Assembly: GCF_003449035.1 (NCBI RefSeq)
Contig: NZ_QRGB01000001.1
Span: forward strand, 2,170,001-2,234,000
DNA length: 64,000 nt
Direction of reading: 5' to 3'
Source: Pedobacter indicus
GTDB taxonomy: Bacteria; Bacteroidota; Bacteroidia; Sphingobacteriales; Sphingobacteriaceae
Positions 1 to 64,000 of the stretch are shown one piece after another (the first letter of the stretch is position 1; the number at the start of each line of letters is the position of its first letter). The translations under genes and the position numbers were made by a program. Under the pieces are notes generated by a model. That model searched no databases. It was given only the letters and a program-made list of their open reading frames with translations, and had not been told where the DNA came from.

Positions 1-169
1 TATTTCAAACCTCCGCGTTTATGTATCGGGAAGAAATATTGCGACTATTACTGGGTATAATGGTATCGATCCTGAACTGCAAGATACTGGTTTTGAAGGT
101 GGTGTCGACGGTCGCGGCTTTTATCCGCGCACTAAATCCTGGACTATCGGCTTAAATGTTGCATTTTAA
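1..169 (+). CDS. SusC-like TonB-dependent receptor, C-terminal end only (partial)
   Basis: The window opens inside a gene. The reading frame from base 2 to the TAA at 167-169 encodes about 55 residues that look like the last strands of a SusC/RagA barrel: a segment RVYVSGRNIATITGYNGIDPE, then a loop, then the typical end TIGLNVAF with a terminal aromatic residue as needed for barrel assembly. SusC proteins are outer-membrane TonB-dependent transporters that import oligosaccharides or peptides under a SusD lid. A SusD gene follows 12 bp downstream, which supports the call. Substrate cannot be told from this fragment. Confidence 0.85.
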   Translation, partial: ISNLRVYVSGRNIATITGYNGIDPELQDTGFEGGVDGRGFYPRTKSWTIGLNVAF

Positions 170-181
170 TAATTGGAGATC

Positions 182-1810
182 ATGAGAAAATATATAACAA
201 AAATAGGAACATTGTTTATTTCCGGATTATTTGTATTTACCATCAACGGTTGTACAAAACTGGATGAAACAATTTACAGTGAAATTAACTCAAATAATTT
301 CTACAATAATAAAACAGAAGTCATGCAAGCGGCGTTACGACCGTTTACGCATATGAGAGCTTGGATTGCTCCAACCGGACAGAATGGTTATTACTATCAT
401 GCGGAATTATCTGCAGATCAATTGGCATGGCCACAAAAAGGGAAACATGGTTATGATGGAGGAGACCATTTTCGTCAGCATTACCATACTTGGACAGATA
501 CCGAAAACCGATTAGCCGATGCATGGAAATTACTATGGTCGGGATTAGGCTATACCAATGCGGCATTGATTGATCTTCAGGAAGTGGATTATGCTCCGTT
601 GGGGATATCTGATGCGGAAATGGCCGCAATTCTGGCGGAACTAAAGGTTCTCCGCGCTTTTCATTATATGAAAATAATGGAAATGTGGGGAAATGTACCA
701 ATCGTCACATGGATCGGAGATCCACTAAATCCGGAACAATCAACGAAAGCTGAAGTATTTGATTTTATCAAAACAGAATTAGAAGCTAATGTGCCATTAT
801 TGCTGAAAAATTCAAACGAGATGATGGGAAGGATATCGCAGACTGCTGGTTATGCGATGTTGGCAGAACTTTACTTAAATGCAGAATACTGGATAGGCAC
901 AGCAATGTGGGATGAGTGTATTGCTGCTTGCGATAAAATTATCAGTGGGGAAGCTGGTGGTATTAATGGTGGTCCGACTTTAGCAGACGATCTGAATTTA
1001 AATTTCAGTAATGTGAATGTGACGTCTCCAGAAATTCTTTTCCAGTTGGCTTATAGTCAAAAAGCAAATCAATCTTTGGGATGGGGTGGCTTTTTTATGG
1101 GTTACGATAACTTGAAAAATGTCTTAAATGTCGATTATGGTGGATGGAATGCTTTTGTTGTGATTCCGAGTGCTTTTGACGCTTATGAGGAAAATGACCT
1201 ACGTAAAAAAGAGTGGTTCCTTTTCGGCCCCCAATATCTGTACGGGACAAATACGCCAGTACTTGGAACCGAAGAATACAATGGGAAACCTTTTGTCCTA
1301 GTAAACAGTATTCGTCGTGAAAGCGAAGGCGATTTGACAAGTGAAGGTAGCATGGCTGAAGGGGAAGAAAATAGTGGTGCTCGTTTCCACAAATACAAAA
1401 GTGGAACGATCAACGATCCTAATTACCATGAGAATCACTATGTAATTTATCGCTTAACTGAGATTTATTTCAACAAAGCAGAAGCTATTATGCGCAAAAA
1501 CGGTGGCAACGCTACGCAGGAAGCGGTTGATTTAATCAATGCGAGCAGAGAGCGTGCTTTCTCGGCAGCTGATTGGCCTTCTGCTAGGTATACAACAGCA
1601 ACCTTAACGATGGATGAGCTGTTGGCAGAAAGAGGTCGTGAGTTTATCTTCGAAGGAAAAAGAAGAACTGACCTTGTTCGCTTTGGTGAATTTACAAATG
1701 GTACTTGGTGGGATCACACGCCGACAGGTGATCCGAATCGTGAACTTTACCCTATTCCATATATACAATTAGGGGCTAACCCGAATTTGACACAAAACCC
1801 AGGTTATTAG
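182..1810 (+). CDS. SusD/RagB family nutrient-binding lipoprotein
   Basis: This 542-residue lipoprotein is the surface lid of the SusC transporter whose end lies just upstream. The frame is open from a TTG at 173, but ATG 182 is preferred: it is preceded by GGAG at 175-178 and gives a clean lipoprotein signal ending at Cys24 (TINGC). SusD features are the N-terminal helical TPR-like region (for example LRAFHYMKIMEMWGNVPIV, a very conserved SusD segment) and the C-terminal block RGREFIFEGKRRTDLVRFG followed by LYPIPYIQL and the usual end NPGY. It closes its operon: a palindrome and a rho-independent terminator follow. Substrate unknown; the glutaminase-type gene downstream has its own promoter. 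Confidence 0.93.
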   Translation: MRKYITKIGTLFISGLFVFTINGCTKLDETIYSEINSNNFYNNKTEVMQAALRPFTHMRAWIAPTGQNGYYYHAELSADQLAWPQKGKHGYDGGDHFRQHYHTWTDTENRLADAWKLLWSGLGYTNAALIDLQEVDYAPLGISDAEMAAILAELKVLRAFHYMKIMEMWGNVPIVTWIGDPLNPEQSTKAEVFDFIKTELEANVPLLLKNSNEMMGRISQTAGYAMLAELYLNAEYWIGTAMWDECIAACDKIISGEAGGINGGPTLADDLNLNFSNVNVTSPEILFQLAYSQKANQSLGWGGFFMGYDNLKNVLNVDYGGWNAFVVIPSAFDAYEENDLRKKEWFLFGPQYLYGTNTPVLGTEEYNGKPFVLVNSIRRESEGDLTSEGSMAEGEENSGARFHKYKSGTINDPNYHENHYVIYRLTEIYFNKAEAIMRKNGGNATQEAVDLINASRERAFSAADWPSARYTTATLTMDELLAERGREFIFEGKRRTDLVRFGEFTNGTWWDHTPTGDPNRELYPIPYIQLGANPNLTQNPGY

Positions 1811-1817
1811 TATAGGA

Positions 1818-1833
1818 TTATCGTTAACGATAA
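1818..1833. repeat. 16-bp perfect palindrome after susD
   Basis: TTATCGTTAACGATAA is a perfect inverted repeat 7 bp after the SusD stop codon and just before a terminator hairpin. It could be an operator half of the type bound by LacI-family dimers, or an extra mRNA 3'-end stem. It lies 58 bp upstream of the -33 element of the next promoter, so a regulatory role on the glutaminase gene is possible but not shown. Confidence 0.45.
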
Positions 1834-1838
1834 CGAAA

Positions 1839-1866
1839 AGCCACTCCAATTGGGGTGGCTTTTTTT
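1839..1866 (+). terminator. Rho-independent terminator after the first SusC/SusD operon
   Basis: AGCCACTCC, a four-base AATT loop and GGGGTGGCT form a 9-bp stem with one G-T pair, followed by a run of six or more T. It ends the SusC/SusD transcript. Confidence 0.88.
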
Positions 1867-1890
1867 GTTAATAAAAAATTGATCTAATAT

Positions 1891-1921
1891 TTTGAAATAT
1901 CGCTAAAACAATTTAGCTTTG
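1891..1921 (+). promoter_or_regulatory. Bacteroidota housekeeping promoter of the glutaminase-type gene
   Basis: TTTG at 1891-1894, exactly 19 bp, then TAGCTTTG at 1914-1921. This fits the Bacteroidota sigma-ABfr consensus TTTG-N19-TAnnTTTG at every fixed position. Transcription should begin near 1927-1930, giving a leader of about 36 nt to the ATG at 1965. Confidence 0.75.
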
Positions 1922-1930
1922 GATTGTAAC

Positions 1931-1942
1931 GTAATCGATTAC
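1931..1942. promoter_or_regulatory. Palindromic operator at the transcription start of the glutaminase-type gene
   Basis: GTAATCGATTAC is a perfect 12-bp palindrome with a central CG, as is usual for LacI/GalR-family operators. It sits about 10 bp after the -7 element, on the predicted start site, which is where a repressor would block transcription. No LacI-family gene lies in the window, so the cognate regulator must be elsewhere. Confidence 0.5.
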
Positions 1943-1964
1943 CAAGCCTAAAAAACCATCTGCT

Positions 1965-4421
1965 ATGAAAAGAATATTGATCCTTTTGGTATGTACAGTA
2001 CTCAGTTCCTTTTCTTTTTCGCAAGAAAGAAAGGCACCGGCGTATCCGCTGATAACACATGACCCTTATTTTAGTATGTGGTCGTTCACCGATAGGCTAA
2101 CTGATGAATCTATCAGGCATTGGACGGGTAGCGAACACCCGCTGGTTGCTGTAGTTGAAGTGGATGGTACGCTATACCGTTTTATGGGGCAATTGGAGAA
2201 AGCTTATAATCAGCTTTTGCCGACGAGCGATAACGGTAATTATGAGGTTCGCTACAGTCTCAGTGAGCCACAAAGCGGCTGGATAGAAGTCGATTTTGAC
2301 GATCGTAATTGGAAGACGGGATCTGCACCTTTCGGTAATCGAAATGGCCAGGTCAAGACGCCTTGGGATGGACCCGATTTGTGGGTTAGGCGCAGCTTTG
2401 ATTTAGCAAATAACGACTTGAATGATCTCTTTTTGAAAATCGACCATGATGATAATATCATTGTTTATTTGAACGGAGAAATTATCTACAAGCATAGTGG
2501 ATGGACTGAAGAGTTCAAATATCATGAGATTCAAGATTCAATAAAGAAGCGACTAAAAAAGGGAAAGAACGTTTTGGCGATGCACATTATTAATACGGCC
2601 GGCGGAACGTATCTGGACGCAGGGATTGTTAAAGAAAAAAAGCAAAAGGGGCGAGAGATATTGGTTGCCGAACAAACGGGTTTGGAATTTGAAGCAACGC
2701 AAACAAGCTATTCCTTTAAGGCCGGTCCTGTGGATTTAGATCTCACCTTTACAAGTCCGCTGCTATTGGATGATCTCGACTTAATTGCCCGACCTGTTTC
2801 TTATGTGACTGCAAGAGTGAATGCATCTGACAATAAGGATCATCGGGTTAAAATCTGGATTGGAGCGTCGAGTACACTCGCTGTTCATACTCCGTCACAA
2901 GAAGTTGTAACGGAAAAATACTCAGAGGATGGGCTGCAGCTGATGAAAGCTGGAACTATAGAACAACCATTGCTGAAAAAATCGGGCGACGGTGTGCGAA
3001 TCGATTGGGGCTATGTATATATTGCTGTGCCAGCATCCCAAAATAGTAAGCAGTTCCTATCTGCCGGTTCTATGCCATTCGGAGGTTTGTCGGAAAACGA
3101 TACCCAGATCACTGCTGATAAAATGACAGGTAGAAGTCTCATGATGAATACGGTACTCGATTATGGAAAAGTGGGCAAGAGTAGCAAAGAGCAGTATGTG
3201 ATGTTGGCTTATGATGATCTGTATTCGGTGCAATATTTTGGGGAAAACCTTCAGCCATGGTGGAACAAATCTGGCAATAATACTATCGAAGATGAAATTC
3301 AAAAGGCTTCGGATGATTATGTTTCCATTATTTCCAGAGTTCAGGCTTTCGATAAGAAACTTCGTAAGGAAACGACGGAAGTAGGAGGGAATAAATATGC
3401 AGAGTTGTGTATCATGGCTTATCGTCAGTCGGTTGCGGCACATAAACTTCTGGAATCACCGCAAGGGGAGCTCCTTTTCATGTCAAAAGAAAATTACAGT
3501 AATGGGTCGATCAATACAGTAGATATTACCTATCCATCCTCGCCGTTATATCTGATTTACAATCCCGACTTATTAAAAGGAATGCTAAATGGTATCTTCT
3601 ATTATAGCGAAAGCGGTAAGTGGAAGAAGCCTTTCCCAGCTCACGACTTAGGTACCTACCCTTTAGCCAACGGACAGACGTATGGTGAAGATATGCCAAT
3701 TGAGGAAGCAGGAAATATGATTATCTCAACCGCCGCCATCGCTAAAGTAGAGGGCAACGCCGAATATGCAAAGAAACATTGGGATGTGCTGACGACTTGG
3801 GCCGAATATCTGGTAAAAGAGGGCTTCGACCCCGCTGATCAGTTGTGTACGGATGATTTTGCCGGACACTTAGCCCGAAATGCAAACCTTTCTATAAAAG
3901 CAATCATGGGCATCGGTGCCTATGCGATGATGGCAGATATGTTGGGCGATCAAGAAACTGCCGCCCGTTTCAGAAAAAGCGCGGAAGAAATGGTGCCCAA
4001 ATGGATGAAATTGGCTGACGATGGAGATCATTATGCTTTGACTTTTGATGGGAAGGGAACCTGGAGCCAGAAATACAACCTGGTCTGGGATGAGCTGTTG
4101 GGATTGGATCTGTTTCCAAAAGAAGTGGCCGATAAGGAAATCGCTTTCTATCTGACGAAACAAAACAAATATGGTTTGCCTCTTGATAGCCGTAGAGATT
4201 ATACCAAATCGGATTGGGTGATATGGACCGCGGTAATGACGGATAACGATCGTGACTTTGAGACGTTGGTAGCACCTATGTATCGTTATGCGGTTGAGAC
4301 TCCAAGCCGGGTCCCGATTTCCGATTGGCACGATACCAAGAATGCTGAGAAGCAAAACTTTCAAGCGCGTAGTGTGGTGGGTGGATATTTTATGAAACTT
4401 TTGGAAAAAAAATTAAAATAA
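1965..4421 (+). CDS. Secreted glutaminase-family protein (DUF4964/DUF5127/DUF4965/DUF1793)
   Basis: An 818-residue exported protein with a signal peptide ending near FSFSQ (residues 15-20). The order matches the Bacteroidota glutaminase-A-like family: DUF4964 at about 20-85 (ITHDPYFSMWSFTDRL), a galactose-binding-like beta sandwich at about 95-225 (DDNIIVYLNGE), a DUF5127-type domain at about 235-465, then DUF4965 and the alpha/alpha six-hairpin DUF1793 domain to the C-terminus (DFAGHLARNANLSIKAIMGI and WTAVM). Fungal GtaA glutaminases share the DUF4965/1793 part, so the domain set suggests amide hydrolysis, but many Bacteroidota members sit in carbohydrate loci and true substrates are unproven. 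It is monocistronic, with its own consensus promoter and operator. Length is normal for the family. Confidence 0.88.
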   Translation: MKRILILLVCTVLSSFSFSQERKAPAYPLITHDPYFSMWSFTDRLTDESIRHWTGSEHPLVAVVEVDGTLYRFMGQLEKAYNQLLPTSDNGNYEVRYSLSEPQSGWIEVDFDDRNWKTGSAPFGNRNGQVKTPWDGPDLWVRRSFDLANNDLNDLFLKIDHDDNIIVYLNGEIIYKHSGWTEEFKYHEIQDSIKKRLKKGKNVLAMHIINTAGGTYLDAGIVKEKKQKGREILVAEQTGLEFEATQTSYSFKAGPVDLDLTFTSPLLLDDLDLIARPVSYVTARVNASDNKDHRVKIWIGASSTLAVHTPSQEVVTEKYSEDGLQLMKAGTIEQPLLKKSGDGVRIDWGYVYIAVPASQNSKQFLSAGSMPFGGLSENDTQITADKMTGRSLMMNTVLDYGKVGKSSKEQYVMLAYDDLYSVQYFGENLQPWWNKSGNNTIEDEIQKASDDYVSIISRVQAFDKKLRKETTEVGGNKYAELCIMAYRQSVAAHKLLESPQGELLFMSKENYSNGSINTVDITYPSSPLYLIYNPDLLKGMLNGIFYYSESGKWKKPFPAHDLGTYPLANGQTYGEDMPIEEAGNMIISTAAIAKVEGNAEYAKKHWDVLTTWAEYLVKEGFDPADQLCTDDFAGHLARNANLSIKAIMGIGAYAMMADMLGDQETAARFRKSAEEMVPKWMKLADDGDHYALTFDGKGTWSQKYNLVWDELLGLDLFPKEVADKEIAFYLTKQNKYGLPLDSRRDYTKSDWVIWTAVMTDNDRDFETLVAPMYRYAVETPSRVPISDWHDTKNAEKQNFQARSVVGGYFMKLLEKKLK

Positions 4422-4896
4422 ATAATGATCCGATTTCGATCGGGAATAGAGTGTCAAATATAAATCGTGTACGTAAAAACATCACATAAGCGTTACGTTT
4501 TTATTAATTTGTCAGCTTGTGTATAGCAGTAAAAAAAGCGATAAAACACAATTAAAAAAAATATAAAATATTTTTAAAATTATTTGCTAAATCGTTTTTA
4601 TTAACTATATTAGCATTGTTAATAACCTAAAATAATAGTAAACCTAAGGCAACAAAATATATCTTTTTAAGAGACGGTATTTATTAACCCGATTTTATCG
4701 AAATATATTTTATGATATTGTAAACAAAAAATTATGAATAGAAACTTCTACTTTCCAACGGTCATCCATGAAGCATTCGGTTTTGTAAAATAAACACCGG
4801 TTGCAATAAAATCATGTTTGGTTCTACCTCGTATTTTGAGGTTGACATGTGATTGGTATGTCCTTTTCGAAGATAGAGTTTCCCAGTTATAACTTA
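4422..4896. other. Long AT-rich intergenic regulatory region
   Basis: This 475-bp gap separates the glutaminase-type gene from the twelve-gene surface operon. At 4430-4443 a short CCGAT-TTCG-ATCGG hairpin lies 9 bp after the stop codon but lacks a T run, so termination there is uncertain. A second weak stem is ACGTAA (4471-4476) with TTACGT (4493-4498) followed by T residues. The 9-mer CGTGTACGT at 4466-4474 recurs upstream of the SusC gene that starts at 45661. The best promoter is at 4583-4613, so about 280 nt would form a leader before the SusC gene. No open frame here looks coding. Confidence 0.5.
4583..4613 (+). promoter_or_regulatory. Probable promoter of the twelve-gene surface operon
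   Basis: TTTG at 4583-4586, 19 bp, then TATATTAG at 4606-4613. This fits TTTG-N19-TAnnTTTG with one mismatch (A for T at the seventh position). Expected start near 4620, leaving a leader of roughly 277 nt. Confidence 0.45.
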
Positions 4897-7869
4897 ATGA
4901 GTATGCGTATATTATTAGTGACCGCTTCCCTCTTATTGGCGCTTTGTAGCAATGGTTTTGCAATGGTGCCTACCACGGTGATCAGGCAGGATACCACGCT
5001 TCAGGATACATTGAATAATGATACCTTGCTTGTATTGGATAAGAAATATTCACAACTAGATTCCGTTTTCGTTTTAGCTCTAACGCAATCGATTACTCAA
5101 AATCCTTCTAAACTTGCAGAGTTCCCGGGTGTAGGTTTGCAACAGTTTCTAAAAGCCAATGCACCAGGTGTGTATATACAGGAATCAACAGGCGAACCGG
5201 GCGCGTTACAGCAAATGTATATCCGTGGAACAGCAATGCCACTGTTGACGAAAAGGGATATATATCAGACTCAGCCATTGGTTGTTCTAGATGGGATCCC
5301 ACTTATTAGTGACGAGCATCCTTTTGCTTTTGATATCCAAAATTACACGTTTAACAGGGTAGGTACAGCCACGAACTTGTTATCTCATATTGATATGAAC
5401 AATATAGCTCGTGTTGAAGTGCTTAAGGATCTATCGGGCGCTGCGATGTACGGGCCGATGGGTGCTAATGGGGTTATTATATTAACATCAAAGAATGCGG
5501 GTAACAAAAAGCGGATTAGCTTTAATTCGTATGTAGGGTTTGCTCAAAGACCATCTGTGACAACAATCAACGGAGAATATGAAAATGATTTTCGTAAGCA
5601 GTTTTATGATCGGTATACGAGCAATGGTCGCTACACAGACAATGACGTGTATCCTTTATACCTGAGCGACTCACTGAATAGCTCATATTACGGCCCCTCA
5701 AACTGGACTGATAGCTATTATAGAAATGCATTGGTACATAATATCAGTGCAGATATTTCAGGCGGGTCAGATCGGGCAAACTTCCGCTTTTCGGCAGGTA
5801 ATATGAAGAGTCAGGGGGTAGCTGATGAAACTGCATTAAACCGCTATAGTGTCATGTTTAATATTAATATTAAACCACTCAAATGGTTGTTGTTTTCTGC
5901 GATGGTTAATGGTAATAGGCTTGAACGCGACCGGAACAGAAGTATGAGAGATCGATTTTCTCAAATGAATTATATTCCAGATCTAAGCTCACCATTGGCT
6001 CCGAATAACGAAGTCTATAAAGGTTATCTGTCTAAATTTGGCGATGGCTTTGACGATAATTTCAATAATACGATTCAAGGACATGGGATACTGACCTTCA
6101 CGCTAGGTTCTTTTAGTCTAAAGTCGCGGCTTGCAGTTGATTATAATGAAGGTTACCGGGATTTGTTTTATGCACGGACTTTGTTAGAGGATAATAGTTA
6201 TGCGTCAAATTATTATGGGTTTAATCAGCGGTTGATTTTTGATAACGTTGCCTCCTATAACATTAATTTAAAAGAGAAACACCACGTCAATCTTGAACTG
6301 GGACAATCAATTCAGTGGGATTTTTTCAAATATAATAATGCATATGCCTATAAAGGGGTCAATGATTTTATTAAAATAAACTTAATTGAATCAGACCCTA
6401 ATAATGAAAACTATTTAAATCCTTTAGCTTTCCCTCGGGAATTGGTTTATAAATTCCTGGACAGAACCAGACAGAATATATTTTCCTTTCATGGCCGAGC
6501 TGATTATGCTTTTGAAGATAAGTACTCTCTTTCTTTACTCTTGAGAGCTGACGGCTCATCGAATGCCCAACCCACGAGCAGATGGTTTATCTCGCCAGTG
6601 CTTTCTCTTGGGTGGAATATCAAAAGCGATCTATTGTCCGACCATCAACAGGTGTCACGTCTTCATTTACGTGCCAGTGTTGGTCGTCTTGGCCGATTAA
6701 ATGCTTATGATAATTTCTCTCAGGGGCCGCAGTATACTGCTGATATTGGATTCACGGGGAACTTGACGATGGCGGGGTACAACGGTTTCGCCATCCTGTC
6801 TCGTCCTTACACCTTCGGTTGGGTGGGATATGGAATTCCTTGGGCATATACAGAACAGCTTAATTTGGGTGTTGATTTTGGTTTTCGCAATGATCGGTTC
6901 CGTGGTAGTTTGGATGTGTATACTAAGCATGATAAAAATCAATTGTTGGGCATGCCATCTTACGCTGAATATGGCTACAGCCAAGCGTATGAGGTAGGAA
7001 TGAATGTTAGGAATGTTGGTGCTGAATTGTTGTTCAGCGCCGATGTGTTGAAGTCTGACGGTAAGTCTCTAGGCTGGACATCTACTCTAAATTTTGGTTT
7101 TAATGAGAATCGGCTGACAGCGCTACCTGGTGGTGCTGATCAAATCATCATTGGAGATCGGCTTTTGCGAGTAGGGGAACCTATAGATAAATTTTGGTTA
7201 TTAGAAAATGAAGGTATCTATATGTCAGACGCCGAAGTTCCTGTTATCGAGGGACAGGCGCTCGCTTTTAACGGTATTCAGCTACGTGGCGGGGATCCAC
7301 GATGGAGGGATGTTGATGGTAATCATGCTATCAACTATAAAGATAAGACTCTTCAAGGCAATATTATGCCGAGAATAGCTGGTGGTTTTCTAAATGAATT
7401 TTCTTATAAAAAGATTTCATTAGGATTAAATTTCTACTATAATTTAGGTCGTTATCTAATTAATGAAGACGTTGCGAACCGGTTTAACTTCATCAATCGC
7501 GAGGGTACAACTGAAATTTCATCTGTTAAGGAAATTACGTTCTGGGAAAAACGGGGAGATTATACAAAGTATCCGATTTACAATCCTTGGAGCCCGGTTA
7601 TCGCCTATCGTTCAGACCAAGATCTATTTCTGGAAGATGCTTCGTTCCTAAAATTAAGGACAGTATCTGTCAGCTATGATGTAACGGAAATATTTGCGAA
7701 GCGGATGAAGTTTGACCGCGTATACCTTTATGCTTCGGCACACAACCTTTTTACCCTTACTTCTTATTCTGGTCAGGATCCTGAGTTAGTGGATTACACG
7801 GGTTATGATTCTGGATATGGGATGCCAATTCCCAGAACCTATACTTTGGGGGTAAAGGTTAATCTTTAG
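4897..7869 (+). CDS. SusC-like TonB-dependent receptor lacking the N-terminal CarboxypepD-type domain
   Basis: A 990-residue outer-membrane transporter, first gene of the surface operon. The frame is open from GTG 4849, but ATG 4897 (or 4903) begins an ordinary signal peptide, MRILLVTASLLLALCSNGFA. The plug follows almost at once: LQQFLKANAPGVYIQ, IRGTAM, LVVLDGIPL and VEVLKDLSGAAMYGPMGANGVIIL are the conserved SusC plug segments. The carboxypeptidase-regulatory-like domain that precedes the plug in the second SusC of this operon is missing here. The rest is barrel, ending RTYTLGVKVNL. The SusD partner starts 23 bp downstream. SusC/SusD pairs import large ligands with TonB energy; the ligand is unknown because no enzyme accompanies the pair. 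Confidence 0.92.
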   Translation: MSMRILLVTASLLLALCSNGFAMVPTTVIRQDTTLQDTLNNDTLLVLDKKYSQLDSVFVLALTQSITQNPSKLAEFPGVGLQQFLKANAPGVYIQESTGEPGALQQMYIRGTAMPLLTKRDIYQTQPLVVLDGIPLISDEHPFAFDIQNYTFNRVGTATNLLSHIDMNNIARVEVLKDLSGAAMYGPMGANGVIILTSKNAGNKKRISFNSYVGFAQRPSVTTINGEYENDFRKQFYDRYTSNGRYTDNDVYPLYLSDSLNSSYYGPSNWTDSYYRNALVHNISADISGGSDRANFRFSAGNMKSQGVADETALNRYSVMFNINIKPLKWLLFSAMVNGNRLERDRNRSMRDRFSQMNYIPDLSSPLAPNNEVYKGYLSKFGDGFDDNFNNTIQGHGILTFTLGSFSLKSRLAVDYNEGYRDLFYARTLLEDNSYASNYYGFNQRLIFDNVASYNINLKEKHHVNLELGQSIQWDFFKYNNAYAYKGVNDFIKINLIESDPNNENYLNPLAFPRELVYKFLDRTRQNIFSFHGRADYAFEDKYSLSLLLRADGSSNAQPTSRWFISPVLSLGWNIKSDLLSDHQQVSRLHLRASVGRLGRLNAYDNFSQGPQYTADIGFTGNLTMAGYNGFAILSRPYTFGWVGYGIPWAYTEQLNLGVDFGFRNDRFRGSLDVYTKHDKNQLLGMPSYAEYGYSQAYEVGMNVRNVGAELLFSADVLKSDGKSLGWTSTLNFGFNENRLTALPGGADQIIIGDRLLRVGEPIDKFWLLENEGIYMSDAEVPVIEGQALAFNGIQLRGGDPRWRDVDGNHAINYKDKTLQGNIMPRIAGGFLNEFSYKKISLGLNFYYNLGRYLINEDVANRFNFINREGTTEISSVKEITFWEKRGDYTKYPIYNPWSPVIAYRSDQDLFLEDASFLKLRTVSVSYDVTEIFAKRMKFDRVYLYASAHNLFTLTSYSGQDPELVDYTGYDSGYGMPIPRTYTLGVKVNL

Positions 7870-7892
7870 TTTAATCGAAAGAGTTCATAGAT

Positions 7893-9404
7893 ATGAAAGA
7901 GAAACACATAATTGCCATTTTATTATTCTGCATCGCTATTAGTGTAGGCTGTAAAAAAGTGTTGGATGTCGACTCGACAAGAACGGTGGCGGAGAAAAAC
8001 ATGTGGAATCAGATGGAGGATACACGTGCAGGTTTAATGGCCATTTACGGGCATGCCCGATCGGCAATGGCCGATCATAATGCCCATTGGCTTTATGGGG
8101 ACGTTCGAGCTGGTGAGTTTACTAGTCCGGTGCGACAAGACCTGCGTGCTATTATTAATAACGAACTGAATGCTTCTTATCCGTCAATTGAAGCGCTCTC
8201 TAATTGGAGAAGATGGTTTGCCGTTGTAAATTCAGCGAACCTTTTCCTTGAGCGTGTCCAAGATGTGAAAGACAGGGATCCGCGATATACGGAGAACAAC
8301 ATGACTGTGGATGTTGCACAAGCACGTTTCATGCGGGCATTTGCCTATTTCTGCCTGGTGCGTATTTGGGGTGATGTACCTTTTGTTATCACATCTCATG
8401 ATGGCAGCTTTGAAGATAAACCTCGTGAAGACCAACGTAAGATATTAGCTTGGGCTGAACAGGAGATGTTTGATGCAGCACAGGATCTCCCGTATAAGTA
8501 CAGTGCAGGTGATATTCAGCAACCGGGTAACTATTATAATGAGAATGAGACTAGATGGATGGGGGCTCTTGCGCGAAAACTGAGCGCGTACGCAGTACTT
8601 TCGCATATTGCGGCATGGCAGGGGAATTATACAGACGTTGCAACCTATACTAAGTTTGTCTTGGATAACTATGGAAAAGGATCGAATGGATACATCACGA
8701 CCGAACACTTAACCGCAGCGAACGGCTTTTTCCATCTAAAGCGACACAATCATTTGTTGGGCTTCAATTTCGACTGGGGGCATTTGGATGGCTCTTTTAC
8801 CGGTCATATAGAAGAGTTAACCTTAGCACAACCGGTTGTCAACAAGACTCTTCCCGATATTTATTTATCGAAAGACTCTATTCTATCCATATTTAATGAA
8901 TCGTTCGATGAACGCTTCAACCTAGATACCTTAGGTAGGCCGGGTACCGAAAGGTACTTTACCAACTTTAACGGTAAGTATCCAATTTTTAGCAAGATAA
9001 AGGTGATTATGGGAGGGAGCTCCGATCCGAACTTTCGGATTTTCTCAAGTGCCATTGTCTTTACTCGCTTGGAGGATATTACACTGTTGCGTGCTGAAGC
9101 TTTAGCAGTACTTGGTGAAACGCAGGGGGCAATAGAAAATTTGAACGTCATCCGCGAACTACGAAACCTGAAACCCTATGATGAGATTGTTAATGGCGAT
9201 TTAATCGATGAGATTTTTAATGAAAGGCAGAGGGAACTTATGGGTGAGGGGCATCGATGGTATGATTTGATTCGATATAATAAAATCAGGAAGACAGATC
9301 CCAATTTTACAAAACTAATTGAAGAAGGTGGTATTTACTGGCCGATATCGGAGTCGATTATTCAACAAAATTCGCTAATCGAGCAAAATCCATATTGGAA
9401 CTAA
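7893..9404 (+). CDS. SusD/RagB family lipoprotein, partner of the first SusC of the surface operon
   Basis: A 503-residue surface lipoprotein with lipobox ISVGC (Cys20). SusD signatures are the TPR region segment ARFMRAFAYFCLVRIWGDVPFV, the later DITLLRAEALAVLGE helix, the block FNERQRELMGEGHRWYDLIRY, and the end WPISESIIQQNSLIEQNPYWN. It forms the ligand-binding lid of the SusC gene 23 bp upstream. A fasciclin lipoprotein begins 10 bp downstream, so translation is probably coupled along the operon. Ligand unknown. Confidence 0.94.
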   Translation: MKEKHIIAILLFCIAISVGCKKVLDVDSTRTVAEKNMWNQMEDTRAGLMAIYGHARSAMADHNAHWLYGDVRAGEFTSPVRQDLRAIINNELNASYPSIEALSNWRRWFAVVNSANLFLERVQDVKDRDPRYTENNMTVDVAQARFMRAFAYFCLVRIWGDVPFVITSHDGSFEDKPREDQRKILAWAEQEMFDAAQDLPYKYSAGDIQQPGNYYNENETRWMGALARKLSAYAVLSHIAAWQGNYTDVATYTKFVLDNYGKGSNGYITTEHLTAANGFFHLKRHNHLLGFNFDWGHLDGSFTGHIEELTLAQPVVNKTLPDIYLSKDSILSIFNESFDERFNLDTLGRPGTERYFTNFNGKYPIFSKIKVIMGGSSDPNFRIFSSAIVFTRLEDITLLRAEALAVLGETQGAIENLNVIRELRNLKPYDEIVNGDLIDEIFNERQRELMGEGHRWYDLIRYNKIRKTDPNFTKLIEEGGIYWPISESIIQQNSLIEQNPYWN

Positions 9405-9414
9405 TTGTAATAAG

Positions 9415-10515
9415 ATGAAAAGAACGAATCTATATTTTTTAATCGTCAGCATTTTGATCGGTATCTCTTCCTGTTCAAAGGACAAGGGGTATTATAACCC
9501 GCCGATACTGAATAAAGATTTCCAAGGGAGTATTTATGATTATTTGAAGAGCAAACCCGGTGTCTATGATTCATTGTTGATAGCGGTAGATAGATTGGGT
9601 TTGGAGTCTACGTTAAGAGATAGCAATGTAACATTATTTGCACTTACAAATCCGAGTTTTCAATTGGCGGTCACCAATTTAAATAACCTTTACGCTCTTT
9701 CTGAAAAACCATTAGAGTATATCAGGACGGTGGATTACGATCAGTTGGATACGATGGTGACTCAATATATCATTAAGGGAAGTTATCCGGCAGACAGCCT
9801 TCGCCATCAAGATGGTTTGGCTCTTCAAGGGGTGAAATATAAATATCCGATGCATGCGAAGGTTATCAAATCTACTTCTTCCGGTTATATTGAAGGTGGG
9901 CCAGAGTTGATCCAATTGAGTGATACGAAAAGAAGTCAGTTTACACGCGACTGGATTGGTACCTCAACTGCGTCTATTAATATTCAAACTGGAAATGGAG
10001 TTGTCCATGTGATTAGTCCAGATCACGTTTTTGGTTTCGAAGACTTCATCACGCGTCTGACATTCAATCCGCCACCGCCTAACCTATTTAAACTCTATGG
10101 AGGCACCTATACGGTGTCACGGGAAAGTGGGGGCGGCCCCAATGGCGTAGAGGGATCTATGAATTCGATTGACGGGAACCCGGAGACTAAATTCTTGGTG
10201 GGATGGAATCCAAGTAATGTCACGTTAACCTTTGAGTTGTCGGAAGCAGTTATCGCTGGTGCTTATACCATTACTTCTGCAAATGACGCTCCAGATAGAG
10301 ACCCTGCAGACTGGAATTTACAGGGCTCTGTAGATGGCGAAACGTGGATTGCTTTGGATAGCAAGAGTAATCAGTCATTTGAAGAACGTTTCCAGCAAAA
10401 GGTTTTCTTCTTCCCTAATACGATTGCTTATAAGTTCTACAGACTGAACATTACGAGAAATAATGGAAGTGATGGGATGCAGTTTGCTGACTGGACTGTG
10501 AATTTTAGAAAATAG
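9415..10515 (+). CDS. Fasciclin-domain lipoprotein with C-terminal discoidin-like domain
   Basis: A 366-residue lipoprotein (lipobox ISSC, Cys20). Residues about 35-205 resemble a FAS1 fasciclin fold: GSIYDYLKSKPGVYDSLL, then SNVTLFALTNPSFQ, and the closing NGVVHVISPDHVFGFEDF. Residues about 225-366 resemble an F5/8 type C (discoidin) beta sandwich, with SANDAPDRDPADWNLQGS and YKFYRLNITRNNG. Both folds bind other proteins or glycans and neither is an enzyme, so a surface adhesion or ligand-presentation role is inferred. A very similar discoidin-like segment ends the PKD lipoprotein at 22045-23097, and a second fasciclin protein is at 16404-17135, so modules are repeated within the operon. Confidence 0.82.
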   Translation: MKRTNLYFLIVSILIGISSCSKDKGYYNPPILNKDFQGSIYDYLKSKPGVYDSLLIAVDRLGLESTLRDSNVTLFALTNPSFQLAVTNLNNLYALSEKPLEYIRTVDYDQLDTMVTQYIIKGSYPADSLRHQDGLALQGVKYKYPMHAKVIKSTSSGYIEGGPELIQLSDTKRSQFTRDWIGTSTASINIQTGNGVVHVISPDHVFGFEDFITRLTFNPPPPNLFKLYGGTYTVSRESGGGPNGVEGSMNSIDGNPETKFLVGWNPSNVTLTFELSEAVIAGAYTITSANDAPDRDPADWNLQGSVDGETWIALDSKSNQSFEERFQQKVFFFPNTIAYKFYRLNITRNNGSDGMQFADWTVNFRK

Positions 10516-10519
10516 CTGA

Positions 10520-11650
10520 ATGTTTAATGTTATGTATAGATTAAATAGAAATATAAAACAAAAGTTGAGTTCGCTTTTTAAACTCACTTTTTTGATTGCT
10601 ATGTGCTTATTGCTTTTCTCTGGATGCAAAAAACTTTATAACCTCCCGGATGAGAAGGAATACTTGAGCGGAAAAATCGACTATAGTAATAAAATTATAG
10701 AGCCAGTAATAGGTAGATGGAACTTGCATGGTGGGATCAACATCGATAATTCAAGTTTGCCATTAAAATTTGAGATAGTCAACGCTCGTTATGGCGACGG
10801 GCGACCCGTAACAGACATTTTCCAAGTAAGGCCTACTTATGTATGGATAGCCGCATATGATGGACTTGAAACGAGCCTCGAAGAGATTGAGGCTAAGCGA
10901 AAAATAGAAGATCATCCCATTTTCGAAGTTAGAGAATCTGGAGAATTCATCCTGTGGCCATCGGCTACCAATGAACTGCTTGAGCCGCGTCCTTCAGATA
11001 GCAGTAACCTGGCACAAGACACTCGTTTTTTTGACTTGAAGATAAGTAATACGGGTGGCGAGATCATTTTGAAAGATTTTCAGTTGAGACCTTGGCGGGA
11101 GCGAGAATACTATCCTGATAATGATATAAATCACTATACAGGTGAAGTTCGACGCGATCCGAGAGACCCTTTTAATCCGAATAGGCGTGATTATATCAGA
11201 CCGTGGTTAGATAATGTCATAGGTGCAAACACACTAAAGTCACTCGTTAGCAACGATGATAAAAAAGATGCCGTTGTTTACATACGTCGTTTTGAAGGGG
11301 GGAACGGACATAACCTTCGCTTTAAGGTATTGGATACAGATAGTGTACCAATGAACCCAGCATTATTCAATGAAACTAAGTGGGAGGAAATGGTTCATGG
11401 GTTTAATATGGAGATTACGGACGAATATGTCCAGTATGATGTGGCTTATCCAATTCCTTTGGTGTCTGCATTGAATACAAAATACGCTAGCGGTGGAAAT
11501 GCTCATGCTAATATTCGCTATTCACGGAGAGGGTTTGGAGGCGATTTGACAACGGGCGCTTTTGGTGTGGATTTTCGGATTTACCGTCCGGGCGACTGGG
11601 AAATTGTATTCCATTTTAAGAACGATAACCCAAAGTTTGAGGATGAATAA
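10520..11650 (+). CDS. DUF5007-type surface lipoprotein
   Basis: A 376-residue lipoprotein with a long basic N-terminus and lipobox LLFSGC (Cys36); ATG 10532 is an alternative start that shortens the signal peptide by four residues. The rest matches what I recall of DUF5007, a Bacteroidota-only family of about this length next to SusC/SusD genes. No catalytic motif is visible. The protein is rich in charged and aromatic residues (RPWREREYYPDNDINHYTGE) and its ending looks like beta strands (DFRIYRPGDWEIVFHFKN). It begins 4 bp after the fasciclin gene. The TAA at 11648-11650 lies 19 bp before the preferred start of the next SusC. Function unknown; the assignment to DUF5007 is from memory. Confidence 0.7.
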   Translation: MFNVMYRLNRNIKQKLSSLFKLTFLIAMCLLLFSGCKKLYNLPDEKEYLSGKIDYSNKIIEPVIGRWNLHGGINIDNSSLPLKFEIVNARYGDGRPVTDIFQVRPTYVWIAAYDGLETSLEEIEAKRKIEDHPIFEVRESGEFILWPSATNELLEPRPSDSSNLAQDTRFFDLKISNTGGEIILKDFQLRPWREREYYPDNDINHYTGEVRRDPRDPFNPNRRDYIRPWLDNVIGANTLKSLVSNDDKKDAVVYIRRFEGGNGHNLRFKVLDTDSVPMNPALFNETKWEEMVHGFNMEITDEYVQYDVAYPIPLVSALNTKYASGGNAHANIRYSRRGFGGDLTTGAFGVDFRIYRPGDWEIVFHFKNDNPKFEDE

Positions 11651-11669
11651 TTATCATTTAAAGTTTTCT

Positions 11670-14600
11670 ATGATGAAAAGATACCTAGTTATCATAATGT
11701 TATTGCTAGCCATCGACCCGATAGGGATCCTTGCGCAAGAAAGAGTCACGGTGTCAGGGGTGGTTACAGATGAATCTAACTTAAGTATTCCCGGCGCGAC
11801 AATATTGTCAGGTAACCCACTAAAGAGTATATCAAGTACAAATAATAATGGAGAGTTTAGGGTATCTGTAGAAGATAATGCAACCTTGGTGTTTCGCTTT
11901 ATTGGTTTTATTGAAAAAAGAGTGACCCTTAAACGTGGACAGACAACATTGACCGTTCGTATGGCCGAAGATGTTAACGAAATGGAAGCGGTGGTTGTTA
12001 GAGGGTATGTTACACGTTCTAAAGAATTAAGCACCGGATCTTCTTATAGTATTAGTGGAGATAGAGTGCAGGACGTCCCTGTTGCGAATATCGAGCAATT
12101 ATTGCAAGGTAAAGTACCGGGGCTGAATATTCAGGTTAATACGGGAGCACCGGGTTTTAGAGGATCGACATCAATACGGGGCTTATCTTCATTGTCGATT
12201 ACAGGGCAAGGGAGTTCTTCTTTTTTACAACCAACATCACCTTTATATGTGATTGACGGAGTGCCTATGGACGCAGATCAAGCCTCTGAATTTGGGTTCC
12301 AACAACAGGGACCAGGTGTTAGTCCGGTTTCGATGATCCCTCAGGAGGATATTGAAAGCATTGAGATTTTAAAGGATGCACAAGCTACGTCGTTATATGG
12401 ATCTAGAGCAGCTTATGGAGTAATCATTATTACTACCAAACGTGGAAATTCAGAAGTGCCAAGAATTCGCTACACACAGAACACATTTATGCAAAGACCT
12501 CCTAAGCTGCGTGAAACACTAGGTGGGAATTTAGAGAGACGCTTGAAAATCAAGCAAATTCTGGAAAATGCACTAACAGATGAGGAAATCCGTAGAATAT
12601 CGAGTACTCCGTTCCTTTCAGACAGTTTAAATGCCTTTTTTAATAATTCAACGAATTGGCAGGATGTTTTTTACCGCACCACTTATAATCAAACACATAA
12701 CCTAGCTATTGATGGTGGGGATCCGAAGTTTAATTACAAAGCCAACCTGAATTACTATTCTGAGAAAGGCGTGATCCGGAATACCGGTTTCGATAGGTAT
12801 AATCTGACGATGCGGATGGAATATCAACCGAACGAAAAATTTAAAATTGTAGGATCAGTCTTCGGAGGTATAGGTAAGCAGAATAAAGGTGAAGGGGTAG
12901 GTCTGTTTCAAACCGGTGTTGCTAATAATGGTATGGCTTCCACTTTGTTACCCGGTCCTTCCTTCTTTCAGTCGTCAGGTGGGGTGGTTGCGGCTTTGGA
13001 AACAGATAATCAGAACAGTGCAAGGGACATTCGAACCAATGTGGAGGCAAGTTATATGTTTATTCCAGGGTTGCGAGCTTCAACAAACCTAAGTTATGAC
13101 TTTAATTCAGATACGGAAGACACCTTTACTCCGGCTGCGGCAAATGGTCAATTCGCCAAGGTGTATTCGTTCAATGGGCGGAATGACCGTCTATACAATC
13201 GGAGTGCAATCACCTATGCGAAAACCTTTAATGAAGATCATAATTTATTCATCAACACTTTTAATGAGGTGTATATCGAAAGCAGGCAACATTCGATGAC
13301 GCGGCAAGAAAGAACGCCTAACGATCAATTTCAGGGTCCTTTGGGTTTTGACGCCTATTATTCGCGTGGCGGGGGTATTCATCAAAACTTTAGAGATTTT
13401 CGTTCTGCGTCTTATGCTGCTGCAGCTTCTTACGATTACAAAAAGAAATACGTGGTCGACTTGTCCTATCGCCTAGACGGAACCTCGGGTAGCGGTATTG
13501 ATAATCCTTATTCAAAAAACCCAGCGGTTGGATTGAGGTGGAATTTTCACCATGAAAAATTTCTAGAGAAGTTCGATTGGTTGGATTATGGAGCTTTTCG
13601 TTTAAGTTGGGGAATGAATATTAATCCCAATTCATCATTGGTGGATATTTATGGACAGTATAATATAAACGGGAGATATAATGGTGGACAAGGTATCGGG
13701 ATTGATTTTAACTTGATTCCTAACCCGACCCTGAAGCCAACAACCACTACCCAGTATAATTTTGGTTTTGATATCGGACTCTTTAATGGATTGGCTAATC
13801 TGAACTATGATACCTATTACAAAAGTGTCGAAAATATGATAATCGATCGCTACTTGTCGAATGTTTCAGGGTTCAATGTGCTGAAGAGTAACGACGCGAG
13901 TATTGTAAACTACGGACATGAATTGGCGTTGACATTCAATCCTATCCGACAAGGTGATTTCACTTGGCAATTGTCTTTTAATGGAGCCATTAATAACGAC
14001 GTTTTGACCAAACTGCCCGATGAATATAATGGACAGATGATCCGGTGGGACGGTGACCAAAATTATTTACAACATACTGTCTTTAGGGTTGGAACCAACA
14101 CGCTTTCCAATTTTTTACGGATTAACGAAGGGGTTTATTCTACTGACGCAGATGTGCCGGTTGACCCTGTGACAGGTTTACCCTATTTAACGGGAGGCAG
14201 ATTTTTTGAAGCCGGAGATCCCATTTTTAAAGACTTAAATGGTGATTACGTTTTAGATAGCAGAGATTATCAAATAACAGGTAATTCCCAGCCTAAATTT
14301 GTCGGAGGTATCGCGACGAATGTAGGATACAAAAATTTTAGGTTGGATGTATACATGTCCTATACTGCAAAACGTACCATTTTAAATAATGCTTTAGCGG
14401 ATCGGTTGAAGTTAATGCGTGACCCTTTTGGTGATCGTGCTGTCGTGCCATTGGATGACTTGGACATGTGGATGGCACCCGGAGACGTTGCCAAATATCC
14501 TTATGCCTATGATTTTACACGGTTCGATAATATTCAACCTTTTAGGGCGGATCAAACTTTATGGCAAGAGGATGGCAGTTACTTAAAGCTGAATAGTGTT

Positions 14601-14804
14601 ACGTTAAGTTACATGTTTGATAAGAGGTTGGCGCGCCTGGTGGGACTGAATAGTATTCGGGTACACTTATCGGCAGAGAACCTTCATACCTTTTCGAGGT
14701 ATACCGGGCCAAATCCTGAAAACGTAACGAGTATGGGAAGAGATGCTTCTGGTGGCTACCCCGTGCCACGTAAATATAATATTGGTTTAAATATTGAATT
14801 TTAA
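11670..14804 (+). CDS. SusC-like TonB-dependent receptor, second of the surface operon
   Basis: A 1044-residue transporter of normal SusC length. The frame is open from 11562, inside the preceding gene; ATG 11670 is chosen because MMKRYLVIIMLLLAIDPIG gives a proper signal peptide cut near ILAQE, though ATG 11643 would also work. A carboxypeptidase-regulatory-like domain (VSGVVTDESNLSIPGATIL, about residues 25-100) is followed by a TonB-box-like stretch (MEAVVVRGYV), the plug (VANIEQLLQGKVPGLNIQ, LYVIDGVPMDAD, IEILKDAQATSLYGSRAAYG) and the barrel, ending VPRKYNIGLNIEF. Its SusD starts 11 bp downstream. A second transporter pair in one operon implies two ligands or two related importers sharing the accessory lipoproteins. 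Confidence 0.93.
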   Translation: MMKRYLVIIMLLLAIDPIGILAQERVTVSGVVTDESNLSIPGATILSGNPLKSISSTNNNGEFRVSVEDNATLVFRFIGFIEKRVTLKRGQTTLTVRMAEDVNEMEAVVVRGYVTRSKELSTGSSYSISGDRVQDVPVANIEQLLQGKVPGLNIQVNTGAPGFRGSTSIRGLSSLSITGQGSSSFLQPTSPLYVIDGVPMDADQASEFGFQQQGPGVSPVSMIPQEDIESIEILKDAQATSLYGSRAAYGVIIITTKRGNSEVPRIRYTQNTFMQRPPKLRETLGGNLERRLKIKQILENALTDEEIRRISSTPFLSDSLNAFFNNSTNWQDVFYRTTYNQTHNLAIDGGDPKFNYKANLNYYSEKGVIRNTGFDRYNLTMRMEYQPNEKFKIVGSVFGGIGKQNKGEGVGLFQTGVANNGMASTLLPGPSFFQSSGGVVAALETDNQNSARDIRTNVEASYMFIPGLRASTNLSYDFNSDTEDTFTPAAANGQFAKVYSFNGRNDRLYNRSAITYAKTFNEDHNLFINTFNEVYIESRQHSMTRQERTPNDQFQGPLGFDAYYSRGGGIHQNFRDFRSASYAAAASYDYKKKYVVDLSYRLDGTSGSGIDNPYSKNPAVGLRWNFHHEKFLEKFDWLDYGAFRLSWGMNINPNSSLVDIYGQYNINGRYNGGQGIGIDFNLIPNPTLKPTTTTQYNFGFDIGLFNGLANLNYDTYYKSVENMIIDRYLSNVSGFNVLKSNDASIVNYGHELALTFNPIRQGDFTWQLSFNGAINNDVLTKLPDEYNGQMIRWDGDQNYLQHTVFRVGTNTLSNFLRINEGVYSTDADVPVDPVTGLPYLTGGRFFEAGDPIFKDLNGDYVLDSRDYQITGNSQPKFVGGIATNVGYKNFRLDVYMSYTAKRTILNNALADRLKLMRDPFGDRAVVPLDDLDMWMAPGDVAKYPYAYDFTRFDNIQPFRADQTLWQEDGSYLKLNSVTLSYMFDKRLARLVGLNSIRVHLSAENLHTFSRYTGPNPENVTSMGRDASGGYPVPRKYNIGLNIEF

Positions 14805-14815
14805 TAGGTCGATCG

Positions 14816-16381
14816 ATGAAAAAGAAGAGATTAATAACAGTTATTTTCCTCATGACAATGATAGGCGTGAGCTTGTCGGCATGTAGTGACTTTCTGAATG
14901 TAGTACCTAAGGACAGGCTCACCGGAAATAATTTTTATAAAGATAAAAATGACGTCGAAGCTAATTTGGTAAGCATTTATAGTAAGTTTTTTGAGAAAAT
15001 AAATCAAACGCATGTTATAGGATCGATTGGAGAGTATCGCTCGGGAGAAGTCATGGCATCAGAACAACACTTCCGCTATAATCAGGAAGGCCGGATGGTG
15101 GAGGCGTTAGGAAGGAATGATCTGTTGGACGCCATTAACAACGGCGCTTGGCGTGATCATTACCATCTGTGGGATATTACAAACTGGACTGGATACTTCC
15201 AAGTTATTCAGGGTACGAATATTCTGATTGAAAAGCTGGAAGAAGGTATCCCCAATCTTACTGATGCTGAAACACGACGCTATATTGCCGAAGCTACCTT
15301 TATTCGCTGTTTTACTTATTTCTGGATGGTGAGGCTATATGGTGATGTACCTTATTATACGAATGCATATCAATCTGATCCACTTGGACGAGAACCGATG
15401 GTTGAGGTCATTAACAAGTGTATTGAAGATATGAAAAGCCGGATGAACGATCTGCCGTGGACTTATACAGACCCTTCTTTAAAGGGCGCAAGAGGGAGTC
15501 GGGGAAGTGCAGTTGCGTTGCTGATGCATATGAACATGTGGAATGCGGGATTCGATGGAGGTAATCGTACGCAACATTATACTGAAACTGCAGAATTGGG
15601 GCAGGCATTAATCAATAGTCAGGCATATCGTCTTTTACCCTTGGAGCAATGGGAATTGGTAGTAAAAGGAAAATCAGACGAAAGCTTATTTGAATTTTTT
15701 AGGAGCATTAATTACGGTGACAATGTTAATCTCATTGCTCCAGTTGCCAACAATTTTCTGCGGTGGCCGTATAAGAACCCGAGATATGATCATCAAGTAA
15801 GCTTAACATATTATACGACTGAGTATATGACCAAGATATTTCCGGAGAACGATGCAGACCAGCGTAAAGAAACAATCGATAACAATGGTTGGTTTGGCGA
15901 TGTCTATGGAGGCGGTGTTTATTCAGGAGATGGGGAGTTTTTACTAGCAAAATTTGCACACAATATTCCCGACGCAGGTAATGAAAATATCAATCCTGAT
16001 AATACATTTCTAATATTTAGATATTCTGATGCAATTCTTTTACGTGCGGAAGCATTAGCAGAGCTAGGACGAGATCAGGAAGCTAGTGAGATGGTTAACA
16101 TGGTTCGAAATCGTGCAAAAGCAACACCTTATAGTGGACCGGGAGGAGATCATCTGAAAGATTACATCTATTTGGAACGTTGTCGAGAGCTTATCGGAGA
16201 AGGCCATCGTTATTTTGATTTGATTAGAACGGGGCGAATCATGAACAGTCAATGGGCAAGAAGAACATTAAATAGAGACCAGTACAATAGGCGTGCATGG
16301 ACTTGGCCGATTGATCGTTCAGCTCTAAACAACAACCCAAAGATGACATTGAATGAGTACTGGGAAACAATTGGAAATTAA
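14816..16381 (+). CDS. SusD/RagB family lipoprotein, partner of the second SusC
   Basis: A 521-residue lipoprotein with lipobox LSAC (Cys23). Conserved SusD segments: FLNVVPKDRLTGNNFY after the Cys, ATFIRCFTYFWMVRLYGDVPYY in the TPR region, AILLRAEALAELG, and LERCRELIGEGHRYFDLIRTG near the end, followed by WPIDRSAL and the end NEYWETIGN. It lies 11 bp after its SusC and 22 bp before a fasciclin gene, the same order as the first transporter pair of this operon, which suggests that the SusC-SusD-fasciclin block was duplicated. Confidence 0.94.
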   Translation: MKKKRLITVIFLMTMIGVSLSACSDFLNVVPKDRLTGNNFYKDKNDVEANLVSIYSKFFEKINQTHVIGSIGEYRSGEVMASEQHFRYNQEGRMVEALGRNDLLDAINNGAWRDHYHLWDITNWTGYFQVIQGTNILIEKLEEGIPNLTDAETRRYIAEATFIRCFTYFWMVRLYGDVPYYTNAYQSDPLGREPMVEVINKCIEDMKSRMNDLPWTYTDPSLKGARGSRGSAVALLMHMNMWNAGFDGGNRTQHYTETAELGQALINSQAYRLLPLEQWELVVKGKSDESLFEFFRSINYGDNVNLIAPVANNFLRWPYKNPRYDHQVSLTYYTTEYMTKIFPENDADQRKETIDNNGWFGDVYGGGVYSGDGEFLLAKFAHNIPDAGNENINPDNTFLIFRYSDAILLRAEALAELGRDQEASEMVNMVRNRAKATPYSGPGGDHLKDYIYLERCRELIGEGHRYFDLIRTGRIMNSQWARRTLNRDQYNRRAWTWPIDRSALNNNPKMTLNEYWETIGN

Positions 16382-16403
16382 AAGAGGCTTCATTAGGAAT
16401 ATT

Positions 16404-17135
16404 ATGAAAACATTAATGATACATAAATTTAGAAATCGCGTGTGGAAGCTAGTATTGATGCTTATGGTATTGTCTGCTTGCACAAAAGATGATTATTATG
16501 TAGAGGGCGGTGTAGCAAATGGTAGGTTTGATGGGTCAGTTTTGCAGTATCTGGAGTCAAAGCCTGTCGAGTTTGATTCTGTTGTTCAGATTGTCAAATT
16601 AGCCGGCCTGGATGATTATCTGACAACTGATGAATTGACTTTTTTTGCTCCAAGAGATGAAAATATCAAAGAGTTGATTGGTGCGCTCGATCGGGGTGGT
16701 TTAAATAGACGATTATATAACGAGGGTAAAGATACGGTTAAAGTATTAAGTGACGTCGATTCGTTAATATGGAGAAAGTATCTACAACGCCACATGTTCA
16801 GGGGAAAGAACAAATTGATGGATTATCCGCAAATTGATTTCGGACAACAAACCATATACCCTGGACAAACCTACTATTCCTATAATAATTCTGTTAGTAA
16901 TATTGGTGTGGTGTACAACGATGCCGGAGGTGTTAAGTATATGGGTTATAGACAGCTGCATATCTCATACATTCCAGATATATCCCGGCCAACGGCTGGT
17001 TGGCGGACGGTAAGAGTAGCCTCATCCGATATTGAGGCTGATAATGGAATTGTGCATGTACTGGATGTCAATGGTGGTGAGCTTGGTTTTGATCGAGGGG
17101 AAATCGAGAATGAAATTGCGGAAAGTAAACGATGA
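16404..17135 (+). CDS. Fasciclin-domain lipoprotein
   Basis: A 243-residue lipoprotein. The frame is open from ATG 16353 inside the SusD gene; ATG 16404 is preferred because the signal peptide then runs cleanly to lipobox VLSAC (Cys26). The mature part is a single FAS1-like domain: DGSVLQYLESKPVEFDSVVQ, ELTFFAPRDENIKELI, then the terminal strand DNGIVHVLDVNGGELGF. It is a paralogue of the N-terminal half of the protein at 9415-10515 (compare YLKSKPGVYDS with YLESKPVEFDS) but has no discoidin-like tail. FAS1 domains mediate adhesion or binding; role here inferred from family only. Confidence 0.82.
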   Translation: MKTLMIHKFRNRVWKLVLMLMVLSACTKDDYYVEGGVANGRFDGSVLQYLESKPVEFDSVVQIVKLAGLDDYLTTDELTFFAPRDENIKELIGALDRGGLNRRLYNEGKDTVKVLSDVDSLIWRKYLQRHMFRGKNKLMDYPQIDFGQQTIYPGQTYYSYNNSVSNIGVVYNDAGGVKYMGYRQLHISYIPDISRPTAGWRTVRVASSDIEADNGIVHVLDVNGGELGFDRGEIENEIAESKR

Positions 17136-17186
17136 TTGTATCAAGTCAACCTTCTTTAGTTTTTTAATAATAAGCGAATCTAAATT

Positions 17187-18812
17187 ATGAGAATCAGTAT
17201 TATAAGGATAGTTGCAATATTGGCATTGACTGCCATGCTTTTTCCAGCATGCACAAAAGAAGTTCAACACTTTGATGAACCGTATGGTGAAGGCAAAAGT
17301 CCGTTGGGTATAAAAATTAATACGACGCAAGTTCCAGTTCCAGAGAGAGGACTGCCAGGAATTGAAGTTACGATTAAGGCTACGGGATTGCTTGAATACA
17401 AAGATGAATTGATATTTCGGTTCAATGGAGAAGAGGCTATCGTAAAAAATGTTACAGATGATGAAATTACGGCAATTGTGCCAGACTATGCCAGTTCTGG
17501 GGTAACTTCAATATCGGTTGGTGACCAAGTTATATTTGGACCCATTTTTAAGGTAGATGGCTTGCTATCGGTAGATCCAACATTTCGAGCTGTTAATGGT
17601 TCAAATGGTGCGATCCATTATAGATATGAAACGGAGGATGGGAAAGTCTTTTTTGTTGGAGGTTTCACTGATTATGATAATAAAGCAATCATTCGTCCTA
17701 TAAACCGGATTGTGCGAACTTTCAAAGATGGTACCTACGACGCCAGTTTGAGGGCTGGCAGAGGGGCGAATGGCCATCTTAATCGGATTTTACCCTTTCA
17801 GGGAAAATACTTGATTGCGGGGTTCTTTAATGGTTATGATCAACGTACTGAGAATATTAGTAGTTTAACTATGCTGAATAGTAACGGAAGTATTGATACA
17901 ATGGGTATTAATACATTCAGAAGGCCTGACCAGACCGATACCATTAAATATTTCCCAAGATTTAATGGTGGGGTAAATGGAGGTATTGGGCAACTTTATG
18001 AACATCAAGGTAAAATCTTGATTGCGGGTGACTTTAGATATTATATAAGCCGCCAATATGATAAGCCTAATAAATATGAGACGAGAGACTCCGTGATTTT
18101 AGATAGTACAGAGATTAGACAAATCGCACGCCTGAACCAAGACGCTACTTTAGATAAGACCTATCGGTTTGATGCATCTACCAATACGGGTTTGCCGGGG
18201 GGAAATGGTCGGATCAATACTTTACTTCATACTGAGGGTGTTCATAAGGATAAACTACTGGTTTATGGCGAATTCACCACATTTGACAATACCACTGCAG
18301 GGCGAATTACCAGGTTGACGGCCGACGGGAGTATCGATCCGACATTTAATGTAGGTGGAACTGGTGCAGATTACCGAATTAATAATGTCACGTATAATCC
18401 ATTAACCAATAAATATTTAATAGTCGGAAATTTTAAATCCTACAACGGGAAAGCAGTCGCATGGCTTGCGTTACTGAATGACGATGGGACATTAGATGAA
18501 ACCTTTAAAGCGGGGCAAGTTGAAGGTGGAGGAATTAATGAGGCGAAACAACTAAGTACCGGACTCATAGTCGCGTCAGGTAATTTCAAAACCTATGAGG
18601 GGGTCGCCAGAAATGGTTTTATGATTTTGGATAGTACAGGAAAATTGGCTCCCGGATATAATTCTACTGGTGAATTTAATGGATGGCTAGCAGATGTTAT
18701 CGAAATGGAAACAGAAGACAGGCGTAAAGCTCTTTTGCTAATCGGTGGGTTTAACCGCTTTGATGGTGAACCAGTAAATAATATACTGCGTTTGGTGATT
18801 AATGAACAATAG
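17187..18812 (+). CDS. DUF5008-type lipoprotein with C-terminal delta-60 (DUF5122) beta-propeller
   Basis: A 541-residue lipoprotein (lipobox LFPAC, Cys22). Residues about 30-130 form an IPT/TIG-like beta sandwich of the DUF5008 kind (PGIEVTIKATGLLEYKDELIFRFNG). From about 140 to the end, repeats of the delta-60/DUF5122 type recur: ADGSIDPTFNVGGTGADYRI, KYLIVGNFKSYNG, DDGTLDETFKAGQ and LLIGGFNRFDGEP each carry the DGTLDxTF and GxFxxY/FxG pattern, consistent with a beta-propeller. Propellers of this kind are binding scaffolds; no catalytic residues are seen. It lies 51 bp after the fasciclin gene and 19 bp before the DUF4983 gene. Likely surface-exposed through its lipid anchor. Confidence 0.8.
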   Translation: MRISIIRIVAILALTAMLFPACTKEVQHFDEPYGEGKSPLGIKINTTQVPVPERGLPGIEVTIKATGLLEYKDELIFRFNGEEAIVKNVTDDEITAIVPDYASSGVTSISVGDQVIFGPIFKVDGLLSVDPTFRAVNGSNGAIHYRYETEDGKVFFVGGFTDYDNKAIIRPINRIVRTFKDGTYDASLRAGRGANGHLNRILPFQGKYLIAGFFNGYDQRTENISSLTMLNSNGSIDTMGINTFRRPDQTDTIKYFPRFNGGVNGGIGQLYEHQGKILIAGDFRYYISRQYDKPNKYETRDSVILDSTEIRQIARLNQDATLDKTYRFDASTNTGLPGGNGRINTLLHTEGVHKDKLLVYGEFTTFDNTTAGRITRLTADGSIDPTFNVGGTGADYRINNVTYNPLTNKYLIVGNFKSYNGKAVAWLALLNDDGTLDETFKAGQVEGGGINEAKQLSTGLIVASGNFKTYEGVARNGFMILDSTGKLAPGYNSTGEFNGWLADVIEMETEDRRKALLLIGGFNRFDGEPVNNILRLVINEQ

Positions 18813-18831
18813 CATTGTAAATAAATAAATT

Positions 18832-20550
18832 ATGAAAATATTTTCTAGATTCAGGGGGAACTCATTTACGGCTTTGCTTGCCTTTTGCGTAGGAGGGCTT
18901 ATCGTCTCTTCATGTCAGCAGGAATTTTCAAGGCTCATTCCGGATGAGGAATATAATGATTCAGTTTCGGTGACTTATGGTAATCCGAAAGTACTCTATT
19001 TAGTCGTTGACGGGGCGAGAGGGCAGTCAGTTCGCGATGCGCGTACAAAAAACATAACCGCTTTGCTCTCAAAATCTATCTATACATGGGTTTCTTTGAG
19101 TGACGAAACCGCTAATGACAAAGGTACCAATTGGGCCGATATGTTGACCGGCGTAAATAAAGACAAACATGGGGTCTTGGGTAACGATTTTTCTAACAAT
19201 AATTTAGAGAGTTATCCGCTTGTGTTTGATCGATTGAAAGCGTACGATGCAAACACTGAAATCAATGTTTATACAAGTTCACAGATATTTAAAAATAACT
19301 TGACATCTTCAGCAGACGTTAGCGAGTTCTTCACGACGGATACTCAGGTTAAAGAAGCCGTAATAACAAGTTTAGGAGATGAGTCAGCATCTTTTATTAT
19401 GGGGCATTTCACGTCTGTTGATCAAGCAGGTGCACAATATGGCTATGATATAAGTGTACCAGAATATAAAAATGCTATTGTAGATTTTGATGATTATTTA
19501 GGTGAAATTATTGAAGGGTTAAGAGCACGACCAAATTATGACACAGAAAATTGGCTAGTCATTGTAGCGTCTAGCAGGGGAGGGCACTATGTTTTGCCGG
19601 ATACTGAAAATGATAACACCATTTTTAGCAACACAGATGCTAATACATTTACTATCTTTCATTCAAGCCGTTATTCGACAAGATTTATTGGAAAGCCATA
19701 TTTGGGTAACCGCTACCAGGGTAGTTTCTTAAAATTTAATAACCAAGTGAATGCGCAGGTTACCGAGGGCGATAATTCGATTTATAACCTAGGTAATGAC
19801 GAATTTACGATTGAAATCAAAGTCAAGAAAAACCTGGGTCCAAACAATAATTATAAATTTTATTATCCGTCAATCCTAGGTAAGCGACCTGAGTGGTCAT
19901 CAGGTTGGCCATCAAATGGATGGGTGATTTTCTTGGAAGATAATTTTTGGATGTTCAATGCGCGCGGTACTGGTGGCGGTGAACAGGTGAGGGGTGGTAC
20001 CTTGTCAGATGCCACTTGGAATAGCTTAGCCGTTGTGGGTGTCAAGAGGGACAATAGACGATATGTACGAACTTTTACGAATGGTAACTTTAATAACGAG
20101 AGGGATATTACCGATTGGGGCAATTTAGACAATGCAGCCGATTTGACGCTAGGATATATAAATGGAAACGGTCATCGAGAACCTGATGCTTATTTAAGTG
20201 ATATCCGCATCTGGAAAGCCGCATTACCAGACTCTGTCATCAATCGATTCTCTTGTGACACGTATGTTGATCCAGGTCACCCGTATTATGACTACTTAAT
20301 AGGCTACTGGCCAGTAGTAGAGGGAGAAGGGAACATAATTAAAGACGAAGGCCCATTTAGTAGCCATATGACCTACAATGGCGATCCAACTTGGGATCGT
20401 TTGGCGGAGTATATCTGCGCACCCTCTATCGAGGATTTAGGTTCATTGGTGCCACGAAATATGGATATCCCGGCGCAAATCATAAGTTGGTATAAAATAC
20501 CCCGACAGGAAAGTTGGCAATTAGATGGTCGGGTTTGGCTAGATCAATAA
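18832..20550 (+). CDS. DUF4983/LamG lipoprotein with a degenerate alkaline-phosphatase-like domain
   Basis: A 572-residue lipoprotein (lipobox VSSC, Cys28). Residues about 50-290 have the fold signals of the alkaline phosphatase/NPP superfamily: VVDGARG (Asp60), KGTNWADMLTG with the usual nucleophile position Thr99, and a DxxG block at 197-200. However, the family's DxxGH has Ala201 instead of His, and the SDHG motif reads SSRGG (Ser248, Arg249), so three expected metal ligands are absent and hydrolysis is unlikely. Residues about 305-480 form a LamG/concanavalin-like domain (DEFTIEIKVKK, LTLGYINGNG), and the last 85 resemble DUF4983 (PSIEDLGSLVPRNMDIPAQI). Likely a glycan or protein binder on the surface; the pseudoenzyme reading is inference from motifs. 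Confidence 0.78.
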   Translation: MKIFSRFRGNSFTALLAFCVGGLIVSSCQQEFSRLIPDEEYNDSVSVTYGNPKVLYLVVDGARGQSVRDARTKNITALLSKSIYTWVSLSDETANDKGTNWADMLTGVNKDKHGVLGNDFSNNNLESYPLVFDRLKAYDANTEINVYTSSQIFKNNLTSSADVSEFFTTDTQVKEAVITSLGDESASFIMGHFTSVDQAGAQYGYDISVPEYKNAIVDFDDYLGEIIEGLRARPNYDTENWLVIVASSRGGHYVLPDTENDNTIFSNTDANTFTIFHSSRYSTRFIGKPYLGNRYQGSFLKFNNQVNAQVTEGDNSIYNLGNDEFTIEIKVKKNLGPNNNYKFYYPSILGKRPEWSSGWPSNGWVIFLEDNFWMFNARGTGGGEQVRGGTLSDATWNSLAVVGVKRDNRRYVRTFTNGNFNNERDITDWGNLDNAADLTLGYINGNGHREPDAYLSDIRIWKAALPDSVINRFSCDTYVDPGHPYYDYLIGYWPVVEGEGNIIKDEGPFSSHMTYNGDPTWDRLAEYICAPSIEDLGSLVPRNMDIPAQIISWYKIPRQESWQLDGRVWLDQ

Positions 20551-20599
20551 AGTTTTGCTGAAAGTGGTTTTTAGTAATTAATAAGAAAAATAAACAAGT

Positions 20600-22030
20600 A
20601 TGAAAAGACTTACTTATTATATATCCGGGGCTATACTCATCTTTTGTTTAGCACATCTTTATTCATGCCAGAAGCGTGAATTAGAAGATTTCTCGCTGGC
20701 TAAAGGTACTGGCCTCACAGTTTCAGCGGGAACTATTATCGGAGAGGTGGAAAAAAATAATGAAAATGTCGCGTTCGAAGTTGGTATCTCTTTGTCAGCC
20801 CCTGCAGATAAAGCTTTCCAAGTCGGACTAGAATTAAACAATGACACCATCAATGCCCTTATCGAAAGTGGAACGTTAGAGAATACAGTACCGGTTCCTT
20901 TGGGTTCATTCACAATTCCTAATGTAGCGGTTGTTCCATTCGGGGTAGATTATGCAAAATTTAAAATTCAAGTCAGTATTTCGGCGTTCGAACGTAACTA
21001 TGGTAAAAAGTTAGCACTGGCGATTAACCTAGTAGATCCTACGAAAGGAAACAAGACAGATGGCGATAGTCAAACAGCCATCTTGATGCTTGATTCGAGA
21101 GAACTTCTTGAAGAGAGTGAAATTCATTATCTGTCTGTTACTAATCAGGAGAATGGGATACTAAATGTCGAACGAGGCGTTAATTACCGTGTTTCATCAG
21201 CTGGGCTTACTATTCCCTTGGGAATTAGTCTCGCCGGCGTTCCCGGGCGCTCTTATACTGTCAAAGCCGAATACAATATAGATACCATTGCTTCTCTGAT
21301 TGCCAGTGGTATACTTCCCGATAATATTAAAGCACTTCAAGAAAACGAATTTAATTTGGATACCCTCATTAATGTTGGGAGCAACATTAGCGACGCGCCG
21401 TTTGAATTTAGTATTCCGTGGAATACAATGGATAATAACTTGGAAAATCCGGTGGCTGTAGTTATTAGTTTACGGGATCCTTCACGACATGTTCTGCATC
21501 CGGTAGAAAAAACTGTTGTCGTTATTGTCGATCCCTCTGTCAGCCTTGACAACAACTCCTACCTTCCTGGATCGGGAAGTGGGTTGCTTGCCGAGTATTT
21601 CAAAGGCACTCAACTCCTTGATGAAGATGGCAGGCAACCCGACTTGGTTAGGATAGATGAGCGTATTGACTTCGTTGGATGGGAACCTTTTCCGGGTGCG
21701 GGCGATAATTGGTCAGTTAGGTGGACAGGGGAATTCTTTGCACCGGTTCGTGGCGAATATACCTTCTATCAAACACAGTGGGACGATGGAGCCCGGCTCA
21801 TTGTTGACGGAAAAGTTTTGGTTGACGATTTCACTACAGAATGGGATAAACCGACTCGGTTTGGCAGGATATTCCTCGAAAGAGGTCAACGTTATACTAT
21901 TGAAGCGCATCATCGTGAAAATGTTGGAGGACAACAAGCGAAATTAGAATTTGAAGTTGCTTCCGAGGGCATTGCTAGACAGATTATACCTCGATCGCTT
22001 TTATATCCGGCTGGTCAAACTGAGGAATAA
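20600..22030 (+). CDS. DUF1735 lipoprotein with C-terminal PA14 domain
   Basis: A 476-residue lipoprotein (lipobox YSC, Cys23). Two DUF1735-like beta sandwiches occur at about 40-155 and 175-310, with matching phrases FEVGISLSAPADKAFQVGLELN and TIPLGISLAGVPGRSYTVKAEYN. Residues about 325-476 are a PA14 domain: SGLLAEYFKGTQLL, FFAPVRGEYTFYQTQWDDGARLIVDG and RYTIEAHHRENVGGQQAKLEF. PA14 domains bind glycans in adhesins and glycosidases; DUF1735 proteins often sit beside SusC/SusD as surface glycan-binding proteins. No enzyme motif. It lies 49 bp after the DUF4983 gene and 14 bp before the PKD gene. Confidence 0.85.
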   Translation: MKRLTYYISGAILIFCLAHLYSCQKRELEDFSLAKGTGLTVSAGTIIGEVEKNNENVAFEVGISLSAPADKAFQVGLELNNDTINALIESGTLENTVPVPLGSFTIPNVAVVPFGVDYAKFKIQVSISAFERNYGKKLALAINLVDPTKGNKTDGDSQTAILMLDSRELLEESEIHYLSVTNQENGILNVERGVNYRVSSAGLTIPLGISLAGVPGRSYTVKAEYNIDTIASLIASGILPDNIKALQENEFNLDTLINVGSNISDAPFEFSIPWNTMDNNLENPVAVVISLRDPSRHVLHPVEKTVVVIVDPSVSLDNNSYLPGSGSGLLAEYFKGTQLLDEDGRQPDLVRIDERIDFVGWEPFPGAGDNWSVRWTGEFFAPVRGEYTFYQTQWDDGARLIVDGKVLVDDFTTEWDKPTRFGRIFLERGQRYTIEAHHRENVGGQQAKLEFEVASEGIARQIIPRSLLYPAGQTEE

Positions 22031-22044
22031 ATATTTATTATTAA

Positions 22045-23097
22045 ATGAATCTAAAGATGGTAAAGAGACAAAATATATTTTACATTGCTTATCTCATTTT
22101 TATGACGATGGTGATCGTCTCGTCATGCAGCAAAGAAGAAGCTCTTCCTCCTGTCGAAGTAGATCAGCCAAAACCCACAGCTGATTTTAGCTATAAGTTA
22201 GTGGATGAAAACGATCCGTTTACAATTGTATTCGATAATGCGTCGTCTAATTTTGATGAAGTGCGGTGGGAATTTGGTGACGATAGCACTACGTATGATG
22301 AGAATCCGACTCATACTTATATTAATACTGGTGAATACAAGGTACGGATGATTGTTACGAATGAACAGGGCTATTGGGCACAGAAAGAAACGGTAATCGA
22401 ATTGTTTCCCGATAGTTTATTAGGTTTTAAAGCAGATTTGGGTGGAGACGGACTATTAACACTTTCATTAAACAGGCCATTTAATAGTCAGTCCATTGGA
22501 TGGTTCAAAGGACAAGGTACACTTGCCGAACAAGTTGGAGAAGGTGAAACAGCAAAAATATCGGTTGATCCAGGTGTCTTTGAGCAATATTCAGTAAGAG
22601 TTGTCACGCCAAAAGGATCTAAAATTGAAGTGGACGCTTTGGTTAGTACTCAAGGAGTCGTAAATGATGTTACGGAACAAGCGTATTTTTCCGTCTCGCG
22701 AGATAATGACCAGGGTAAGACCGCAGGAGAGGGCTCGTTAAAACTAATCGATAATAACCGCCAATCGAAATTTCTTCAATTTAACTATACAGGAGATTTG
22801 TGGACCCAGTTCGATTATGACAATAAACCAGTAGTGATTAGCGCTTATATGGTGACGTCGGCTAATGATGCCCCGGAACGAGACCCTAAGGATTGGGTTT
22901 TAGAAGCTTCGGATGACGGTGTCGCATGGATTGTGTTAGATTCACAAGTGGATCAGATATTTGAAACCCGGTTTTTGGAAAAAATATACATCTTCGAAAA
23001 TATTACTCCATATCGCTACTATCGGATGAATTTTAAAGCAAATCAGGGAGCCGGGTTAATTCAGATTGCGGAGTTGAGATTACTGAGTAAACCTTAG
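22045..23097 (+). CDS. PKD-domain lipoprotein with discoidin-like C-terminal domain
   Basis: A 350-residue lipoprotein (lipobox VSSC, Cys28; ATG 22057 is an alternative start). Residues about 45-122 are a PKD domain with the hallmark WEFGDDSTTYDENPTHTY. Residues about 215-350 look like an F5/8 type C domain: SANDAPERDPKDWVLEAS and YRYYRMNFKANQGAG closely parallel the C-terminus of the fasciclin protein at 9415-10515 (SANDAPDRDPADWNLQGS; YKFYRLNITRNNG). PKD and discoidin modules are non-catalytic binding or spacer domains. Position near the end of the surface operon supports a structural or ligand-binding role. Confidence 0.83.
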   Translation: MNLKMVKRQNIFYIAYLIFMTMVIVSSCSKEEALPPVEVDQPKPTADFSYKLVDENDPFTIVFDNASSNFDEVRWEFGDDSTTYDENPTHTYINTGEYKVRMIVTNEQGYWAQKETVIELFPDSLLGFKADLGGDGLLTLSLNRPFNSQSIGWFKGQGTLAEQVGEGETAKISVDPGVFEQYSVRVVTPKGSKIEVDALVSTQGVVNDVTEQAYFSVSRDNDQGKTAGEGSLKLIDNNRQSKFLQFNYTGDLWTQFDYDNKPVVISAYMVTSANDAPERDPKDWVLEASDDGVAWIVLDSQVDQIFETRFLEKIYIFENITPYRYYRMNFKANQGAGLIQIAELRLLSKP

Positions 23098-23142
23098 CAG
23101 CTAGATCAATAAATAAATATGTCGTATGTATAGTCCGTAATT

Positions 23143-25878
23143 ATGAAAAGATCTGCTCTCTTGTATTTTTTGTTTCTGTTTATGATACCTTTTCAAGGTT
23201 TTTCACAGAATATGTTGGAGCAGATTATTAATCCCCTCGAGCAGTGGGCGGACCGTTTTCCACAAGAAAAGGTTTACATCCATATGGATCGACCGTATTA
23301 TACTTCAGGTGATACGATCTGGATGAAAGCTTATATCATGGCAGGAGGCAGGCATCAACTATCTGCTATTAGTGGAGCGGTTTATGTAGATTTGATCAAT
23401 GAAACCGATTCATTAACTGCTGCATTAAAGCTTCCAGTAATGGCTGGTTTGGCCTTTGGGAATATTGATTTACCTGTTGACTTGGAGCCTGGAAACTATC
23501 GACTAAGGGCATACACGCAATGGATGCGTAATGGAGATCCCGACTATTTCTACGATCATCCATTTATAATAGGCAGTATCGCTCCGAAAAAAGCAAACTC
23601 AAAGATTTCCTTTTCGTATGATCAGGACGGTTCAGATCCTCGTCTGTTGGCAACTATTAGTTATTTAGATAGTAATTCGAAACCTATTGCTGATGAGCGG
23701 ATCTTTTATCAAATTAGGACTGCAAATGAAGTTATCCTTACAGATAATGTAAAGACTGACACAAATGGCCAATTGGAAATCGAAGTGAAAACATCAGTAC
23801 TTGAAAAAAAAGGGGTTGATATCAATAGCCTATATATTTTAAGTGAGGTTGAGACAGAAAAAAACCAATGGGACAGACAAACTTTTCCCATTCCTTATCA
23901 GAAGGCCGATGTTCAATTCTTTCCGGAGAGCGGTCATCTAGTGGCAGGGCTGCCTGTACGGGTAGCTTTTAAAGCGATAGGCGCTAAAGGCTTAGGTGTC
24001 GATATGAGAGGAGTTGTAAAAGACTCGAAAGGTAACGTCGTTAGTGAATTTCAAAGCGAACATCTTGGTATGGGTGTATTAAACATCACACCATCTGAGG
24101 GTGAATCCTATGAAGCTGTTGTAGAATTGCCCGATGGAACAAGTTTGACTGCCGCCTTGCCCGATGTTCTGCCACAGGGTTACGTCCTTAGTATCTTTCC
24201 GCAAGCGGAAAGCGATACATTGGTTGTGCGTATCTTATCGTCTGATCAAAGCTTTGGTTCGGTTAGTTTAATTGCTCAAAATAATGGTGAGGTGCTGTTT
24301 GCCGGAGGCTTCGATATCAATAAAAGTCTTAACACCTTGCGGCTTCCAATTCAAGATTTTCCTCTAGGTATTACGCAGTTTACTTTGTTTAATGCAGATG
24401 GGAAGCCTGTGAATGAAAGGTTGGTGTTTATTGAAAAGTTTGATGAATTTACTGTTGTTCCGGAACTGGATAAAGAATCTTACGGTGCTCGTGAATTAGT
24501 CAAATTGAGCTTAAAGGCTGTCGATTCTAATAACAATTTGGTGCGAGGACGCTTTTCGGCTTCCGTTATTAACGAAAATGATATCGCTGTCGACCCTGAA
24601 TCCGAAAGTTCTATATTTTCTGAGCTACTATTGCGATCTGAAATTAAGGGCTATATCGAAAAACCCAATTATTATTTTACGGACATTGATACAAAGAAAA
24701 CGGATCATCTGGATATTTTAATGTTAACACAAGGGTATCGGAAGTTTAACTGGGACACATTACTTGCCAATGAATTAGCGCCTATTGAATTTCCACCAGA
24801 GGAATTGACCACGAAAATCAACGGTAAACTGCAGACTCTACTGGGCAAACCAGTAGCAAATGGGAACATTATCCTGAATTCTTTTGCCGCACAGGTGACT
24901 TTAGATACTATAACTGACGAAAAAGGCAATTTTGTTTTTGACAATTTATTGTTGACCGATAGCCTAAGCTTTTCTGTTCAAGGTTTATCTCCAAAGGGGA
25001 AGGACAATGTTGAGATTTTATTAGATGGTATACCGGGTATGCCGATTACTTCAACACGAAACCGAGGTGACTATATGATTGATCCACAAGATTCGTTGAA
25101 AACGTATCTTGAAAGGGTTAAAAAGAATGATGATGCTCTTTCTAAATTGGGCTTAGAAAGCCGAGTTATTCACCTTGAGACGGTGACTGTTACCAAACAG
25201 TCGAGCATCCGAAGCTCTAGTAATTTAAATCCTTCGGGGAGGGCGGACCAAACGATTTCTGCTAACGAACTGAAGGCTTGCCCTACGTTGCGATCCTGTT
25301 TAGAAGGTCGGTTACGTGGTGTACGTTTTGTAACCGAACAAACAAGTGTCGGACCGGTAAGCTTCCCGGTAACTACGCGGGGGAATGGTAAAATGCAGGT
25401 GCTCATCGACGGTCGCCTTCTCCGCCAAGACAGTGAGGGTGATTTGATGGATATCGCGGGAGTCTTTGATCAGAATATGATAGACCCGGCAAGCATTTTA
25501 AATATTGAAGTATTACGATCACCATCATTAACAGCTGTATACGGTTCAGAAGGATCCAACGGTGTTATTATTATCAATACAAAAGGGTGGACTCCCGGCC
25601 AGCGTACGGTTTATAATATTAAAACATATACCCCTCAGGGTTATAGCAATGTCAGGGAGTTCTATTCGCCGAAATATGGGGTTAGCGATCTTCTGGATAC
25701 TAAGGCAGATACAAGGAGTACAATTTATTGGAATCCGATTGTGCAGACGGATGCATCCGGAGAAACATTACTAGAGTATTATAACGCTGGTGAGGGCTCA
25801 TACCGTGTCGTTATCGAAGGTGTAGCCATTGATGGAGGCATCACCAGAAAGGTCATCAGGTACAATGTTGGTAATTAG
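23143..25878 (+). CDS. Macroglobulin-like protein with TonB-dependent receptor plug domain but no barrel
   Basis: A 911-residue exported protein (signal peptide to about GFSQ, residues 19-22). The N-terminal part is of the MG2/alpha-2-macroglobulin-like kind common in Bacteroidota (KVYIHMDRPYYTSGDTIWMKAY, about residues 43-64). A carboxypeptidase-regulatory-like sandwich follows at about 555-640 (GKPVANGNIILNS). Near 705-815 is a plug domain (ACPTLRSCLEGRLRGVRFV, MQVLIDGRLLRQ, IEVLRSPSLTAVYGSEGSNG). After it only about 90 residues remain, ending in a macroglobulin-like strand set (IYWNPIVQTDASGETLLEYY), so there is no 22-stranded barrel. Its plug might contact SusC, TonB or an accessory protein. 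It is the last gene of the operon; function unproven. Confidence 0.82.
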   Translation: MKRSALLYFLFLFMIPFQGFSQNMLEQIINPLEQWADRFPQEKVYIHMDRPYYTSGDTIWMKAYIMAGGRHQLSAISGAVYVDLINETDSLTAALKLPVMAGLAFGNIDLPVDLEPGNYRLRAYTQWMRNGDPDYFYDHPFIIGSIAPKKANSKISFSYDQDGSDPRLLATISYLDSNSKPIADERIFYQIRTANEVILTDNVKTDTNGQLEIEVKTSVLEKKGVDINSLYILSEVETEKNQWDRQTFPIPYQKADVQFFPESGHLVAGLPVRVAFKAIGAKGLGVDMRGVVKDSKGNVVSEFQSEHLGMGVLNITPSEGESYEAVVELPDGTSLTAALPDVLPQGYVLSIFPQAESDTLVVRILSSDQSFGSVSLIAQNNGEVLFAGGFDINKSLNTLRLPIQDFPLGITQFTLFNADGKPVNERLVFIEKFDEFTVVPELDKESYGARELVKLSLKAVDSNNNLVRGRFSASVINENDIAVDPESESSIFSELLLRSEIKGYIEKPNYYFTDIDTKKTDHLDILMLTQGYRKFNWDTLLANELAPIEFPPEELTTKINGKLQTLLGKPVANGNIILNSFAAQVTLDTITDEKGNFVFDNLLLTDSLSFSVQGLSPKGKDNVEILLDGIPGMPITSTRNRGDYMIDPQDSLKTYLERVKKNDDALSKLGLESRVIHLETVTVTKQSSIRSSSNLNPSGRADQTISANELKACPTLRSCLEGRLRGVRFVTEQTSVGPVSFPVTTRGNGKMQVLIDGRLLRQDSEGDLMDIAGVFDQNMIDPASILNIEVLRSPSLTAVYGSEGSNGVIIINTKGWTPGQRTVYNIKTYTPQGYSNVREFYSPKYGVSDLLDTKADTRSTIYWNPIVQTDASGETLLEYYNAGEGSYRVVIEGVAIDGGITRKVIRYNVGN

Positions 25879-25939
25879 CAACTTACAAGGCAATATATTT
25901 TTCTGTAACAAAAAAGTTATGTGTTCATTATTGCTTTGC

Positions 25940-25951
25940 TAAAACGTTTTA
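25940..25951. promoter_or_regulatory. LacI-type palindromic operator upstream of the DUF1080 gene
   Basis: TAAAACGTTTTA is a perfect 12-bp palindrome with a central CG, typical of LacI/GalR-family sites. It lies 41 bp before the ATG at 25992, directly after a TTTG at 25935-25938 that could be a -33 element, so a bound repressor would cover the promoter. No clear -7 box was found. The 113-bp gap here is the largest since the start of the surface operon, which supports a new transcription unit. Confidence 0.45.
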
Positions 25952-25991
25952 ATATTTTTATCGAAATTTGAAATCATTATTTAACCAATTC

Positions 25992-27386
25992 ATGTTGAAA
26001 AGAAGAAACTACTTAGGCCTTTTGGGCGTCGGTATCGGATTTTGGACTCTCAGTGCGGGCTTTAGTATACACGAGACAGCGAGTGATCCGGTTACCTTAC
26101 AGGATTTAACAGCTTTTAACCAACCGGGAAAAAGCTGGCAAATGGCAGGGAATGTGTATGGCAACATTTCAGAAAAAAATGAACTTACTGTTTCGAGCGG
26201 ATCGGGAATTCTTGTAAACAACCCGTCTCGAAGGGTAAAAGGTGAAGATTTATTTACGAAAGCTGAATTAGGCGATATCGAGCTGGAGCTGGATTATCTT
26301 TTACCTAGCAATGGAAACTCAGGTATCTATTTACAGGGTCGGTATGAAGTTCAATTGTTTGATTCTTGGGAAGAGAATCAAATAACTTCGGCTAGCAATG
26401 GCGGAATATACAATGTTGTACCACCTCGCGTAAATGCAAGTAAAGCACCAGGCCTCTGGCAAAACTTAAAAATCGGCTTTCAGGCACCTCGTTTTGATGC
26501 GAGCGGAAATAAAACTGAAAACGCACGATTGCTTTACGTATTAATAAATGGTGTATTGGTTCAGGAAAACGTTGAGCTGGCAGGCCCCACACAGGGAGCG
26601 ATTAGCAAAGATGAAGTTGCCAAAGCGCCGTTAAGAATTCAAGGAGATCATGGTGCAGTTGCATTGAGGAATATTACCATCAATGAGTTGGATAATAAAG
26701 CTGATGGCAATAGTAATAACCGAAATGCTAAAGATCCTATTTTATTGGACGCACCGGTTACCACAATCCTAAGAAGCTTTATGAATTTAGATAACCGCGA
26801 AAAGTCGGTACACGCGGTTTCTGTGGGTAGCCCCCAAGGTGTGCATTATACCTATGATATGGATTATGGTGCCTTGGTTCAAGTGTGGCGTGGCGACTTC
26901 CTGGATACCACACCTATGTGGGATGGGAGAGGAAACGGAACCTCAACGCCTCGTGGCGCTGTTCAGCGTTTCGGAAAACCTGTATTAAGCCTTGCTAAAT
27001 TAGCTGATAATCAAAGCACATGGCCTGTTGATACTGCGGGTACTCAATTTCGTCAAAAAGGATATGCGGTGAATGCTGACAATCAACCTACGTTTAAATA
27101 TCTTATCTACGGTACTGAGGTAGAGGATTTCGTTCAGGCGAGAACTGATGGTAAAGGCTTTAATCGGACTATCCGGGTTAAGGATGCAGACGGATTATCG
27201 TTGCGTCTCGCTTCAGCTTCGAAAATAGAAGAAACATCACGTGGTAGCTACATCATTGGCGATAAGGAATACTATTTGAACCTGGATAATGCCAAATCAA
27301 ATAAGCCGTTCATTCGTAATGTTGATGGCGGTCAGGAGTTGATCGTTCCGGTTCGAGGTGAAATCAGCTATACTATTTTATTTTAA
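25992..27386 (+). CDS. DUF1080 (3-keto-disaccharide hydrolase-type) exported protein
   Basis: A 464-residue protein. The frame is open from TTG 25968, but ATG 25992 starts a good signal peptide (MLKRRNYLGLLGVGIGFWTL). Residues about 45-235 form the concanavalin-like DUF1080 sandwich: LELDYLLPSNGNSGIYLQGR is the family signature, followed by RYEVQLFDSW and PLRIQGDHGAVALRNI. Residues 260-464 are a second beta-rich domain (VGSPQGVHYTYDMDYGALVQ; LVQVWRGDF) that I do not recognise by name. DUF1080 members include enzymes that cleave 3-keto-glycosides and lectin-like binders. It is 4 bp ahead of a dehydrogenase-like cytochrome protein, so the pair may act on oxidised sugars in the periplasm; that is inference. 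Confidence 0.85.
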   Translation: MLKRRNYLGLLGVGIGFWTLSAGFSIHETASDPVTLQDLTAFNQPGKSWQMAGNVYGNISEKNELTVSSGSGILVNNPSRRVKGEDLFTKAELGDIELELDYLLPSNGNSGIYLQGRYEVQLFDSWEENQITSASNGGIYNVVPPRVNASKAPGLWQNLKIGFQAPRFDASGNKTENARLLYVLINGVLVQENVELAGPTQGAISKDEVAKAPLRIQGDHGAVALRNITINELDNKADGNSNNRNAKDPILLDAPVTTILRSFMNLDNREKSVHAVSVGSPQGVHYTYDMDYGALVQVWRGDFLDTTPMWDGRGNGTSTPRGAVQRFGKPVLSLAKLADNQSTWPVDTAGTQFRQKGYAVNADNQPTFKYLIYGTEVEDFVQARTDGKGFNRTIRVKDADGLSLRLASASKIEETSRGSYIIGDKEYYLNLDNAKSNKPFIRNVDGGQELIVPVRGEISYTILF

Positions 27387-27390
27387 GTGA

Positions 27391-29379
27391 ATGCAGATTA
27401 CTAGAAAAGACATGATTAAAAAAATATCAATACATTATATATTGTCGGTACTAGCTTTCTTGATGATTGCTAATGTGCCGCTTTTTGCACAGGAAACTCC
27501 GTCCGAAGAGGACTTTTATAAGATACTTAAGGTGCCTGCTCCGGAAGGCGTTCTGCTTGAGGTTGGCGGACTGACTACAATGCCAAACGGTAATTTGGCC
27601 GTATCTACTCGTCGTGGCGATGTGTACATCGTTGAAAACCCAACGAGCAACAAACCTTATTTCAGAAAATTTGCTTCCGGATTACATGAGATTCTTGGTC
27701 TAGCCTACAAAGACGGTGCACTTTATTGTGCACAACGTGGTGAATTAACGAAATTAATCGATACTGATTTGGATGGCAAAGCAGATGTATATGAAACTAT
27801 CTACGCTTGGCCTATTTCAGGACACTATCATGAATATAGCTTTGGACCGAAAATCGCTCCTGATGGCTCATTTTTTGTGACTGCTAATGTAGCTTTCGGT
27901 GATGAAGAATGGTGGAGAGGAGAGAGCCGCGTTCCATGGAGAGGGTGGACTATGCAGATCTTTGAAGATGGTACCATGAAGCCTTGGGCTACGGGTATGC
28001 GTTCTCCTGCCGGTCCCGGATTCTTATATGACGAATTGTTTTACACTGAGAACCAAGGTGACTGGATAGGTTCTGGTGGTTTATGGTATCTGCCAAAAGG
28101 AGCGTTTACAGGTCACGCCGCTGGTTTGGTGTGGACGGATCTTCCGAATTCCCCGCTTAAAGTGAAACAGGAGGATCTTTTCAGCCAGGTTGACGAGAGA
28201 AGGACTAGAAACGCTGAAGGTCGGGCGGTTAAACCGGAGAACATTATTCATGAAACTGATTTTAAAACCATGGCTGATGTAAAGGAACATATTCCTGAGC
28301 TACAATTGCCAGCAGTTTGGTTGCCACATGGTATTTTGGGTATATCTACCTCTGAACCTGTTGTTATTCCTGAAGGTCATTTTGGGCCGTTCGAAGGACA
28401 GGTATTGGTCGGTGACCAGGGCATGAGTATGATCAACCGTATATTCCTGGAAAAAGTGAATGGTGAATATCAGGGAGCTGCCATTGCATTCCGTAGTGGT
28501 TTCCGTTCGGGTGTCCTCCGCATGGCTTGGGCTGAAGACGGATCTCTGTTTGTAGGGGAAACCAACCGTGGTTGGGGATCTGCCGGTGATGCCAATGAAG
28601 GACTTCAGCGCTTGGTATATGATGTTGAAGAGATGCCATTTGAAATGAAAGCTGTACGCGCGATGCCAGATGGGTTTGAAATTGAATTTACATTGCCTGT
28701 AGATGCTAAATCAGCGGAAGATATTGCTTCGTATACCTTGGAAACGCATACTTATAAATATAATTCTGTTTACGGTAGCCCACCAGTAAATCAGGAAACC
28801 CCTAAGATTAAAGGTGTTAAATTATCTGATGATGGTATGCGTGTGCGCGTTGTAACAGATGGTTTGAAGAAACATTACGTTCATACGCTTCGGTTAGATG
28901 GTGTTCGTTCTAAAGATCGCTTCTATTCGTTGGTTCATCCGACCGCTTATTACACCCTGCATAACATCCCTTCAGGAAATAAGCTGGCCATGAGCGAACT
29001 GTCGACTAAAGACTCGTCAATACCTCCGTTAGTTGAGAAAAAAGCAGAACCAAAAGCAACAACACCTAGCAAAGCCAAGACTGCATCGACCGGCACACCG
29101 GCAAAACAAGTAGTAGCAAAAGCACCTACTTATAATGAGGTGAAAGGTTTGTTAAGTCGTCACACTTGTATTGCTTGCCACAATCCGGATAAAAAACAGG
29201 TTGGACCAGCGTATAAAGAGATTGCAAAGCGCAATTACACAGTTGATGAATTGGTGAAATTGATTATCACACCAAAACCCTCGAACTGGCCTGAATACGC
29301 TACCGAAATGCCACCGATGTCGCATGTTCCAAAAGCAGATATTGAAAAGATCGCTGCTTGGATTGTATCATTAAAATAA
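27391..29379 (+). CDS. Sugar-dehydrogenase-like beta-propeller fused to cytochrome c
   Basis: A 662-residue exported protein. ATG 27391 is 4 bp after the DUF1080 stop; ATG 27412 (MIKKISIHYIL) would give a tidier signal peptide cut near LFAQ. Residues about 40-420 resemble a soluble quinoprotein-type six-bladed propeller (GGLTTMPNGNLAVSTRRGDVY, GLAYKDGALYCAQRGELTKL, ATGMRSPAGPGFL, GVLRMAWAEDGSLFVGETNRG). A Pro/Ala/Lys-rich linker (about 545-585) leads to a class I cytochrome c domain with heme motif C593-I-A-C596-H597 and a likely Met ligand at 640 or 643. The pairing suggests oxidation of a sugar with electrons passed to the heme. Bound cofactor is not proven from sequence. A strong terminator follows. 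Confidence 0.86.
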   Translation: MQITRKDMIKKISIHYILSVLAFLMIANVPLFAQETPSEEDFYKILKVPAPEGVLLEVGGLTTMPNGNLAVSTRRGDVYIVENPTSNKPYFRKFASGLHEILGLAYKDGALYCAQRGELTKLIDTDLDGKADVYETIYAWPISGHYHEYSFGPKIAPDGSFFVTANVAFGDEEWWRGESRVPWRGWTMQIFEDGTMKPWATGMRSPAGPGFLYDELFYTENQGDWIGSGGLWYLPKGAFTGHAAGLVWTDLPNSPLKVKQEDLFSQVDERRTRNAEGRAVKPENIIHETDFKTMADVKEHIPELQLPAVWLPHGILGISTSEPVVIPEGHFGPFEGQVLVGDQGMSMINRIFLEKVNGEYQGAAIAFRSGFRSGVLRMAWAEDGSLFVGETNRGWGSAGDANEGLQRLVYDVEEMPFEMKAVRAMPDGFEIEFTLPVDAKSAEDIASYTLETHTYKYNSVYGSPPVNQETPKIKGVKLSDDGMRVRVVTDGLKKHYVHTLRLDGVRSKDRFYSLVHPTAYYTLHNIPSGNKLAMSELSTKDSSIPPLVEKKAEPKATTPSKAKTASTGTPAKQVVAKAPTYNEVKGLLSRHTCIACHNPDKKQVGPAYKEIAKRNYTVDELVKLIITPKPSNWPEYATEMPPMSHVPKADIEKIAAWIVSLK

Positions 29380-29434
29380 GACGATACAACCTGACATTTA
29401 ATCAGGATTTGACTAAAAGGTCTTGATCCTGATC

Positions 29435-29475
29435 AAAACAAAACCCCGATGCAGCGCGCATCGGGGTTTTGTTTT
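29435..29475. terminator. Bidirectional rho-independent terminator between convergent operons
   Basis: An 18-bp perfect stem (AAAACAAAACCCCGATGC at 29435-29452, complement at 29458-29475) with a 5-nt loop. T-rich and A-rich flanks on both sides let it stop the cytochrome gene on the plus strand and the SusD gene on the minus strand. Confidence 0.92.
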
Positions 29476-29517
29476 GAAAGAACAGAAACAGATCCTTCGT
29501 AGTTCGGGTTTTATTCC

Positions 29518-31275
29518 TTAGTAGTTTGGATTTTGTTCTATGTTCTCATTTTTCCGTATTTCACCGATTGGAATGGGGATAAAATACATTTTCTCAGGGA
29601 AGCTACGATCCTGAATATTGTCAACAGTGTAACTATAGACCAGTGTCTTACGATCGGGTTGTAATTTTCCATAGATCACAATTCCCTGAGCAGGTTTGCT
29701 GAAATCCTCTTTCGCGGTCATCCAGCGTCTAGCATCAAAAAACCGATGCCCTTCATAAGCCAGTTCTACACGTCTCTCGTACCGGTATAAATTCTCGAGT
29801 GCCTGACCAGAGGCATTATCAACAGACGAACCAGGCATACCCGCACGCTCGCGAACCATTTTCAGATATTTCTTTGCTTCAGCTTCTTCACCTAACTCGA
29901 TACAAGCTTCTGCATAGTTGAGCAACACTTCAGCATATCGGAAAAATATCCAGTCCTGGTCTCCACGGATAAATTGAGCATTGAGTGTGATGTCCATGAA
30001 TTTCCGAAGATAATAACCGCTATAAGTTCCGTTCCAACTCTCGATCGGTGAGTTACGAGTATCTAGTCCCCAGCGGGTTTGTACGCTGCTACCATTCCAA
30101 TATTCATACTGAGCGGTTTGGATTACCCCAACAGGGTCTAGCCCGATTCCATTGTCACCTCTTTGTTTCCAAGGCGCTCCGTTATAAAGAATGGTCGCAG
30201 CGAAACGTGGATCTCGGTTCTCATACGGAGCAATTTTATGCGCGTTATTTGTCCAGCTAAATGGCGACCCATCGTTCATTTGATAAACGTCAACCATGTT
30301 TTGAAGAGGGACATTACCGCCCCAGTTATTATACCCATTTGGCCCATTGTATAAATCGTGCGACGTGCCCAATAATTCTCTGTCAAAAAGTTTTGCAAAG
30401 ATGGTTTCTTCACTTGTTTTATCTAAGAAGATATTGGTGTAATTTTCGGTCGGATCTTCACTTTTGTTGTACAGCGAATACAAATTGGTTTCGATGATAT
30501 CATAGGCTGCGTCTTTCGCTGCTCGCCACCGTTCTACTTGGCTACCGCTTGTATAGCCAACCAATTCATTGCTGTTTCCCGGTTTGTTGTACAGGTCACT
30601 AGCAGCATAAAGCAATACACGTGATTTGAGCGCACGGGCGGCAGATTTATTAACAACACCTCGTGTTGTTTCATCATTTGTCATCTCGATTGCTTTGTCA
30701 CATTCTGCCACGATAAAGTTCACTGTTTCCTCATACGAGTTTCTACTTACCGACTGGATAGCTTCTTCATCATCCAGACCAAAGGTCTCCGTAATCAGCG
30801 GAACCCCTCCATACATCCGAAGAAGCATAAAATAGTTATAAGCTCTCATAAAATGAACTTCCCCCGTTAACTGTTGTTTGTCATTTTCATCAGTAAACGG
30901 TACTTCGTCGATATTTTCGAAATACATGTTCGTGTTGCGTATCACACCATAGAATTTACCCCAATTGGCAAAATCCCACACAGCGCCGTGCTCATCTGGA
31001 CTAATGTTGCCTTGTAGTACACGGGAAGTATTGTAGTCGTGAATAAACCTGGACTCATCCGTCAGGGAAGAGATCATCACTTCTGCAAAACCATGATCCA
31101 TCTCTTCGTACATACGTGCTACAAAGGCCTTTGTAAGGTTCGGATCGGTCCATACATCAAGTTCGGATATCTCCGTTAAGGGCTTGCGGTCTAAAAAGTC
31201 TTTTTGACATGCGCTAAAACTTGCTGATAGAGCAAGAGCCAGAGCGCCGATCAATATATTATCTATTTTTTTCAT
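29518..31275 (-). CDS. SusD/RagB family lipoprotein
   Basis: A 585-residue lipoprotein, lipobox SFSAC (Cys23), partner of the SusC gene that ends 11 bp upstream of it. SusD motifs: FLDRKPLTEISELDVW after the Cys, VHFMRAYNYFMLLRMYGGVPLI in the TPR region, AEVLLNYAEACIELGEEAE, YERRVELAYEGHRFFDARRW, and the end FIPIPIGEIRKNENIEQNPNY. At 585 residues it is on the large side for the family. No CAZyme or other enzyme is encoded with it, so the ligand is unknown. It is the last gene of its operon, facing the shared terminator. Confidence 0.94.
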   Translation of the reverse strand: MKKIDNILIGALALALSASFSACQKDFLDRKPLTEISELDVWTDPNLTKAFVARMYEEMDHGFAEVMISSLTDESRFIHDYNTSRVLQGNISPDEHGAVWDFANWGKFYGVIRNTNMYFENIDEVPFTDENDKQQLTGEVHFMRAYNYFMLLRMYGGVPLITETFGLDDEEAIQSVSRNSYEETVNFIVAECDKAIEMTNDETTRGVVNKSAARALKSRVLLYAASDLYNKPGNSNELVGYTSGSQVERWRAAKDAAYDIIETNLYSLYNKSEDPTENYTNIFLDKTSEETIFAKLFDRELLGTSHDLYNGPNGYNNWGGNVPLQNMVDVYQMNDGSPFSWTNNAHKIAPYENRDPRFAATILYNGAPWKQRGDNGIGLDPVGVIQTAQYEYWNGSSVQTRWGLDTRNSPIESWNGTYSGYYLRKFMDITLNAQFIRGDQDWIFFRYAEVLLNYAEACIELGEEAEAKKYLKMVRERAGMPGSSVDNASGQALENLYRYERRVELAYEGHRFFDARRWMTAKEDFSKPAQGIVIYGKLQPDRKTLVYSYTVDNIQDRSFPEKMYFIPIPIGEIRKNENIEQNPNY

Positions 31276-31286
31276 CGTACGTTTAA

Positions 31287-34200
31287 TTAAAAGGTTACAC
31301 TTACACCAATATTATAAATTTTGGTTTGTGGATAATATTGTCCAGATCCACTAGGAATCTCAGGGTCGAAGAAATCGACTTTTGAGAAAGTCAACAGATT
31401 CTGGCCGCTGGCGAAAAATCGAAGTGAGCTGATCGATACCTTTTGGGTTAGATCTTGTGGAAGCGTATAACCCAGTTCGATCGTTTTTAAGCGTAAGAAA
31501 TCTGTTTTCCACCACCAAAACGTATTTTCACGGTTTACCCAATATTCCCGGTTCCGGTCATAGGTTCTCGGCCACGATGCATCAATATTATCTTCTGTCC
31601 ACCGATCTTCCACAAAGGCAACTGGGAAGTTACCGATTAAGCCAGATTCAGTTCTTACGTATTGTCTTGCTCCGGCTGAACCTTGCATTAATAGTGTTAA
31701 GTCAAAATCCTTATAAACGGCGGCGAGGTTGAAGCCGAATATCCAACGCGGATACTGTGTGTAGTCATAACGCATCCGATCTAGGTCATCGATCTGACCA
31801 TCCTCATTGATATCCTTAAAAATGATATCTCCTGGTCGTGCTCCCGAAATATGAGGGTAGGAGTCCACATGCGCCTGATCACGGAATATACCGATCGATT
31901 CATAATATAGCGGAGCGTCAAATGTTTTCCCAGTTGATCGTTGATAATCCGGTGCACCGGGGGTCTCATCCCAATAGGTCAGTTTATTACGGGCATACAT
32001 AGCATTGGCAGAGACATTAAGGTAAAGATCTCCAAAAGTATTACGGTGTGTAATTACACCCTCTATACCTTGGTTGGTCGATTCACCTATATTCTCATCC
32101 GGTAAGCTAAACCCGACATACAATGGCATCGAAGCAGAACGCTGGGTCAGGATGTTCGAACGGTTATTCATAAACCAGTCGGCCTCCAAGGCCCATTTTC
32201 CTTCGTTTAATTCCAATTCGATCCCCACATTGTAATTGTCAGAGAGCTCCCATGCGATGTTGGGGTTTGGGGTTCGCGTCTGCATAATTGAGCGGATTAG
32301 CTCGTCGCCCATAATTATTCCGGGTAACATGTTCCCGTCCGAATCCATAAACGCAAAAGTGCTCAAATACTGAAAGTTTGGTACCAGGTCACTACCCAGG
32401 CGTCCGTAAGAACCTCTTAGTTTGAAATGATTGATTGCTGGGATATTATCTTTCCAGAAGTCTTCCGAGGAGATTACCCAACCTATGCCGACACCGGGGA
32501 AGAAGCCAAAACGGTTGTCTTTCGGAAAGCGCTGTGACCCATCAACCCGCCAGTTAAAATCAAGCAGGTACTTTTCAGCAAAGTTATAGGAAACCCGGCC
32601 AAAGATATTCCGACGAGCATATTCATATCCCGATCCCGTAATAGACCTTTCCAGGTCACCGCCTGCAAACATTTGATCAATGGCAGATGAGATGAAGTAT
32701 TTACGTTGGCCCTCAAAATCATCACCAATATTTTCGATCTGTTCAACGGCTACAAAGGTGTTCAGGTTGTGATCGCCGAAAGAGCGTTCAAAAATTGCAC
32801 GCGCATTGATGGTAATGTATTGATCTTGATAATAGCGTTCGAACAGTTCAGGTTGCGATACACCGCGCTCAGATCCGCTTAGAATGGGTTCTCCATTTTC
32901 ATCAAACCCATCAAGTGTATACAACATCCAGGGTTTCGTCCATCTCTTCTGAAAGTTGAGCATCTCATCAACACCAAAGTTTGCATCAAGTGATAGTCCT
33001 TCAACGCCTGGTATTCTAAAAGTTGCGCCTAGGGTTCCATTCAGTACCCAGCGTTTATGATTGTCATAACCGATTTCATTGGTGGCAGTAACAACAGGGT
33101 TGTCTCCAAATTCAATATCCGGTCCCGGTAAGCCGTTTGGCCAAACCGCTGCTTCAGTGGGTCTTCCCCGCATCGCTGCCCGGAAAATAGAACCGGCACT
33201 TCTCGGAGGGAAATTCCGGTCTTCCAAGCGACCAGCGAGATCCAGTTTAAAATCCAGATACTCGCCGACATTCGCGTCAAGGTTAATCCGCGCATTATGC
33301 TGTTTGTAGTTGGTTGCGCTGTTTTTGTAAATCCCATCTTGAAAAAGTGTACCTAAAGAAGCAAAATAACGCATCTTTTCCGTACCGCCTCGAATTGATA
33401 GAGAATGTTTGTTTTGCAACGAATTATTGGCAACAACAGCATCTAGCCAATCGGTGTTTGGATAACGCCAGGGATCGTCCCCATTTCTGAAATGCTCGAT
33501 ATCCTCATCTGTCCACTTTAATGCATCGCCACCGTAAGCGAGAATTTCATTTTCAAGTTGCGCGTATAAGGCTGCATCGGCCATTTCGGGTAATTTGGTT
33601 GGCGCCACAAAACCTTGATTGAAATTATAATTGATTCTTGGTTCGCCGGTGATGCCTCGCTTTGTCGTGATCACAATAACACCATTTGCTGAGCGAGACC
33701 CGTAAATAGCAGCCTGTGCATCCTTTAAAACAGAAACGCTCTCAATTTCATTCGGATCTAACCGCCCCATGCCACCTCGGTCCGGTATGCCGTCTATAAC
33801 GATAAGCGGCCCGGAGTTATCAGAGTTAAGTGTATTTCTACCACGAATCAGGATATTCGATCCGTCATAACCCGGCTCACCACTTTGGTTTAAGCCCATC
33901 ACACCGGGAATCCGTCCCGCCAAGGTGTTTTCAATATTCACCACAGGCGCTTGTTTTAGATCCTCACCTTTGACTTGTGAGATAGCTCCTGTTTTGGTTG
34001 CTTTTTTCTGCACACCGTAGCCGACTACCACAACTTCGTCCAGGTCTGAAGCGGTTGGCGTCAGCACAACATTAATTGTTTCCCGGTTATTCACTGCTTC
34101 TTCATGGGGTTCCATACCGACCATGCTGAATACGAGGGTGGCGTCGCCGGGGACATTCAGTAATTGGTAATTTCCATCTGTATCGGTACTGACTCCTTCT

Positions 34201-34421
34201 GTTGTACCTTTAATGTTGACGGTAACCCCTGGTAACCCCTCTGGGTCGTCAGGCGTTGTCACTTTCCCAGTAACAGCCTTCTGTTGTAAGCCAATGGGGT
34301 TAAAGGCTTTGTCTGGAAGTTTTACCTTGGGGTAAACTTCGTTTGTTTGCTGCAGGAACAGCAAACACAAACCCACATATTTTGCATGCAGGATTGTTGA
34401 TTTCAATCGTAATTTGATCAT
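31287..34421 (-). CDS. SusC-like TonB-dependent receptor
   Basis: A 1044-residue outer-membrane transporter. N-terminal export signal about residues 1-25, then a carboxypeptidase-regulatory-like domain (VTGKVTTPDDPEGLPGVTV, about 50-130), a TonB-box-like DLDEVVVVGYG, the plug (VVNIENTLAGRIPGVMGLNQ, LIVIDGIPDRGG, SVLKDAQAAIYGSRSANG) and the barrel, ending KIYNIGVSVTF. It forms an importer with the SusD gene 11 bp downstream. The upstream gap to the siderophore-receptor terminator holds a CRE/LacI-like site at 34656-34669 but no convincing promoter consensus. Substrate unknown. Confidence 0.94.
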   Translation of the reverse strand: MIKLRLKSTILHAKYVGLCLLFLQQTNEVYPKVKLPDKAFNPIGLQQKAVTGKVTTPDDPEGLPGVTVNIKGTTEGVSTDTDGNYQLLNVPGDATLVFSMVGMEPHEEAVNNRETINVVLTPTASDLDEVVVVGYGVQKKATKTGAISQVKGEDLKQAPVVNIENTLAGRIPGVMGLNQSGEPGYDGSNILIRGRNTLNSDNSGPLIVIDGIPDRGGMGRLDPNEIESVSVLKDAQAAIYGSRSANGVIVITTKRGITGEPRINYNFNQGFVAPTKLPEMADAALYAQLENEILAYGGDALKWTDEDIEHFRNGDDPWRYPNTDWLDAVVANNSLQNKHSLSIRGGTEKMRYFASLGTLFQDGIYKNSATNYKQHNARINLDANVGEYLDFKLDLAGRLEDRNFPPRSAGSIFRAAMRGRPTEAAVWPNGLPGPDIEFGDNPVVTATNEIGYDNHKRWVLNGTLGATFRIPGVEGLSLDANFGVDEMLNFQKRWTKPWMLYTLDGFDENGEPILSGSERGVSQPELFERYYQDQYITINARAIFERSFGDHNLNTFVAVEQIENIGDDFEGQRKYFISSAIDQMFAGGDLERSITGSGYEYARRNIFGRVSYNFAEKYLLDFNWRVDGSQRFPKDNRFGFFPGVGIGWVISSEDFWKDNIPAINHFKLRGSYGRLGSDLVPNFQYLSTFAFMDSDGNMLPGIIMGDELIRSIMQTRTPNPNIAWELSDNYNVGIELELNEGKWALEADWFMNNRSNILTQRSASMPLYVGFSLPDENIGESTNQGIEGVITHRNTFGDLYLNVSANAMYARNKLTYWDETPGAPDYQRSTGKTFDAPLYYESIGIFRDQAHVDSYPHISGARPGDIIFKDINEDGQIDDLDRMRYDYTQYPRWIFGFNLAAVYKDFDLTLLMQGSAGARQYVRTESGLIGNFPVAFVEDRWTEDNIDASWPRTYDRNREYWVNRENTFWWWKTDFLRLKTIELGYTLPQDLTQKVSISSLRFFASGQNLLTFSKVDFFDPEIPSGSGQYYPQTKIYNIGVSVTF

Positions 34422-34720
34422 TTGGTTAATGGTTTAGAAATTAGACAATAGAATTCCTTTTCAATAAAATTGAAGTATAGTTTGCTCTGGAAGAAAAAGA
34501 ATTATTGAATTATAATTCAGGTTTTTAGTCTCTGGGTGTCTTCGTCAGACCGATTAGGTTAAAGTAAAATGTTTTTTCATAATTTTTAGTTTGTTGAACA
34601 ATTAAGTTAATTAAGTGTGACTTTAAAAACGAATCTAGCTAAAAAAATAATTGAGTGCAAACGTTTCCATTAAATTTTTAAAATATGGTAATGGAGTAGC
34701 ACGTGTTGAAAAGTCCAAAC
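34422..34720. other. Upstream region of the minus-strand SusC/SusD operon
   Basis: About 300 bp of AT-rich, apparently non-coding DNA between SusC and the terminator of the siderophore receptor. Apart from the palindrome-like site at 34656-34669 I see no promoter matching the TTTG-N19-TAnnTTTG pattern and no repeat. Confidence 0.4.
34656..34669. promoter_or_regulatory. LacI/CRE-like operator upstream of SusC/SusD
   Basis: TGCAAACGTTTCCA has the form TGnAAACGnTnnCA, the general shape of sites bound by LacI/GalR-family regulators, with AAACGTTT as its palindromic core. It lies 235 bp upstream of the SusC start codon, so a direct operator role is plausible but unproven. Confidence 0.35.
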
Positions 34721-34755
34721 TTAAAAAAAGCCCAGACTGAATTTTGTCTGGGCTT
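34721..34755 (-). terminator. Rho-independent terminator of the siderophore receptor gene
   Basis: Read on the minus strand, AAGCCCAGAC and its complement GTCTGGGCTT (34746-34755 and 34728-34737) form a 10-bp stem with an 8-nt loop, followed by a run of seven T. It lies 44 bp after the receptor stop codon. Confidence 0.88.
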
Positions 34756-34798
34756 AAGAATGAAAAAAGACGTACTGTGTTGTATTTTGCTGAAGACT

Positions 34799-37318
34799 TT
34801 AAAATTTATAAGAAAGGCTTGCCACCATATGGCGGGTTGATTGTGGGTTAGCCGTCGTGTAACCAATCCAGTAATGTTCATTGGTTAGGTTATCTACTTT
34901 GATACCTACCCGTATTTTTGGAAAATCGTAAAAGGCAGAAGCATTGAATACCGTATAAGAGGGGAGGAGGAATATGCCGTTGGACACACTGTTCATGATT
35001 TTGTTTTCACTGGCATAATTTCCACCAAATCCTACACCGAGTCCTTTAGCAATAGTTGCTGGAAAGCGGTAGCTTATCCACAGATTACCAAGATAAGGCG
35101 AAGAGGCTGTTGTAGGTCGGCGTCCCAGAACATCGGCGTCTGCTTTTTCAAACTCCGAATCATTGTATGAAAATCCAGCTACAATATTGAGCCCTTCAAG
35201 CGGACTGGCAATGACATCGATTTCAAAACCCTTACTTCGTTGTGATCCATCCTGCACTTCGGTAGAAAGTCCTGCCGCTTCAGGGTTGGGGTCTGGCCTC
35301 AGCACATTCTCTACCAATATATCGTAATAGCTTAAGGAAGTTGTTAGTTTTCCGTCAAGCAAATCAAGTTTTACTCCACCTTCGATCTGGTTGGCATGTT
35401 CCAGGTCGGCAGCTTTCTGGGTGACTTTTTCAGGCACGTTGGCATCGTATGCCGTATAAAAGCCTTTGTTGGTAAAACTATTTTGGTAATTTGCGAATAG
35501 AGAAATGCGGTCAAGAACAGGCTGGTAGACGATACCAAACTTTGGTGAAAGCGCATTTTGATTGTAACCAGCGAAGTCTTCACCTTCAGTACCGGCCGCA
35601 TTTTCAAACCGGTCCAAACGTAAAGCAGCTAATACACTTAAGTTATCCGTAATATTGAGAACATCGGAGATAAAAGCGCTGTAAGTTTTCGACTTCTTCT
35701 TTACCGGCCAGGTGAAATCAATCTCATCTTTCTCATATTTAGCAGATTGGTTTGTACCGTTAAAGTCCCCATAATCGTAATCCGGATCGTTTAGCGGGAC
35801 GGTGTCATAAACGCTTCCGTAAAATGTTTCATCAATATTTGTAGCATAGTAATCAAGTCCGAGAACTACACGATTGCGCATATTGCCGAATTGGAAGTCG
35901 CCCGTAAATAGCTGTTGGATTTCAAAGCTGCGATCTTTGCTATCTATGGTCGACTGGTCAGCCCGTACAAGGTAGTTAGCCTGCCCGGCATCTGCGTCAT
36001 TTCCTGTTACCAAGTTGTCTGGCATCAGATAGAAATAAGCACCGAAACCGTCGGAAGAGTTGGTTGTAGCTGTCAAGTTGGTCGACGATGTAATCGATTC
36101 AGAAATTTTGTAATTCACTTGACCAAATAAATTGGTATTTCTTGATTTTTGTGTCAACCCTTCACCCATATATGACTTTTCATAATCCAAATTCATGTCG
36201 GCTGCGTTATGAATACCAAGGGCTTCTGATGGGAAATAGAAGAAAATCATTTGTTTCCCGGTACCCTTAACCGAGAATAATTCGGCATCCAGATTAACCG
36301 TCAGCCGGTCGTTCGGTTTGTAAGTCAAACTCGGGGCTACAGCAATGCTTTTGTCAAACCCTATTTCCTGAAACGTGCCTTGATAATTATAAGCTGTGTT
36401 TAACCGGAACAGTAAGGAGTTATCAGCAGTCACCGGTGTATTGATATCTGCGCTAAAGCGATGGAAATCTTGCGTACCTCCGGCAGCCGTTAGTTCCGCA
36501 CTGAAAGTTTCAAAAGGTTTTTTTGTTACCCGGTTAATCGCTCCCCCGTAGGAAGTTAGTGAGCTGCCAAATAAGGTGGCTGAAGGGCCTTTTATTACTT
36601 CGATTTTCTCAATATTGACTGCGTCGATCGAGCTGGTAACTTTTCCTGCAATACCATTTCTCAATAAGCCTTGGGTGATAAAACCTCGAGTGTTATAGTA
36701 GCTTCCACCATCGCCGGCTCTACCCGTTGCTTCCCACATTTTTTGGATTCCGGGAGCATTGCGCATCGCATCGTCTACTGAATAGACCAATTGATCAGCC
36801 AATAGTTCTTTGCCAATTGAGTTGTACACTTGCGGGTTTTCTATATTCAGCAAGGGCATCTTCGCTACAAAGTCACTTTCTTTTCTGGCGAAACGATTCT
36901 GAGAACCGGTAATGACTACTTCGTTAAGCGATTGGGTAGTCTTATTTAGCTGTAGGTTCAGTTCGGTATTGCGACCACCCCGGACTATAACGTTTTGCTT
37001 AGACGCTGCGTAGCCCAGACCAGAAGCGGTGATCGTATAATTTCCGGGCGGAATATTCTTCAGCTCAAAGCGACCGTGTTCATCACTGGTTATCTTCAGG
37101 GATAATTCATCCAGATTTAAGCTGATCCCAACAAGAGGTTCGTCGTTTTCAGAAAGTATCAATCCGGATATAGATCCAGGACGTTGCGATTCGTCTTCTG
37201 CATGTTGTGCTTCGATTTCGCTCGCAGCCGACGGACCAGAGAGTTGTGCGTGCGATGGGTTATACAGCAAACACAAAGAAAGTAAGGCACTACAGCCCAA
37301 TATAGTAGATGATCTCAT
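34799..37318 (-). CDS. TonB-dependent siderophore receptor with CarboxypepD-type N-terminal domain
   Basis: An 839-residue outer-membrane receptor of the FhuA/FecA class, not SusC. Signal peptide to about residue 24 (PSHAQ). A carboxypeptidase-regulatory-like domain (GSISGLILSENDEPLVGISL, about 47-125), then a TonB-box-like SLNEVVITGS, and a plug with DAMRNAPGIQKMW, VNIEKIEVIKGPSATLFGSS and YGGAINRVTKKPFE, the usual ferric-siderophore receptor order. The barrel ends QSTRHMVASLSYKF. PepSY-type genes for reductive iron handling lie just upstream on the same strand, supporting ferric-siderophore uptake. It appears to have its own activator-dependent promoter with 21-bp direct repeats (37354-37429). 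The particular siderophore is not predictable. Confidence 0.92.
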   Translation of the reverse strand: MRSSTILGCSALLSLCLLYNPSHAQLSGPSAASEIEAQHAEDESQRPGSISGLILSENDEPLVGISLNLDELSLKITSDEHGRFELKNIPPGNYTITASGLGYAASKQNVIVRGGRNTELNLQLNKTTQSLNEVVITGSQNRFARKESDFVAKMPLLNIENPQVYNSIGKELLADQLVYSVDDAMRNAPGIQKMWEATGRAGDGGSYYNTRGFITQGLLRNGIAGKVTSSIDAVNIEKIEVIKGPSATLFGSSLTSYGGAINRVTKKPFETFSAELTAAGGTQDFHRFSADINTPVTADNSLLFRLNTAYNYQGTFQEIGFDKSIAVAPSLTYKPNDRLTVNLDAELFSVKGTGKQMIFFYFPSEALGIHNAADMNLDYEKSYMGEGLTQKSRNTNLFGQVNYKISESITSSTNLTATTNSSDGFGAYFYLMPDNLVTGNDADAGQANYLVRADQSTIDSKDRSFEIQQLFTGDFQFGNMRNRVVLGLDYYATNIDETFYGSVYDTVPLNDPDYDYGDFNGTNQSAKYEKDEIDFTWPVKKKSKTYSAFISDVLNITDNLSVLAALRLDRFENAAGTEGEDFAGYNQNALSPKFGIVYQPVLDRISLFANYQNSFTNKGFYTAYDANVPEKVTQKAADLEHANQIEGGVKLDLLDGKLTTSLSYYDILVENVLRPDPNPEAAGLSTEVQDGSQRSKGFEIDVIASPLEGLNIVAGFSYNDSEFEKADADVLGRRPTTASSPYLGNLWISYRFPATIAKGLGVGFGGNYASENKIMNSVSNGIFLLPSYTVFNASAFYDFPKIRVGIKVDNLTNEHYWIGYTTANPQSTRHMVASLSYKF

Positions 37319-37353
37319 TATTTATATTATTTAGAATGATTATAAACTGAATG

Positions 37354-37361
37354 CAAAAATA
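37354..37361 (-). promoter_or_regulatory. -7 element of the siderophore receptor promoter
   Basis: On the minus strand TATTTTTG fits TAnnTTTG, 35 bp before the start codon at 37318. No TTTG is found at the -33 position; that slot is taken by the third, partial copy of a 21-bp direct repeat, as expected for a promoter that needs an activator. Confidence 0.5.
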
Positions 37362-37380
37362 TAGTATAGCATGGATAAAA

Positions 37381-37429
37381 TAGGACGCTAACGGGAGAAG
37401 TTAAGACGTTATCGGGAGAAACTAAGACG
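37381..37429 (-). promoter_or_regulatory. 21-bp direct repeats, likely activator binding sites
   Basis: Two tandem 21-bp units (37388-37408 and 37409-37429) share CGGGAGAA and TAAGACG, differing at four or five bases. A third partial unit (TAGGACG, 37381-37387) lies next to the core promoter. A 21-bp spacing is two turns of DNA, the layout of AraC-type half-sites. The repeats fill the gap between the small membrane gene and the receptor, so they probably control iron- or siderophore-responsive expression of the receptor. Confidence 0.6.
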
Positions 37430-37435
37430 ATGTTT

Positions 37436-37621
37436 CTACGTAAAGAATTTGGCTCCGTACTTAAATGAATAGTAAAGTGGAACACTGAGTGTCAGCCAGG
37501 AAACATAATGCCAGAACCCAACACCGAGTATGGCTGATATTAGCCCAACCATCGTAAGGACACCAAGAATTATAGGCATACCCCAAAGTTTAATCATTTG
37601 TTTACGTGCGCTAGTTGCCAT
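37436..37621 (-). CDS. Small two-helix membrane protein of the iron-uptake operon
   Basis: A 61-residue protein with two predicted membrane segments, at about 13-33 (WGMPIILGVLTMVGLISAIL) and 36-52 (FWHYVSWLTLSVPLYYSF), and a basic N-terminus. Its ATG overlaps the end of the PepSY gene by 11 bp, a sign of translational coupling and of a real gene in spite of its size. I do not recognise a named family. Short hydrophobic proteins often accompany PepSY-TM proteins in iron-uptake operons, so a helper role in that membrane complex is the most likely reading. Confidence 0.72.
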   Translation of the reverse strand: MATSARKQMIKLWGMPIILGVLTMVGLISAILGVGFWHYVSWLTLSVPLYYSFKYGAKFFT

Positions 37622-38819
37622 CTTGTTTTAATGCTTCTTTTTCATTTTCAAATTCATCCTCTTTCTCTTGAGCAGCGGACAGGTATTCCGCGTTCTTTAC
37701 TAAACGAGCTAATTGTTCTGATTTTGCCTTTCGACGCGCAAACCAAAGATACAACCCGGATATAAGCACAACGATGGTAGCAAGATCAAAAATTGTCCAT
37801 AAGATTTTCATGGGCAAACCCCCGTAGTCTCCAAAGTGAAAGGGTTGTGAAATCAAAATCGTTTTTAAATACCAGGGAAGATCTCTAATAGCCGTAAATT
37901 CACCGGTTTTCGCGTCAATTAACGCAGGTTTAATAATGCGTGACGTAAGTGGTGTATTACCTATTAAATAAATCGCATAGTGATGGCTGCTGGAATAGAG
38001 TGTACCCGGAAAGGCAACGAAAGACACCTCCATGTCGGGGGCAGCCTCTTCTGCTTTCGCTATGGCATCATCTAAAGAGGCCAGCTCACCTTTCGCTTTG
38101 GGTTGATCTTTATAGTCAGCTACCATCTCTGCGAGGTCATTTGCCCGCCACAGCTGTATTGCCGGGTCGGCGAGGGTATTGATAACCCCCGTCAGACCAA
38201 CAACGCTTGCCCATACCAACGTAACGATACCGAGTAAGTTGTGCAGGTCAAGCCATTTTAAACGTTTAGATTTCTGGGCTCTGATCATCCCGAAATCATA
38301 TTTCTTCATAATAGGACCATACAGAACCACTCCAGAGATAATGGCTACGAAAAACAACGTTCCCATCAGACCAAGAAACAGCTTGCCCGGAATTCCAGCG
38401 AGCATTTCCACATGGAGATAATACATCAACAGCATAAATGTCATTTCATTTGGAGGATTTTCAAGAACGGTAGCTGTTTTGGCATTCATAGTCAAATAAT
38501 GGTCCGCTTCGATCGGTGCTTCAGATGAATCGGCCATGGTTAGGAATACCTGACCCGGATGATGTTTTTCATCCCAAAAGGCGTACTTCATTTCGTTTCC
38601 CGGCAAATGGTCCATTCCTGCTTTAATAACCATATCCACGCTGGCTTCCTCACCATTTGCTGGCGCGGCGATCTCGATATCATCTTCCAACATATGGTCA
38701 ATTTCTTCTGTAAAAATGAGGGGAAGACCCGTAATGCAGAGCATGAGAAGGAAAATAGTGCTGATCAAACTCGTCCATTTATGGATATGGAACCAATTTT
38801 TTATAGTCGTTGCTTTCAT
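37611..38819 (-). CDS. PepSY-associated transmembrane protein (PiuB-like)
   Basis: A 402-residue inner-membrane protein with four apparent membrane segments: near 10-32 (WFHIHKWTSLISTIFLLMLC), about 145-170 (FLGLMGTLFFVAIISGVVLY), about 190-212 (LHNLLGIVTLVWASVVGLTG) and about 340-365 (ILWTIFDLATIVVLISGLYLWF). Membrane-embedded His residues (HIHKW, LHNLLG) are the usual feature of PepSY_TM proteins, thought to move electrons or reduce iron-siderophore complexes at the inner membrane. The C-terminus is acidic and charged. It is first in an operon with a small membrane protein and a TonB-dependent siderophore receptor, which fits iron uptake. Biochemical role in this family is largely inferred. 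Confidence 0.88.
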   Translation of the reverse strand: MKATTIKNWFHIHKWTSLISTIFLLMLCITGLPLIFTEEIDHMLEDDIEIAAPANGEEASVDMVIKAGMDHLPGNEMKYAFWDEKHHPGQVFLTMADSSEAPIEADHYLTMNAKTATVLENPPNEMTFMLLMYYLHVEMLAGIPGKLFLGLMGTLFFVAIISGVVLYGPIMKKYDFGMIRAQKSKRLKWLDLHNLLGIVTLVWASVVGLTGVINTLADPAIQLWRANDLAEMVADYKDQPKAKGELASLDDAIAKAEEAAPDMEVSFVAFPGTLYSSSHHYAIYLIGNTPLTSRIIKPALIDAKTGEFTAIRDLPWYLKTILISQPFHFGDYGGLPMKILWTIFDLATIVVLISGLYLWFARRKAKSEQLARLVKNAEYLSAAQEKEDEFENEKEALKQDGN

Positions 38820-38888
38820 GTGTTTAGCTAAAGCTGATGGAAACGTTCAATTTTTTTGAGTTACCTTAAAACTGTCATAATACCGTGA

Positions 38889-38916
38889 CAAAAGTATTAT
38901 TTATAATTAGTCCAAA
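38889..38916 (-). promoter_or_regulatory. Probable promoter of the PepSY operon
   Basis: On the minus strand TTTG at 38913-38916 and TACTTTTG at 38889-38896 match the -33 and -7 elements, with a 16-bp spacer (three shorter than ideal). The leader would be about 60 nt. The inverted repeat at 38873-38890 overlaps the start side and could bind a regulator. Confidence 0.4.
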
Positions 38917-38960
38917 CAAGAGTAGAAGGATTTTATTTAGAAAGATTCCTAATAATGTCG

Positions 38961-38986
38961 GATATCCCTCTTTTCAGGGTGATATC
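38961..38986. repeat. Imperfect hairpin in the divergent intergenic region
   Basis: GATATCCCT and AGGGTGATATC pair over 9 to 10 bases with one bulged base and a 6-nt loop. There is no T tract on either side, so it is not a standard terminator. It lies 48 bp from the 11-bp repeat array and may belong to the same element. Confidence 0.4.
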
Positions 38987-39033
38987 GAAATAGCCGGAAA
39001 TGCGTCTGGATTTCTGGAACATCTCCGCTAGAC

Positions 39034-39143
39034 AAACAGTGGTTAAACAGTGGTTAAACAGTCCTCTAACAGTGGTCAATCTGTGGTAAATGGACTGTAT
39101 AACGACCGTATGACCACTGGTTAATGACAGTTCTAATACTGTA
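39034..39143. repeat. Array of 11-bp phased repeats
   Basis: Starting at 39034 the sequence falls into consecutive 11-bp units: AAACAGTGGTT twice without change, then AAACAGTCCTC, TAACAGTGGTC and AATCTGTGGTA, followed by five weaker units to 39143. The period is about one helical turn, so each unit shows the same face of the DNA. It is not a multiple of three and the copies decay away from the first two. It lies just upstream of the aldo/keto reductase promoter. Confidence 0.6.
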
Positions 39144-39190
39144 TTTTTATAAGAGTATAAAACTGGGTTCAGTCGCAAAACAAAATCCCT

Positions 39191-39198
39191 TAACTTTG
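39191..39198 (+). promoter_or_regulatory. -7 element of the aldo/keto reductase promoter
   Basis: TAACTTTG fits TAnnTTTG, 38 bp before the ATG at 39237. The -33 position reads TTCA, a weak match. Confidence 0.5.
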
Positions 39199-39236
39199 GT
39201 TCTGCATTTAAAGAATCAAAATAAAAAATAGAAAGC

Positions 39237-40223
39237 ATGGAATATAGAAAGCTTGGTCAATCAGATTTAGAACTGTCAATTATCACATTCGGCGCGTGGG
39301 CTGCTGGCGGATGGATGTGGGGAAGTACGGATAGGAGAGAAGCTATTAAGGCTATGCAAGCCGGTATCTCGGAAGGAGTGACGAGCATTGATACGGCGCC
39401 AATATATGGTCAGGGAACCAGTGAAGAATTAGTAGGGGAAGCCATTAAAGACATCCCCCGTGATAAAGTCCAGATTTTAACAAAATTTGCTTCTCGCTGG
39501 GATACTGAAAAAGGGGTTTTTATAAAGAAAAGTGTCGATAATGAGGGTAAGGAATTTGATTTTCGCCGTTATGCTGGTAGGGACGGTATAATTTATGAGT
39601 GTGAGCAATCTCTAAAACGTTTAGGAACCGATTATATCGATCTCTATCAAATTCACTGGGATGACCCCTCTACACCCATTGAAGAATCATACGAAACTGT
39701 AGCTCAATTAATAAAAGAGGGAAAAGTACGTTATGCTGGTGTATGCAATTACAATGTCGAACAAATGAAGCGGGCGCAAAGCGTTTGTGACCTTGTGTCT
39801 AATCAGGTGCCATTTTCCATGGTGAACAGGGGCATTGAGGAAGAACTTTTACCATTTTGTATAAAGGAAAATAAAAGCATTCTAGCTTATAGTCCGATGG
39901 AACGCGGACTCCTTACTGGAAAAATGAAAGCAGGGCAAGTGTTTCCTGAAGGAGATCATCGTGCTGAGAATCCTTTCTTTACGGATGAAAGCATTACGAG
40001 AACCAATGCATTTTTAGAAAAGATCAGGCCGATTGCTGAAAAGCATCAGGCTACCTTGGGTCAGGTTGTACTTCGGTGGACGGTTCAGCATCCTGGAATT
40101 ACCATCGCGCTTGCTGGCGCTAGAAACGCAGAACAGAGTATCGCAAACGCCAAGGCGGGTAGTTTCCAATTGTCTGATGAAGATTATGATTTCATCACCA
40201 AGGAAGTTGAGCAACTGAGATAA
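39237..40223 (+). CDS. Aldo/keto reductase
   Basis: A 328-residue cytosolic oxidoreductase with the complete catalytic tetrad of the family: Asp52 and Tyr57 (IDTAPIYGQGTSEELVG), Lys83 (ILTKFASRW) and His140 (DLYQIHWDDP). The TIM-barrel end has the cofactor-binding segment LGQVVLRWTVQHPGITIALAGARN. Such enzymes reduce sugar or other aldehydes and ketones with NADPH; the exact substrate is not predictable. Length is normal. A DUF421 gene begins 10 bp after the stop codon, so the two are probably co-transcribed from the promoter at 39191 and end at the terminator at 40929-40979. Confidence 0.95.
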   Translation: MEYRKLGQSDLELSIITFGAWAAGGWMWGSTDRREAIKAMQAGISEGVTSIDTAPIYGQGTSEELVGEAIKDIPRDKVQILTKFASRWDTEKGVFIKKSVDNEGKEFDFRRYAGRDGIIYECEQSLKRLGTDYIDLYQIHWDDPSTPIEESYETVAQLIKEGKVRYAGVCNYNVEQMKRAQSVCDLVSNQVPFSMVNRGIEEELLPFCIKENKSILAYSPMERGLLTGKMKAGQVFPEGDHRAENPFFTDESITRTNAFLEKIRPIAEKHQATLGQVVLRWTVQHPGITIALAGARNAEQSIANAKAGSFQLSDEDYDFITKEVEQLR

Positions 40224-40233
40224 TTGTACTGAT

Positions 40234-40923
40234 ATGGAAATTGATTGGTTTCGGGTATTCTTCAGCGATCAGCCTTATTCTTTTTTTATTGAAATTGTAA
40301 TAAGAACGTTGATTATGTTCGTCGCGGCTGTAGTCACGTTGCGTCTGGCTGGCAAGCGCGAAGTGCAGCAACTGTCGATATTCGAGATGGTAATGATTGT
40401 GACATTGGGTTCGGCTGCGGGGGACCCAATGTTCTATGACGATGTTGGTGTTTTACACGCGTTGACTGTTTTTGTCGTTGTACTGTCCGCTTATCGATTG
40501 ATGATCTTGTTGATTGCCAGAAGCGATAAGGCTGAAGCACTCCTTGAAGGAGAACCACATTATATAATACGAGACGGCAAACTGTGTATTAAAGAGATGC
40601 CGAACGACGAATTGGGTTCCGATGAATTCTTTAGTCAGCTAAGGGCGCAGAGTGTGGAACACCTTGGTCAATTGCGGTGCGTAATTCTCGAAGACACGGG
40701 TAGGTTGAGTGTTTTTTATTATTCCGACGAAGAGGTAAAGCCCGGTTTACCAATTTTACCTGATGAATATCGTAAAAAAAGTCGGACAATCGAAGATTCA
40801 GGTCTTTACGCCTGCGCTCATTGTGGAAATACGCTGCAGTTAGAATCCGTTGCCAGGGTTGTATGTGATATTTGCAAAACAGAAGAATGGGTAAAGGCCA
40901 TTAATCGGCGGAGGATTACATAA
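40234..40923 (+). CDS. DUF421 (YetF-type) membrane protein with C-terminal zinc ribbon
   Basis: A 229-residue protein. Residues about 15-95 contain three membrane helices with the family signature LRLAGKREVQQLSIFEMVM and TLGSAAGDPM, then the DUF421 cytoplasmic domain (ALLEGEPHYIIRDGKL, then DELGSDEFFSQLRAQSVEHL). After the domain comes an extra C-terminal motif with two CxxC pairs (Cys194/Cys197 and Cys211/Cys214), which should bind one zinc ion. DUF421 proteins such as YetF are membrane proteins of poorly known function linked to stress and spore germination in Bacillus. Co-transcribed with the reductase just upstream. Confidence 0.9.
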   Translation: MEIDWFRVFFSDQPYSFFIEIVIRTLIMFVAAVVTLRLAGKREVQQLSIFEMVMIVTLGSAAGDPMFYDDVGVLHALTVFVVVLSAYRLMILLIARSDKAEALLEGEPHYIIRDGKLCIKEMPNDELGSDEFFSQLRAQSVEHLGQLRCVILEDTGRLSVFYYSDEEVKPGLPILPDEYRKKSRTIEDSGLYACAHCGNTLQLESVARVVCDICKTEEWVKAINRRRIT

Positions 40924-40928
40924 GATCC

Positions 40929-40979
40929 TTATTAAAAATAAAGCCATCAGACTACTTCTGATGGCTTTATTTTTAATAA
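40929..40979. terminator. Bidirectional terminator with a 22-bp perfect stem
   Basis: Arms at 40929-40950 and 40958-40979 are perfectly complementary over 22 bp around a 7-nt loop, with core AAGCCATCAG and flanking A/T runs on both sides. It serves the DUF421 gene on the plus strand and the SusD gene (stop at 41006) on the minus strand. Confidence 0.93.
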
Positions 40980-41005
40980 GACATTCGTCTTTTCTTTCAT
41001 GTATA

Positions 41006-42490
41006 TTATTTATAACCTTCGTTTTGCTTCAATACGCCCGGTGATGAAAGTTGAATCTGCTCATAAGGAATAGGGAAATATTTCATAAAAGGCTTGGCAT
41101 TTACATTGATCATTACAGCTTTCCCTGTCGATGGATTATATTCACCTTCTATACTGGTCAGTACTTCTGTAAAGCGACCGGTGCGGACCAGGTCAAACCA
41201 ACGGTTATTTTCAACAGCTAATTCCAAGCGCCGCTCAAGAAGTAACTTGTCCAAAAACATTTCTTCGTTGGCAATATCGGCAGCAGTATAATTATGATCA
41301 CTGTTTTTAAAGGCTCGCGCCCTTACTTTATTTAGTTGGGTTAATGCCTCTGCGGTTTGACCCGAATAATACAAAGCTTCCGCATAAAGAAGAATCATAT
41401 CGGCCAAACGTAGAACCGGAATGTCTAGACCGGAGCTGTTTGATATCTCCACTGGTATAATCCATTTGTTGAAATAAGGATACCAGATAGGCGGATCCCC
41501 TTGTTTCCATGCAAAAGGAATCTGCTCTTCGGTAATGGTAGCTTCAAAGCGTGTATCACCTTCTTCGTAAGCCTTGTGTAAATCCCAAGTCGGTCTGGCA
41601 ACGCGGCTACCGTTGTTAATGGTTTGATAAATCCCACCCGGAGGAGACAGGGCATAAGTTAGATTCTGACCATTTGTGCCACTAACAAAGGGCATGGTAA
41701 AAATAACTTCACTGTTGGTTTCCGTTGCTATTTGAAACAAATTTTTATAATCGGCAACCAAAGAGAAGCTATAGTTGTTAAGGAGCTGTTCTAAGTTTGT
41801 TTTTGCTTCAGCCCAATTCTTTCTGTATACATGTACTTTGGCTAAAAGCCCTGCTGCTGCTGCACTTGAAGCCCGACCTGCTGGTGTTGCATCAGGATTT
41901 GGAAGGTTGTTCTTAGCGTCATTTAAATCAGCAATAATCAGGTTATAAATTTCTTCCTCACTGGCTCTGGGAATTTCCTTGGCTTCTGTTTCTGTGATTA
42001 TTGTAGTAACTGCGGGAACACCGCCAAAAATTCGCACAAGATCAAAGTAAAATAGAGCCCGCATAAACTTAGCTTCTGACATTAATTTCTCCTTTTGTCC
42101 CTCGGCATAATCTGTCGGTTTTTCAATGTTCGTCAACACTGAGTTAGCTCTGAATATGCCATTGTAGCTATTTTTCCAAAATGTATTGAGTTTGGGATTA
42201 TCTGAGCTTACGTCCAGCAAAGCGATTTCTGCCATGCCGGGAGCGGTTGCAAAATATGACCCATACATGTTATCAGAAGGCGTTTCCATCAATTCATAGT
42301 CGGTTGGAATGCGAGCCTGGTAACTTTGGTATACGCCCAGCGTCGCCAGATCGATGTCTGCCGCGGTTTCAAACGCATTCGCTGTTGTCAGAGTAGATTC
42401 AGGGACTGGGTTTAATAGTTCATCATGACAAGCTGTAAAGCTTAATGAAGAAAGAAGTAAACCGATAATATATAATTTATTCTTATTCAT
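41006..42490 (-). CDS. SusD/RagB family lipoprotein
   Basis: A 494-residue lipoprotein, lipobox SFTAC (Cys21). SusD motifs: LLNPVPESTLTTANAFETAA after the Cys, AKFMRALFYFDLVRIFGGVPAV in the TPR region, LADMILLYAEALYYSGQTAE, LLLERRLELAVENNRWFDLVRTG, and the end FPIPYEQIQLSSPGVLKQNEGYK. It follows its SusC by 21 bp and ends at the shared terminator. No degradative enzyme is encoded beside the pair, so ligand unknown. Confidence 0.95.
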   Translation of the reverse strand: MNKNKLYIIGLLLSSLSFTACHDELLNPVPESTLTTANAFETAADIDLATLGVYQSYQARIPTDYELMETPSDNMYGSYFATAPGMAEIALLDVSSDNPKLNTFWKNSYNGIFRANSVLTNIEKPTDYAEGQKEKLMSEAKFMRALFYFDLVRIFGGVPAVTTIITETEAKEIPRASEEEIYNLIIADLNDAKNNLPNPDATPAGRASSAAAAGLLAKVHVYRKNWAEAKTNLEQLLNNYSFSLVADYKNLFQIATETNSEVIFTMPFVSGTNGQNLTYALSPPGGIYQTINNGSRVARPTWDLHKAYEEGDTRFEATITEEQIPFAWKQGDPPIWYPYFNKWIIPVEISNSSGLDIPVLRLADMILLYAEALYYSGQTAEALTQLNKVRARAFKNSDHNYTAADIANEEMFLDKLLLERRLELAVENNRWFDLVRTGRFTEVLTSIEGEYNPSTGKAVMINVNAKPFMKYFPIPYEQIQLSSPGVLKQNEGYK

Positions 42491-42511
42491 GATTTTCGTT
42501 TTTAATAAATT

Positions 42512-45500
42512 TTAAAATCCAAGATTTACACCGAAAACGAACGTACGATTAATAGGTTCGGAGCCAAGGTTCACACCTGGCGTACTGTTGATACCGTCTA
42601 CCTCTCCCTGTGTGGCACCTTCAGGGTTATATGAGTGATTTTCGCTGCTGGTTATGTAGAAAAGATTATTAACGGATGCATATAGTCGCAGACTCTGAAT
42701 ACCTGTTTTACCTTCTTTAATGTTCGGGAAGGTATACCCTAAATTGATATTTCTAACATTTAAGAACGACGCATTTTCTATATAGTAATCTGTATTTGTG
42801 TTGTAGCCGAATAACTGTGACAATGCAGCAGCAGGAGTTTTGCCATCGCCTGGCTCATCTTCAGACCACCATTGATTCTCTACTAAGGATCTTCTCATAG
42901 CGCCTAAGGTATTTCCTTCATAGTACTGGTTTTCCGCGTTGAACATTTCAGCGCCGAGTGAAGCATTGATGAAAATACTTAAATCGAAATTTTTATAAGA
43001 AAAATCATTGGTAAACCCTAATAGCATAGAAGGCTGAAAGCTACCTAACACAACACGGTCTGCCGGAGTGATATCACCATCGCCGTCGGTATCTTGTAAG
43101 ATTGGGTTACCAGGCTTGGTGCCTGCCAGGTGCGGTAATGAATTGATTTGCTCTTCATTTTGGAAGATGCCGTTCATTTTATATCCTAAAAAAGAAAACA
43201 TGGGTTCGCCTTTTCTTAGTAGAAATCCCATAGACCAATATTCATAAATACGTTCATCGACACCACCTAAGTCTGTTACCTCATTTTTGTTGTGTGACAG
43301 GTTAAAAGAACTGCTCCATTTGAAATCGCCGGTAGTATTGCGTGTTGTCAGTTCCAGATCTATACCTCGGTTTCTAACCTCACCCATATTACTGATCGTA
43401 TTATTAAATCCGGTAATTGCAGGAATGTTCATGTTATACAACATATCTGTTGTCCGATTATCATAATAGTCGAACACAATATTTACCCGATCGCTGAATA
43501 AGCCTAGTTCAAATCCCAGATCATAACCTTTGGTTTTCTCCCAAGAAAGGGCCTGATTTTCCAATGAGGTTTGTGCAATTGCATTTCCGGATTCGTTGCC
43601 AGGCGAGTAGTTAACAATTCCTACGGCCCCTAAGTATTGGAAGTTACCGATATTAAAATTACCTGTTACCCCATAGCTGGCGCGCAGTTTCATATTGCTG
43701 ATGCTCGGTATTGACTTGATAAAGTCTTCTTCAGAAACACGCCACGCAACAGAAGCAGAAGGGAAGTGTCCCCATTTGTTCTCTTGTCCGAAGCGCGAAC
43801 TGCCGTCCATACGGAAGGATGCCTCAACTAAATACTTGTTTTTATATCCATAGTTTGCACGTGCGAAATAAGAGATTAACCCCCATTCAGTTTTCGTCTG
43901 TGTAGTCGCTTCGGGATTAATAATGGCATTGTTTAATGTTTTAATTATATCGTTGTTAAACGAATTTGTAATTGCGGCCATCGAAAGCGAGCGAGACTTT
44001 GCCTGCTGGAAGGAAGCTCCGAGGATACCGCCGATATCGTGATCTTCGTTAATGGTTTTATTGTAGTTTAAAACGTTCTCATTCACCAGATCAAAGGTTC
44101 TTGAATCACCAGCGCGACCGTTTGTATTCACCTGCTTGTCACCGATTCCACCTTGCCAATAGTCAGTTGAACCATAGGTAATATTGGTACCCAATGAAGT
44201 CTTTAAACTTAATCCTTCAAGAAGGGTGAAGTTGACAAAGGCCCGCCCAATGTTTGTAAAATACTGACTATAGCTCTCTGTACCATATAAAAACGTATAG
44301 GGACTTGCCTGACCCGAATGCCCAGTAGAAATATAGTCATAAGTACGCGGATATTTCCCTTCTACTTTTTCTGTACCTACAAAAGAGGGATATTTTACCA
44401 ATGAAACCATGTTGGAACCTGCGATTCTAGTCTTGTTATAAGCGGGGTTGATTTCAACGCCTAAATCTATAAAGTCGTTGATTTTGACATCTACATTTGC
44501 ACGAGCTGAATATTGTTTATACCCTGCAGTTTTGATAACGCCATCTTCGTCAGAAAAGGTTCCGGATACATAGTAGCGTGCCTTTTCTCCGCCTCCACTT
44601 ATCGACAGACTATGATTTTGAATAGGAGCAGTTTGCAGCACTTCATCTTGCCATATCGTTTGTGGTAAATCCTTCGCCAAAGGGTTGACCTGATAGGTAA
44701 TTGGACGACGATTATCACCAAATATAGGAAGACTGGGGTCGCCACCATTCCATACGAACTCGCGATTTTGATATTTAGTCAAGTAGTCATACCATTCCTG
44801 TCCGGTTAACCAATCGTCATGGACGATCGCTTTTGCGACACCATAGTAGGAATTGAGTTGCAATTTGGCTTTTCCTTCAGCCCCGCGCTTGGTGGTAACC
44901 ATAATAACACCACCTGCACCGCGAGAACCATAAATAGCTGTTGAAGAGGCGTCTTTCAGTACTTCAATAGATTCGACATCATTCATGTTCAATTGTCCTA
45001 AGCTTCCACCCGGAAACCCGTCGATTACAACGAGTGGGTTATTGCCCGCGCTGATAGATCCGAGACCTCTGACCCTGACTTGAGGTGCACTACCAGGTGT
45101 GTTGCGGGTATTATTAATACTTACACCTGCTATTCTGCCCGCGAGTGTATTTTCGATACGACCGTTAGGAACCTGATCTAGTTTTACGTTCTCAATCTTC
45201 GAGATTGAGGAAGTAACCGATGTTCGCTTTCTGGTACCGTACCCGATCACGACAACCTCTTCTAAATCTTCTGTATCAGCCGCTAAAACAACGGAAACTT
45301 CAGTTTGGTTATTGATCGGCACCTCCTGGCTGGTAAATCCGATAAACGAGAACTCAAGCGTTCCTTCACCGTTAGGGACTTCGAGTGTATACAAGCCTTC
45401 ATTATTGGTTGTAGTACCAGTCGTTTGACCCTTCAAGGCTACATTGACTCCCGGCAAGGCCGTACCTTCACTATCAGTCACTTTTCCGCGGACAGTAAAC

Positions 45501-45661
45501 TGTTGCACCGCTTGATTTTCTTGCAGCTTGGTGTGCACTTTGCTTTTCACGGATTCAAAGTATGCCAGGGCGTGCGGCTCATTCGCATTTGCGTTTAGAG
45601 CAAGCATTAGAAGAAGGAAACCGGGAATCCTCAATCTGTTAATTGTCGGTTTTTTTTCCAT
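42512..45661 (-). CDS. SusC-like TonB-dependent receptor
   Basis: A 1049-residue outer-membrane importer. Export signal about residues 1-27, carboxypeptidase-regulatory-like domain (FTVRGKVTDSEGTALPGVNV, about 55-135), TonB-box-like DLEEVVVIGYG, then the plug (NGRIENTLAGRIAGVSINN, LVVIDGFPGGSLG, IEVLKDASSTAIYGSRGAGG) and the barrel ending NRTFVFGVNLGF. Partner SusD lies 21 bp downstream. An inverted repeat (45693-45706) and a tandem 14-bp repeat (45735-45762) lie in the upstream region and may be regulatory. Ligand unknown. Confidence 0.95.
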   Translation of the reverse strand: MEKKPTINRLRIPGFLLLMLALNANANEPHALAYFESVKSKVHTKLQENQAVQQFTVRGKVTDSEGTALPGVNVALKGQTTGTTTNNEGLYTLEVPNGEGTLEFSFIGFTSQEVPINNQTEVSVVLAADTEDLEEVVVIGYGTRKRTSVTSSISKIENVKLDQVPNGRIENTLAGRIAGVSINNTRNTPGSAPQVRVRGLGSISAGNNPLVVIDGFPGGSLGQLNMNDVESIEVLKDASSTAIYGSRGAGGVIMVTTKRGAEGKAKLQLNSYYGVAKAIVHDDWLTGQEWYDYLTKYQNREFVWNGGDPSLPIFGDNRRPITYQVNPLAKDLPQTIWQDEVLQTAPIQNHSLSISGGGEKARYYVSGTFSDEDGVIKTAGYKQYSARANVDVKINDFIDLGVEINPAYNKTRIAGSNMVSLVKYPSFVGTEKVEGKYPRTYDYISTGHSGQASPYTFLYGTESYSQYFTNIGRAFVNFTLLEGLSLKTSLGTNITYGSTDYWQGGIGDKQVNTNGRAGDSRTFDLVNENVLNYNKTINEDHDIGGILGASFQQAKSRSLSMAAITNSFNNDIIKTLNNAIINPEATTQTKTEWGLISYFARANYGYKNKYLVEASFRMDGSSRFGQENKWGHFPSASVAWRVSEEDFIKSIPSISNMKLRASYGVTGNFNIGNFQYLGAVGIVNYSPGNESGNAIAQTSLENQALSWEKTKGYDLGFELGLFSDRVNIVFDYYDNRTTDMLYNMNIPAITGFNNTISNMGEVRNRGIDLELTTRNTTGDFKWSSSFNLSHNKNEVTDLGGVDERIYEYWSMGFLLRKGEPMFSFLGYKMNGIFQNEEQINSLPHLAGTKPGNPILQDTDGDGDITPADRVVLGSFQPSMLLGFTNDFSYKNFDLSIFINASLGAEMFNAENQYYEGNTLGAMRRSLVENQWWSEDEPGDGKTPAAALSQLFGYNTNTDYYIENASFLNVRNINLGYTFPNIKEGKTGIQSLRLYASVNNLFYITSSENHSYNPEGATQGEVDGINSTPGVNLGSEPINRTFVFGVNLGF

Positions 45662-45692
45662 AGAATCATTTTTTAAGATTGTAATATTATTA

Positions 45693-45706
45693 TAACGTGT
45701 ACGTTA
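45693..45706. promoter_or_regulatory. Inverted repeat upstream of SusC
   Basis: TAACGT-GT-ACGTTA, 32 bp before the SusC start codon, is a near-palindrome that could hold a repressor or regulator dimer. Its core CGTGTACGT also occurs at 4466-4474, upstream of the first SusC of the surface operon. Confidence 0.4.
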
Positions 45707-45734
45707 CCGTGTTCAACTAAATCACTGTAGTGCT

Positions 45735-45762
45735 TGACTATCTAATGATGACTATCTAATGA
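45735..45762. repeat. Tandem 14-bp repeat
   Basis: TGACTATCTAATGA occurs twice head to tail without a mismatch, 74 bp upstream of the SusC start codon. It may be a recent slippage duplication or a double binding site. Confidence 0.7.
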
Positions 45763-45993
45763 TATAGCTGTTCATTTACTGAATTAAGTTTGTTTGGTTT
45801 CTGAGGGTGAGCCAATCTTTCTTTCTTGGTCGACTTCCTTATACAATAATAGTAAACAATTCTATTAAAAGAAATAAAAATTTACGATAATTTAGGTCGT
45901 AAGGCAACAGGTTGAAAACGATTATCTGGTTTCAATGTGGAATTAATAATAGAAGGGTGCTCTTTTGCTCTTACAGGCTAGCTAAAATACTTT

Positions 45994-46329
45994 TTAAGCA
46001 GCCATACTTCTGCATTCTTGTGCACAGAAATGACATATTTCAGCACATTCCTGACAATGGCGATGATGTGTATGTTGAGCACATTCATTGCCACATGCTT
46101 CACAAATATCGGCACAAAGCCTGCATATATCGATGGCTTTTTCACTTCCCAAGCTCATAAGTTGTGCCGCACTATAGCAAATGGCGGCACATTCCATGTC
46201 GAGTTGTATACAATTAGCCATCATGTTAACATCTTCTTCTTTGGTACAAGAAGATGCACAGTGATTACAGATTGCTGCACATTTTAAGCATGCCTCAATG
46301 CAGCTTTGGAATGAATGGTAATTTTTCAT
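45994..46329 (-). CDS. Four-helix-bundle copper-binding protein (Csp-like, DUF326)
   Basis: A 111-residue Cys- and His-rich protein with no signal peptide. The repeated CxxC and CxxxC patterns along four helices (CIEACLKCAAICNHCASSC, ECAAICYS, CRLCADICEACGNEC, CQECAEICHFCAQEC) are the hallmark of copper storage proteins, in which the thiols line the core of a four-helix bundle and hold many Cu(I) ions. The His cluster at HTHHRHC lies between helices. Absence of an export signal fits a cytosolic Csp3-type copper store. A tandem 14-bp repeat upstream of its start (46366-46393) may be the site of a copper regulator. No copper pump or chaperone gene is next to it. Confidence 0.92.
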   Translation of the reverse strand: MKNYHSFQSCIEACLKCAAICNHCASSCTKEEDVNMMANCIQLDMECAAICYSAAQLMSLGSEKAIDICRLCADICEACGNECAQHTHHRHCQECAEICHFCAQECRSMAA

Positions 46330-46365
46330 AATGATATTCCTCTCGTCGTTTGTAACACATTCAAC

Positions 46366-46393
46366 TTCAATATATCAAGTTCAACATATCAAG
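46366..46393. repeat. Tandem 14-bp repeat upstream of the copper-protein gene
   Basis: TTCAATATATCAAG is followed directly by TTCAACATATCAAG (one mismatch), 37 bp upstream of the ATG. Spacing and place suit a double regulator site near the promoter. Confidence 0.55.
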
Positions 46394-46555
46394 CTGGTAA
46401 AATGTTTTGATTTTATTCAAGTTCCTTTCTTTCAATGAAGAAAACCAATTTGTTATTTTAATGTTAAGTTATTCGGATGATTAATATTTAAATAATATTA
46501 GGCAAGATATTTGCTTTTTAGAAAGCGATATCAGGATTGGTATAAAAACAAATAT

Positions 46556-48523
46556 ATGATTGCACCTAGACTTCGTCGACTGAGAATAATAAAAGATTTT
46601 CTCTTGAATGACCAACACCTTCCACATTGGATGGTTCTCTTGGCAGACATGGTAATTATCTACATGTCTTTTACCTTGGCTTTTGGGTTAGTAAATTTGT
46701 TCGATTTTCAAAACATTGACTTTAGTCAATACATTATCTATACAGGCGTTTATTGTGCCGTCGCCTTACCGGTAGTCTATTTCGGACGTTTACACACAGG
46801 TTTATTGCGATATTCTAATACAAAAGATTTGTTTCGGATCTTTGCCGCAACGGTTACTTTCAGTGGCTTATTTTATGTTGCTATGCTACTGTTCGGCAAG
46901 TCAGTAATTGGCGGTAGCGTTCAAAAGTTTGGGCTAATTCTTATTGTAAACTTTTTTATATGCACTTGCTTACTTGCATCGTTACGCGTCTTTGCGAAAA
47001 GCGTCTTTTTTATTTTGACCAGAAATGTATACAACAAAAAACTACACAGAGTTTTGATCTTCGGTTCCGATAAAAATGCCGTTCTATTGAAGCATGGTCT
47101 TGAAAGCAATCGCGATGTCAATTATCGTGTTGAAGGTTTTATTGATACCGATCCGACAAGATTAAATAGTTATCTTGAGCAAAAAAAGGTTTATAAACCC
47201 GACAGTCTTGAACGTTTGGTGAATCGGAAACGGATTGATGAGTTGGTTGTGGTTAATGAGGGTTTAGATAAACCAAACAATAAAGAAATAGTCGAAAGGG
47301 CGGTGGGGCTAGGTTTGAAGGTTCTAACCGTGCCACCAGCAAATCAATGGCTCTCTGGTAAACTTGATAAAAAGCAGATTAAAAATCTACGTATTGAAGA
47401 TTTATTGCAACGCGACCCTATTATGATCGATCAGACAGAAGTTAGAAAAGATCTTCAGGGAAAGAGAGTTTTGATTACGGGGGCAGCAGGCTCAATCGGT
47501 TCGGAAATTGTCCGCCAGGTTTTGTCTTATGGACCGTCATCGTTAATCTTATGTGATAATGCTGAATCTCCTTTGCATAATGTACAGTTGGAGGTAGAAG
47601 AAGACTTTCCTGATGTGAAGGTTTTGCTGTTTGTGTCTGATGTTCGTGATTATCATCGTATGGAGGAAATTTTCGAGAAACACAGACCTCAGGTTGTTTA
47701 TCATGCTGCGGCCTATAAACATGTTCCGTTGATGGAAAATAATCCCTTTGAGGCGATTAATGTGAATGTACGTGGCTCCAAAAATCTAGCAGATCTGTCT
47801 GTGCGTTTCGGTGTGAAAAAATTTGTAATGGTTTCGACCGATAAGGCTGTAAATCCAACTAATATTATGGGTGCGAGTAAGCGCTTGGCGGAAATATATA
47901 TTCAGGCTCTCAATAGCTATCTCGATGGTGAGACAAGCTTTATCACAACCAGGTTTGGCAATGTATTAGGCTCGAATGGTTCTGTTATACCACGATTCCG
48001 CTCGCAGATTGAGAAAGGAGGCCCAATTACAGTGACCCACCCCGAGATTACTCGTTATTTCATGACCATTCCAGAGGCTGTACAGTTAGTTCTCGAAGCT
48101 GGAACAATGGGTACAGGAGGTGAAATTTATGTGTTTGATATGGGCGAGCCGGTTAAGATTGTTAATATGGCTAAAAAGATGATTAAACTTGCTGGGTTGG
48201 AATTGGATAAGGATATCAAGATTGTATTCACAGGTTTGCGTCCGGGAGAGAAACTTTACGAGGAATTGCTGGCTAGTGCTGAAGAGACGATCCCGACACA
48301 TCATGAAAAAATTAGCATTGCACGAGTTCGCAGTTATAAATACCAGGAGATAGCAGAGGAAGTTGAAGATTTGTTGGAAATCAATAAATTACAGATCAAA
48401 GAAAATACGGTTTTCAAAATGAAGCAGATCATTCCCGAATTTAAGAGTAAGAACTCTGAATTTGAGAAGCTAGACCGGCGGATTGAAAATAATCTGAAAC
48501 GTATTGATACTGCAAAAGCTTAA
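46556..48523 (+). CDS. Membrane-anchored nucleotide-sugar 4,6-dehydratase (CapD/WbpM/PglF type)
   Basis: A 655-residue protein. The frame is open from TTG 46511; ATG 46556 is used. Four membrane helices at about 25-150 (WMVLLADMVIIYMSFTLAFG and others) precede a first Rossmann-like region (HRVLIFGSDKNAVLLKHG), then the SDR catalytic domain with ITGAAGSIGSE (NAD site, residues about 309-315) and the Ser427/Met438/Lys442 triad, in which Met replaces the usual Tyr, as in WbpM/FlaA1-type UDP-GlcNAc 4,6-dehydratases. It makes a 4-keto-6-deoxy sugar for capsule, O-antigen or glycoprotein glycans. No other glycan genes lie nearby. A glycerophosphodiesterase gene starts 22 bp downstream. Confidence 0.93.
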   Translation: MIAPRLRRLRIIKDFLLNDQHLPHWMVLLADMVIIYMSFTLAFGLVNLFDFQNIDFSQYIIYTGVYCAVALPVVYFGRLHTGLLRYSNTKDLFRIFAATVTFSGLFYVAMLLFGKSVIGGSVQKFGLILIVNFFICTCLLASLRVFAKSVFFILTRNVYNKKLHRVLIFGSDKNAVLLKHGLESNRDVNYRVEGFIDTDPTRLNSYLEQKKVYKPDSLERLVNRKRIDELVVVNEGLDKPNNKEIVERAVGLGLKVLTVPPANQWLSGKLDKKQIKNLRIEDLLQRDPIMIDQTEVRKDLQGKRVLITGAAGSIGSEIVRQVLSYGPSSLILCDNAESPLHNVQLEVEEDFPDVKVLLFVSDVRDYHRMEEIFEKHRPQVVYHAAAYKHVPLMENNPFEAINVNVRGSKNLADLSVRFGVKKFVMVSTDKAVNPTNIMGASKRLAEIYIQALNSYLDGETSFITTRFGNVLGSNGSVIPRFRSQIEKGGPITVTHPEITRYFMTIPEAVQLVLEAGTMGTGGEIYVFDMGEPVKIVNMAKKMIKLAGLELDKDIKIVFTGLRPGEKLYEELLASAEETIPTHHEKISIARVRSYKYQEIAEEVEDLLEINKLQIKENTVFKMKQIIPEFKSKNSEFEKLDRRIENNLKRIDTAKA

Positions 48524-48545
48524 TTAAAACCCACATAATTTTAAT

Positions 48546-49436
48546 ATGAAATTGAAGCTAACGCTTGCAACCATCGTTGTGTCTTTACTTTTTATATCAA
48601 CAGTTTCTGCCCAAAAGCGGGAACTACACGTGATCTCTCTCAAAAACCCCAAGCAGCTGCATGAATTCTTTCGCTACGATGCGGATGCGACGGTTGTTAT
48701 CAGTGGTCATCGGGGTGGGATGATAGCAGGTTTTCCTGAAAACAGCATCGCTACATTCGAAAATACACTTCGTTATACACCGGCATTTTATGAAATTGAC
48801 CCACGCCTAACGAAGGACAGCATTATTGTTCTGATGCATGATGCAACATTGGACCGCACGACGACAGGAAACGGTAGGTTAGCAAACTATAACTTCGATG
48901 AACTGAGTCGGTTTCAACTGAAAGATAGAGACGGTAATGTAACACCCTACACAATACCAACCCTGAAAGAAGTCATTGAATGGGCAAGAGGTAAGACGAT
49001 TCTAAACTTAGACATTAAGGACGTTCCACCTACGATGATGGCTGACCTGATTAAAGAGCTCAATGCAGAAGCTTTTGTGATGTTAACGGTTCACTCACCA
49101 GCACAAGCATTATTTTATCTTGAAAAGAATCCACACAGTATGTTCTCGGCTCATATCAAGAGCGTAGAGCAGTTTCATGAATACGATGAAGCTGGAATCC
49201 CTTGGAAGCAGGTCATGGCTTATATTGGACCTGAGGTGAAGCCTGAAAATAAGGAGCTTTATGATTTGTTGCATGCCAAAGGGGTAAAATGCATGATATC
49301 TTCGGCATCGACCTATGATAAATTAGAAACCAAAACTGCGAGAGCCGAAGCGTATAGAGACATTGTCGCCGATGGAGCAGATGTTTTGGAATCTGATTAT
49401 CCTATCGAAGTCGCTGAAGCTATTTCGAGTGAATAA
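48546..49436 (+). CDS. Exported glycerophosphodiester phosphodiesterase family protein
   Basis: A 296-residue protein with a signal peptide (cut near STVSAQ, about residue 22). GDPD motifs are complete: GHRGGMIAGFPENSIATFEN (catalytic His and Glu), YEIDPRLTKDSIIVLMHD (metal-binding Glu, Asp and His) and ILNLDIKDVP. The enzyme should release glycerol phosphate from glycerophosphodiesters in the periplasm. It follows the dehydratase gene by 22 bp and its 3' end overlaps the convergent serine hydrolase gene by 17 bp. The family also contains phosphodiesterases for other substrates, so specificity is open. Confidence 0.92.
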   Translation: MKLKLTLATIVVSLLFISTVSAQKRELHVISLKNPKQLHEFFRYDADATVVISGHRGGMIAGFPENSIATFENTLRYTPAFYEIDPRLTKDSIIVLMHDATLDRTTTGNGRLANYNFDELSRFQLKDRDGNVTPYTIPTLKEVIEWARGKTILNLDIKDVPPTMMADLIKELNAEAFVMLTVHSPAQALFYLEKNPHSMFSAHIKSVEQFHEYDEAGIPWKQVMAYIGPEVKPENKELYDLLHAKGVKCMISSASTYDKLETKTARAEAYRDIVADGADVLESDYPIEVAEAISSE

Positions 49437-50580
49437 GATTCGTATATAAACTGGTTATTATAGCCTTCTGAAATGTATTAACATCGTCAGTAGGAGGTAT
49501 ATTTATTCCGTTTGTGACGACGATAAAACCATATTTTTCATCTGGGTTGAAAAACATGGCACTGTATAGGCCATAAGCCGAACCGGTGTGCCCGGTGAGC
49601 GTTACTCCGTCGATTAAGTCTGAAGATTTTAGTAAAGCCAGTCCATAGCCATCTTCAATTGCTACCGGTGTCTGCATTATTTTCGCGCTTTCCTCGGAAA
49701 TAATTTTTGTTCCGACCACTGAACCAAAATGCATGTGCATAGTCATGTACTTTGCGAGGTCTATTGCTGAAATTTTCATTCCACCGGTTGGAGAAAAAAC
49801 AGGAGTGCTATAGCCCATCGTATAGTTTGCAATTTCTTCAGACCTTGGCGCATAAGCTGATGGTGAAGGGGTGAATTTTTTCGTGTCTGGGTCATAGCTA
49901 TAAAGAGTCACAAAACGATTGCTATCTAACGCATTTACATTGTAGCCTCCGTAGAGTCTCAGAGGGTCTAATATTGTTTTTTTGATATGTTTATCAAACC
50001 GTTCGCCTGAAATTCTTTCGATGATGGTTCCGATCATATTGAAACCAAGATTGCAGTATTCGTAATCTGTACCAGGTTCATAGTCATTATAAGATGATGC
50101 CCAATCAGGGTTTTTGTTGGGATTAATGATGTCAAGGTTGAAATAACCCTCTGAATCGCTAATGCTGGATGTATGTGAAAGTGCCATCCGCAAGGTAATA
50201 ATCGTATTAGGGAATCTTGGATTTCTTACTTTAAAGCCAATCAGCTCACTCAAATCATCATCGAGGGATGCTTTACCCTGTTCGACCAGCTGCATAACCG
50301 CTGTCGCGGAGAAGGATTTTGATATAGAAGCAATCCGGAAGATATCACTCGTTTCCAATGGTTCCTGAGTTTCTAAATTACGGTAGCCAAAATTATTTGA
50401 ATAAATAATGTCCTGATCTTTAACAACTGCAACCGCGATGCCTATTGCATCAAATTGTTCCATGATGGAATGTATTTCTTTTTCCGTTTGTTTAATCGCT
50501 GCATCAGAAGGTTTGCTTTTTTGAGCAAACACGTGAGCTGAGAAAATGGTGAGCAGGATACAGATCGTTCGTCTTTTCAT
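49420..50580 (-). CDS. Serine hydrolase of the class C beta-lactamase/DD-peptidase family
   Basis: A 386-residue exported protein with a signal peptide ending near AHVFAQ (about residue 20). Catalytic motifs: S85-I-S-K88 (SxxK), Y175-C-N177 (YxN) and HTGSAYG near the C-terminus in place of KTG. Members are DD-carboxypeptidases, esterases or D-aminopeptidases; true beta-lactamase activity cannot be concluded. Single gene; the last 17 bp overlap the 3' end of the convergent phosphodiesterase gene, so no terminator separates them. Confidence 0.92.
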   Translation of the reverse strand: MKRRTICILLTIFSAHVFAQKSKPSDAAIKQTEKEIHSIMEQFDAIGIAVAVVKDQDIIYSNNFGYRNLETQEPLETSDIFRIASISKSFSATAVMQLVEQGKASLDDDLSELIGFKVRNPRFPNTIITLRMALSHTSSISDSEGYFNLDIINPNKNPDWASSYNDYEPGTDYEYCNLGFNMIGTIIERISGERFDKHIKKTILDPLRLYGGYNVNALDSNRFVTLYSYDPDTKKFTPSPSAYAPRSEEIANYTMGYSTPVFSPTGGMKISAIDLAKYMTMHMHFGSVVGTKIISEESAKIMQTPVAIEDGYGLALLKSSDLIDGVTLTGHTGSAYGLYSAMFFNPDEKYGFIVVTNGINIPPTDDVNTFQKAIITSLYTNLIHSK

Positions 50581-50806
50581 AAACTAGGTTTTTATTTAAA
50601 GGAATTATTTTAAGGGAGTTAAATGTAACATCTTTTTCCTATCAGAGCAAGAAATTTTTATTTAATTAAAGTGGTTGAGGTCTGTTCTACGTAATATAAT
50701 ATATATGTTAAAATATATTTAATTTATTCTTAAGATAAATGTAGCAAAAAGTCCGATATTAGCGTTTTAGAACTAAACATAAACAATTACTTAAATTTAA
50801 CAGAAT

Positions 50807-51469
50807 ATGTGGATTGCTGCTGCAGTTGGAGCGTCCGTTTTTGGCATTTATGCTTGGACCAGATATAGAAAATCTAACTTAACGAAACTCGTCGAACTTA
50901 ATATTGGTACAGAAAACGGATATTACTACCTCATCGACGCCCGGAAAAAGAAACCTGTTGTTGAGCCTAAAGAGAAAATTATGCTGACATTGGGACTTAC
51001 CGCACACGTACTTTCATCACTTCATCGAACAAAACATCCTGAAAAGCAACATATTCTGAATTTTCTGTCGTCAACCACTGCTGAGAATCTTAGTCAGGCC
51101 GAGATCAACAAATATTTTCGGCGCGAGTTTGCATTCGAAATATCGGCGAGTTTGGGCAAGGTTAAGAAAAAATCAATCAGAATTAATCTATATGCTGATG
51201 CGGAGGGGGATTTAAAAGTTGATTACAAAGAGCCAATATCATTGGTGAAGTATCAATTCCTTTTCTCTGTTGCTTCCTTTATTATGCTTATTTTAGAAAC
51301 CTTGGACATTAATGAACAGGAGTCTCTGCGAAAATCGTTAAACTATATTTCCAAACAATATTTAAGTGTAAAGGAGACTCTGAATGGTGTGTCGACGGAT
51401 GAGATGATTAAGAATGCATACGCGGCAGGTCATGAACCTGAAACTTTTCTGGATATAGAAATCGGATAA
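50807..51469 (+). CDS. Hypothetical membrane-anchored protein
   Basis: A 220-residue protein that I do not recognise. It starts with a short hydrophobic stretch (MWIAAAVGASVFGIYAW) that could be an uncleaved anchor, then a soluble region with EKIMLTLGLTAHVLSSLH and, around 155-175, a second hydrophobic run (YQFLFSVASFIMLILETL). There are no Cys motifs or catalytic signatures. It stands alone, divergent from the serine hydrolase by 226 bp and convergent with the GAF gene, 13 bp from its stop codon. Codon use looks like that of its neighbours, so it is likely a real gene. Confidence 0.7.
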   Translation: MWIAAAVGASVFGIYAWTRYRKSNLTKLVELNIGTENGYYYLIDARKKKPVVEPKEKIMLTLGLTAHVLSSLHRTKHPEKQHILNFLSSTTAENLSQAEINKYFRREFAFEISASLGKVKKKSIRINLYADAEGDLKVDYKEPISLVKYQFLFSVASFIMLILETLDINEQESLRKSLNYISKQYLSVKETLNGVSTDEMIKNAYAAGHEPETFLDIEIG

Positions 51470-51482
51470 ATACCTGGTAAAC

Positions 51483-53855
51483 TCAGTTTGTGGTATTTTC
51501 TTCCAATTGGATCCCTACGCGCAGTGAACGTAATCCATGAACTCCCTGCAACTCTTCAAGTTCTACGTCTTCTAAGTCATAGAGAAGCATCCCTTTCTTT
51601 TGGAGATAGCTTATGGAGTTTTTGAATTCGCGGATTTCATTAGGACTGAAATACACTAACGCTATTTTTCCTGGTTGTGTCAAGCGCTCATTCGTCCCCT
51701 TGATGCGGACTTTATCAATTCGCTTTTTGACCATTTCATATCGTATGTTATATGCCCCTTCGACATCGAAACGTCGTTCATCGATACGAAAGCTAATGTC
51801 GATTGGTGAAGAGTTGACAAAGATCAACTGAGTTGTCTGGAGGGGAGTTTCCATTTGCTCTATCAGACTGTGAGTTACCCTACCGATGGCTGCCATAGAG
51901 GTAAGTTGCCACAATCGTATATTCTTTAAATATAGTATATTAAATGGTTTTTTCGGCGCTATTGATTGTCCGATGTAAATATCATACTCTACACCGTCCG
52001 ATCTGAATTTTTCGAAATAACAAGGGTAGGAGTTCTGTATTTCATCATTAAACATCTCGAGATATGAATTGACGGCTGTATTGATAAGCTTGATAGATGA
52101 TTCGAGAGCACGACGGTTTTTGAAAGCTTCTCCCGTTTCGGGGATCAAGGCATTTTCATAAGCCCTGATAATTTCACCTGCTTGTTTGTCGTGCGATTTG
52201 AAGTATTTCAGGGTTTCAGGCACATCTTTATTTAAAAAGTCACTTACTGACAATTCAATATTGCTCAGCATTTCAGACTCTATCTTGTCAATCCAGCTTT
52301 CGCAGACATGGGTGAGCTCTTCCAGGAAAGCAAGGTTACTATAATCGGCTAATTTAAGAAGGACATCGTGCAAGAGCTTCAGTTGGATTTCTAGGTCGGC
52401 AGCTGCGGCTGCATTCCTTTCAATAGTAGAATTCCTTATATCAATCGCACCATAAAGCGGATATACTTGTTCGAATTTGATGTCCTGAATAATAGGTTTC
52501 GGTTGGTCAGGTACCAAGGCTTTTTTATATTCCCATGCTTTTTTGTTAAACTTCCATTGAACAGCTGGCTGTAAAGAGGTGAATTTTTCTTTAATGATAT
52601 CGTCAATACTGTTTTCAAAGTCAACCGCGTTATCCCGGAGTATCTGGCCCAACAGTGGAGGCACGTCGCTTAACTTAACTAACAAGCTCTCGTTTAAGAT
52701 GCCCTCTTGGTGCGTATAGATTTCGAGTGCACCCACTGGTTCGCTGTTGTGATAAACGGGAATAAGCGCGTAGGATTTTATCGGGGAGACTAAAAAGCCT
52801 TGAAAAAGTAGATTCACCTTTTCATTGTCATGAGTTGGTAGGTTACCAGTATTAAAAAACAAGATTTCCGGTTCTTTAAGGTATTGGTCGATGATAACAT
52901 CCATCCGGTCTGTGGGAATATCACTTTTACGGAGCAGATCAAGAATGATGCTATTTTGTTGCGTGAAGCGGTCGAAAACAATATTATCGTTTATCCTTAA
53001 GAAGGGGACAAGTCCGAATTCAATATGCGGATTCCCAACGATGGTTTTTAACGATAGGATTAATCGGTCTTCAATCGGGTCTCTTCCCTTCGAATGAATA
53101 ATGAGGTTTTTAATGTCCTCGAGCGACTGGCTAATGGTTACGTCATCCACGGTCAAAATTGAAAAACCTGAAAATGTGAACTGATCTAAAGGTAACCGGC
53201 TCTGTAGATCTCTCCAATCGAATTTTTTTGTACTGAGACTTCTTATCTCTTGATAATTAAGTGTAGGTATCTTGCCGTGGATATGTACATCAATGAATTG
53301 ATTGTTTATGTTAACACGGTAGTATCTGAGTAAGCCCGTTTTCGGATCGGAGACGGAGCGAATAACTTCGTGTTTTTGGTTGAACGTGATACCATAAAGT
53401 TTTTCGATGATCAACGAATAAAACACTTGTCTTTGCTTATTGCCAGCCTCCTCATTTTCTTGGTCGATTCCTTTTAACTTGTTGACCACCTCGCAATACT
53501 GTTCTTGCAAAAGATTATAGAATGGTTCGGTACCATAGAATATACATTGCCCGATAGGAGCGGCGAGTGCCCAATAGGTTTGTGATTCATCTTGAATGGG
53601 TGACGTGAGGCATTTGTATATAAGAGAAAGCTCTTCTTCGAAAAGTGATACGTTATCTGTTCGTATTTCGCCATGTTTTTCTATTGCACTTTCAATCCTT
53701 TGGAGAACTTCCATTAAAAATGAAGTATTCAGAGCTTGTCTGTTTTTTATTCTTTCTTTCAGATATCTTAAAAAACTGTCGAAAGAGATCTTTATGTCTG
53801 CATTTGAAAATGGATAGTCTCCGATTTCAGCAATGTCTAATATGTTTAATTTCAT
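51483..53855 (-). CDS. GAF-domain protein, large and mostly uncharacterised
   Basis: A 790-residue soluble protein without signal peptide or membrane helices. Residues about 260-410 look like a GAF-type sensory domain (FGLVPFLRINDNIVFDRF, then YALIPVYHNSEPVGALEIYT), and about 455-480 have a second conserved stretch (FEQVYPLYGAIDIRNSTIERN) followed by long helices that could be coiled-coil. The rest is not recognised. Proteins of this length with a GAF annotation are known in Bacteroidota, with unknown role. It is the last gene of a seven-gene minus-strand run, 23 bp after the metallophosphatase gene. A sensor or scaffold role is only a guess. Confidence 0.75.
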   Translation of the reverse strand: MKLNILDIAEIGDYPFSNADIKISFDSFLRYLKERIKNRQALNTSFLMEVLQRIESAIEKHGEIRTDNVSLFEEELSLIYKCLTSPIQDESQTYWALAAPIGQCIFYGTEPFYNLLQEQYCEVVNKLKGIDQENEEAGNKQRQVFYSLIIEKLYGITFNQKHEVIRSVSDPKTGLLRYYRVNINNQFIDVHIHGKIPTLNYQEIRSLSTKKFDWRDLQSRLPLDQFTFSGFSILTVDDVTISQSLEDIKNLIIHSKGRDPIEDRLILSLKTIVGNPHIEFGLVPFLRINDNIVFDRFTQQNSIILDLLRKSDIPTDRMDVIIDQYLKEPEILFFNTGNLPTHDNEKVNLLFQGFLVSPIKSYALIPVYHNSEPVGALEIYTHQEGILNESLLVKLSDVPPLLGQILRDNAVDFENSIDDIIKEKFTSLQPAVQWKFNKKAWEYKKALVPDQPKPIIQDIKFEQVYPLYGAIDIRNSTIERNAAAAADLEIQLKLLHDVLLKLADYSNLAFLEELTHVCESWIDKIESEMLSNIELSVSDFLNKDVPETLKYFKSHDKQAGEIIRAYENALIPETGEAFKNRRALESSIKLINTAVNSYLEMFNDEIQNSYPCYFEKFRSDGVEYDIYIGQSIAPKKPFNILYLKNIRLWQLTSMAAIGRVTHSLIEQMETPLQTTQLIFVNSSPIDISFRIDERRFDVEGAYNIRYEMVKKRIDKVRIKGTNERLTQPGKIALVYFSPNEIREFKNSISYLQKKGMLLYDLEDVELEELQGVHGLRSLRVGIQLEENTTN

Positions 53856-53878
53856 TTTTATTATGCTAAGCCTAATGT

Positions 53879-56800
53879 CTAAAAGCGGAATCCCATACTA
53901 AAATGCGGATACCACCCGTCTTGTGAATGTCCGGCTACCAGTTGAAATACAGCCATCATTGCAGGAGCGTAATATAAGCCACCCCCATAAGTTTGATGGA
54001 TTGTATCGCTGTTATACCCTTCGCTCCATACCTTGCCTAGATCGTAAAATCCAATCAACCCTAATTGTCCTGGAAGGATAAAGCTACCTACTTTTGCCAG
54101 GCGAATTCGTGTTTCAAAGTTATTATAAAACATATGGTTTCCTGCGTACCGGTATTTTCGTGTTCCCAAAAGATTATCTTGTCCTCCTAAGAAATGTAAC
54201 TGATAAAATGCAGGGTCTCCAAAGGTAACACCTCCGCCGATACGATCAGCAATAACGATGGCATTATTGGCAAATCCTTTGTAAAAACCCATATCGGCGC
54301 TTACTTGTACGAAAGAGTTGGACGCGTCATTTAGTCCTGCATAAGCCTTTGCTTTGCTACTAAAAAAGCCTCCTTGGGTAGGGAGTAGATGATGGTTGCG
54401 GTTATCGAGATGAAATGCTGACGTCAAGCCGGCAAACGATTTGTCTTTTTCAATGTCGTAACGATCGTGACTGTGAAGAATATCTTCTTGAAGTATTAAT
54501 CGACCTTCATTCTTTGAAGGGTCTAAACTGTAATATTGAAATGACGGACCGATCTTAAAGGATCGACCTTCTTGGTTCCATTGCAATGTTGGCTCCAATT
54601 CATATAAATTAAAACGTGCACGATAATAGCTGGAATTTAATGATTTGTCGAATTGAGAATCATTGCCTAAACCAAAAAAGTTCTGTGTATTGTTTGGTAC
54701 AAATGCATAGGCATTTACAACGAGATCTGCCTTGCCAATAAGGTTTTTCCAGTGACCTTCGTAGTCGACTTTAAACGAGCCGGTTTTTAGCGCACCGGAG
54801 ACAAGAACCTTTTGTGAATGAGTGAAGGGAGTCTTTCTGAAACCCCGTTGATGAACATATTTGAATCCTGCACCTAAAAGAATCCCATCATCAAGGTTGT
54901 AACCGATTGACGCAAGTGGCATCGTCACATTGTAAAGATTCACAGGTTCGAAACGTGTGTGTGTGCTATCGGCGGAGATATGGGTTTTTAGCTGTTTTTT
55001 ATCTCCGAGGTAGGTCGAATTCGTTTTCGCCAGGTCATAGAGATGAACTTTCTTGTTTGCTTGTTTAATGTCAATGACTTTATTTTCCTGACCACCAACA
55101 ATTCGTAATCGTATCGGTGAGTTTGGTGCATCCATTGCAACACTATCGACCCCGTCAGATAAATACAAGTTAATTCGTTTGGTCGTGTCAGGATGGTAGA
55201 CCCTGTTCATCAGTTCTTTTTTGATTTCACCTTCCTTATTGATCTTATTTACCAAAATCCGCATTGCTCCATCTGTTTCATCTGTGATTTTGACCCGTTC
55301 GTTTTTATTCGAGAGACGAATGTCAACTATTGAATTGACAAACTGATAATATTCATCCATTGCCTCAGGAATGGCATCGCGCCTTGCTGAGAGTGTCTTA
55401 AAGAGCTCTTTGCCTCTAAGTTCAACGGAAGAGCTTGGTAAGCTATGCACGCTCTCCCATAATACGCTGTCGGTTACATTGGCTACGAATTCATTTGTCA
55501 GGCTCATCCATTCATCATAGCTTAATTGCATTTTTGGATGTGCATCCAAAAAGTCAGACTTATACATTGAATAATTCATGTTTCGGACGTGATCATCAAA
55601 GCCCTGGATAGTGGGGACGGCCCATTTTCTAGATACAATGGAAGGAAAAAGACCCTCCATTAGCCGAATAACCTGATCCCGATCTCTCGGAACAACGCGG
55701 TAGTCTTTGTCTTTACCTTCTTTTTCATCTACCCAACGGTATTGATCTTCATGTCGATCCCAGTCACCGATTAATAAATCCAATAACCTGGATCGGAAAA
55801 AGGTTTTTGCCCCGAAAGTATCGTCATTGTCATTGAATACCTTCTCGACCATTTTTATTGAGTTGTCAGAATCACCCAAGGGTTCACGTTCCTCTAATAA
55901 ATTTAAGGTGTTGGCAATTGTTAGATTGTAAACGCCTAATAATGAGTCTGGAGCGACCCATCCGATAACCGGATTGGTATGGGGCACTTTTGCTGCGTTG
56001 GCTATTGGTGGAACCATCAACGCGGAGTAGGGATGCTGGGCACTCACCGCATCGTCTATAAAATCGCTTGCGAATGTATGATGGAGTTCTGAAGGTAGTA
56101 AAGATTCTGAGTTTTTATTTACACTGCGCAATACCCATTGTTTACCTGTACTGTCTTGTAAACGAATAGAGACTGTCTGCATACCGCCACCTCGCTTGAT
56201 TGGCGTGAGGCCTCCCTCGATTTCTGAGATACGAAGAATGGGGACCTTTGTTTCTGCGGCCCATTCTTTACGGTAATTTTCACCAAATAGTTTTCTGTGA
56301 AAATTATTCCGTTTGTTATATCTAGGGTTTGCTTGGATGACAATGCTATCTCCTTTAATATCATTTAGCGCAGAGTGTTCGTCGATGAGTGATTCGTCTA
56401 TGTATTGAATCGTATATTTAAATGATTGGCTTACCGAATCATTGTTATATAAATAAAAGCTAACATCAGTATTTCTGTTTTCGAGGAGGTCGACTGTTAC
56501 AAAACCTTGTAAAGAACTGCCGTAAAGTAGGCTGTCCGCTTTTTTAACATAAGCACTTTTTGCTCCGGAACCACTTACGATTTGATAGTTTCCGTCTTTT
56601 CGAATGAACTGTAAGCCATGCTCATGACCGGCTATGAGGATCACATTAGGAAACCCGCTAATCACGTCGGTGACTTTTGAAATCAAATTTTGATATTTCG
56701 GATGAGGCATGTCTTCCGGGTTCAAAAAAACGGAAGTACGTAATAGCGGATAAAGCGACCCGACTATCGGCATCGGGATCCAGAGGTTTTCATCGAGTAC

Positions 56801-57490
56801 GGTCAGTGGGAATAGATGATCTTTGAAAGAATAATAACCACCGTGTACACCGTAGCTATGGAAAGGGTGATGAGATGACAGTAAGATAGTCTTATTCCTG
56901 TTTTTGTACAATAACTCTTCAAGTCTATCTATAAACTCTTCTTCTGTAGTACATTCACAATCAGAATCAGGACTACTGGTGTCATACGGGAAAAGCCACC
57001 ACTCGCTGTCATAAGCGATCATAACAGCTTCTGCTGAAATTGGTACTTCAACAGGTCCCGGGCAACCATCTTCGGGGATTAACTTCAATAGTGAGTCGCC
57101 CTGCGCTCTAAGGAATTCACCTTGAGCCTTAATTTTGGCTAAACCATCTTTTCCCATTCGATCCCAATCATGATTGCCGGGAATAAAGAATACCGGAGCG
57201 CCCTGTGCTCTCATGGGTTCAAATTGTGATCTTAGAATGTCTTTGGTCGACGCTTCTTCGGGACTCCCTGGCAGACCGATTCCGCGAGGGTAGATATTAT
57301 CACCTAAATAAACAACTTGTGTCTTACCGTCAATGACCAGTTCTGCGGCACGTGGGATAATTGTTTCCTGTTTAAAATTGATCTCGCCAGCGTCACCGAT
57401 AAAAATAATCCGATTGGCAATGTTCTCCTGTGCCAGGGTGTACTCACTAGCGAATAAAAAGACGATTAATATAGTATAAAAATACCTCAT
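53879..57490 (-). CDS. Metallophosphatase, kinase-like domain and outer-membrane barrel in one protein
   Basis: A 1203-residue exported protein with signal peptide (cut near residue 20, TLAQE). Domain 1 (about 25-340) is a calcineurin-type metallophosphoesterase with IGDAG (Asp33), LGDN (Asp64), GNHDW (105-109), SSHHPF (His207/208) and GHEHG (288-292), all metal ligands present. Domain 2 (about 440-640) has GDWDRHEDQYRW (575-586) and VVPRDRDQVI, which resemble the catalytic and metal loops of HipA/CotH-type atypical kinases. Domain 3 (about 860-1203) is a BamA/surface-antigen-like beta-barrel ending in MGFRF. The enzyme part is then probably held in the outer membrane. Start codon overlaps the upstream stop (ATGA). 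Confidence 0.85.
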   Translation of the reverse strand: MRYFYTILIVFLFASEYTLAQENIANRIIFIGDAGEINFKQETIIPRAAELVIDGKTQVVYLGDNIYPRGIGLPGSPEEASTKDILRSQFEPMRAQGAPVFFIPGNHDWDRMGKDGLAKIKAQGEFLRAQGDSLLKLIPEDGCPGPVEVPISAEAVMIAYDSEWWLFPYDTSSPDSDCECTTEEEFIDRLEELLYKNRNKTILLSSHHPFHSYGVHGGYYSFKDHLFPLTVLDENLWIPMPIVGSLYPLLRTSVFLNPEDMPHPKYQNLISKVTDVISGFPNVILIAGHEHGLQFIRKDGNYQIVSGSGAKSAYVKKADSLLYGSSLQGFVTVDLLENRNTDVSFYLYNNDSVSQSFKYTIQYIDESLIDEHSALNDIKGDSIVIQANPRYNKRNNFHRKLFGENYRKEWAAETKVPILRISEIEGGLTPIKRGGGMQTVSIRLQDSTGKQWVLRSVNKNSESLLPSELHHTFASDFIDDAVSAQHPYSALMVPPIANAAKVPHTNPVIGWVAPDSLLGVYNLTIANTLNLLEEREPLGDSDNSIKMVEKVFNDNDDTFGAKTFFRSRLLDLLIGDWDRHEDQYRWVDEKEGKDKDYRVVPRDRDQVIRLMEGLFPSIVSRKWAVPTIQGFDDHVRNMNYSMYKSDFLDAHPKMQLSYDEWMSLTNEFVANVTDSVLWESVHSLPSSSVELRGKELFKTLSARRDAIPEAMDEYYQFVNSIVDIRLSNKNERVKITDETDGAMRILVNKINKEGEIKKELMNRVYHPDTTKRINLYLSDGVDSVAMDAPNSPIRLRIVGGQENKVIDIKQANKKVHLYDLAKTNSTYLGDKKQLKTHISADSTHTRFEPVNLYNVTMPLASIGYNLDDGILLGAGFKYVHQRGFRKTPFTHSQKVLVSGALKTGSFKVDYEGHWKNLIGKADLVVNAYAFVPNNTQNFFGLGNDSQFDKSLNSSYYRARFNLYELEPTLQWNQEGRSFKIGPSFQYYSLDPSKNEGRLILQEDILHSHDRYDIEKDKSFAGLTSAFHLDNRNHHLLPTQGGFFSSKAKAYAGLNDASNSFVQVSADMGFYKGFANNAIVIADRIGGGVTFGDPAFYQLHFLGGQDNLLGTRKYRYAGNHMFYNNFETRIRLAKVGSFILPGQLGLIGFYDLGKVWSEGYNSDTIHQTYGGGLYYAPAMMAVFQLVAGHSQDGWYPHFSMGFRF

Positions 57491-58347
57491 TGGGACATTC
57501 GGAATTTAAGAATAGTACCTTTTTTAGTTTTGTCACCACCTTCATTACTGATGTATAGATTATGGTAACGATCGAACGCGATGCCTTCCGGCTGGTTGAA
57601 GTGTTTGGGATTTAATGGGTAGACAGTTTTTACATTCCAGTCAGCGTCGGTAACAACAAGCATTTTATTAATCGATGAAAGAATATACCATTCATCTGTT
57701 TGTGTGTTTTTCGCCAGAGCTGAAGGTCGAAAATCTTTTCCTTTCAGGGTGTGGAATGAATTAATTTGTTCTGAGTCAACCTGGAAATTACTTATAACTA
57801 CTGGTTTGTTGCCTTTTCTTTCAATAATATAGCCGCTTACGGTGTCCGATTTTTTATCAGCTTTACACTCTTTACATAACACATAAATTAAATCATTCGT
57901 GGTGTCGACAGCTACTCCTTCATATTCGTCATCAGGAATTAGACCTTCCGTCTTGATAACATTTTGAATAGTCCCGTTTTTACTATGTTCAAGTGACATC
58001 GTGTATAATGTACCATCACTTTTCAGAACTACGATTTCCCGCGAAGTTGCCGCAATACCCTCATAATCTCCCTTCTTACCAAATTTACTATGTATAATAT
58101 CTTTTTCACCCGGTTGGAAATGATATAAGGTGCCGGTTTCGTCTTCTATGGCTACTAACATGTCAGAATCACGAAAAGGGAAAGTTATACCTGAAATTTC
58201 ATGTAATGCATCAATGAGATAAAAAGTTTCCGGCTGTGTTAAATCATAGCCGGCGGGACTGGTATATACAGTTTTTTCCTGTGCACATGATATTAACGCA
58301 CTCGAAAGTATGGATAACAGAATGACAGTTCGTATTGAATTACGCAT
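57487..58347 (-). CDS. SdiA-regulated/YjiK-type beta-propeller lipoprotein
   Basis: A 286-residue lipoprotein. The frame stays open to 58506 inside ppk1, but ATG 58345-58347 is the start: it gives the signal peptide MRNSIRTVILLSILSSAL with lipobox LISC (Cys21) and overlaps the ppk1 stop by 8 bp. The mature part has propeller-type repeats (ALHEISGITFPFRDSDMLVA, GDYEGIAATSREIVVLKSDG, DEYEGVAVDTTNDLIYVLC, FNQPEGIAFDRYHNLYISNE), the pattern of the SdiA-regulated (YjiK) family with Glu-Gly pairs that bind metal in related propellers. Role unknown. Its stop overlaps the next gene's ATG, so its product is made together with the metallophosphatase protein. Confidence 0.87.
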   Translation of the reverse strand: MRNSIRTVILLSILSSALISCAQEKTVYTSPAGYDLTQPETFYLIDALHEISGITFPFRDSDMLVAIEDETGTLYHFQPGEKDIIHSKFGKKGDYEGIAATSREIVVLKSDGTLYTMSLEHSKNGTIQNVIKTEGLIPDDEYEGVAVDTTNDLIYVLCKECKADKKSDTVSGYIIERKGNKPVVISNFQVDSEQINSFHTLKGKDFRPSALAKNTQTDEWYILSSINKMLVVTDADWNVKTVYPLNPKHFNQPEGIAFDRYHNLYISNEGGDKTKKGTILKFRMSQ

Positions 58348-60409
58348 ATTTTCGTTGCTTTTTATTTTTAAAATAAAGATATGTTTCCTTTTGCGCACGA
58401 ATCTTGTTTTTGCCGTCCTTTTGTAACGTATCCACCGGAATATTCTGTAGCTCCCGATCAAGTAAAACAGCAGACTCTGTGTCGTTAAGTTGAAATGTAA
58501 GAACATCTTTTATTTCCTTTTTAATAGTTTTGTCATAAATAGGAAAACACACCTCAATGCGGTTGTGTATATTACGGTTCATCCAGTCGGCCGAACCCAT
58601 ATACATCTGTTCATCCCCGTTATTATTAAAAATGAATACCCTGCTATGTTCTAGGTAACGATCAACAATTCTTCTAACTGAAATATGTTCACTCATACCA
58701 TGAACACCCGGTATTAAACGACAGATACTACGGATAATAAGATTAATCTTTACACCAGCGTTGTTCGCTTCGTAAAGCTTGTTGATCAGGTTCTTTTCTT
58801 CCAGATTATTGAGTTTAATCGTTATTTCAGCAAACAAGCCTGCTTTAGCATTTTCTATTTCCTGGTCAATAGAGGCTATAAACACATCAGTAAGATTAAA
58901 TTGTGCAACTAATAAATGTTCGAATTTTAGTTTTGTAGTTTTACTGACACGACGGCGCCTGGACAGAAAGAAGAAGACTTGTTCTAATTCACGCCCCATT
59001 TCCCTATGGGCTGTTAATAGGATATGGTCTGCATATACTGTAGCTGTATTTTCGTTCAGGTTGCCCGTGGAAAATAGAGTTAAATAAGGATGTTTTTCAG
59101 ATTTCTGTTTTATCAGCGCTACTTTTGCATGCACTTTAAGCTTCGGGATGGTGTAAAGTACTTTAATGCCTGCTTTTTGCATCTCTCTAGCCCATTTGAG
59201 GTTGTTCCCCTCATCGAAACGAGCCTTTAATTCTACGAAAACGGTTACCTTTTTACCATTTTTTGCAGCGCTTATAAGTGCTTGCAGAATCCTCGAAGAC
59301 TCTGCGACGCGGTAAATCGTTGTATAGATTTTTTCTACATCTTCATTGATGACGGCTTCATTGAAAAATCGCAGCACGGTATCGTACGATTGGTAGGGCG
59401 TACTGATTAGCATATCTTGCTTTTGAATGGACTCGAAGAGGGTAGGACTACCCGGCAGCGTTATGGCAAGAGGAGGTTGTGGTATGTTTTTCCATGCTGG
59501 GCGGTCAACCGGAAATGAGAAAAAATCTTTTAAGTTATGGTAACGTCCGCCAGGCATGGTGCTAATCTTCGGAATGGAAAATAGTTCAGCCAGTTCGGTC
59601 AACAACTTTTTCGGCATATCGGACTGGTATAGGATACGAGTCGCAAGTCCATAATCGCGTTTTTCTAGTTGCTCTTCAATTTTTTTCGCAATATCGCCTT
59701 CGTATTCATTTTCTAAGTCAAGTTCTGCTTCTCGAGTCACTTTAAATGAAAAAGCATTGATATGTTCATGGCCTCTGAAAATATCAGGAAGGTGATGGCG
59801 AATAATATCGTCAATAAAAATAATGTAGGTTGTTGATTCATATTGCACTTGAAAGAAGCGCCCGATTTCACCCGAAGGTATTTTCACGATTACCAGTTTC
59901 CTGTCCTGCACTTTGTTAAGCGCGACTAGAAAATAAAGTTGATTATTCTCCGGGAAAAAGTTGGTTAACTGCTCTGACCGAACAATTTCTAACGACGAAA
60001 CAATCCTCGAATAGAAATAATTTTCTGTTTCTTTCAAAACCTCTGATGGAATACCCTCGTTGTATGCTAGATAGACCTGGCTCTTTTTCATTTCGGGGAT
60101 TACCTGTCCGGTTAATATCTCTCCGTAGCGTTGTTGGTTTTGTAAAATGATCTTCTTGGCTTTCTTGTGAACCTTACTTTCCGGAACAGTAGCATGTTGT
60201 TGTTTTGCTTGTTTTTTGATCTTTCTGAGTGCGGATAGTACAGGCATGCGAACACGATAAAATTCATCCAGATTCGAAGAATATATTGCCAAGAAATTGA
60301 TTCTTTCAAGAAGTGGCACATCCTCTTTAGCTGCTTCATCGAGTATACGCTCATTGAATGAAAGCCAGCTAAGATCGCGGTTGAAGAAAATCTGAGACTC
60401 TTTTTGCAT
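58340..60409 (-). CDS. ppk1: Polyphosphate kinase 1
   Basis: A 689-residue enzyme of normal length that reversibly builds polyphosphate from ATP. Family features: N-terminal FFNRDLSWLSFNERILDEA (residues 8-26) and NLDEFYRVRMPVL, the PLD-like catalytic core with KLKVHAKVALI, where His427 is the expected phosphorylated residue, TGNLNENTA after it, and the second core domain with MYMGSADWMNRNIHNRIEVC near the C-terminus. It is placed 6 bp after an HD/Pycsar-type protein gene and overlaps a propeller lipoprotein gene by 8 bp, so it is translationally coupled to both sides. No exopolyphosphatase gene of the ppx type is present in the window. Confidence 0.97.
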   Translation of the reverse strand: MQKESQIFFNRDLSWLSFNERILDEAAKEDVPLLERINFLAIYSSNLDEFYRVRMPVLSALRKIKKQAKQQHATVPESKVHKKAKKIILQNQQRYGEILTGQVIPEMKKSQVYLAYNEGIPSEVLKETENYFYSRIVSSLEIVRSEQLTNFFPENNQLYFLVALNKVQDRKLVIVKIPSGEIGRFFQVQYESTTYIIFIDDIIRHHLPDIFRGHEHINAFSFKVTREAELDLENEYEGDIAKKIEEQLEKRDYGLATRILYQSDMPKKLLTELAELFSIPKISTMPGGRYHNLKDFFSFPVDRPAWKNIPQPPLAITLPGSPTLFESIQKQDMLISTPYQSYDTVLRFFNEAVINEDVEKIYTTIYRVAESSRILQALISAAKNGKKVTVFVELKARFDEGNNLKWAREMQKAGIKVLYTIPKLKVHAKVALIKQKSEKHPYLTLFSTGNLNENTATVYADHILLTAHREMGRELEQVFFFLSRRRRVSKTTKLKFEHLLVAQFNLTDVFIASIDQEIENAKAGLFAEITIKLNNLEEKNLINKLYEANNAGVKINLIIRSICRLIPGVHGMSEHISVRRIVDRYLEHSRVFIFNNNGDEQMYMGSADWMNRNIHNRIEVCFPIYDKTIKKEIKDVLTFQLNDTESAVLLDRELQNIPVDTLQKDGKNKIRAQKETYLYFKNKKQRKYA

Positions 60410-60415
60410 TGTATT

Positions 60416-61582
60416 CTATACATTTACATTGGTCATAACCACGATAATAAAGGCAATGACCGATATGATAAGTCCATACATAAAAATACTGTAAGCCTGT
60501 CTTAAAAGCTTAAATTTTCTGCCGAGAACCACTCCCTGTGAGTATACGTCTTTGATCAGCGTTCCGTACAGATAGTCTCGATCCTCCATAACCGCGCGCA
60601 TCCCGCTATCATAATCCGGTAGTTTCATTTTATAAAAATTACCAAAGAAGAGGAGGTTGACTTTTTTCTCTTTTACTTCGTCAACTGTATGGGTTACATT
60701 AGGAATCGACGGTCGCGTCGCTAAGATAGCAAGAACCATGGTGCCCAGACTAGCTGTTAAAAGTATGGCGGTAGGGATAATCAGATGGGCATTATTGTCT
60801 AGCTTTCTAAGCAATAACGCGATAACTACCGAAAGGATGATCGAATTAACGGTGATCAAGATATTGGCTTTGTTATCAGCCATATCGCTTAATCGCTGAT
60901 TGTTGGTTGATGTGATCCGAAACATGGTCTCTATTCCACGATCAGGTCTTTTCTTCTGTTTATTCGAGACTTCCGTGTTTACCAACTCGTCTAGTTCCTT
61001 CTGTTTTAACGCATCCAGATTCTCTTGCTTTTTTTTACCGAGTAGTTCTCGACAATAGCTGGTATGGTAGCGATGGTTCTCTAGTAATTTAATCGTTTCA
61101 CGTCGCCACTCATTTTTATCTACTTCCACACCTGAAGCTTCTGCTTCCCGGCGCATAAGTTTATTTCGGACAGTAAACCAGTCACTTCCCAAATGATATA
61201 AATCGGCATCACACACAATTTCCTCTAGCAAGTTCTTTGGGCTTTGCGGCGGTTTAGTAGCTAAAATACAATTTTTTACCTGAGTGATCATTTCCTGGTC
61301 AGCCTTGTTCTCTAAAAGAAAAGCTTCTGCAAGGTCGGCCCCTCTAAGCTCGTGACCGGTGCACCCATGTTCATAATATCCAATATCATGAAAATAAGCA
61401 GCAATTTTAACGATTGCGGATTCTCTCTTTTCCAATTGATAGTGATTGGAAATCTTTCTTACAGCTTCAACTACTTCACGCATGTGAATGCTGTTGTGAA
61501 AACTTAAGGTAGCATCTTCACGCTTATCAATATATGTCTGAGCATAAGCGGCTGCATCTTCGATTAGTTTGTCGTAGTCCAT
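60416..61582 (-). CDS. HD-domain phosphohydrolase fused to a Pycsar-effector-type membrane domain (DUF5706)
   Basis: A 388-residue protein. Residues 1-200 are an HD domain: FHNSIHMREVVEAV (His29, His33), AAYFHDIGYYEHG (His65-Asp66), GHELRGADLAEAF (His77) and VCDADLYHLG (Asp125), so the metal site looks intact. Residues about 215-388 match the membrane domain of Pycsar effectors (PycTM, DUF5706): RLSDMADNKANILITVNSI followed by helices at about 241-258, 266-288 and 366-384. In Pycsar defence a neighbouring uridylate or cytidylate cyclase drives such a membrane protein; none is encoded here. It sits 14 bp after the PAP2 gene and 6 bp before ppk1, so a link with nucleotide or polyphosphate metabolism is likely. 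Substrate is unknown. Confidence 0.88.
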   Translation of the reverse strand: MDYDKLIEDAAAYAQTYIDKREDATLSFHNSIHMREVVEAVRKISNHYQLEKRESAIVKIAAYFHDIGYYEHGCTGHELRGADLAEAFLLENKADQEMITQVKNCILATKPPQSPKNLLEEIVCDADLYHLGSDWFTVRNKLMRREAEASGVEVDKNEWRRETIKLLENHRYHTSYCRELLGKKKQENLDALKQKELDELVNTEVSNKQKKRPDRGIETMFRITSTNNQRLSDMADNKANILITVNSIILSVVIALLLRKLDNNAHLIIPTAILLTASLGTMVLAILATRPSIPNVTHTVDEVKEKKVNLLFFGNFYKMKLPDYDSGMRAVMEDRDYLYGTLIKDVYSQGVVLGRKFKLLRQAYSIFMYGLIISVIAFIIVVMTNVNV

Positions 61583-61596
61583 GCTATATTTTGTTT

Positions 61597-62493
61597 TTAA
61601 AAAATACCTACAAGGCCAAGCCCGCTAGTTGTGGGAGCTAATGACCACTGAATACCTTTCAATTTATTAAAGGGGTTACTGTAGTGTGTATTATCCATTC
61701 GCTTCAGAATGGCTTGCGTACAGAACCATGAAATGGCAGTACCAAATGCCATGTCAGAAAGCCAATGCGAATCAGAGTACATTCGAGATATTAAAGTTAG
61801 CCCTCCCGTAGCGTAGAAAGCTGATTTAAGCCAAGGGTTATCTGTTCGGCTCGCCAGGACCAATGCGCTGACCATAGCAATTTGTATATGACCAGAAGGG
61901 AAGGAGTGATAGCCAGCTTCTGGTGACATGGGGTCAAAAGCCCATGGGCCTTCATTCGTTGCGGGTCGCGCCCTGCCGACAGCTGTCTTCATCAGCGTTT
62001 GTATCGCACCACTGGTTAGATAAGCCGCGCCAAGGATAAGTCCGGTTTCTTTAGCCCATTCATTATTCAAGGCAACACCAGTCAAGTAAAATCCACCAGT
62101 AAGAATAAAAGCTGCGTAAGGCTTCCCTAAATGAAAACCAGCACGTTCTATACCGTCCCAAGCACCTGAATTTCTGTTCTGCCAAAATGATCGAACCGGC
62201 TTATCCAATAGACTCGTCAGCGCTGTGCCAGCTATTACTCCACCGGTTTTTAACCAGTCGTCACCATCCCATCGCAGGGGGGCAGTAACTGTATAGGCGG
62301 TTGCGTCTACAAAGCGAATAGCATCCTTGATATTTGGTCTACTGTTTTCTTTCGCCAGCATTCTTGCACGAATCGAATCGTCTCTTAACCTGATCGTGTC
62401 TCGTAATTCGTTGCTATGTTTAATGACGCCTGCTCCAAATAACTGCGTCTGACCCCAAATAAGCAATATTATAAAAAGAACCAGTTCTTTCAT
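61597..62493 (-). CDS. PAP2-family membrane phosphatase
   Basis: A 298-residue protein with a signal peptide (about residues 1-20). All three motifs of the PAP2/acid phosphatase fold are present: KTAVGRARP (Lys and Arg), SFPSGH (catalytic His) and SRMYSDSHWLSDM (Arg and His). Members remove phosphate from phosphatidic acid, undecaprenyl diphosphate or other lipid or sugar phosphates; the signal peptide and few long helices suggest a periplasmic or outer-membrane-side enzyme. It lies between the GH20 gene (17 bp upstream) and the HD/Pycsar-type gene (14 bp downstream). Which phosphate ester it uses is not clear. Confidence 0.92.
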   Translation of the reverse strand: MKELVLFIILLIWGQTQLFGAGVIKHSNELRDTIRLRDDSIRARMLAKENSRPNIKDAIRFVDATAYTVTAPLRWDGDDWLKTGGVIAGTALTSLLDKPVRSFWQNRNSGAWDGIERAGFHLGKPYAAFILTGGFYLTGVALNNEWAKETGLILGAAYLTSGAIQTLMKTAVGRARPATNEGPWAFDPMSPEAGYHSFPSGHIQIAMVSALVLASRTDNPWLKSAFYATGGLTLISRMYSDSHWLSDMAFGTAISWFCTQAILKRMDNTHYSNPFNKLKGIQWSLAPTTSGLGLVGIF

Positions 62494-62510
62494 TTGAAAA
62501 ATAGAAAAAG

Positions 62511-64000
62511 TTAATTGTTAATTGTTATCGTTTTACCACTGCGCCCCTGTTTATTAAATACCTTTAGTTTAACGGTTCCCTTTGCTGGCAAAGCTTCTGT
62601 ATAGGACTTGCTGTTTAAGGTTGGTTCAGATCCATCCAATGTATAATGAATGCTGAAGTTAGGTGACACCGTATTACAAATAAGTTTATTTCCTGCTATC
62701 TGTACACCAGGGTCTGGTATTCGATAATCAAAACCATTGTGAAGTTGATCAAGCCTTAAAAGTTCCTTACGGTTTACCTGAAAAGCAAATTCAAGCCAGT
62801 CGTTTTGATAAGAACTCTGCCAGTTATTTACTCCTCTTTTTTCCCATTGAGCTTCAGGTGCCCATGCTCGTTCAGCTAATGCGAGCAAACGAGGTAGAAG
62901 CATATATTCGAGTCGTTCATCATGGTCAATCTTTTCTGACCAAAGTCCGCCTTTCATTCCGATAATATTGCTTTTACCTTTTTCGGTCAGATCTTCGAGC
63001 GACCTGTTCGTTGTTTTGATGTTTTTGAAGAAGTTTAACGGCATAAAACTAAATGATCTTTCTAAGTCCGTATAGGTCGCCCAATTGTGCCCCGTCTCCT
63101 CATAGCTATTATTCCATGCCTGATCCAGATAGAAGTTATTCGCTGGGATAAAGACAACAGAATAGCCTAAGTTTGCCAGCCGATAGGCAAGATCTTCCGC
63201 GCCCGCGCCGGCTACATTATTCCAAACGTCGAGTAAGATGTTTTCGTTGGCAAACTCGGGGTTGGGTTGCATTCCTTTGCCGTTGTTGATCATACCAATT
63301 TCTTCCCAACCGGCCAGTTGAAGGTTTCTTTCTTTCAGAATAGGGATGAGATTTTTGATATAATAGCCCCAAACCCCGTTGACGGATCTAATAGATTCCT
63401 TAGCCATAAGTTCTTTGATCAACGGTGACTTTTCCCAGACGCCACGCGGCACCTCATCTCCACCCAAAGAAATTGTTGTTAGTTTTAAGCCTGCTTTTTC
63501 ATACATGCTGACAATCTCGTCAATCACAGTCTCTATGAAATGAAAAGTTGAAGGGAGGGCGACATTCATCACGTTATCATTCCAGTACTGTGCTGAACTA
63601 TATTCAGATTTGTCACCGAAATCTCTTAGCAAGAACTCTTTTGCCTCTTGTTCTTTACCCTGTTTGATAAAAGCGTCGTAGCGCGCATCCATTGCCTTGA
63701 TGGCTGCGCGAGCATGACCGGGAGTTTCTATCTCAGGAATTACACTGATGTGTCGCTCCGCCGCGAATTTCAAAATTTCCATAAAATCGGCCTGAGTTAG
63801 ATATTGGCTTTCAAGGGCTTCAGCTCCTGAACCGTATGATGGCTGAATAGATTGCCCGTTTACAAATTTTGCTGACCGCTTACTCCCGATATCGGTTAGT
63901 TCCGGGAGGGTTTTGATTTCAAGTCGCCAGCCTTCATCGTCACTAAAATGTAAGTGAAACTTATTTAGCTTATAGGTGGCCATGAGGTCTAAGATTTTCA
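62511..64000 (-). CDS. Beta-N-acetylhexosaminidase, GH20 (5' end beyond the window)
   Basis: About 495 residues are seen; the coding frame runs off the window through an in-frame KILDLMATYKLNKFHLHFSD, so the ATG at 63981-63983 is internal and the true N-terminus is missing. GH20 features: the HLHFSDDEGWRLEI segment, ISVIPEIETPGHARAAI, and SLGGDEVPRGVWEKSP with the catalytic Asp-Glu pair. The last 75 residues (PGVQIAGNKLICNTVSPNF, then IHYTLDGSEPTLNSKSYTEALP) form an added C-terminal beta sandwich like that of chitobiase. It removes terminal GlcNAc or GalNAc from glycans. It heads the visible part of the ppk1 operon, 17 bp before the PAP2 gene. Confidence 0.93.
   Translation of the reverse strand, partial: KILDLMATYKLNKFHLHFSDDEGWRLEIKTLPELTDIGSKRSAKFVNGQSIQPSYGSGAEALESQYLTQADFMEILKFAAERHISVIPEIETPGHARAAIKAMDARYDAFIKQGKEQEAKEFLLRDFGDKSEYSSAQYWNDNVMNVALPSTFHFIETVIDEIVSMYEKAGLKLTTISLGGDEVPRGVWEKSPLIKELMAKESIRSVNGVWGYYIKNLIPILKERNLQLAGWEEIGMINNGKGMQPNPEFANENILLDVWNNVAGAGAEDLAYRLANLGYSVVFIPANNFYLDQAWNNSYEETGHNWATYTDLERSFSFMPLNFFKNIKTTNRSLEDLTEKGKSNIIGMKGGLWSEKIDHDERLEYMLLPRLLALAERAWAPEAQWEKRGVNNWQSSYQNDWLEFAFQVNRKELLRLDQLHNGFDYRIPDPGVQIAGNKLICNTVSPNFSIHYTLDGSEPTLNSKSYTEALPAKGTVKLKVFNKQGRSGKTITINN

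Follow-up and report, generated by a model that had tools for sequence, protein, structure and literature searches.

In the usual description, a SusCD system consists of a single SusC/SusD pair accompanied by its own glycosidases. The window analysed here, a stretch of 64,000 nucleotides of Pedobacter indicus DNA, contains an operon with two such pairs, a series of lipoproteins and no recognised working enzyme. What does an operon of this kind do, and which proteins would cut its substrate? We consider it probable that the operon provides one half of a PUL-type system, capture and import, with two SusCD transporters and a glycoconjugate substrate. The capture and import role taken by itself is highly probable. 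A plant arabinogalactan-protein-like substrate is the most likely one for the family as a whole and a doubtful one in the P. indicus genome.

Gene content and layout of the operon

The twelve ORFs, taken from the ORF list and its translations, all lie on the + strand and span 4897-25878 (Table 1), as the initial annotation had it, and lipoprotein-like leaders are present among them. The junction spacings from gene 1 to gene 12 are 23, 10, 4, -17, 11, -29, 51, 19, 49, 14, and 45 bp; the close packing described earlier (gaps of 4 to 51 bp) stands, except that the junctions gene 4/gene 5 and gene 6/gene 7 are overlaps. The proposed extent needs amendment at its end, where gene 12 stands outside the conserved unit. 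The next junctions measure 89 bp and then 4 bp, and the transcription unit may extend as far as 29379.

Table 1. Features of the operon and its flanks (positions in the window)
Feature	Position	Strand	Evidence
SusD of the upstream unit, whose SusC starts before the window	173..1810	+	Pfam; SusC read upstream
GtaA-like six-hairpin protein, last gene of the upstream SusC-SusD-GtaA unit	1965..4421	+	PF16335 476 bits, PF17168, PF16334
Intergenic region, presumed promoter region	4422..4896 (475 bp)	+	coordinates only
Gene 1, SusC1, 990 aa, plug	4897..7869	+	TIGR04056 455 bits, above cut-off
Gene 2, SusD1 lipoprotein	7893..9404	+	PF07980, PF14322; one clade in SusD tree
Gene 3, fasciclin + F5/8C (discoidin-like) lipoprotein	9415..10515	+	Pfam
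Gene 4, DUF5007 lipoprotein	10520..11650	+	PF16398 190 bits; model pLDDT 92
Gene 5, SusC2, plug + barrel + CarbopepD_reg_2	11634..14804 (start taken at 11634)	+	TIGR04056 670 bits
Gene 6, SusD2 lipoprotein	14816..16381	+	Pfam; one clade in SusD tree
Gene 7, second fasciclin lipoprotein	16353..17135	+	PF02469
Gene 8, DUF5008 (TIG-like) + DUF5122 propeller lipoprotein	17187..18812	+	Pfam; model pLDDT 90.5
Gene 9, pseudo-phosphodiesterase + LamG-like + DUF4983 lipoprotein	18832..20550	+	Pfam (Phosphodiest, DUF4983)
Gene 10, DUF1735-like N part (sub-threshold BT_3987-like N domain) + PA14 lipoprotein	20600..22030	+	Pfam
Gene 11, PKD + F5/8C (sub-threshold) lipoprotein	22045..23097	+	Pfam
Gene 12, MG2-like (sub-threshold), CarboxypepD-like, plug without barrel; accessory	23143..25878	+	Pfam
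3-keto-disaccharide hydrolase (DUF1080), possible read-through member	25968..27386	+	PF06439 90 bits; 89-bp gap
Protein with C-terminal cytochrome c domain	27391..29379	+	PF00034; 4 bp after DUF1080 gene

Pfam identified two SusC/SusD pairs and lipoproteins of binding type. The domains initially proposed were recovered for SusC/SusD, fasciclin, F5/8C, DUF5007, DUF5122, DUF4983, PA14, and PKD, and only below threshold for LamG, DUF1735, and the macroglobulin-like part; the LamG-like middle of gene 9 gave only a sub-threshold Toxin_R_bind_N match, and no CarboxypepD domain was detected in SusC1. The only enzyme family that the scan returned across the twelve genes was a phosphatase fold lacking its metal ligands, in agreement with the earlier view of a surface capture set that has no recognised working enzyme of its own. 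Compared with what is expected of a PUL, the operon has two SusC/SusD pairs where at least one is required, and the enzyme candidates are the flanking GtaA-like and DUF1080 genes. A dedicated adjacent regulator was absent: reading of the ORFs, from a LacI-like gene that lies about 14 kb ahead of the operon up to 29379, revealed no hybrid sensor, SusR, or ECF/anti-sigma gene.

Enzymes of the alkaline phosphatase superfamily share the metal-ligand motif D..DxxGH..DH. Among 53 phosphatase domains of the gene 9 type, the first Asp was kept in 52, the His of DxxGH in none, and the Asp of DH in one, and gene 9 itself lacks the metal ligands that define the superfamily enzymes. The fold called damaged in the initial annotation has lost ligands in 53/53 copies, and the domain appears to be dead in all those examined. 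Two paralogues from the same genome served as controls, one of which keeps the motif (L157) and one of which does not (L156). A sequence search with gene 9 found no matching chain.

Structure prediction covered two of the accessory proteins, the DUF5007 protein and that of gene 8; in neither of the two models was there a clear hydrolase fold of the kind that might have been hidden among the accessory proteins. The DUF5007 protein is predicted to consist of Ig-like sandwiches. Its model had no Foldseek match at E <= 0.001, and the VIA-align matches listed for residues 46-195 are Ig-, cadherin-, and S-layer-like (Z up to 7.4), the second half of the protein being barely covered. By sequence, DUF5007 matched only three epimerase chains at chance level (E 0.08) and none with the profile, and a search of plasmids gave no match. 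Gene 8 is predicted to combine a TIG-like domain with a propeller, and propellers were among the Foldseek matches listed. Listed rows 4 and 12 were BACOVA_00264 (4hw6) and BT_3476 (3tc9), both named as auxiliary nutrient binding proteins (E 1.5e-6 and 9.9e-6), with identities of 10-12% and TM-scores <0.4, and many other propellers score similarly. Since the listed propellers also include 3kya, titled putative phosphatase, and the enzyme CylK (7roo), gene 8 may still have an enzymatic role; by sequence it gave only weak matches to designed trefoils.

Conservation of the core and origin of its repeat

DUF5007 was matched in 104/251 Sphingobacteriaceae genomes. Forty loci, several per genus, were picked by hand among the strong matches listed (30 of the window type and 10 of another group), and gene orders were obtained with a simple longest-ORF caller; one genome, G485, carries both types (L063 and L095). 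Many relatives have nine to eleven of the operon genes in the same order, and genes 1-9 keep their order in 37/40 loci, so the arrangement exceeds chance and the neighbourhood with two SusC/SusD pairs is conserved. In the three exceptions, gene 7 was not called (L044), gene 4 was not called although its DUF5007 match had selected the locus (L058), or gene 7 was not called and SusD1 appeared twice or in two pieces (L079). The gut bacterium Paraprevotella clara, another Paraprevotella genome, and one Bacteroides MAG also have genes 1-9 in this order. Together with a like-ordered Bacteroides thetaiotaomicron locus, seen in part through its published gene names, the 104 genomes indicate that the set is not peculiar to P. 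indicus. The end of the operon is more variable: gene 10 was found in 29/30 window-type loci and 0/10 of the other group, and gene 12 directly follows gene 11 in 2/21 window-type loci with long flanks (the window and G447), while in G608 it stands three genes beyond.

Adhesion proteins often contain fasciclin, discoidin, PA14, PKD, and Ig-like folds, and the operon has no recognised working enzyme of its own to speak against a machine by which cells attach to the surface of a host, alga, or plant, with SusCD as anchors or a secondary uptake route. We regard this as quite unlikely. Both SusC and both SusD genes are present in 40/40 loci while other members vary, enzymes recur as neighbours, and the published relative belongs, as far as the available part of the source goes, to a nutrient locus (PMC3243724). 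The earlier proposal of capture or adhesion is therefore retained for surface capture and replaced, where adhesion alone is meant, by import.

The order SusC-SusD-fasciclin occurs twice in the operon. The repeat paralogues are only 24-25% identical (gene 7 and gene 3, 25% across 216 columns), and in the trees each member of a pair forms a separate clade across the sampled loci, for which reasons a recent tandem duplication was rejected. Near its end, gene 11 shares 129 columns with the discoidin part of gene 3 at 42% identity. Single cassettes (L170-L176) have the order SusC-SusD-fasciclin-like-DUF5007-like in 7/7 loci fetched, the four-gene order of the operon's first third; they differ from it in having one SusCD pair only and a weak DUF5007 match, and genes 8-11 were not found beside them. 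In three of them (L171, L174, and L175, the last two near-copies of each other) the gene in the fasciclin place was not recognised by BLAST. The SusDs of these cassettes group with SusD1 and SusD2 apart from 13 others (SH-aLRT 98). The repeat thus seems to stem from an ancient duplication of a cassette that is also found singly, and the duplication with divergence suspected at first gains support from the SusD tree. The SusC tree is unrooted, so that sisterhood of SusC1 and SusC2 cannot be read from it; two G461 rows were left out of the SusC and SusD trees, and row out_G401b_18, labelled as outgroup in the SusC tree, sits inside SusC1.

Transfer between families was also considered. P. clara and the Bacteroides MAG group with G607 in the SusD1 and SusC1 trees (support 96 and 89), but fall outside 15 Sphingobacteriaceae rows in the SusC2 tree (support 99) and remain unplaced in the SusD2 tree; because of this disagreement, transfer was not established.

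Partner enzymes and proposed substrate

The initial annotation saw no degradative enzyme and tentatively placed breakdown elsewhere, which proved too strong, since a GtaA-like gene directly adjoins 7/21 window-type loci and sister operons carry an M60 peptidase gene inside; the DUF1080 gene follows the window's operon by 89 bp. The window's own GtaA-like gene ends 475 bp upstream. Of 34 GtaA copies in 29 genomes, at least 10 are neighbours of a window-type core, where roughly 0.3 would be expected; 7/10 of the GtaA-adjacent loci come from one genus, and G461, in which the ORF caller misjudged how far the core extends, has no GtaA. By sequence, GtaA gave one weak match only, to a beta-glucuronidase. 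The HExxH motif of M60 is kept in 9/12 copies; the loci that have lost it are G607, P. clara, and G844, and since two of them are the galactanase-linked loci checked, peptide cutting becomes less likely there. A BSP-family peptidase adjoins one locus (L065), and GH43 and GH92 genes adjoin others.

These neighbours could mean that the operon imports peptides or glycopeptides in the manner of RagAB rather than glycans, with GtaA a true glutaminase and M60 the cutter. The GtaA adjacency, the motif kept in most M60 copies, and the BSP-family neighbour agree with such a role, which we nevertheless judge unlikely in view of the GH43 and GH92 neighbours, the galactanase gene beside the P. clara core, and the arabinogalactan response reported for BT0268 in the available part of the source (PMC6874557). 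This reading overlaps with the capture-and-import explanation, which allows glycopeptides.

A GH43_24-like gene lies at -5 in G607, with a sensor similar to that of P. clara at -1; GH43_24 was near 1/31 loci with flanks, the window included and one without its upstream flank, and the P. indicus genome has no match at E 1e-3. The same query matched 105/251 family genomes at 1e-30, many of them probably through other GH43 subfamilies, and its co-occurrence with DUF5007, compared by eye between two lists, looked weak and was mixed with genome size and those subfamilies. One chassis may handle a different polymer in each lineage, the window's version serving the substrates of GtaA and the DUF1080 hydrolase. 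The variation of neighbour enzymes by lineage (GtaA, GH92, GH43, BSP, M60) and the lack of GH43_24 in P. indicus argue for it, and the conserved nine-gene order, which a shared task would predict, argues against; we hold it possible but short of probable. Only the substrate is in dispute here, capture and import being common to both readings.

For the capture-and-import explanation we take the substrate to be a glycoprotein or a proteoglycan-like polymer. The lipoproteins (fasciclin-discoidin, Ig-like DUF5007, TIG-propeller DUF5008, dead phosphatase-LamG, PA14, and PKD-discoidin) would sit on the surface, bind a large glycoconjugate, and deliver its pieces to the two SusC barrels, each capped by a SusD and differing in specificity. 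Cutting would be left to partner enzymes that vary by lineage: the GtaA-like protein at many window-type loci, the M60 peptidase in the sister type, and, for the Paraprevotella-like branch, a galactanase of family GH43.

Comparison with known systems

What is conserved here, in genomes of two bacterial families, is an import core that has two pairs and no recognised working enzyme, with enzymes swapped around it. It provides functional leads for DUF5007, DUF5008, and DUF4983; in the literature searched, almost nothing was found on the first and no mention of the other two. Outer-membrane utilisomes are stable complexes of SusCD with surface lipoproteins. A tentative extension is that the operon encodes a dual-transporter surface receptor, a single large complex that has two SusCD pores and has recruited former enzymes as conserved glycan-binding subunits; if so, the fixed order of the nine genes would be the mark of such a complex, importing different parts of the same glycoprotein. 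Former enzymes are exemplified by the phosphatase, seemingly dead in every copy examined, and by M60, dead in one branch.

The core order SusC-SusD-fasciclin-DUF5007-SusC-SusD is found in the window and in P. clara, and in B. thetaiotaomicron by published names only. In P. clara YIT 11840 (L087-L089, L092), genes 10-12 are replaced by an M60 gene that is degenerate and by another dead phosphatase; a sensor-like gene stands upstream of the core, and the GH43 genes of the locus are divergent. The GH43 protein gave 741 bits to 6euf and also matched entries named galactan 1,3-beta-galactosidase, so that it appears to be of the exo-beta-1,3-galactanase type. A BLAST relative of the sensor-like gene adjoins the G495 locus; the sensor-like genes of P. 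clara, G607, and G495 were identified through reading and BLAST rather than Pfam. Among the 4 loci that a contig scan with the DUF5007 of P. clara returned, there was none of B. thetaiotaomicron.

In the parts of the sources available, BT0262-90 is described as an arabinogalactan locus of B. thetaiotaomicron (PMC3243724), with BT0268 as its susC (PMC5061871, PMC6874557). The names of BT0269-75 include, in order, SusD, hypothetical, DUF5007, SusD, and DUF5124, and those of BT0277-79 are carbohydrate-binding, alkaline phosphatase family, and hypothetical (PMC10434189). Both runs are listed there in an iron stimulon table, which would suit iron- or haem-linked uptake; this is highly improbable, as the same passage of the table also holds other loci with SusD, BT0268 responds to arabinogalactan, and no siderophore-receptor family scored above its cut-off in the window's operon. 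The B. thetaiotaomicron locus differs from that of P. indicus in its sensor BT0267, where the window has none adjacent, and the P. indicus genome gave no match to GH43_24, the exo-beta-1,3-galactanase expected in arabinogalactan systems of this type. BT0268-BT0279, part of BT0262-90 (PUL5), and the operon are alike in order by published names, and this locus, in a model gut bacterium, offers a direct place to test the roles of the accessory proteins.

Layout of the operon and predicted folds

The twelve open reading frames of the operon were all found on the plus strand when the ORFs of the window were read, as first described, and the distances between them are 4-51 bp as had been claimed, except at two places where neighboring genes overlap by 17 and 29 bp. 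Based on Pfam and NCBIfam, the two SusC/SusD pairs were recovered as two SusC and two SusD proteins, and the other products are two fasciclin proteins, DUF5007, DUF5008 with DUF5122, Phosphodiest with DUF4983, PA14, PKD, and a plug without barrel. Judging from their sequences, the products of genes 2-4 and 6-11, with an N-terminal leader followed by an early cysteine, appear lipoprotein-like. Upstream, a gap of 475 bp separates the operon from a separate SusC-SusD-GtaA unit. Downstream, a 3-keto-disaccharide hydrolase gene follows after 89 bp and a gene for a cytochrome c domain protein after 4 bp more; given these distances, the transcript may extend further. With one mismatch allowed, the 12-mer TTTTATCGAAAT has five matches in the window (1.3 expected), a number reached in 2 of 100 shuffles, and it is possibly a site for a shared regulator.

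The structure model of DUF5007 has a mean pLDDT of 92, and the VIA-align matches listed for it, which cover residues 46-195 and reach a Z of 7.4, are sandwiches of Ig, cadherin and S-layer type, a likeness that may reflect just a common arrangement. In the model of gene 8 (pLDDT 90.5), residues 124-541 match seven-bladed-type propellers of many functions (Z about 20-21). Of the best Foldseek matches listed for gene 8, two are Bacteroides proteins annotated as auxiliary nutrient binding, but CylK, an enzyme, and an entry with the title putative phosphatase are there as well. Three matches to DUF4998 (PF16389) were also observed in the own genome (L001-L003).

Features of the window and of the adjoining upstream region (L155)
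Feature	Position	Strand	Observation
GtaA-like gene	1965..4421		
12-mer TTTTATCGAAAT	4693-4704		exact copy, in a gap bounding the operon
Twelve-gene operon	4897-25878	+	
12-mer TTTTATCGAAAT	25956-25967		exact copy, in the other gap bounding the operon
1203-aa protein	53879-57490		N end reads as metallophosphoesterase, C end as outer-membrane beta-barrel
ORF	57487-58506	minus	overlaps the next ORF by 167 bp as listed
Longer ORF	58340-60409	minus	reads as polyphosphate kinase
L155	G000:C1:2150001-2170000		xylose isomerase-like and xylulokinase-like genes and LacI-like regulator, about 9 to 13 kb upstream of the window and close to a further SusC/SusD set; all assigned by reading

Conservation and origin of the unit

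DUF5007 matches were detected in 104 of the 251 genomes sampled from the family, in 5 of the 395 sampled from the phylum, and in 3 of the 251 sampled from another family; these three belong to the genus of Paraprevotella clara. From the strong matches of the family sample, 40 loci of 20 kb were drawn, of which 30 are of the window type and 10 of a second subtype. Genes 1-9 keep the same order in 37 of the 40; each of the three exceptions (L044, L058, L079) has one gene not called. Of the window-type loci, 29 of 30 have gene 10. It is missing from all 10 second-subtype loci, nine of which carry an M60-domain protein and a second phosphatase-like protein in its place after the core; the M60 proteins were identified by scan (two) or by BLAST (the remainder). 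L079, which has neither of these genes and in which SusD1 is present twice or split into two pieces, is an intermediate between the subtypes. Long flanks were read for 21 window-type loci, and of these just the window and G447 have gene 12 immediately after gene 11; in G608 it lies three genes further on. Outside these 40 loci, P. clara, another genome of its genus (G844) and a MAG of Bacteroides (L094) share the order of genes 1-9. In Sphingobacterium hungaricum (L095), genes 1-8 are followed by a 1.7-kb stretch without a called ORF, and after it comes an M60 gene.

In the SusD tree, SusD1 and SusD2 each form one clade (100 and 100), and together with the SusDs of seven single cassettes they are separate from 13 other SusDs (98). 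The cassettes (L170-L176), with the order SusC-SusD-fasciclin-like-DUF5007-like, are a simpler relative of the operon, although BLAST does not recognise the fasciclin gene of three cassettes. Therefore the operon looks like a cassette duplicated before the sampled loci diverged, in agreement with the duplication and divergence suggested in the initial annotation. By reading, a GH2-looking gene precedes the cassette of L170 and a DPP-IV-looking peptidase gene follows it. Paraprevotella and the Bacteroides MAG join the comparison genome G607 for SusD1 (96) and SusC1 (89), but for SusC2 they fall outside all Sphingobacteriaceae sequences (99); with this conflict, transfer between the families is a possibility.

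Active sites, enzyme partners and substrate

The phosphatase fold had been described as damaged, and indeed the DxxGH histidine is absent from all 53 phosphatase-like domains examined. The first Asp remains in 52 of these domains and a single domain retains the Asp of the DH pair, while the His of that pair is found in 2 of 43 first copies versus 9 of 10 second copies. Two own-genome paralogues served as controls, with the motifs kept in L157 and absent in L156. The M60 motif HExxH is kept in 9 of 12 domains, one of the nine a partial sequence, and is missing in G607 (L072), P. clara (L087-L089) and G844.

Flanks of up to 20 kb per side were examined for 30 loci and the window (G634 without the upstream flank). 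Window-type loci have a GtaA-like gene as their commonest non-Sus neighbor; it adjoins the core directly in 7 of 21 loci and lies 19 genes away in one further locus. At least 10 of the 34 GtaA copies, which are spread over 21 of 29 genomes, adjoin a window-type core: these seven and L166-L168, chosen for reading since their coordinates hinted at adjacency. Seven of the ten are from a single genus. The rough Poisson expectation is 0.3, and its p-value is untrustworthy because 1.5 loci per genome and independent genomes are assumed. The only GtaA gene of the own genome is the one beside the operon. A few loci have GH43, GH92 or BSP genes in their flanks, and a GH43_24-like gene was found near the G607 locus only.

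In P. clara, the core has as neighbors a GH43 gene and a gene that on reading looks sensor-like. The GH43 scores 741 bits against 6euf, where the molecule is named beta-glucanase and which we take to be BT0265; its further matches include entries named galactan 1,3-beta-galactosidase and exo-beta-1,3-galactanase. In published work, BT0262-90 is described as an arabinogalactan locus in which a mutant of the sensor BT0267 grew to 78.9% of wild type (PMC3243724), BT0268 is named as its arabinogalactan-responsive susC (PMC5061871, PMC6874557), BT0267 is listed as an arabinogalactan regulator (PMC3878776), and a table lists the names DUF5007, SusD and alkaline phosphatase for BT0269-79 (PMC10434189); in another paper the locus is labelled substrate unknown (PMC13088901). 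Such published statements and the GH43 neighbor therefore tie the gut branch to arabinogalactan. The window branch has no such tie, because the search of the own genome gave no GH43_24 match. Mucin degradation is reported for an M60 protein of B. thetaiotaomicron (PMC3267712), and this activity, together with GtaA and GH92, would point to a glycoprotein substrate. A description of the module as one unit was not found in the open-licence papers searched; the operon is best read as a PUL-type module for capture and import that is conserved, poor in enzymes and made of known families.
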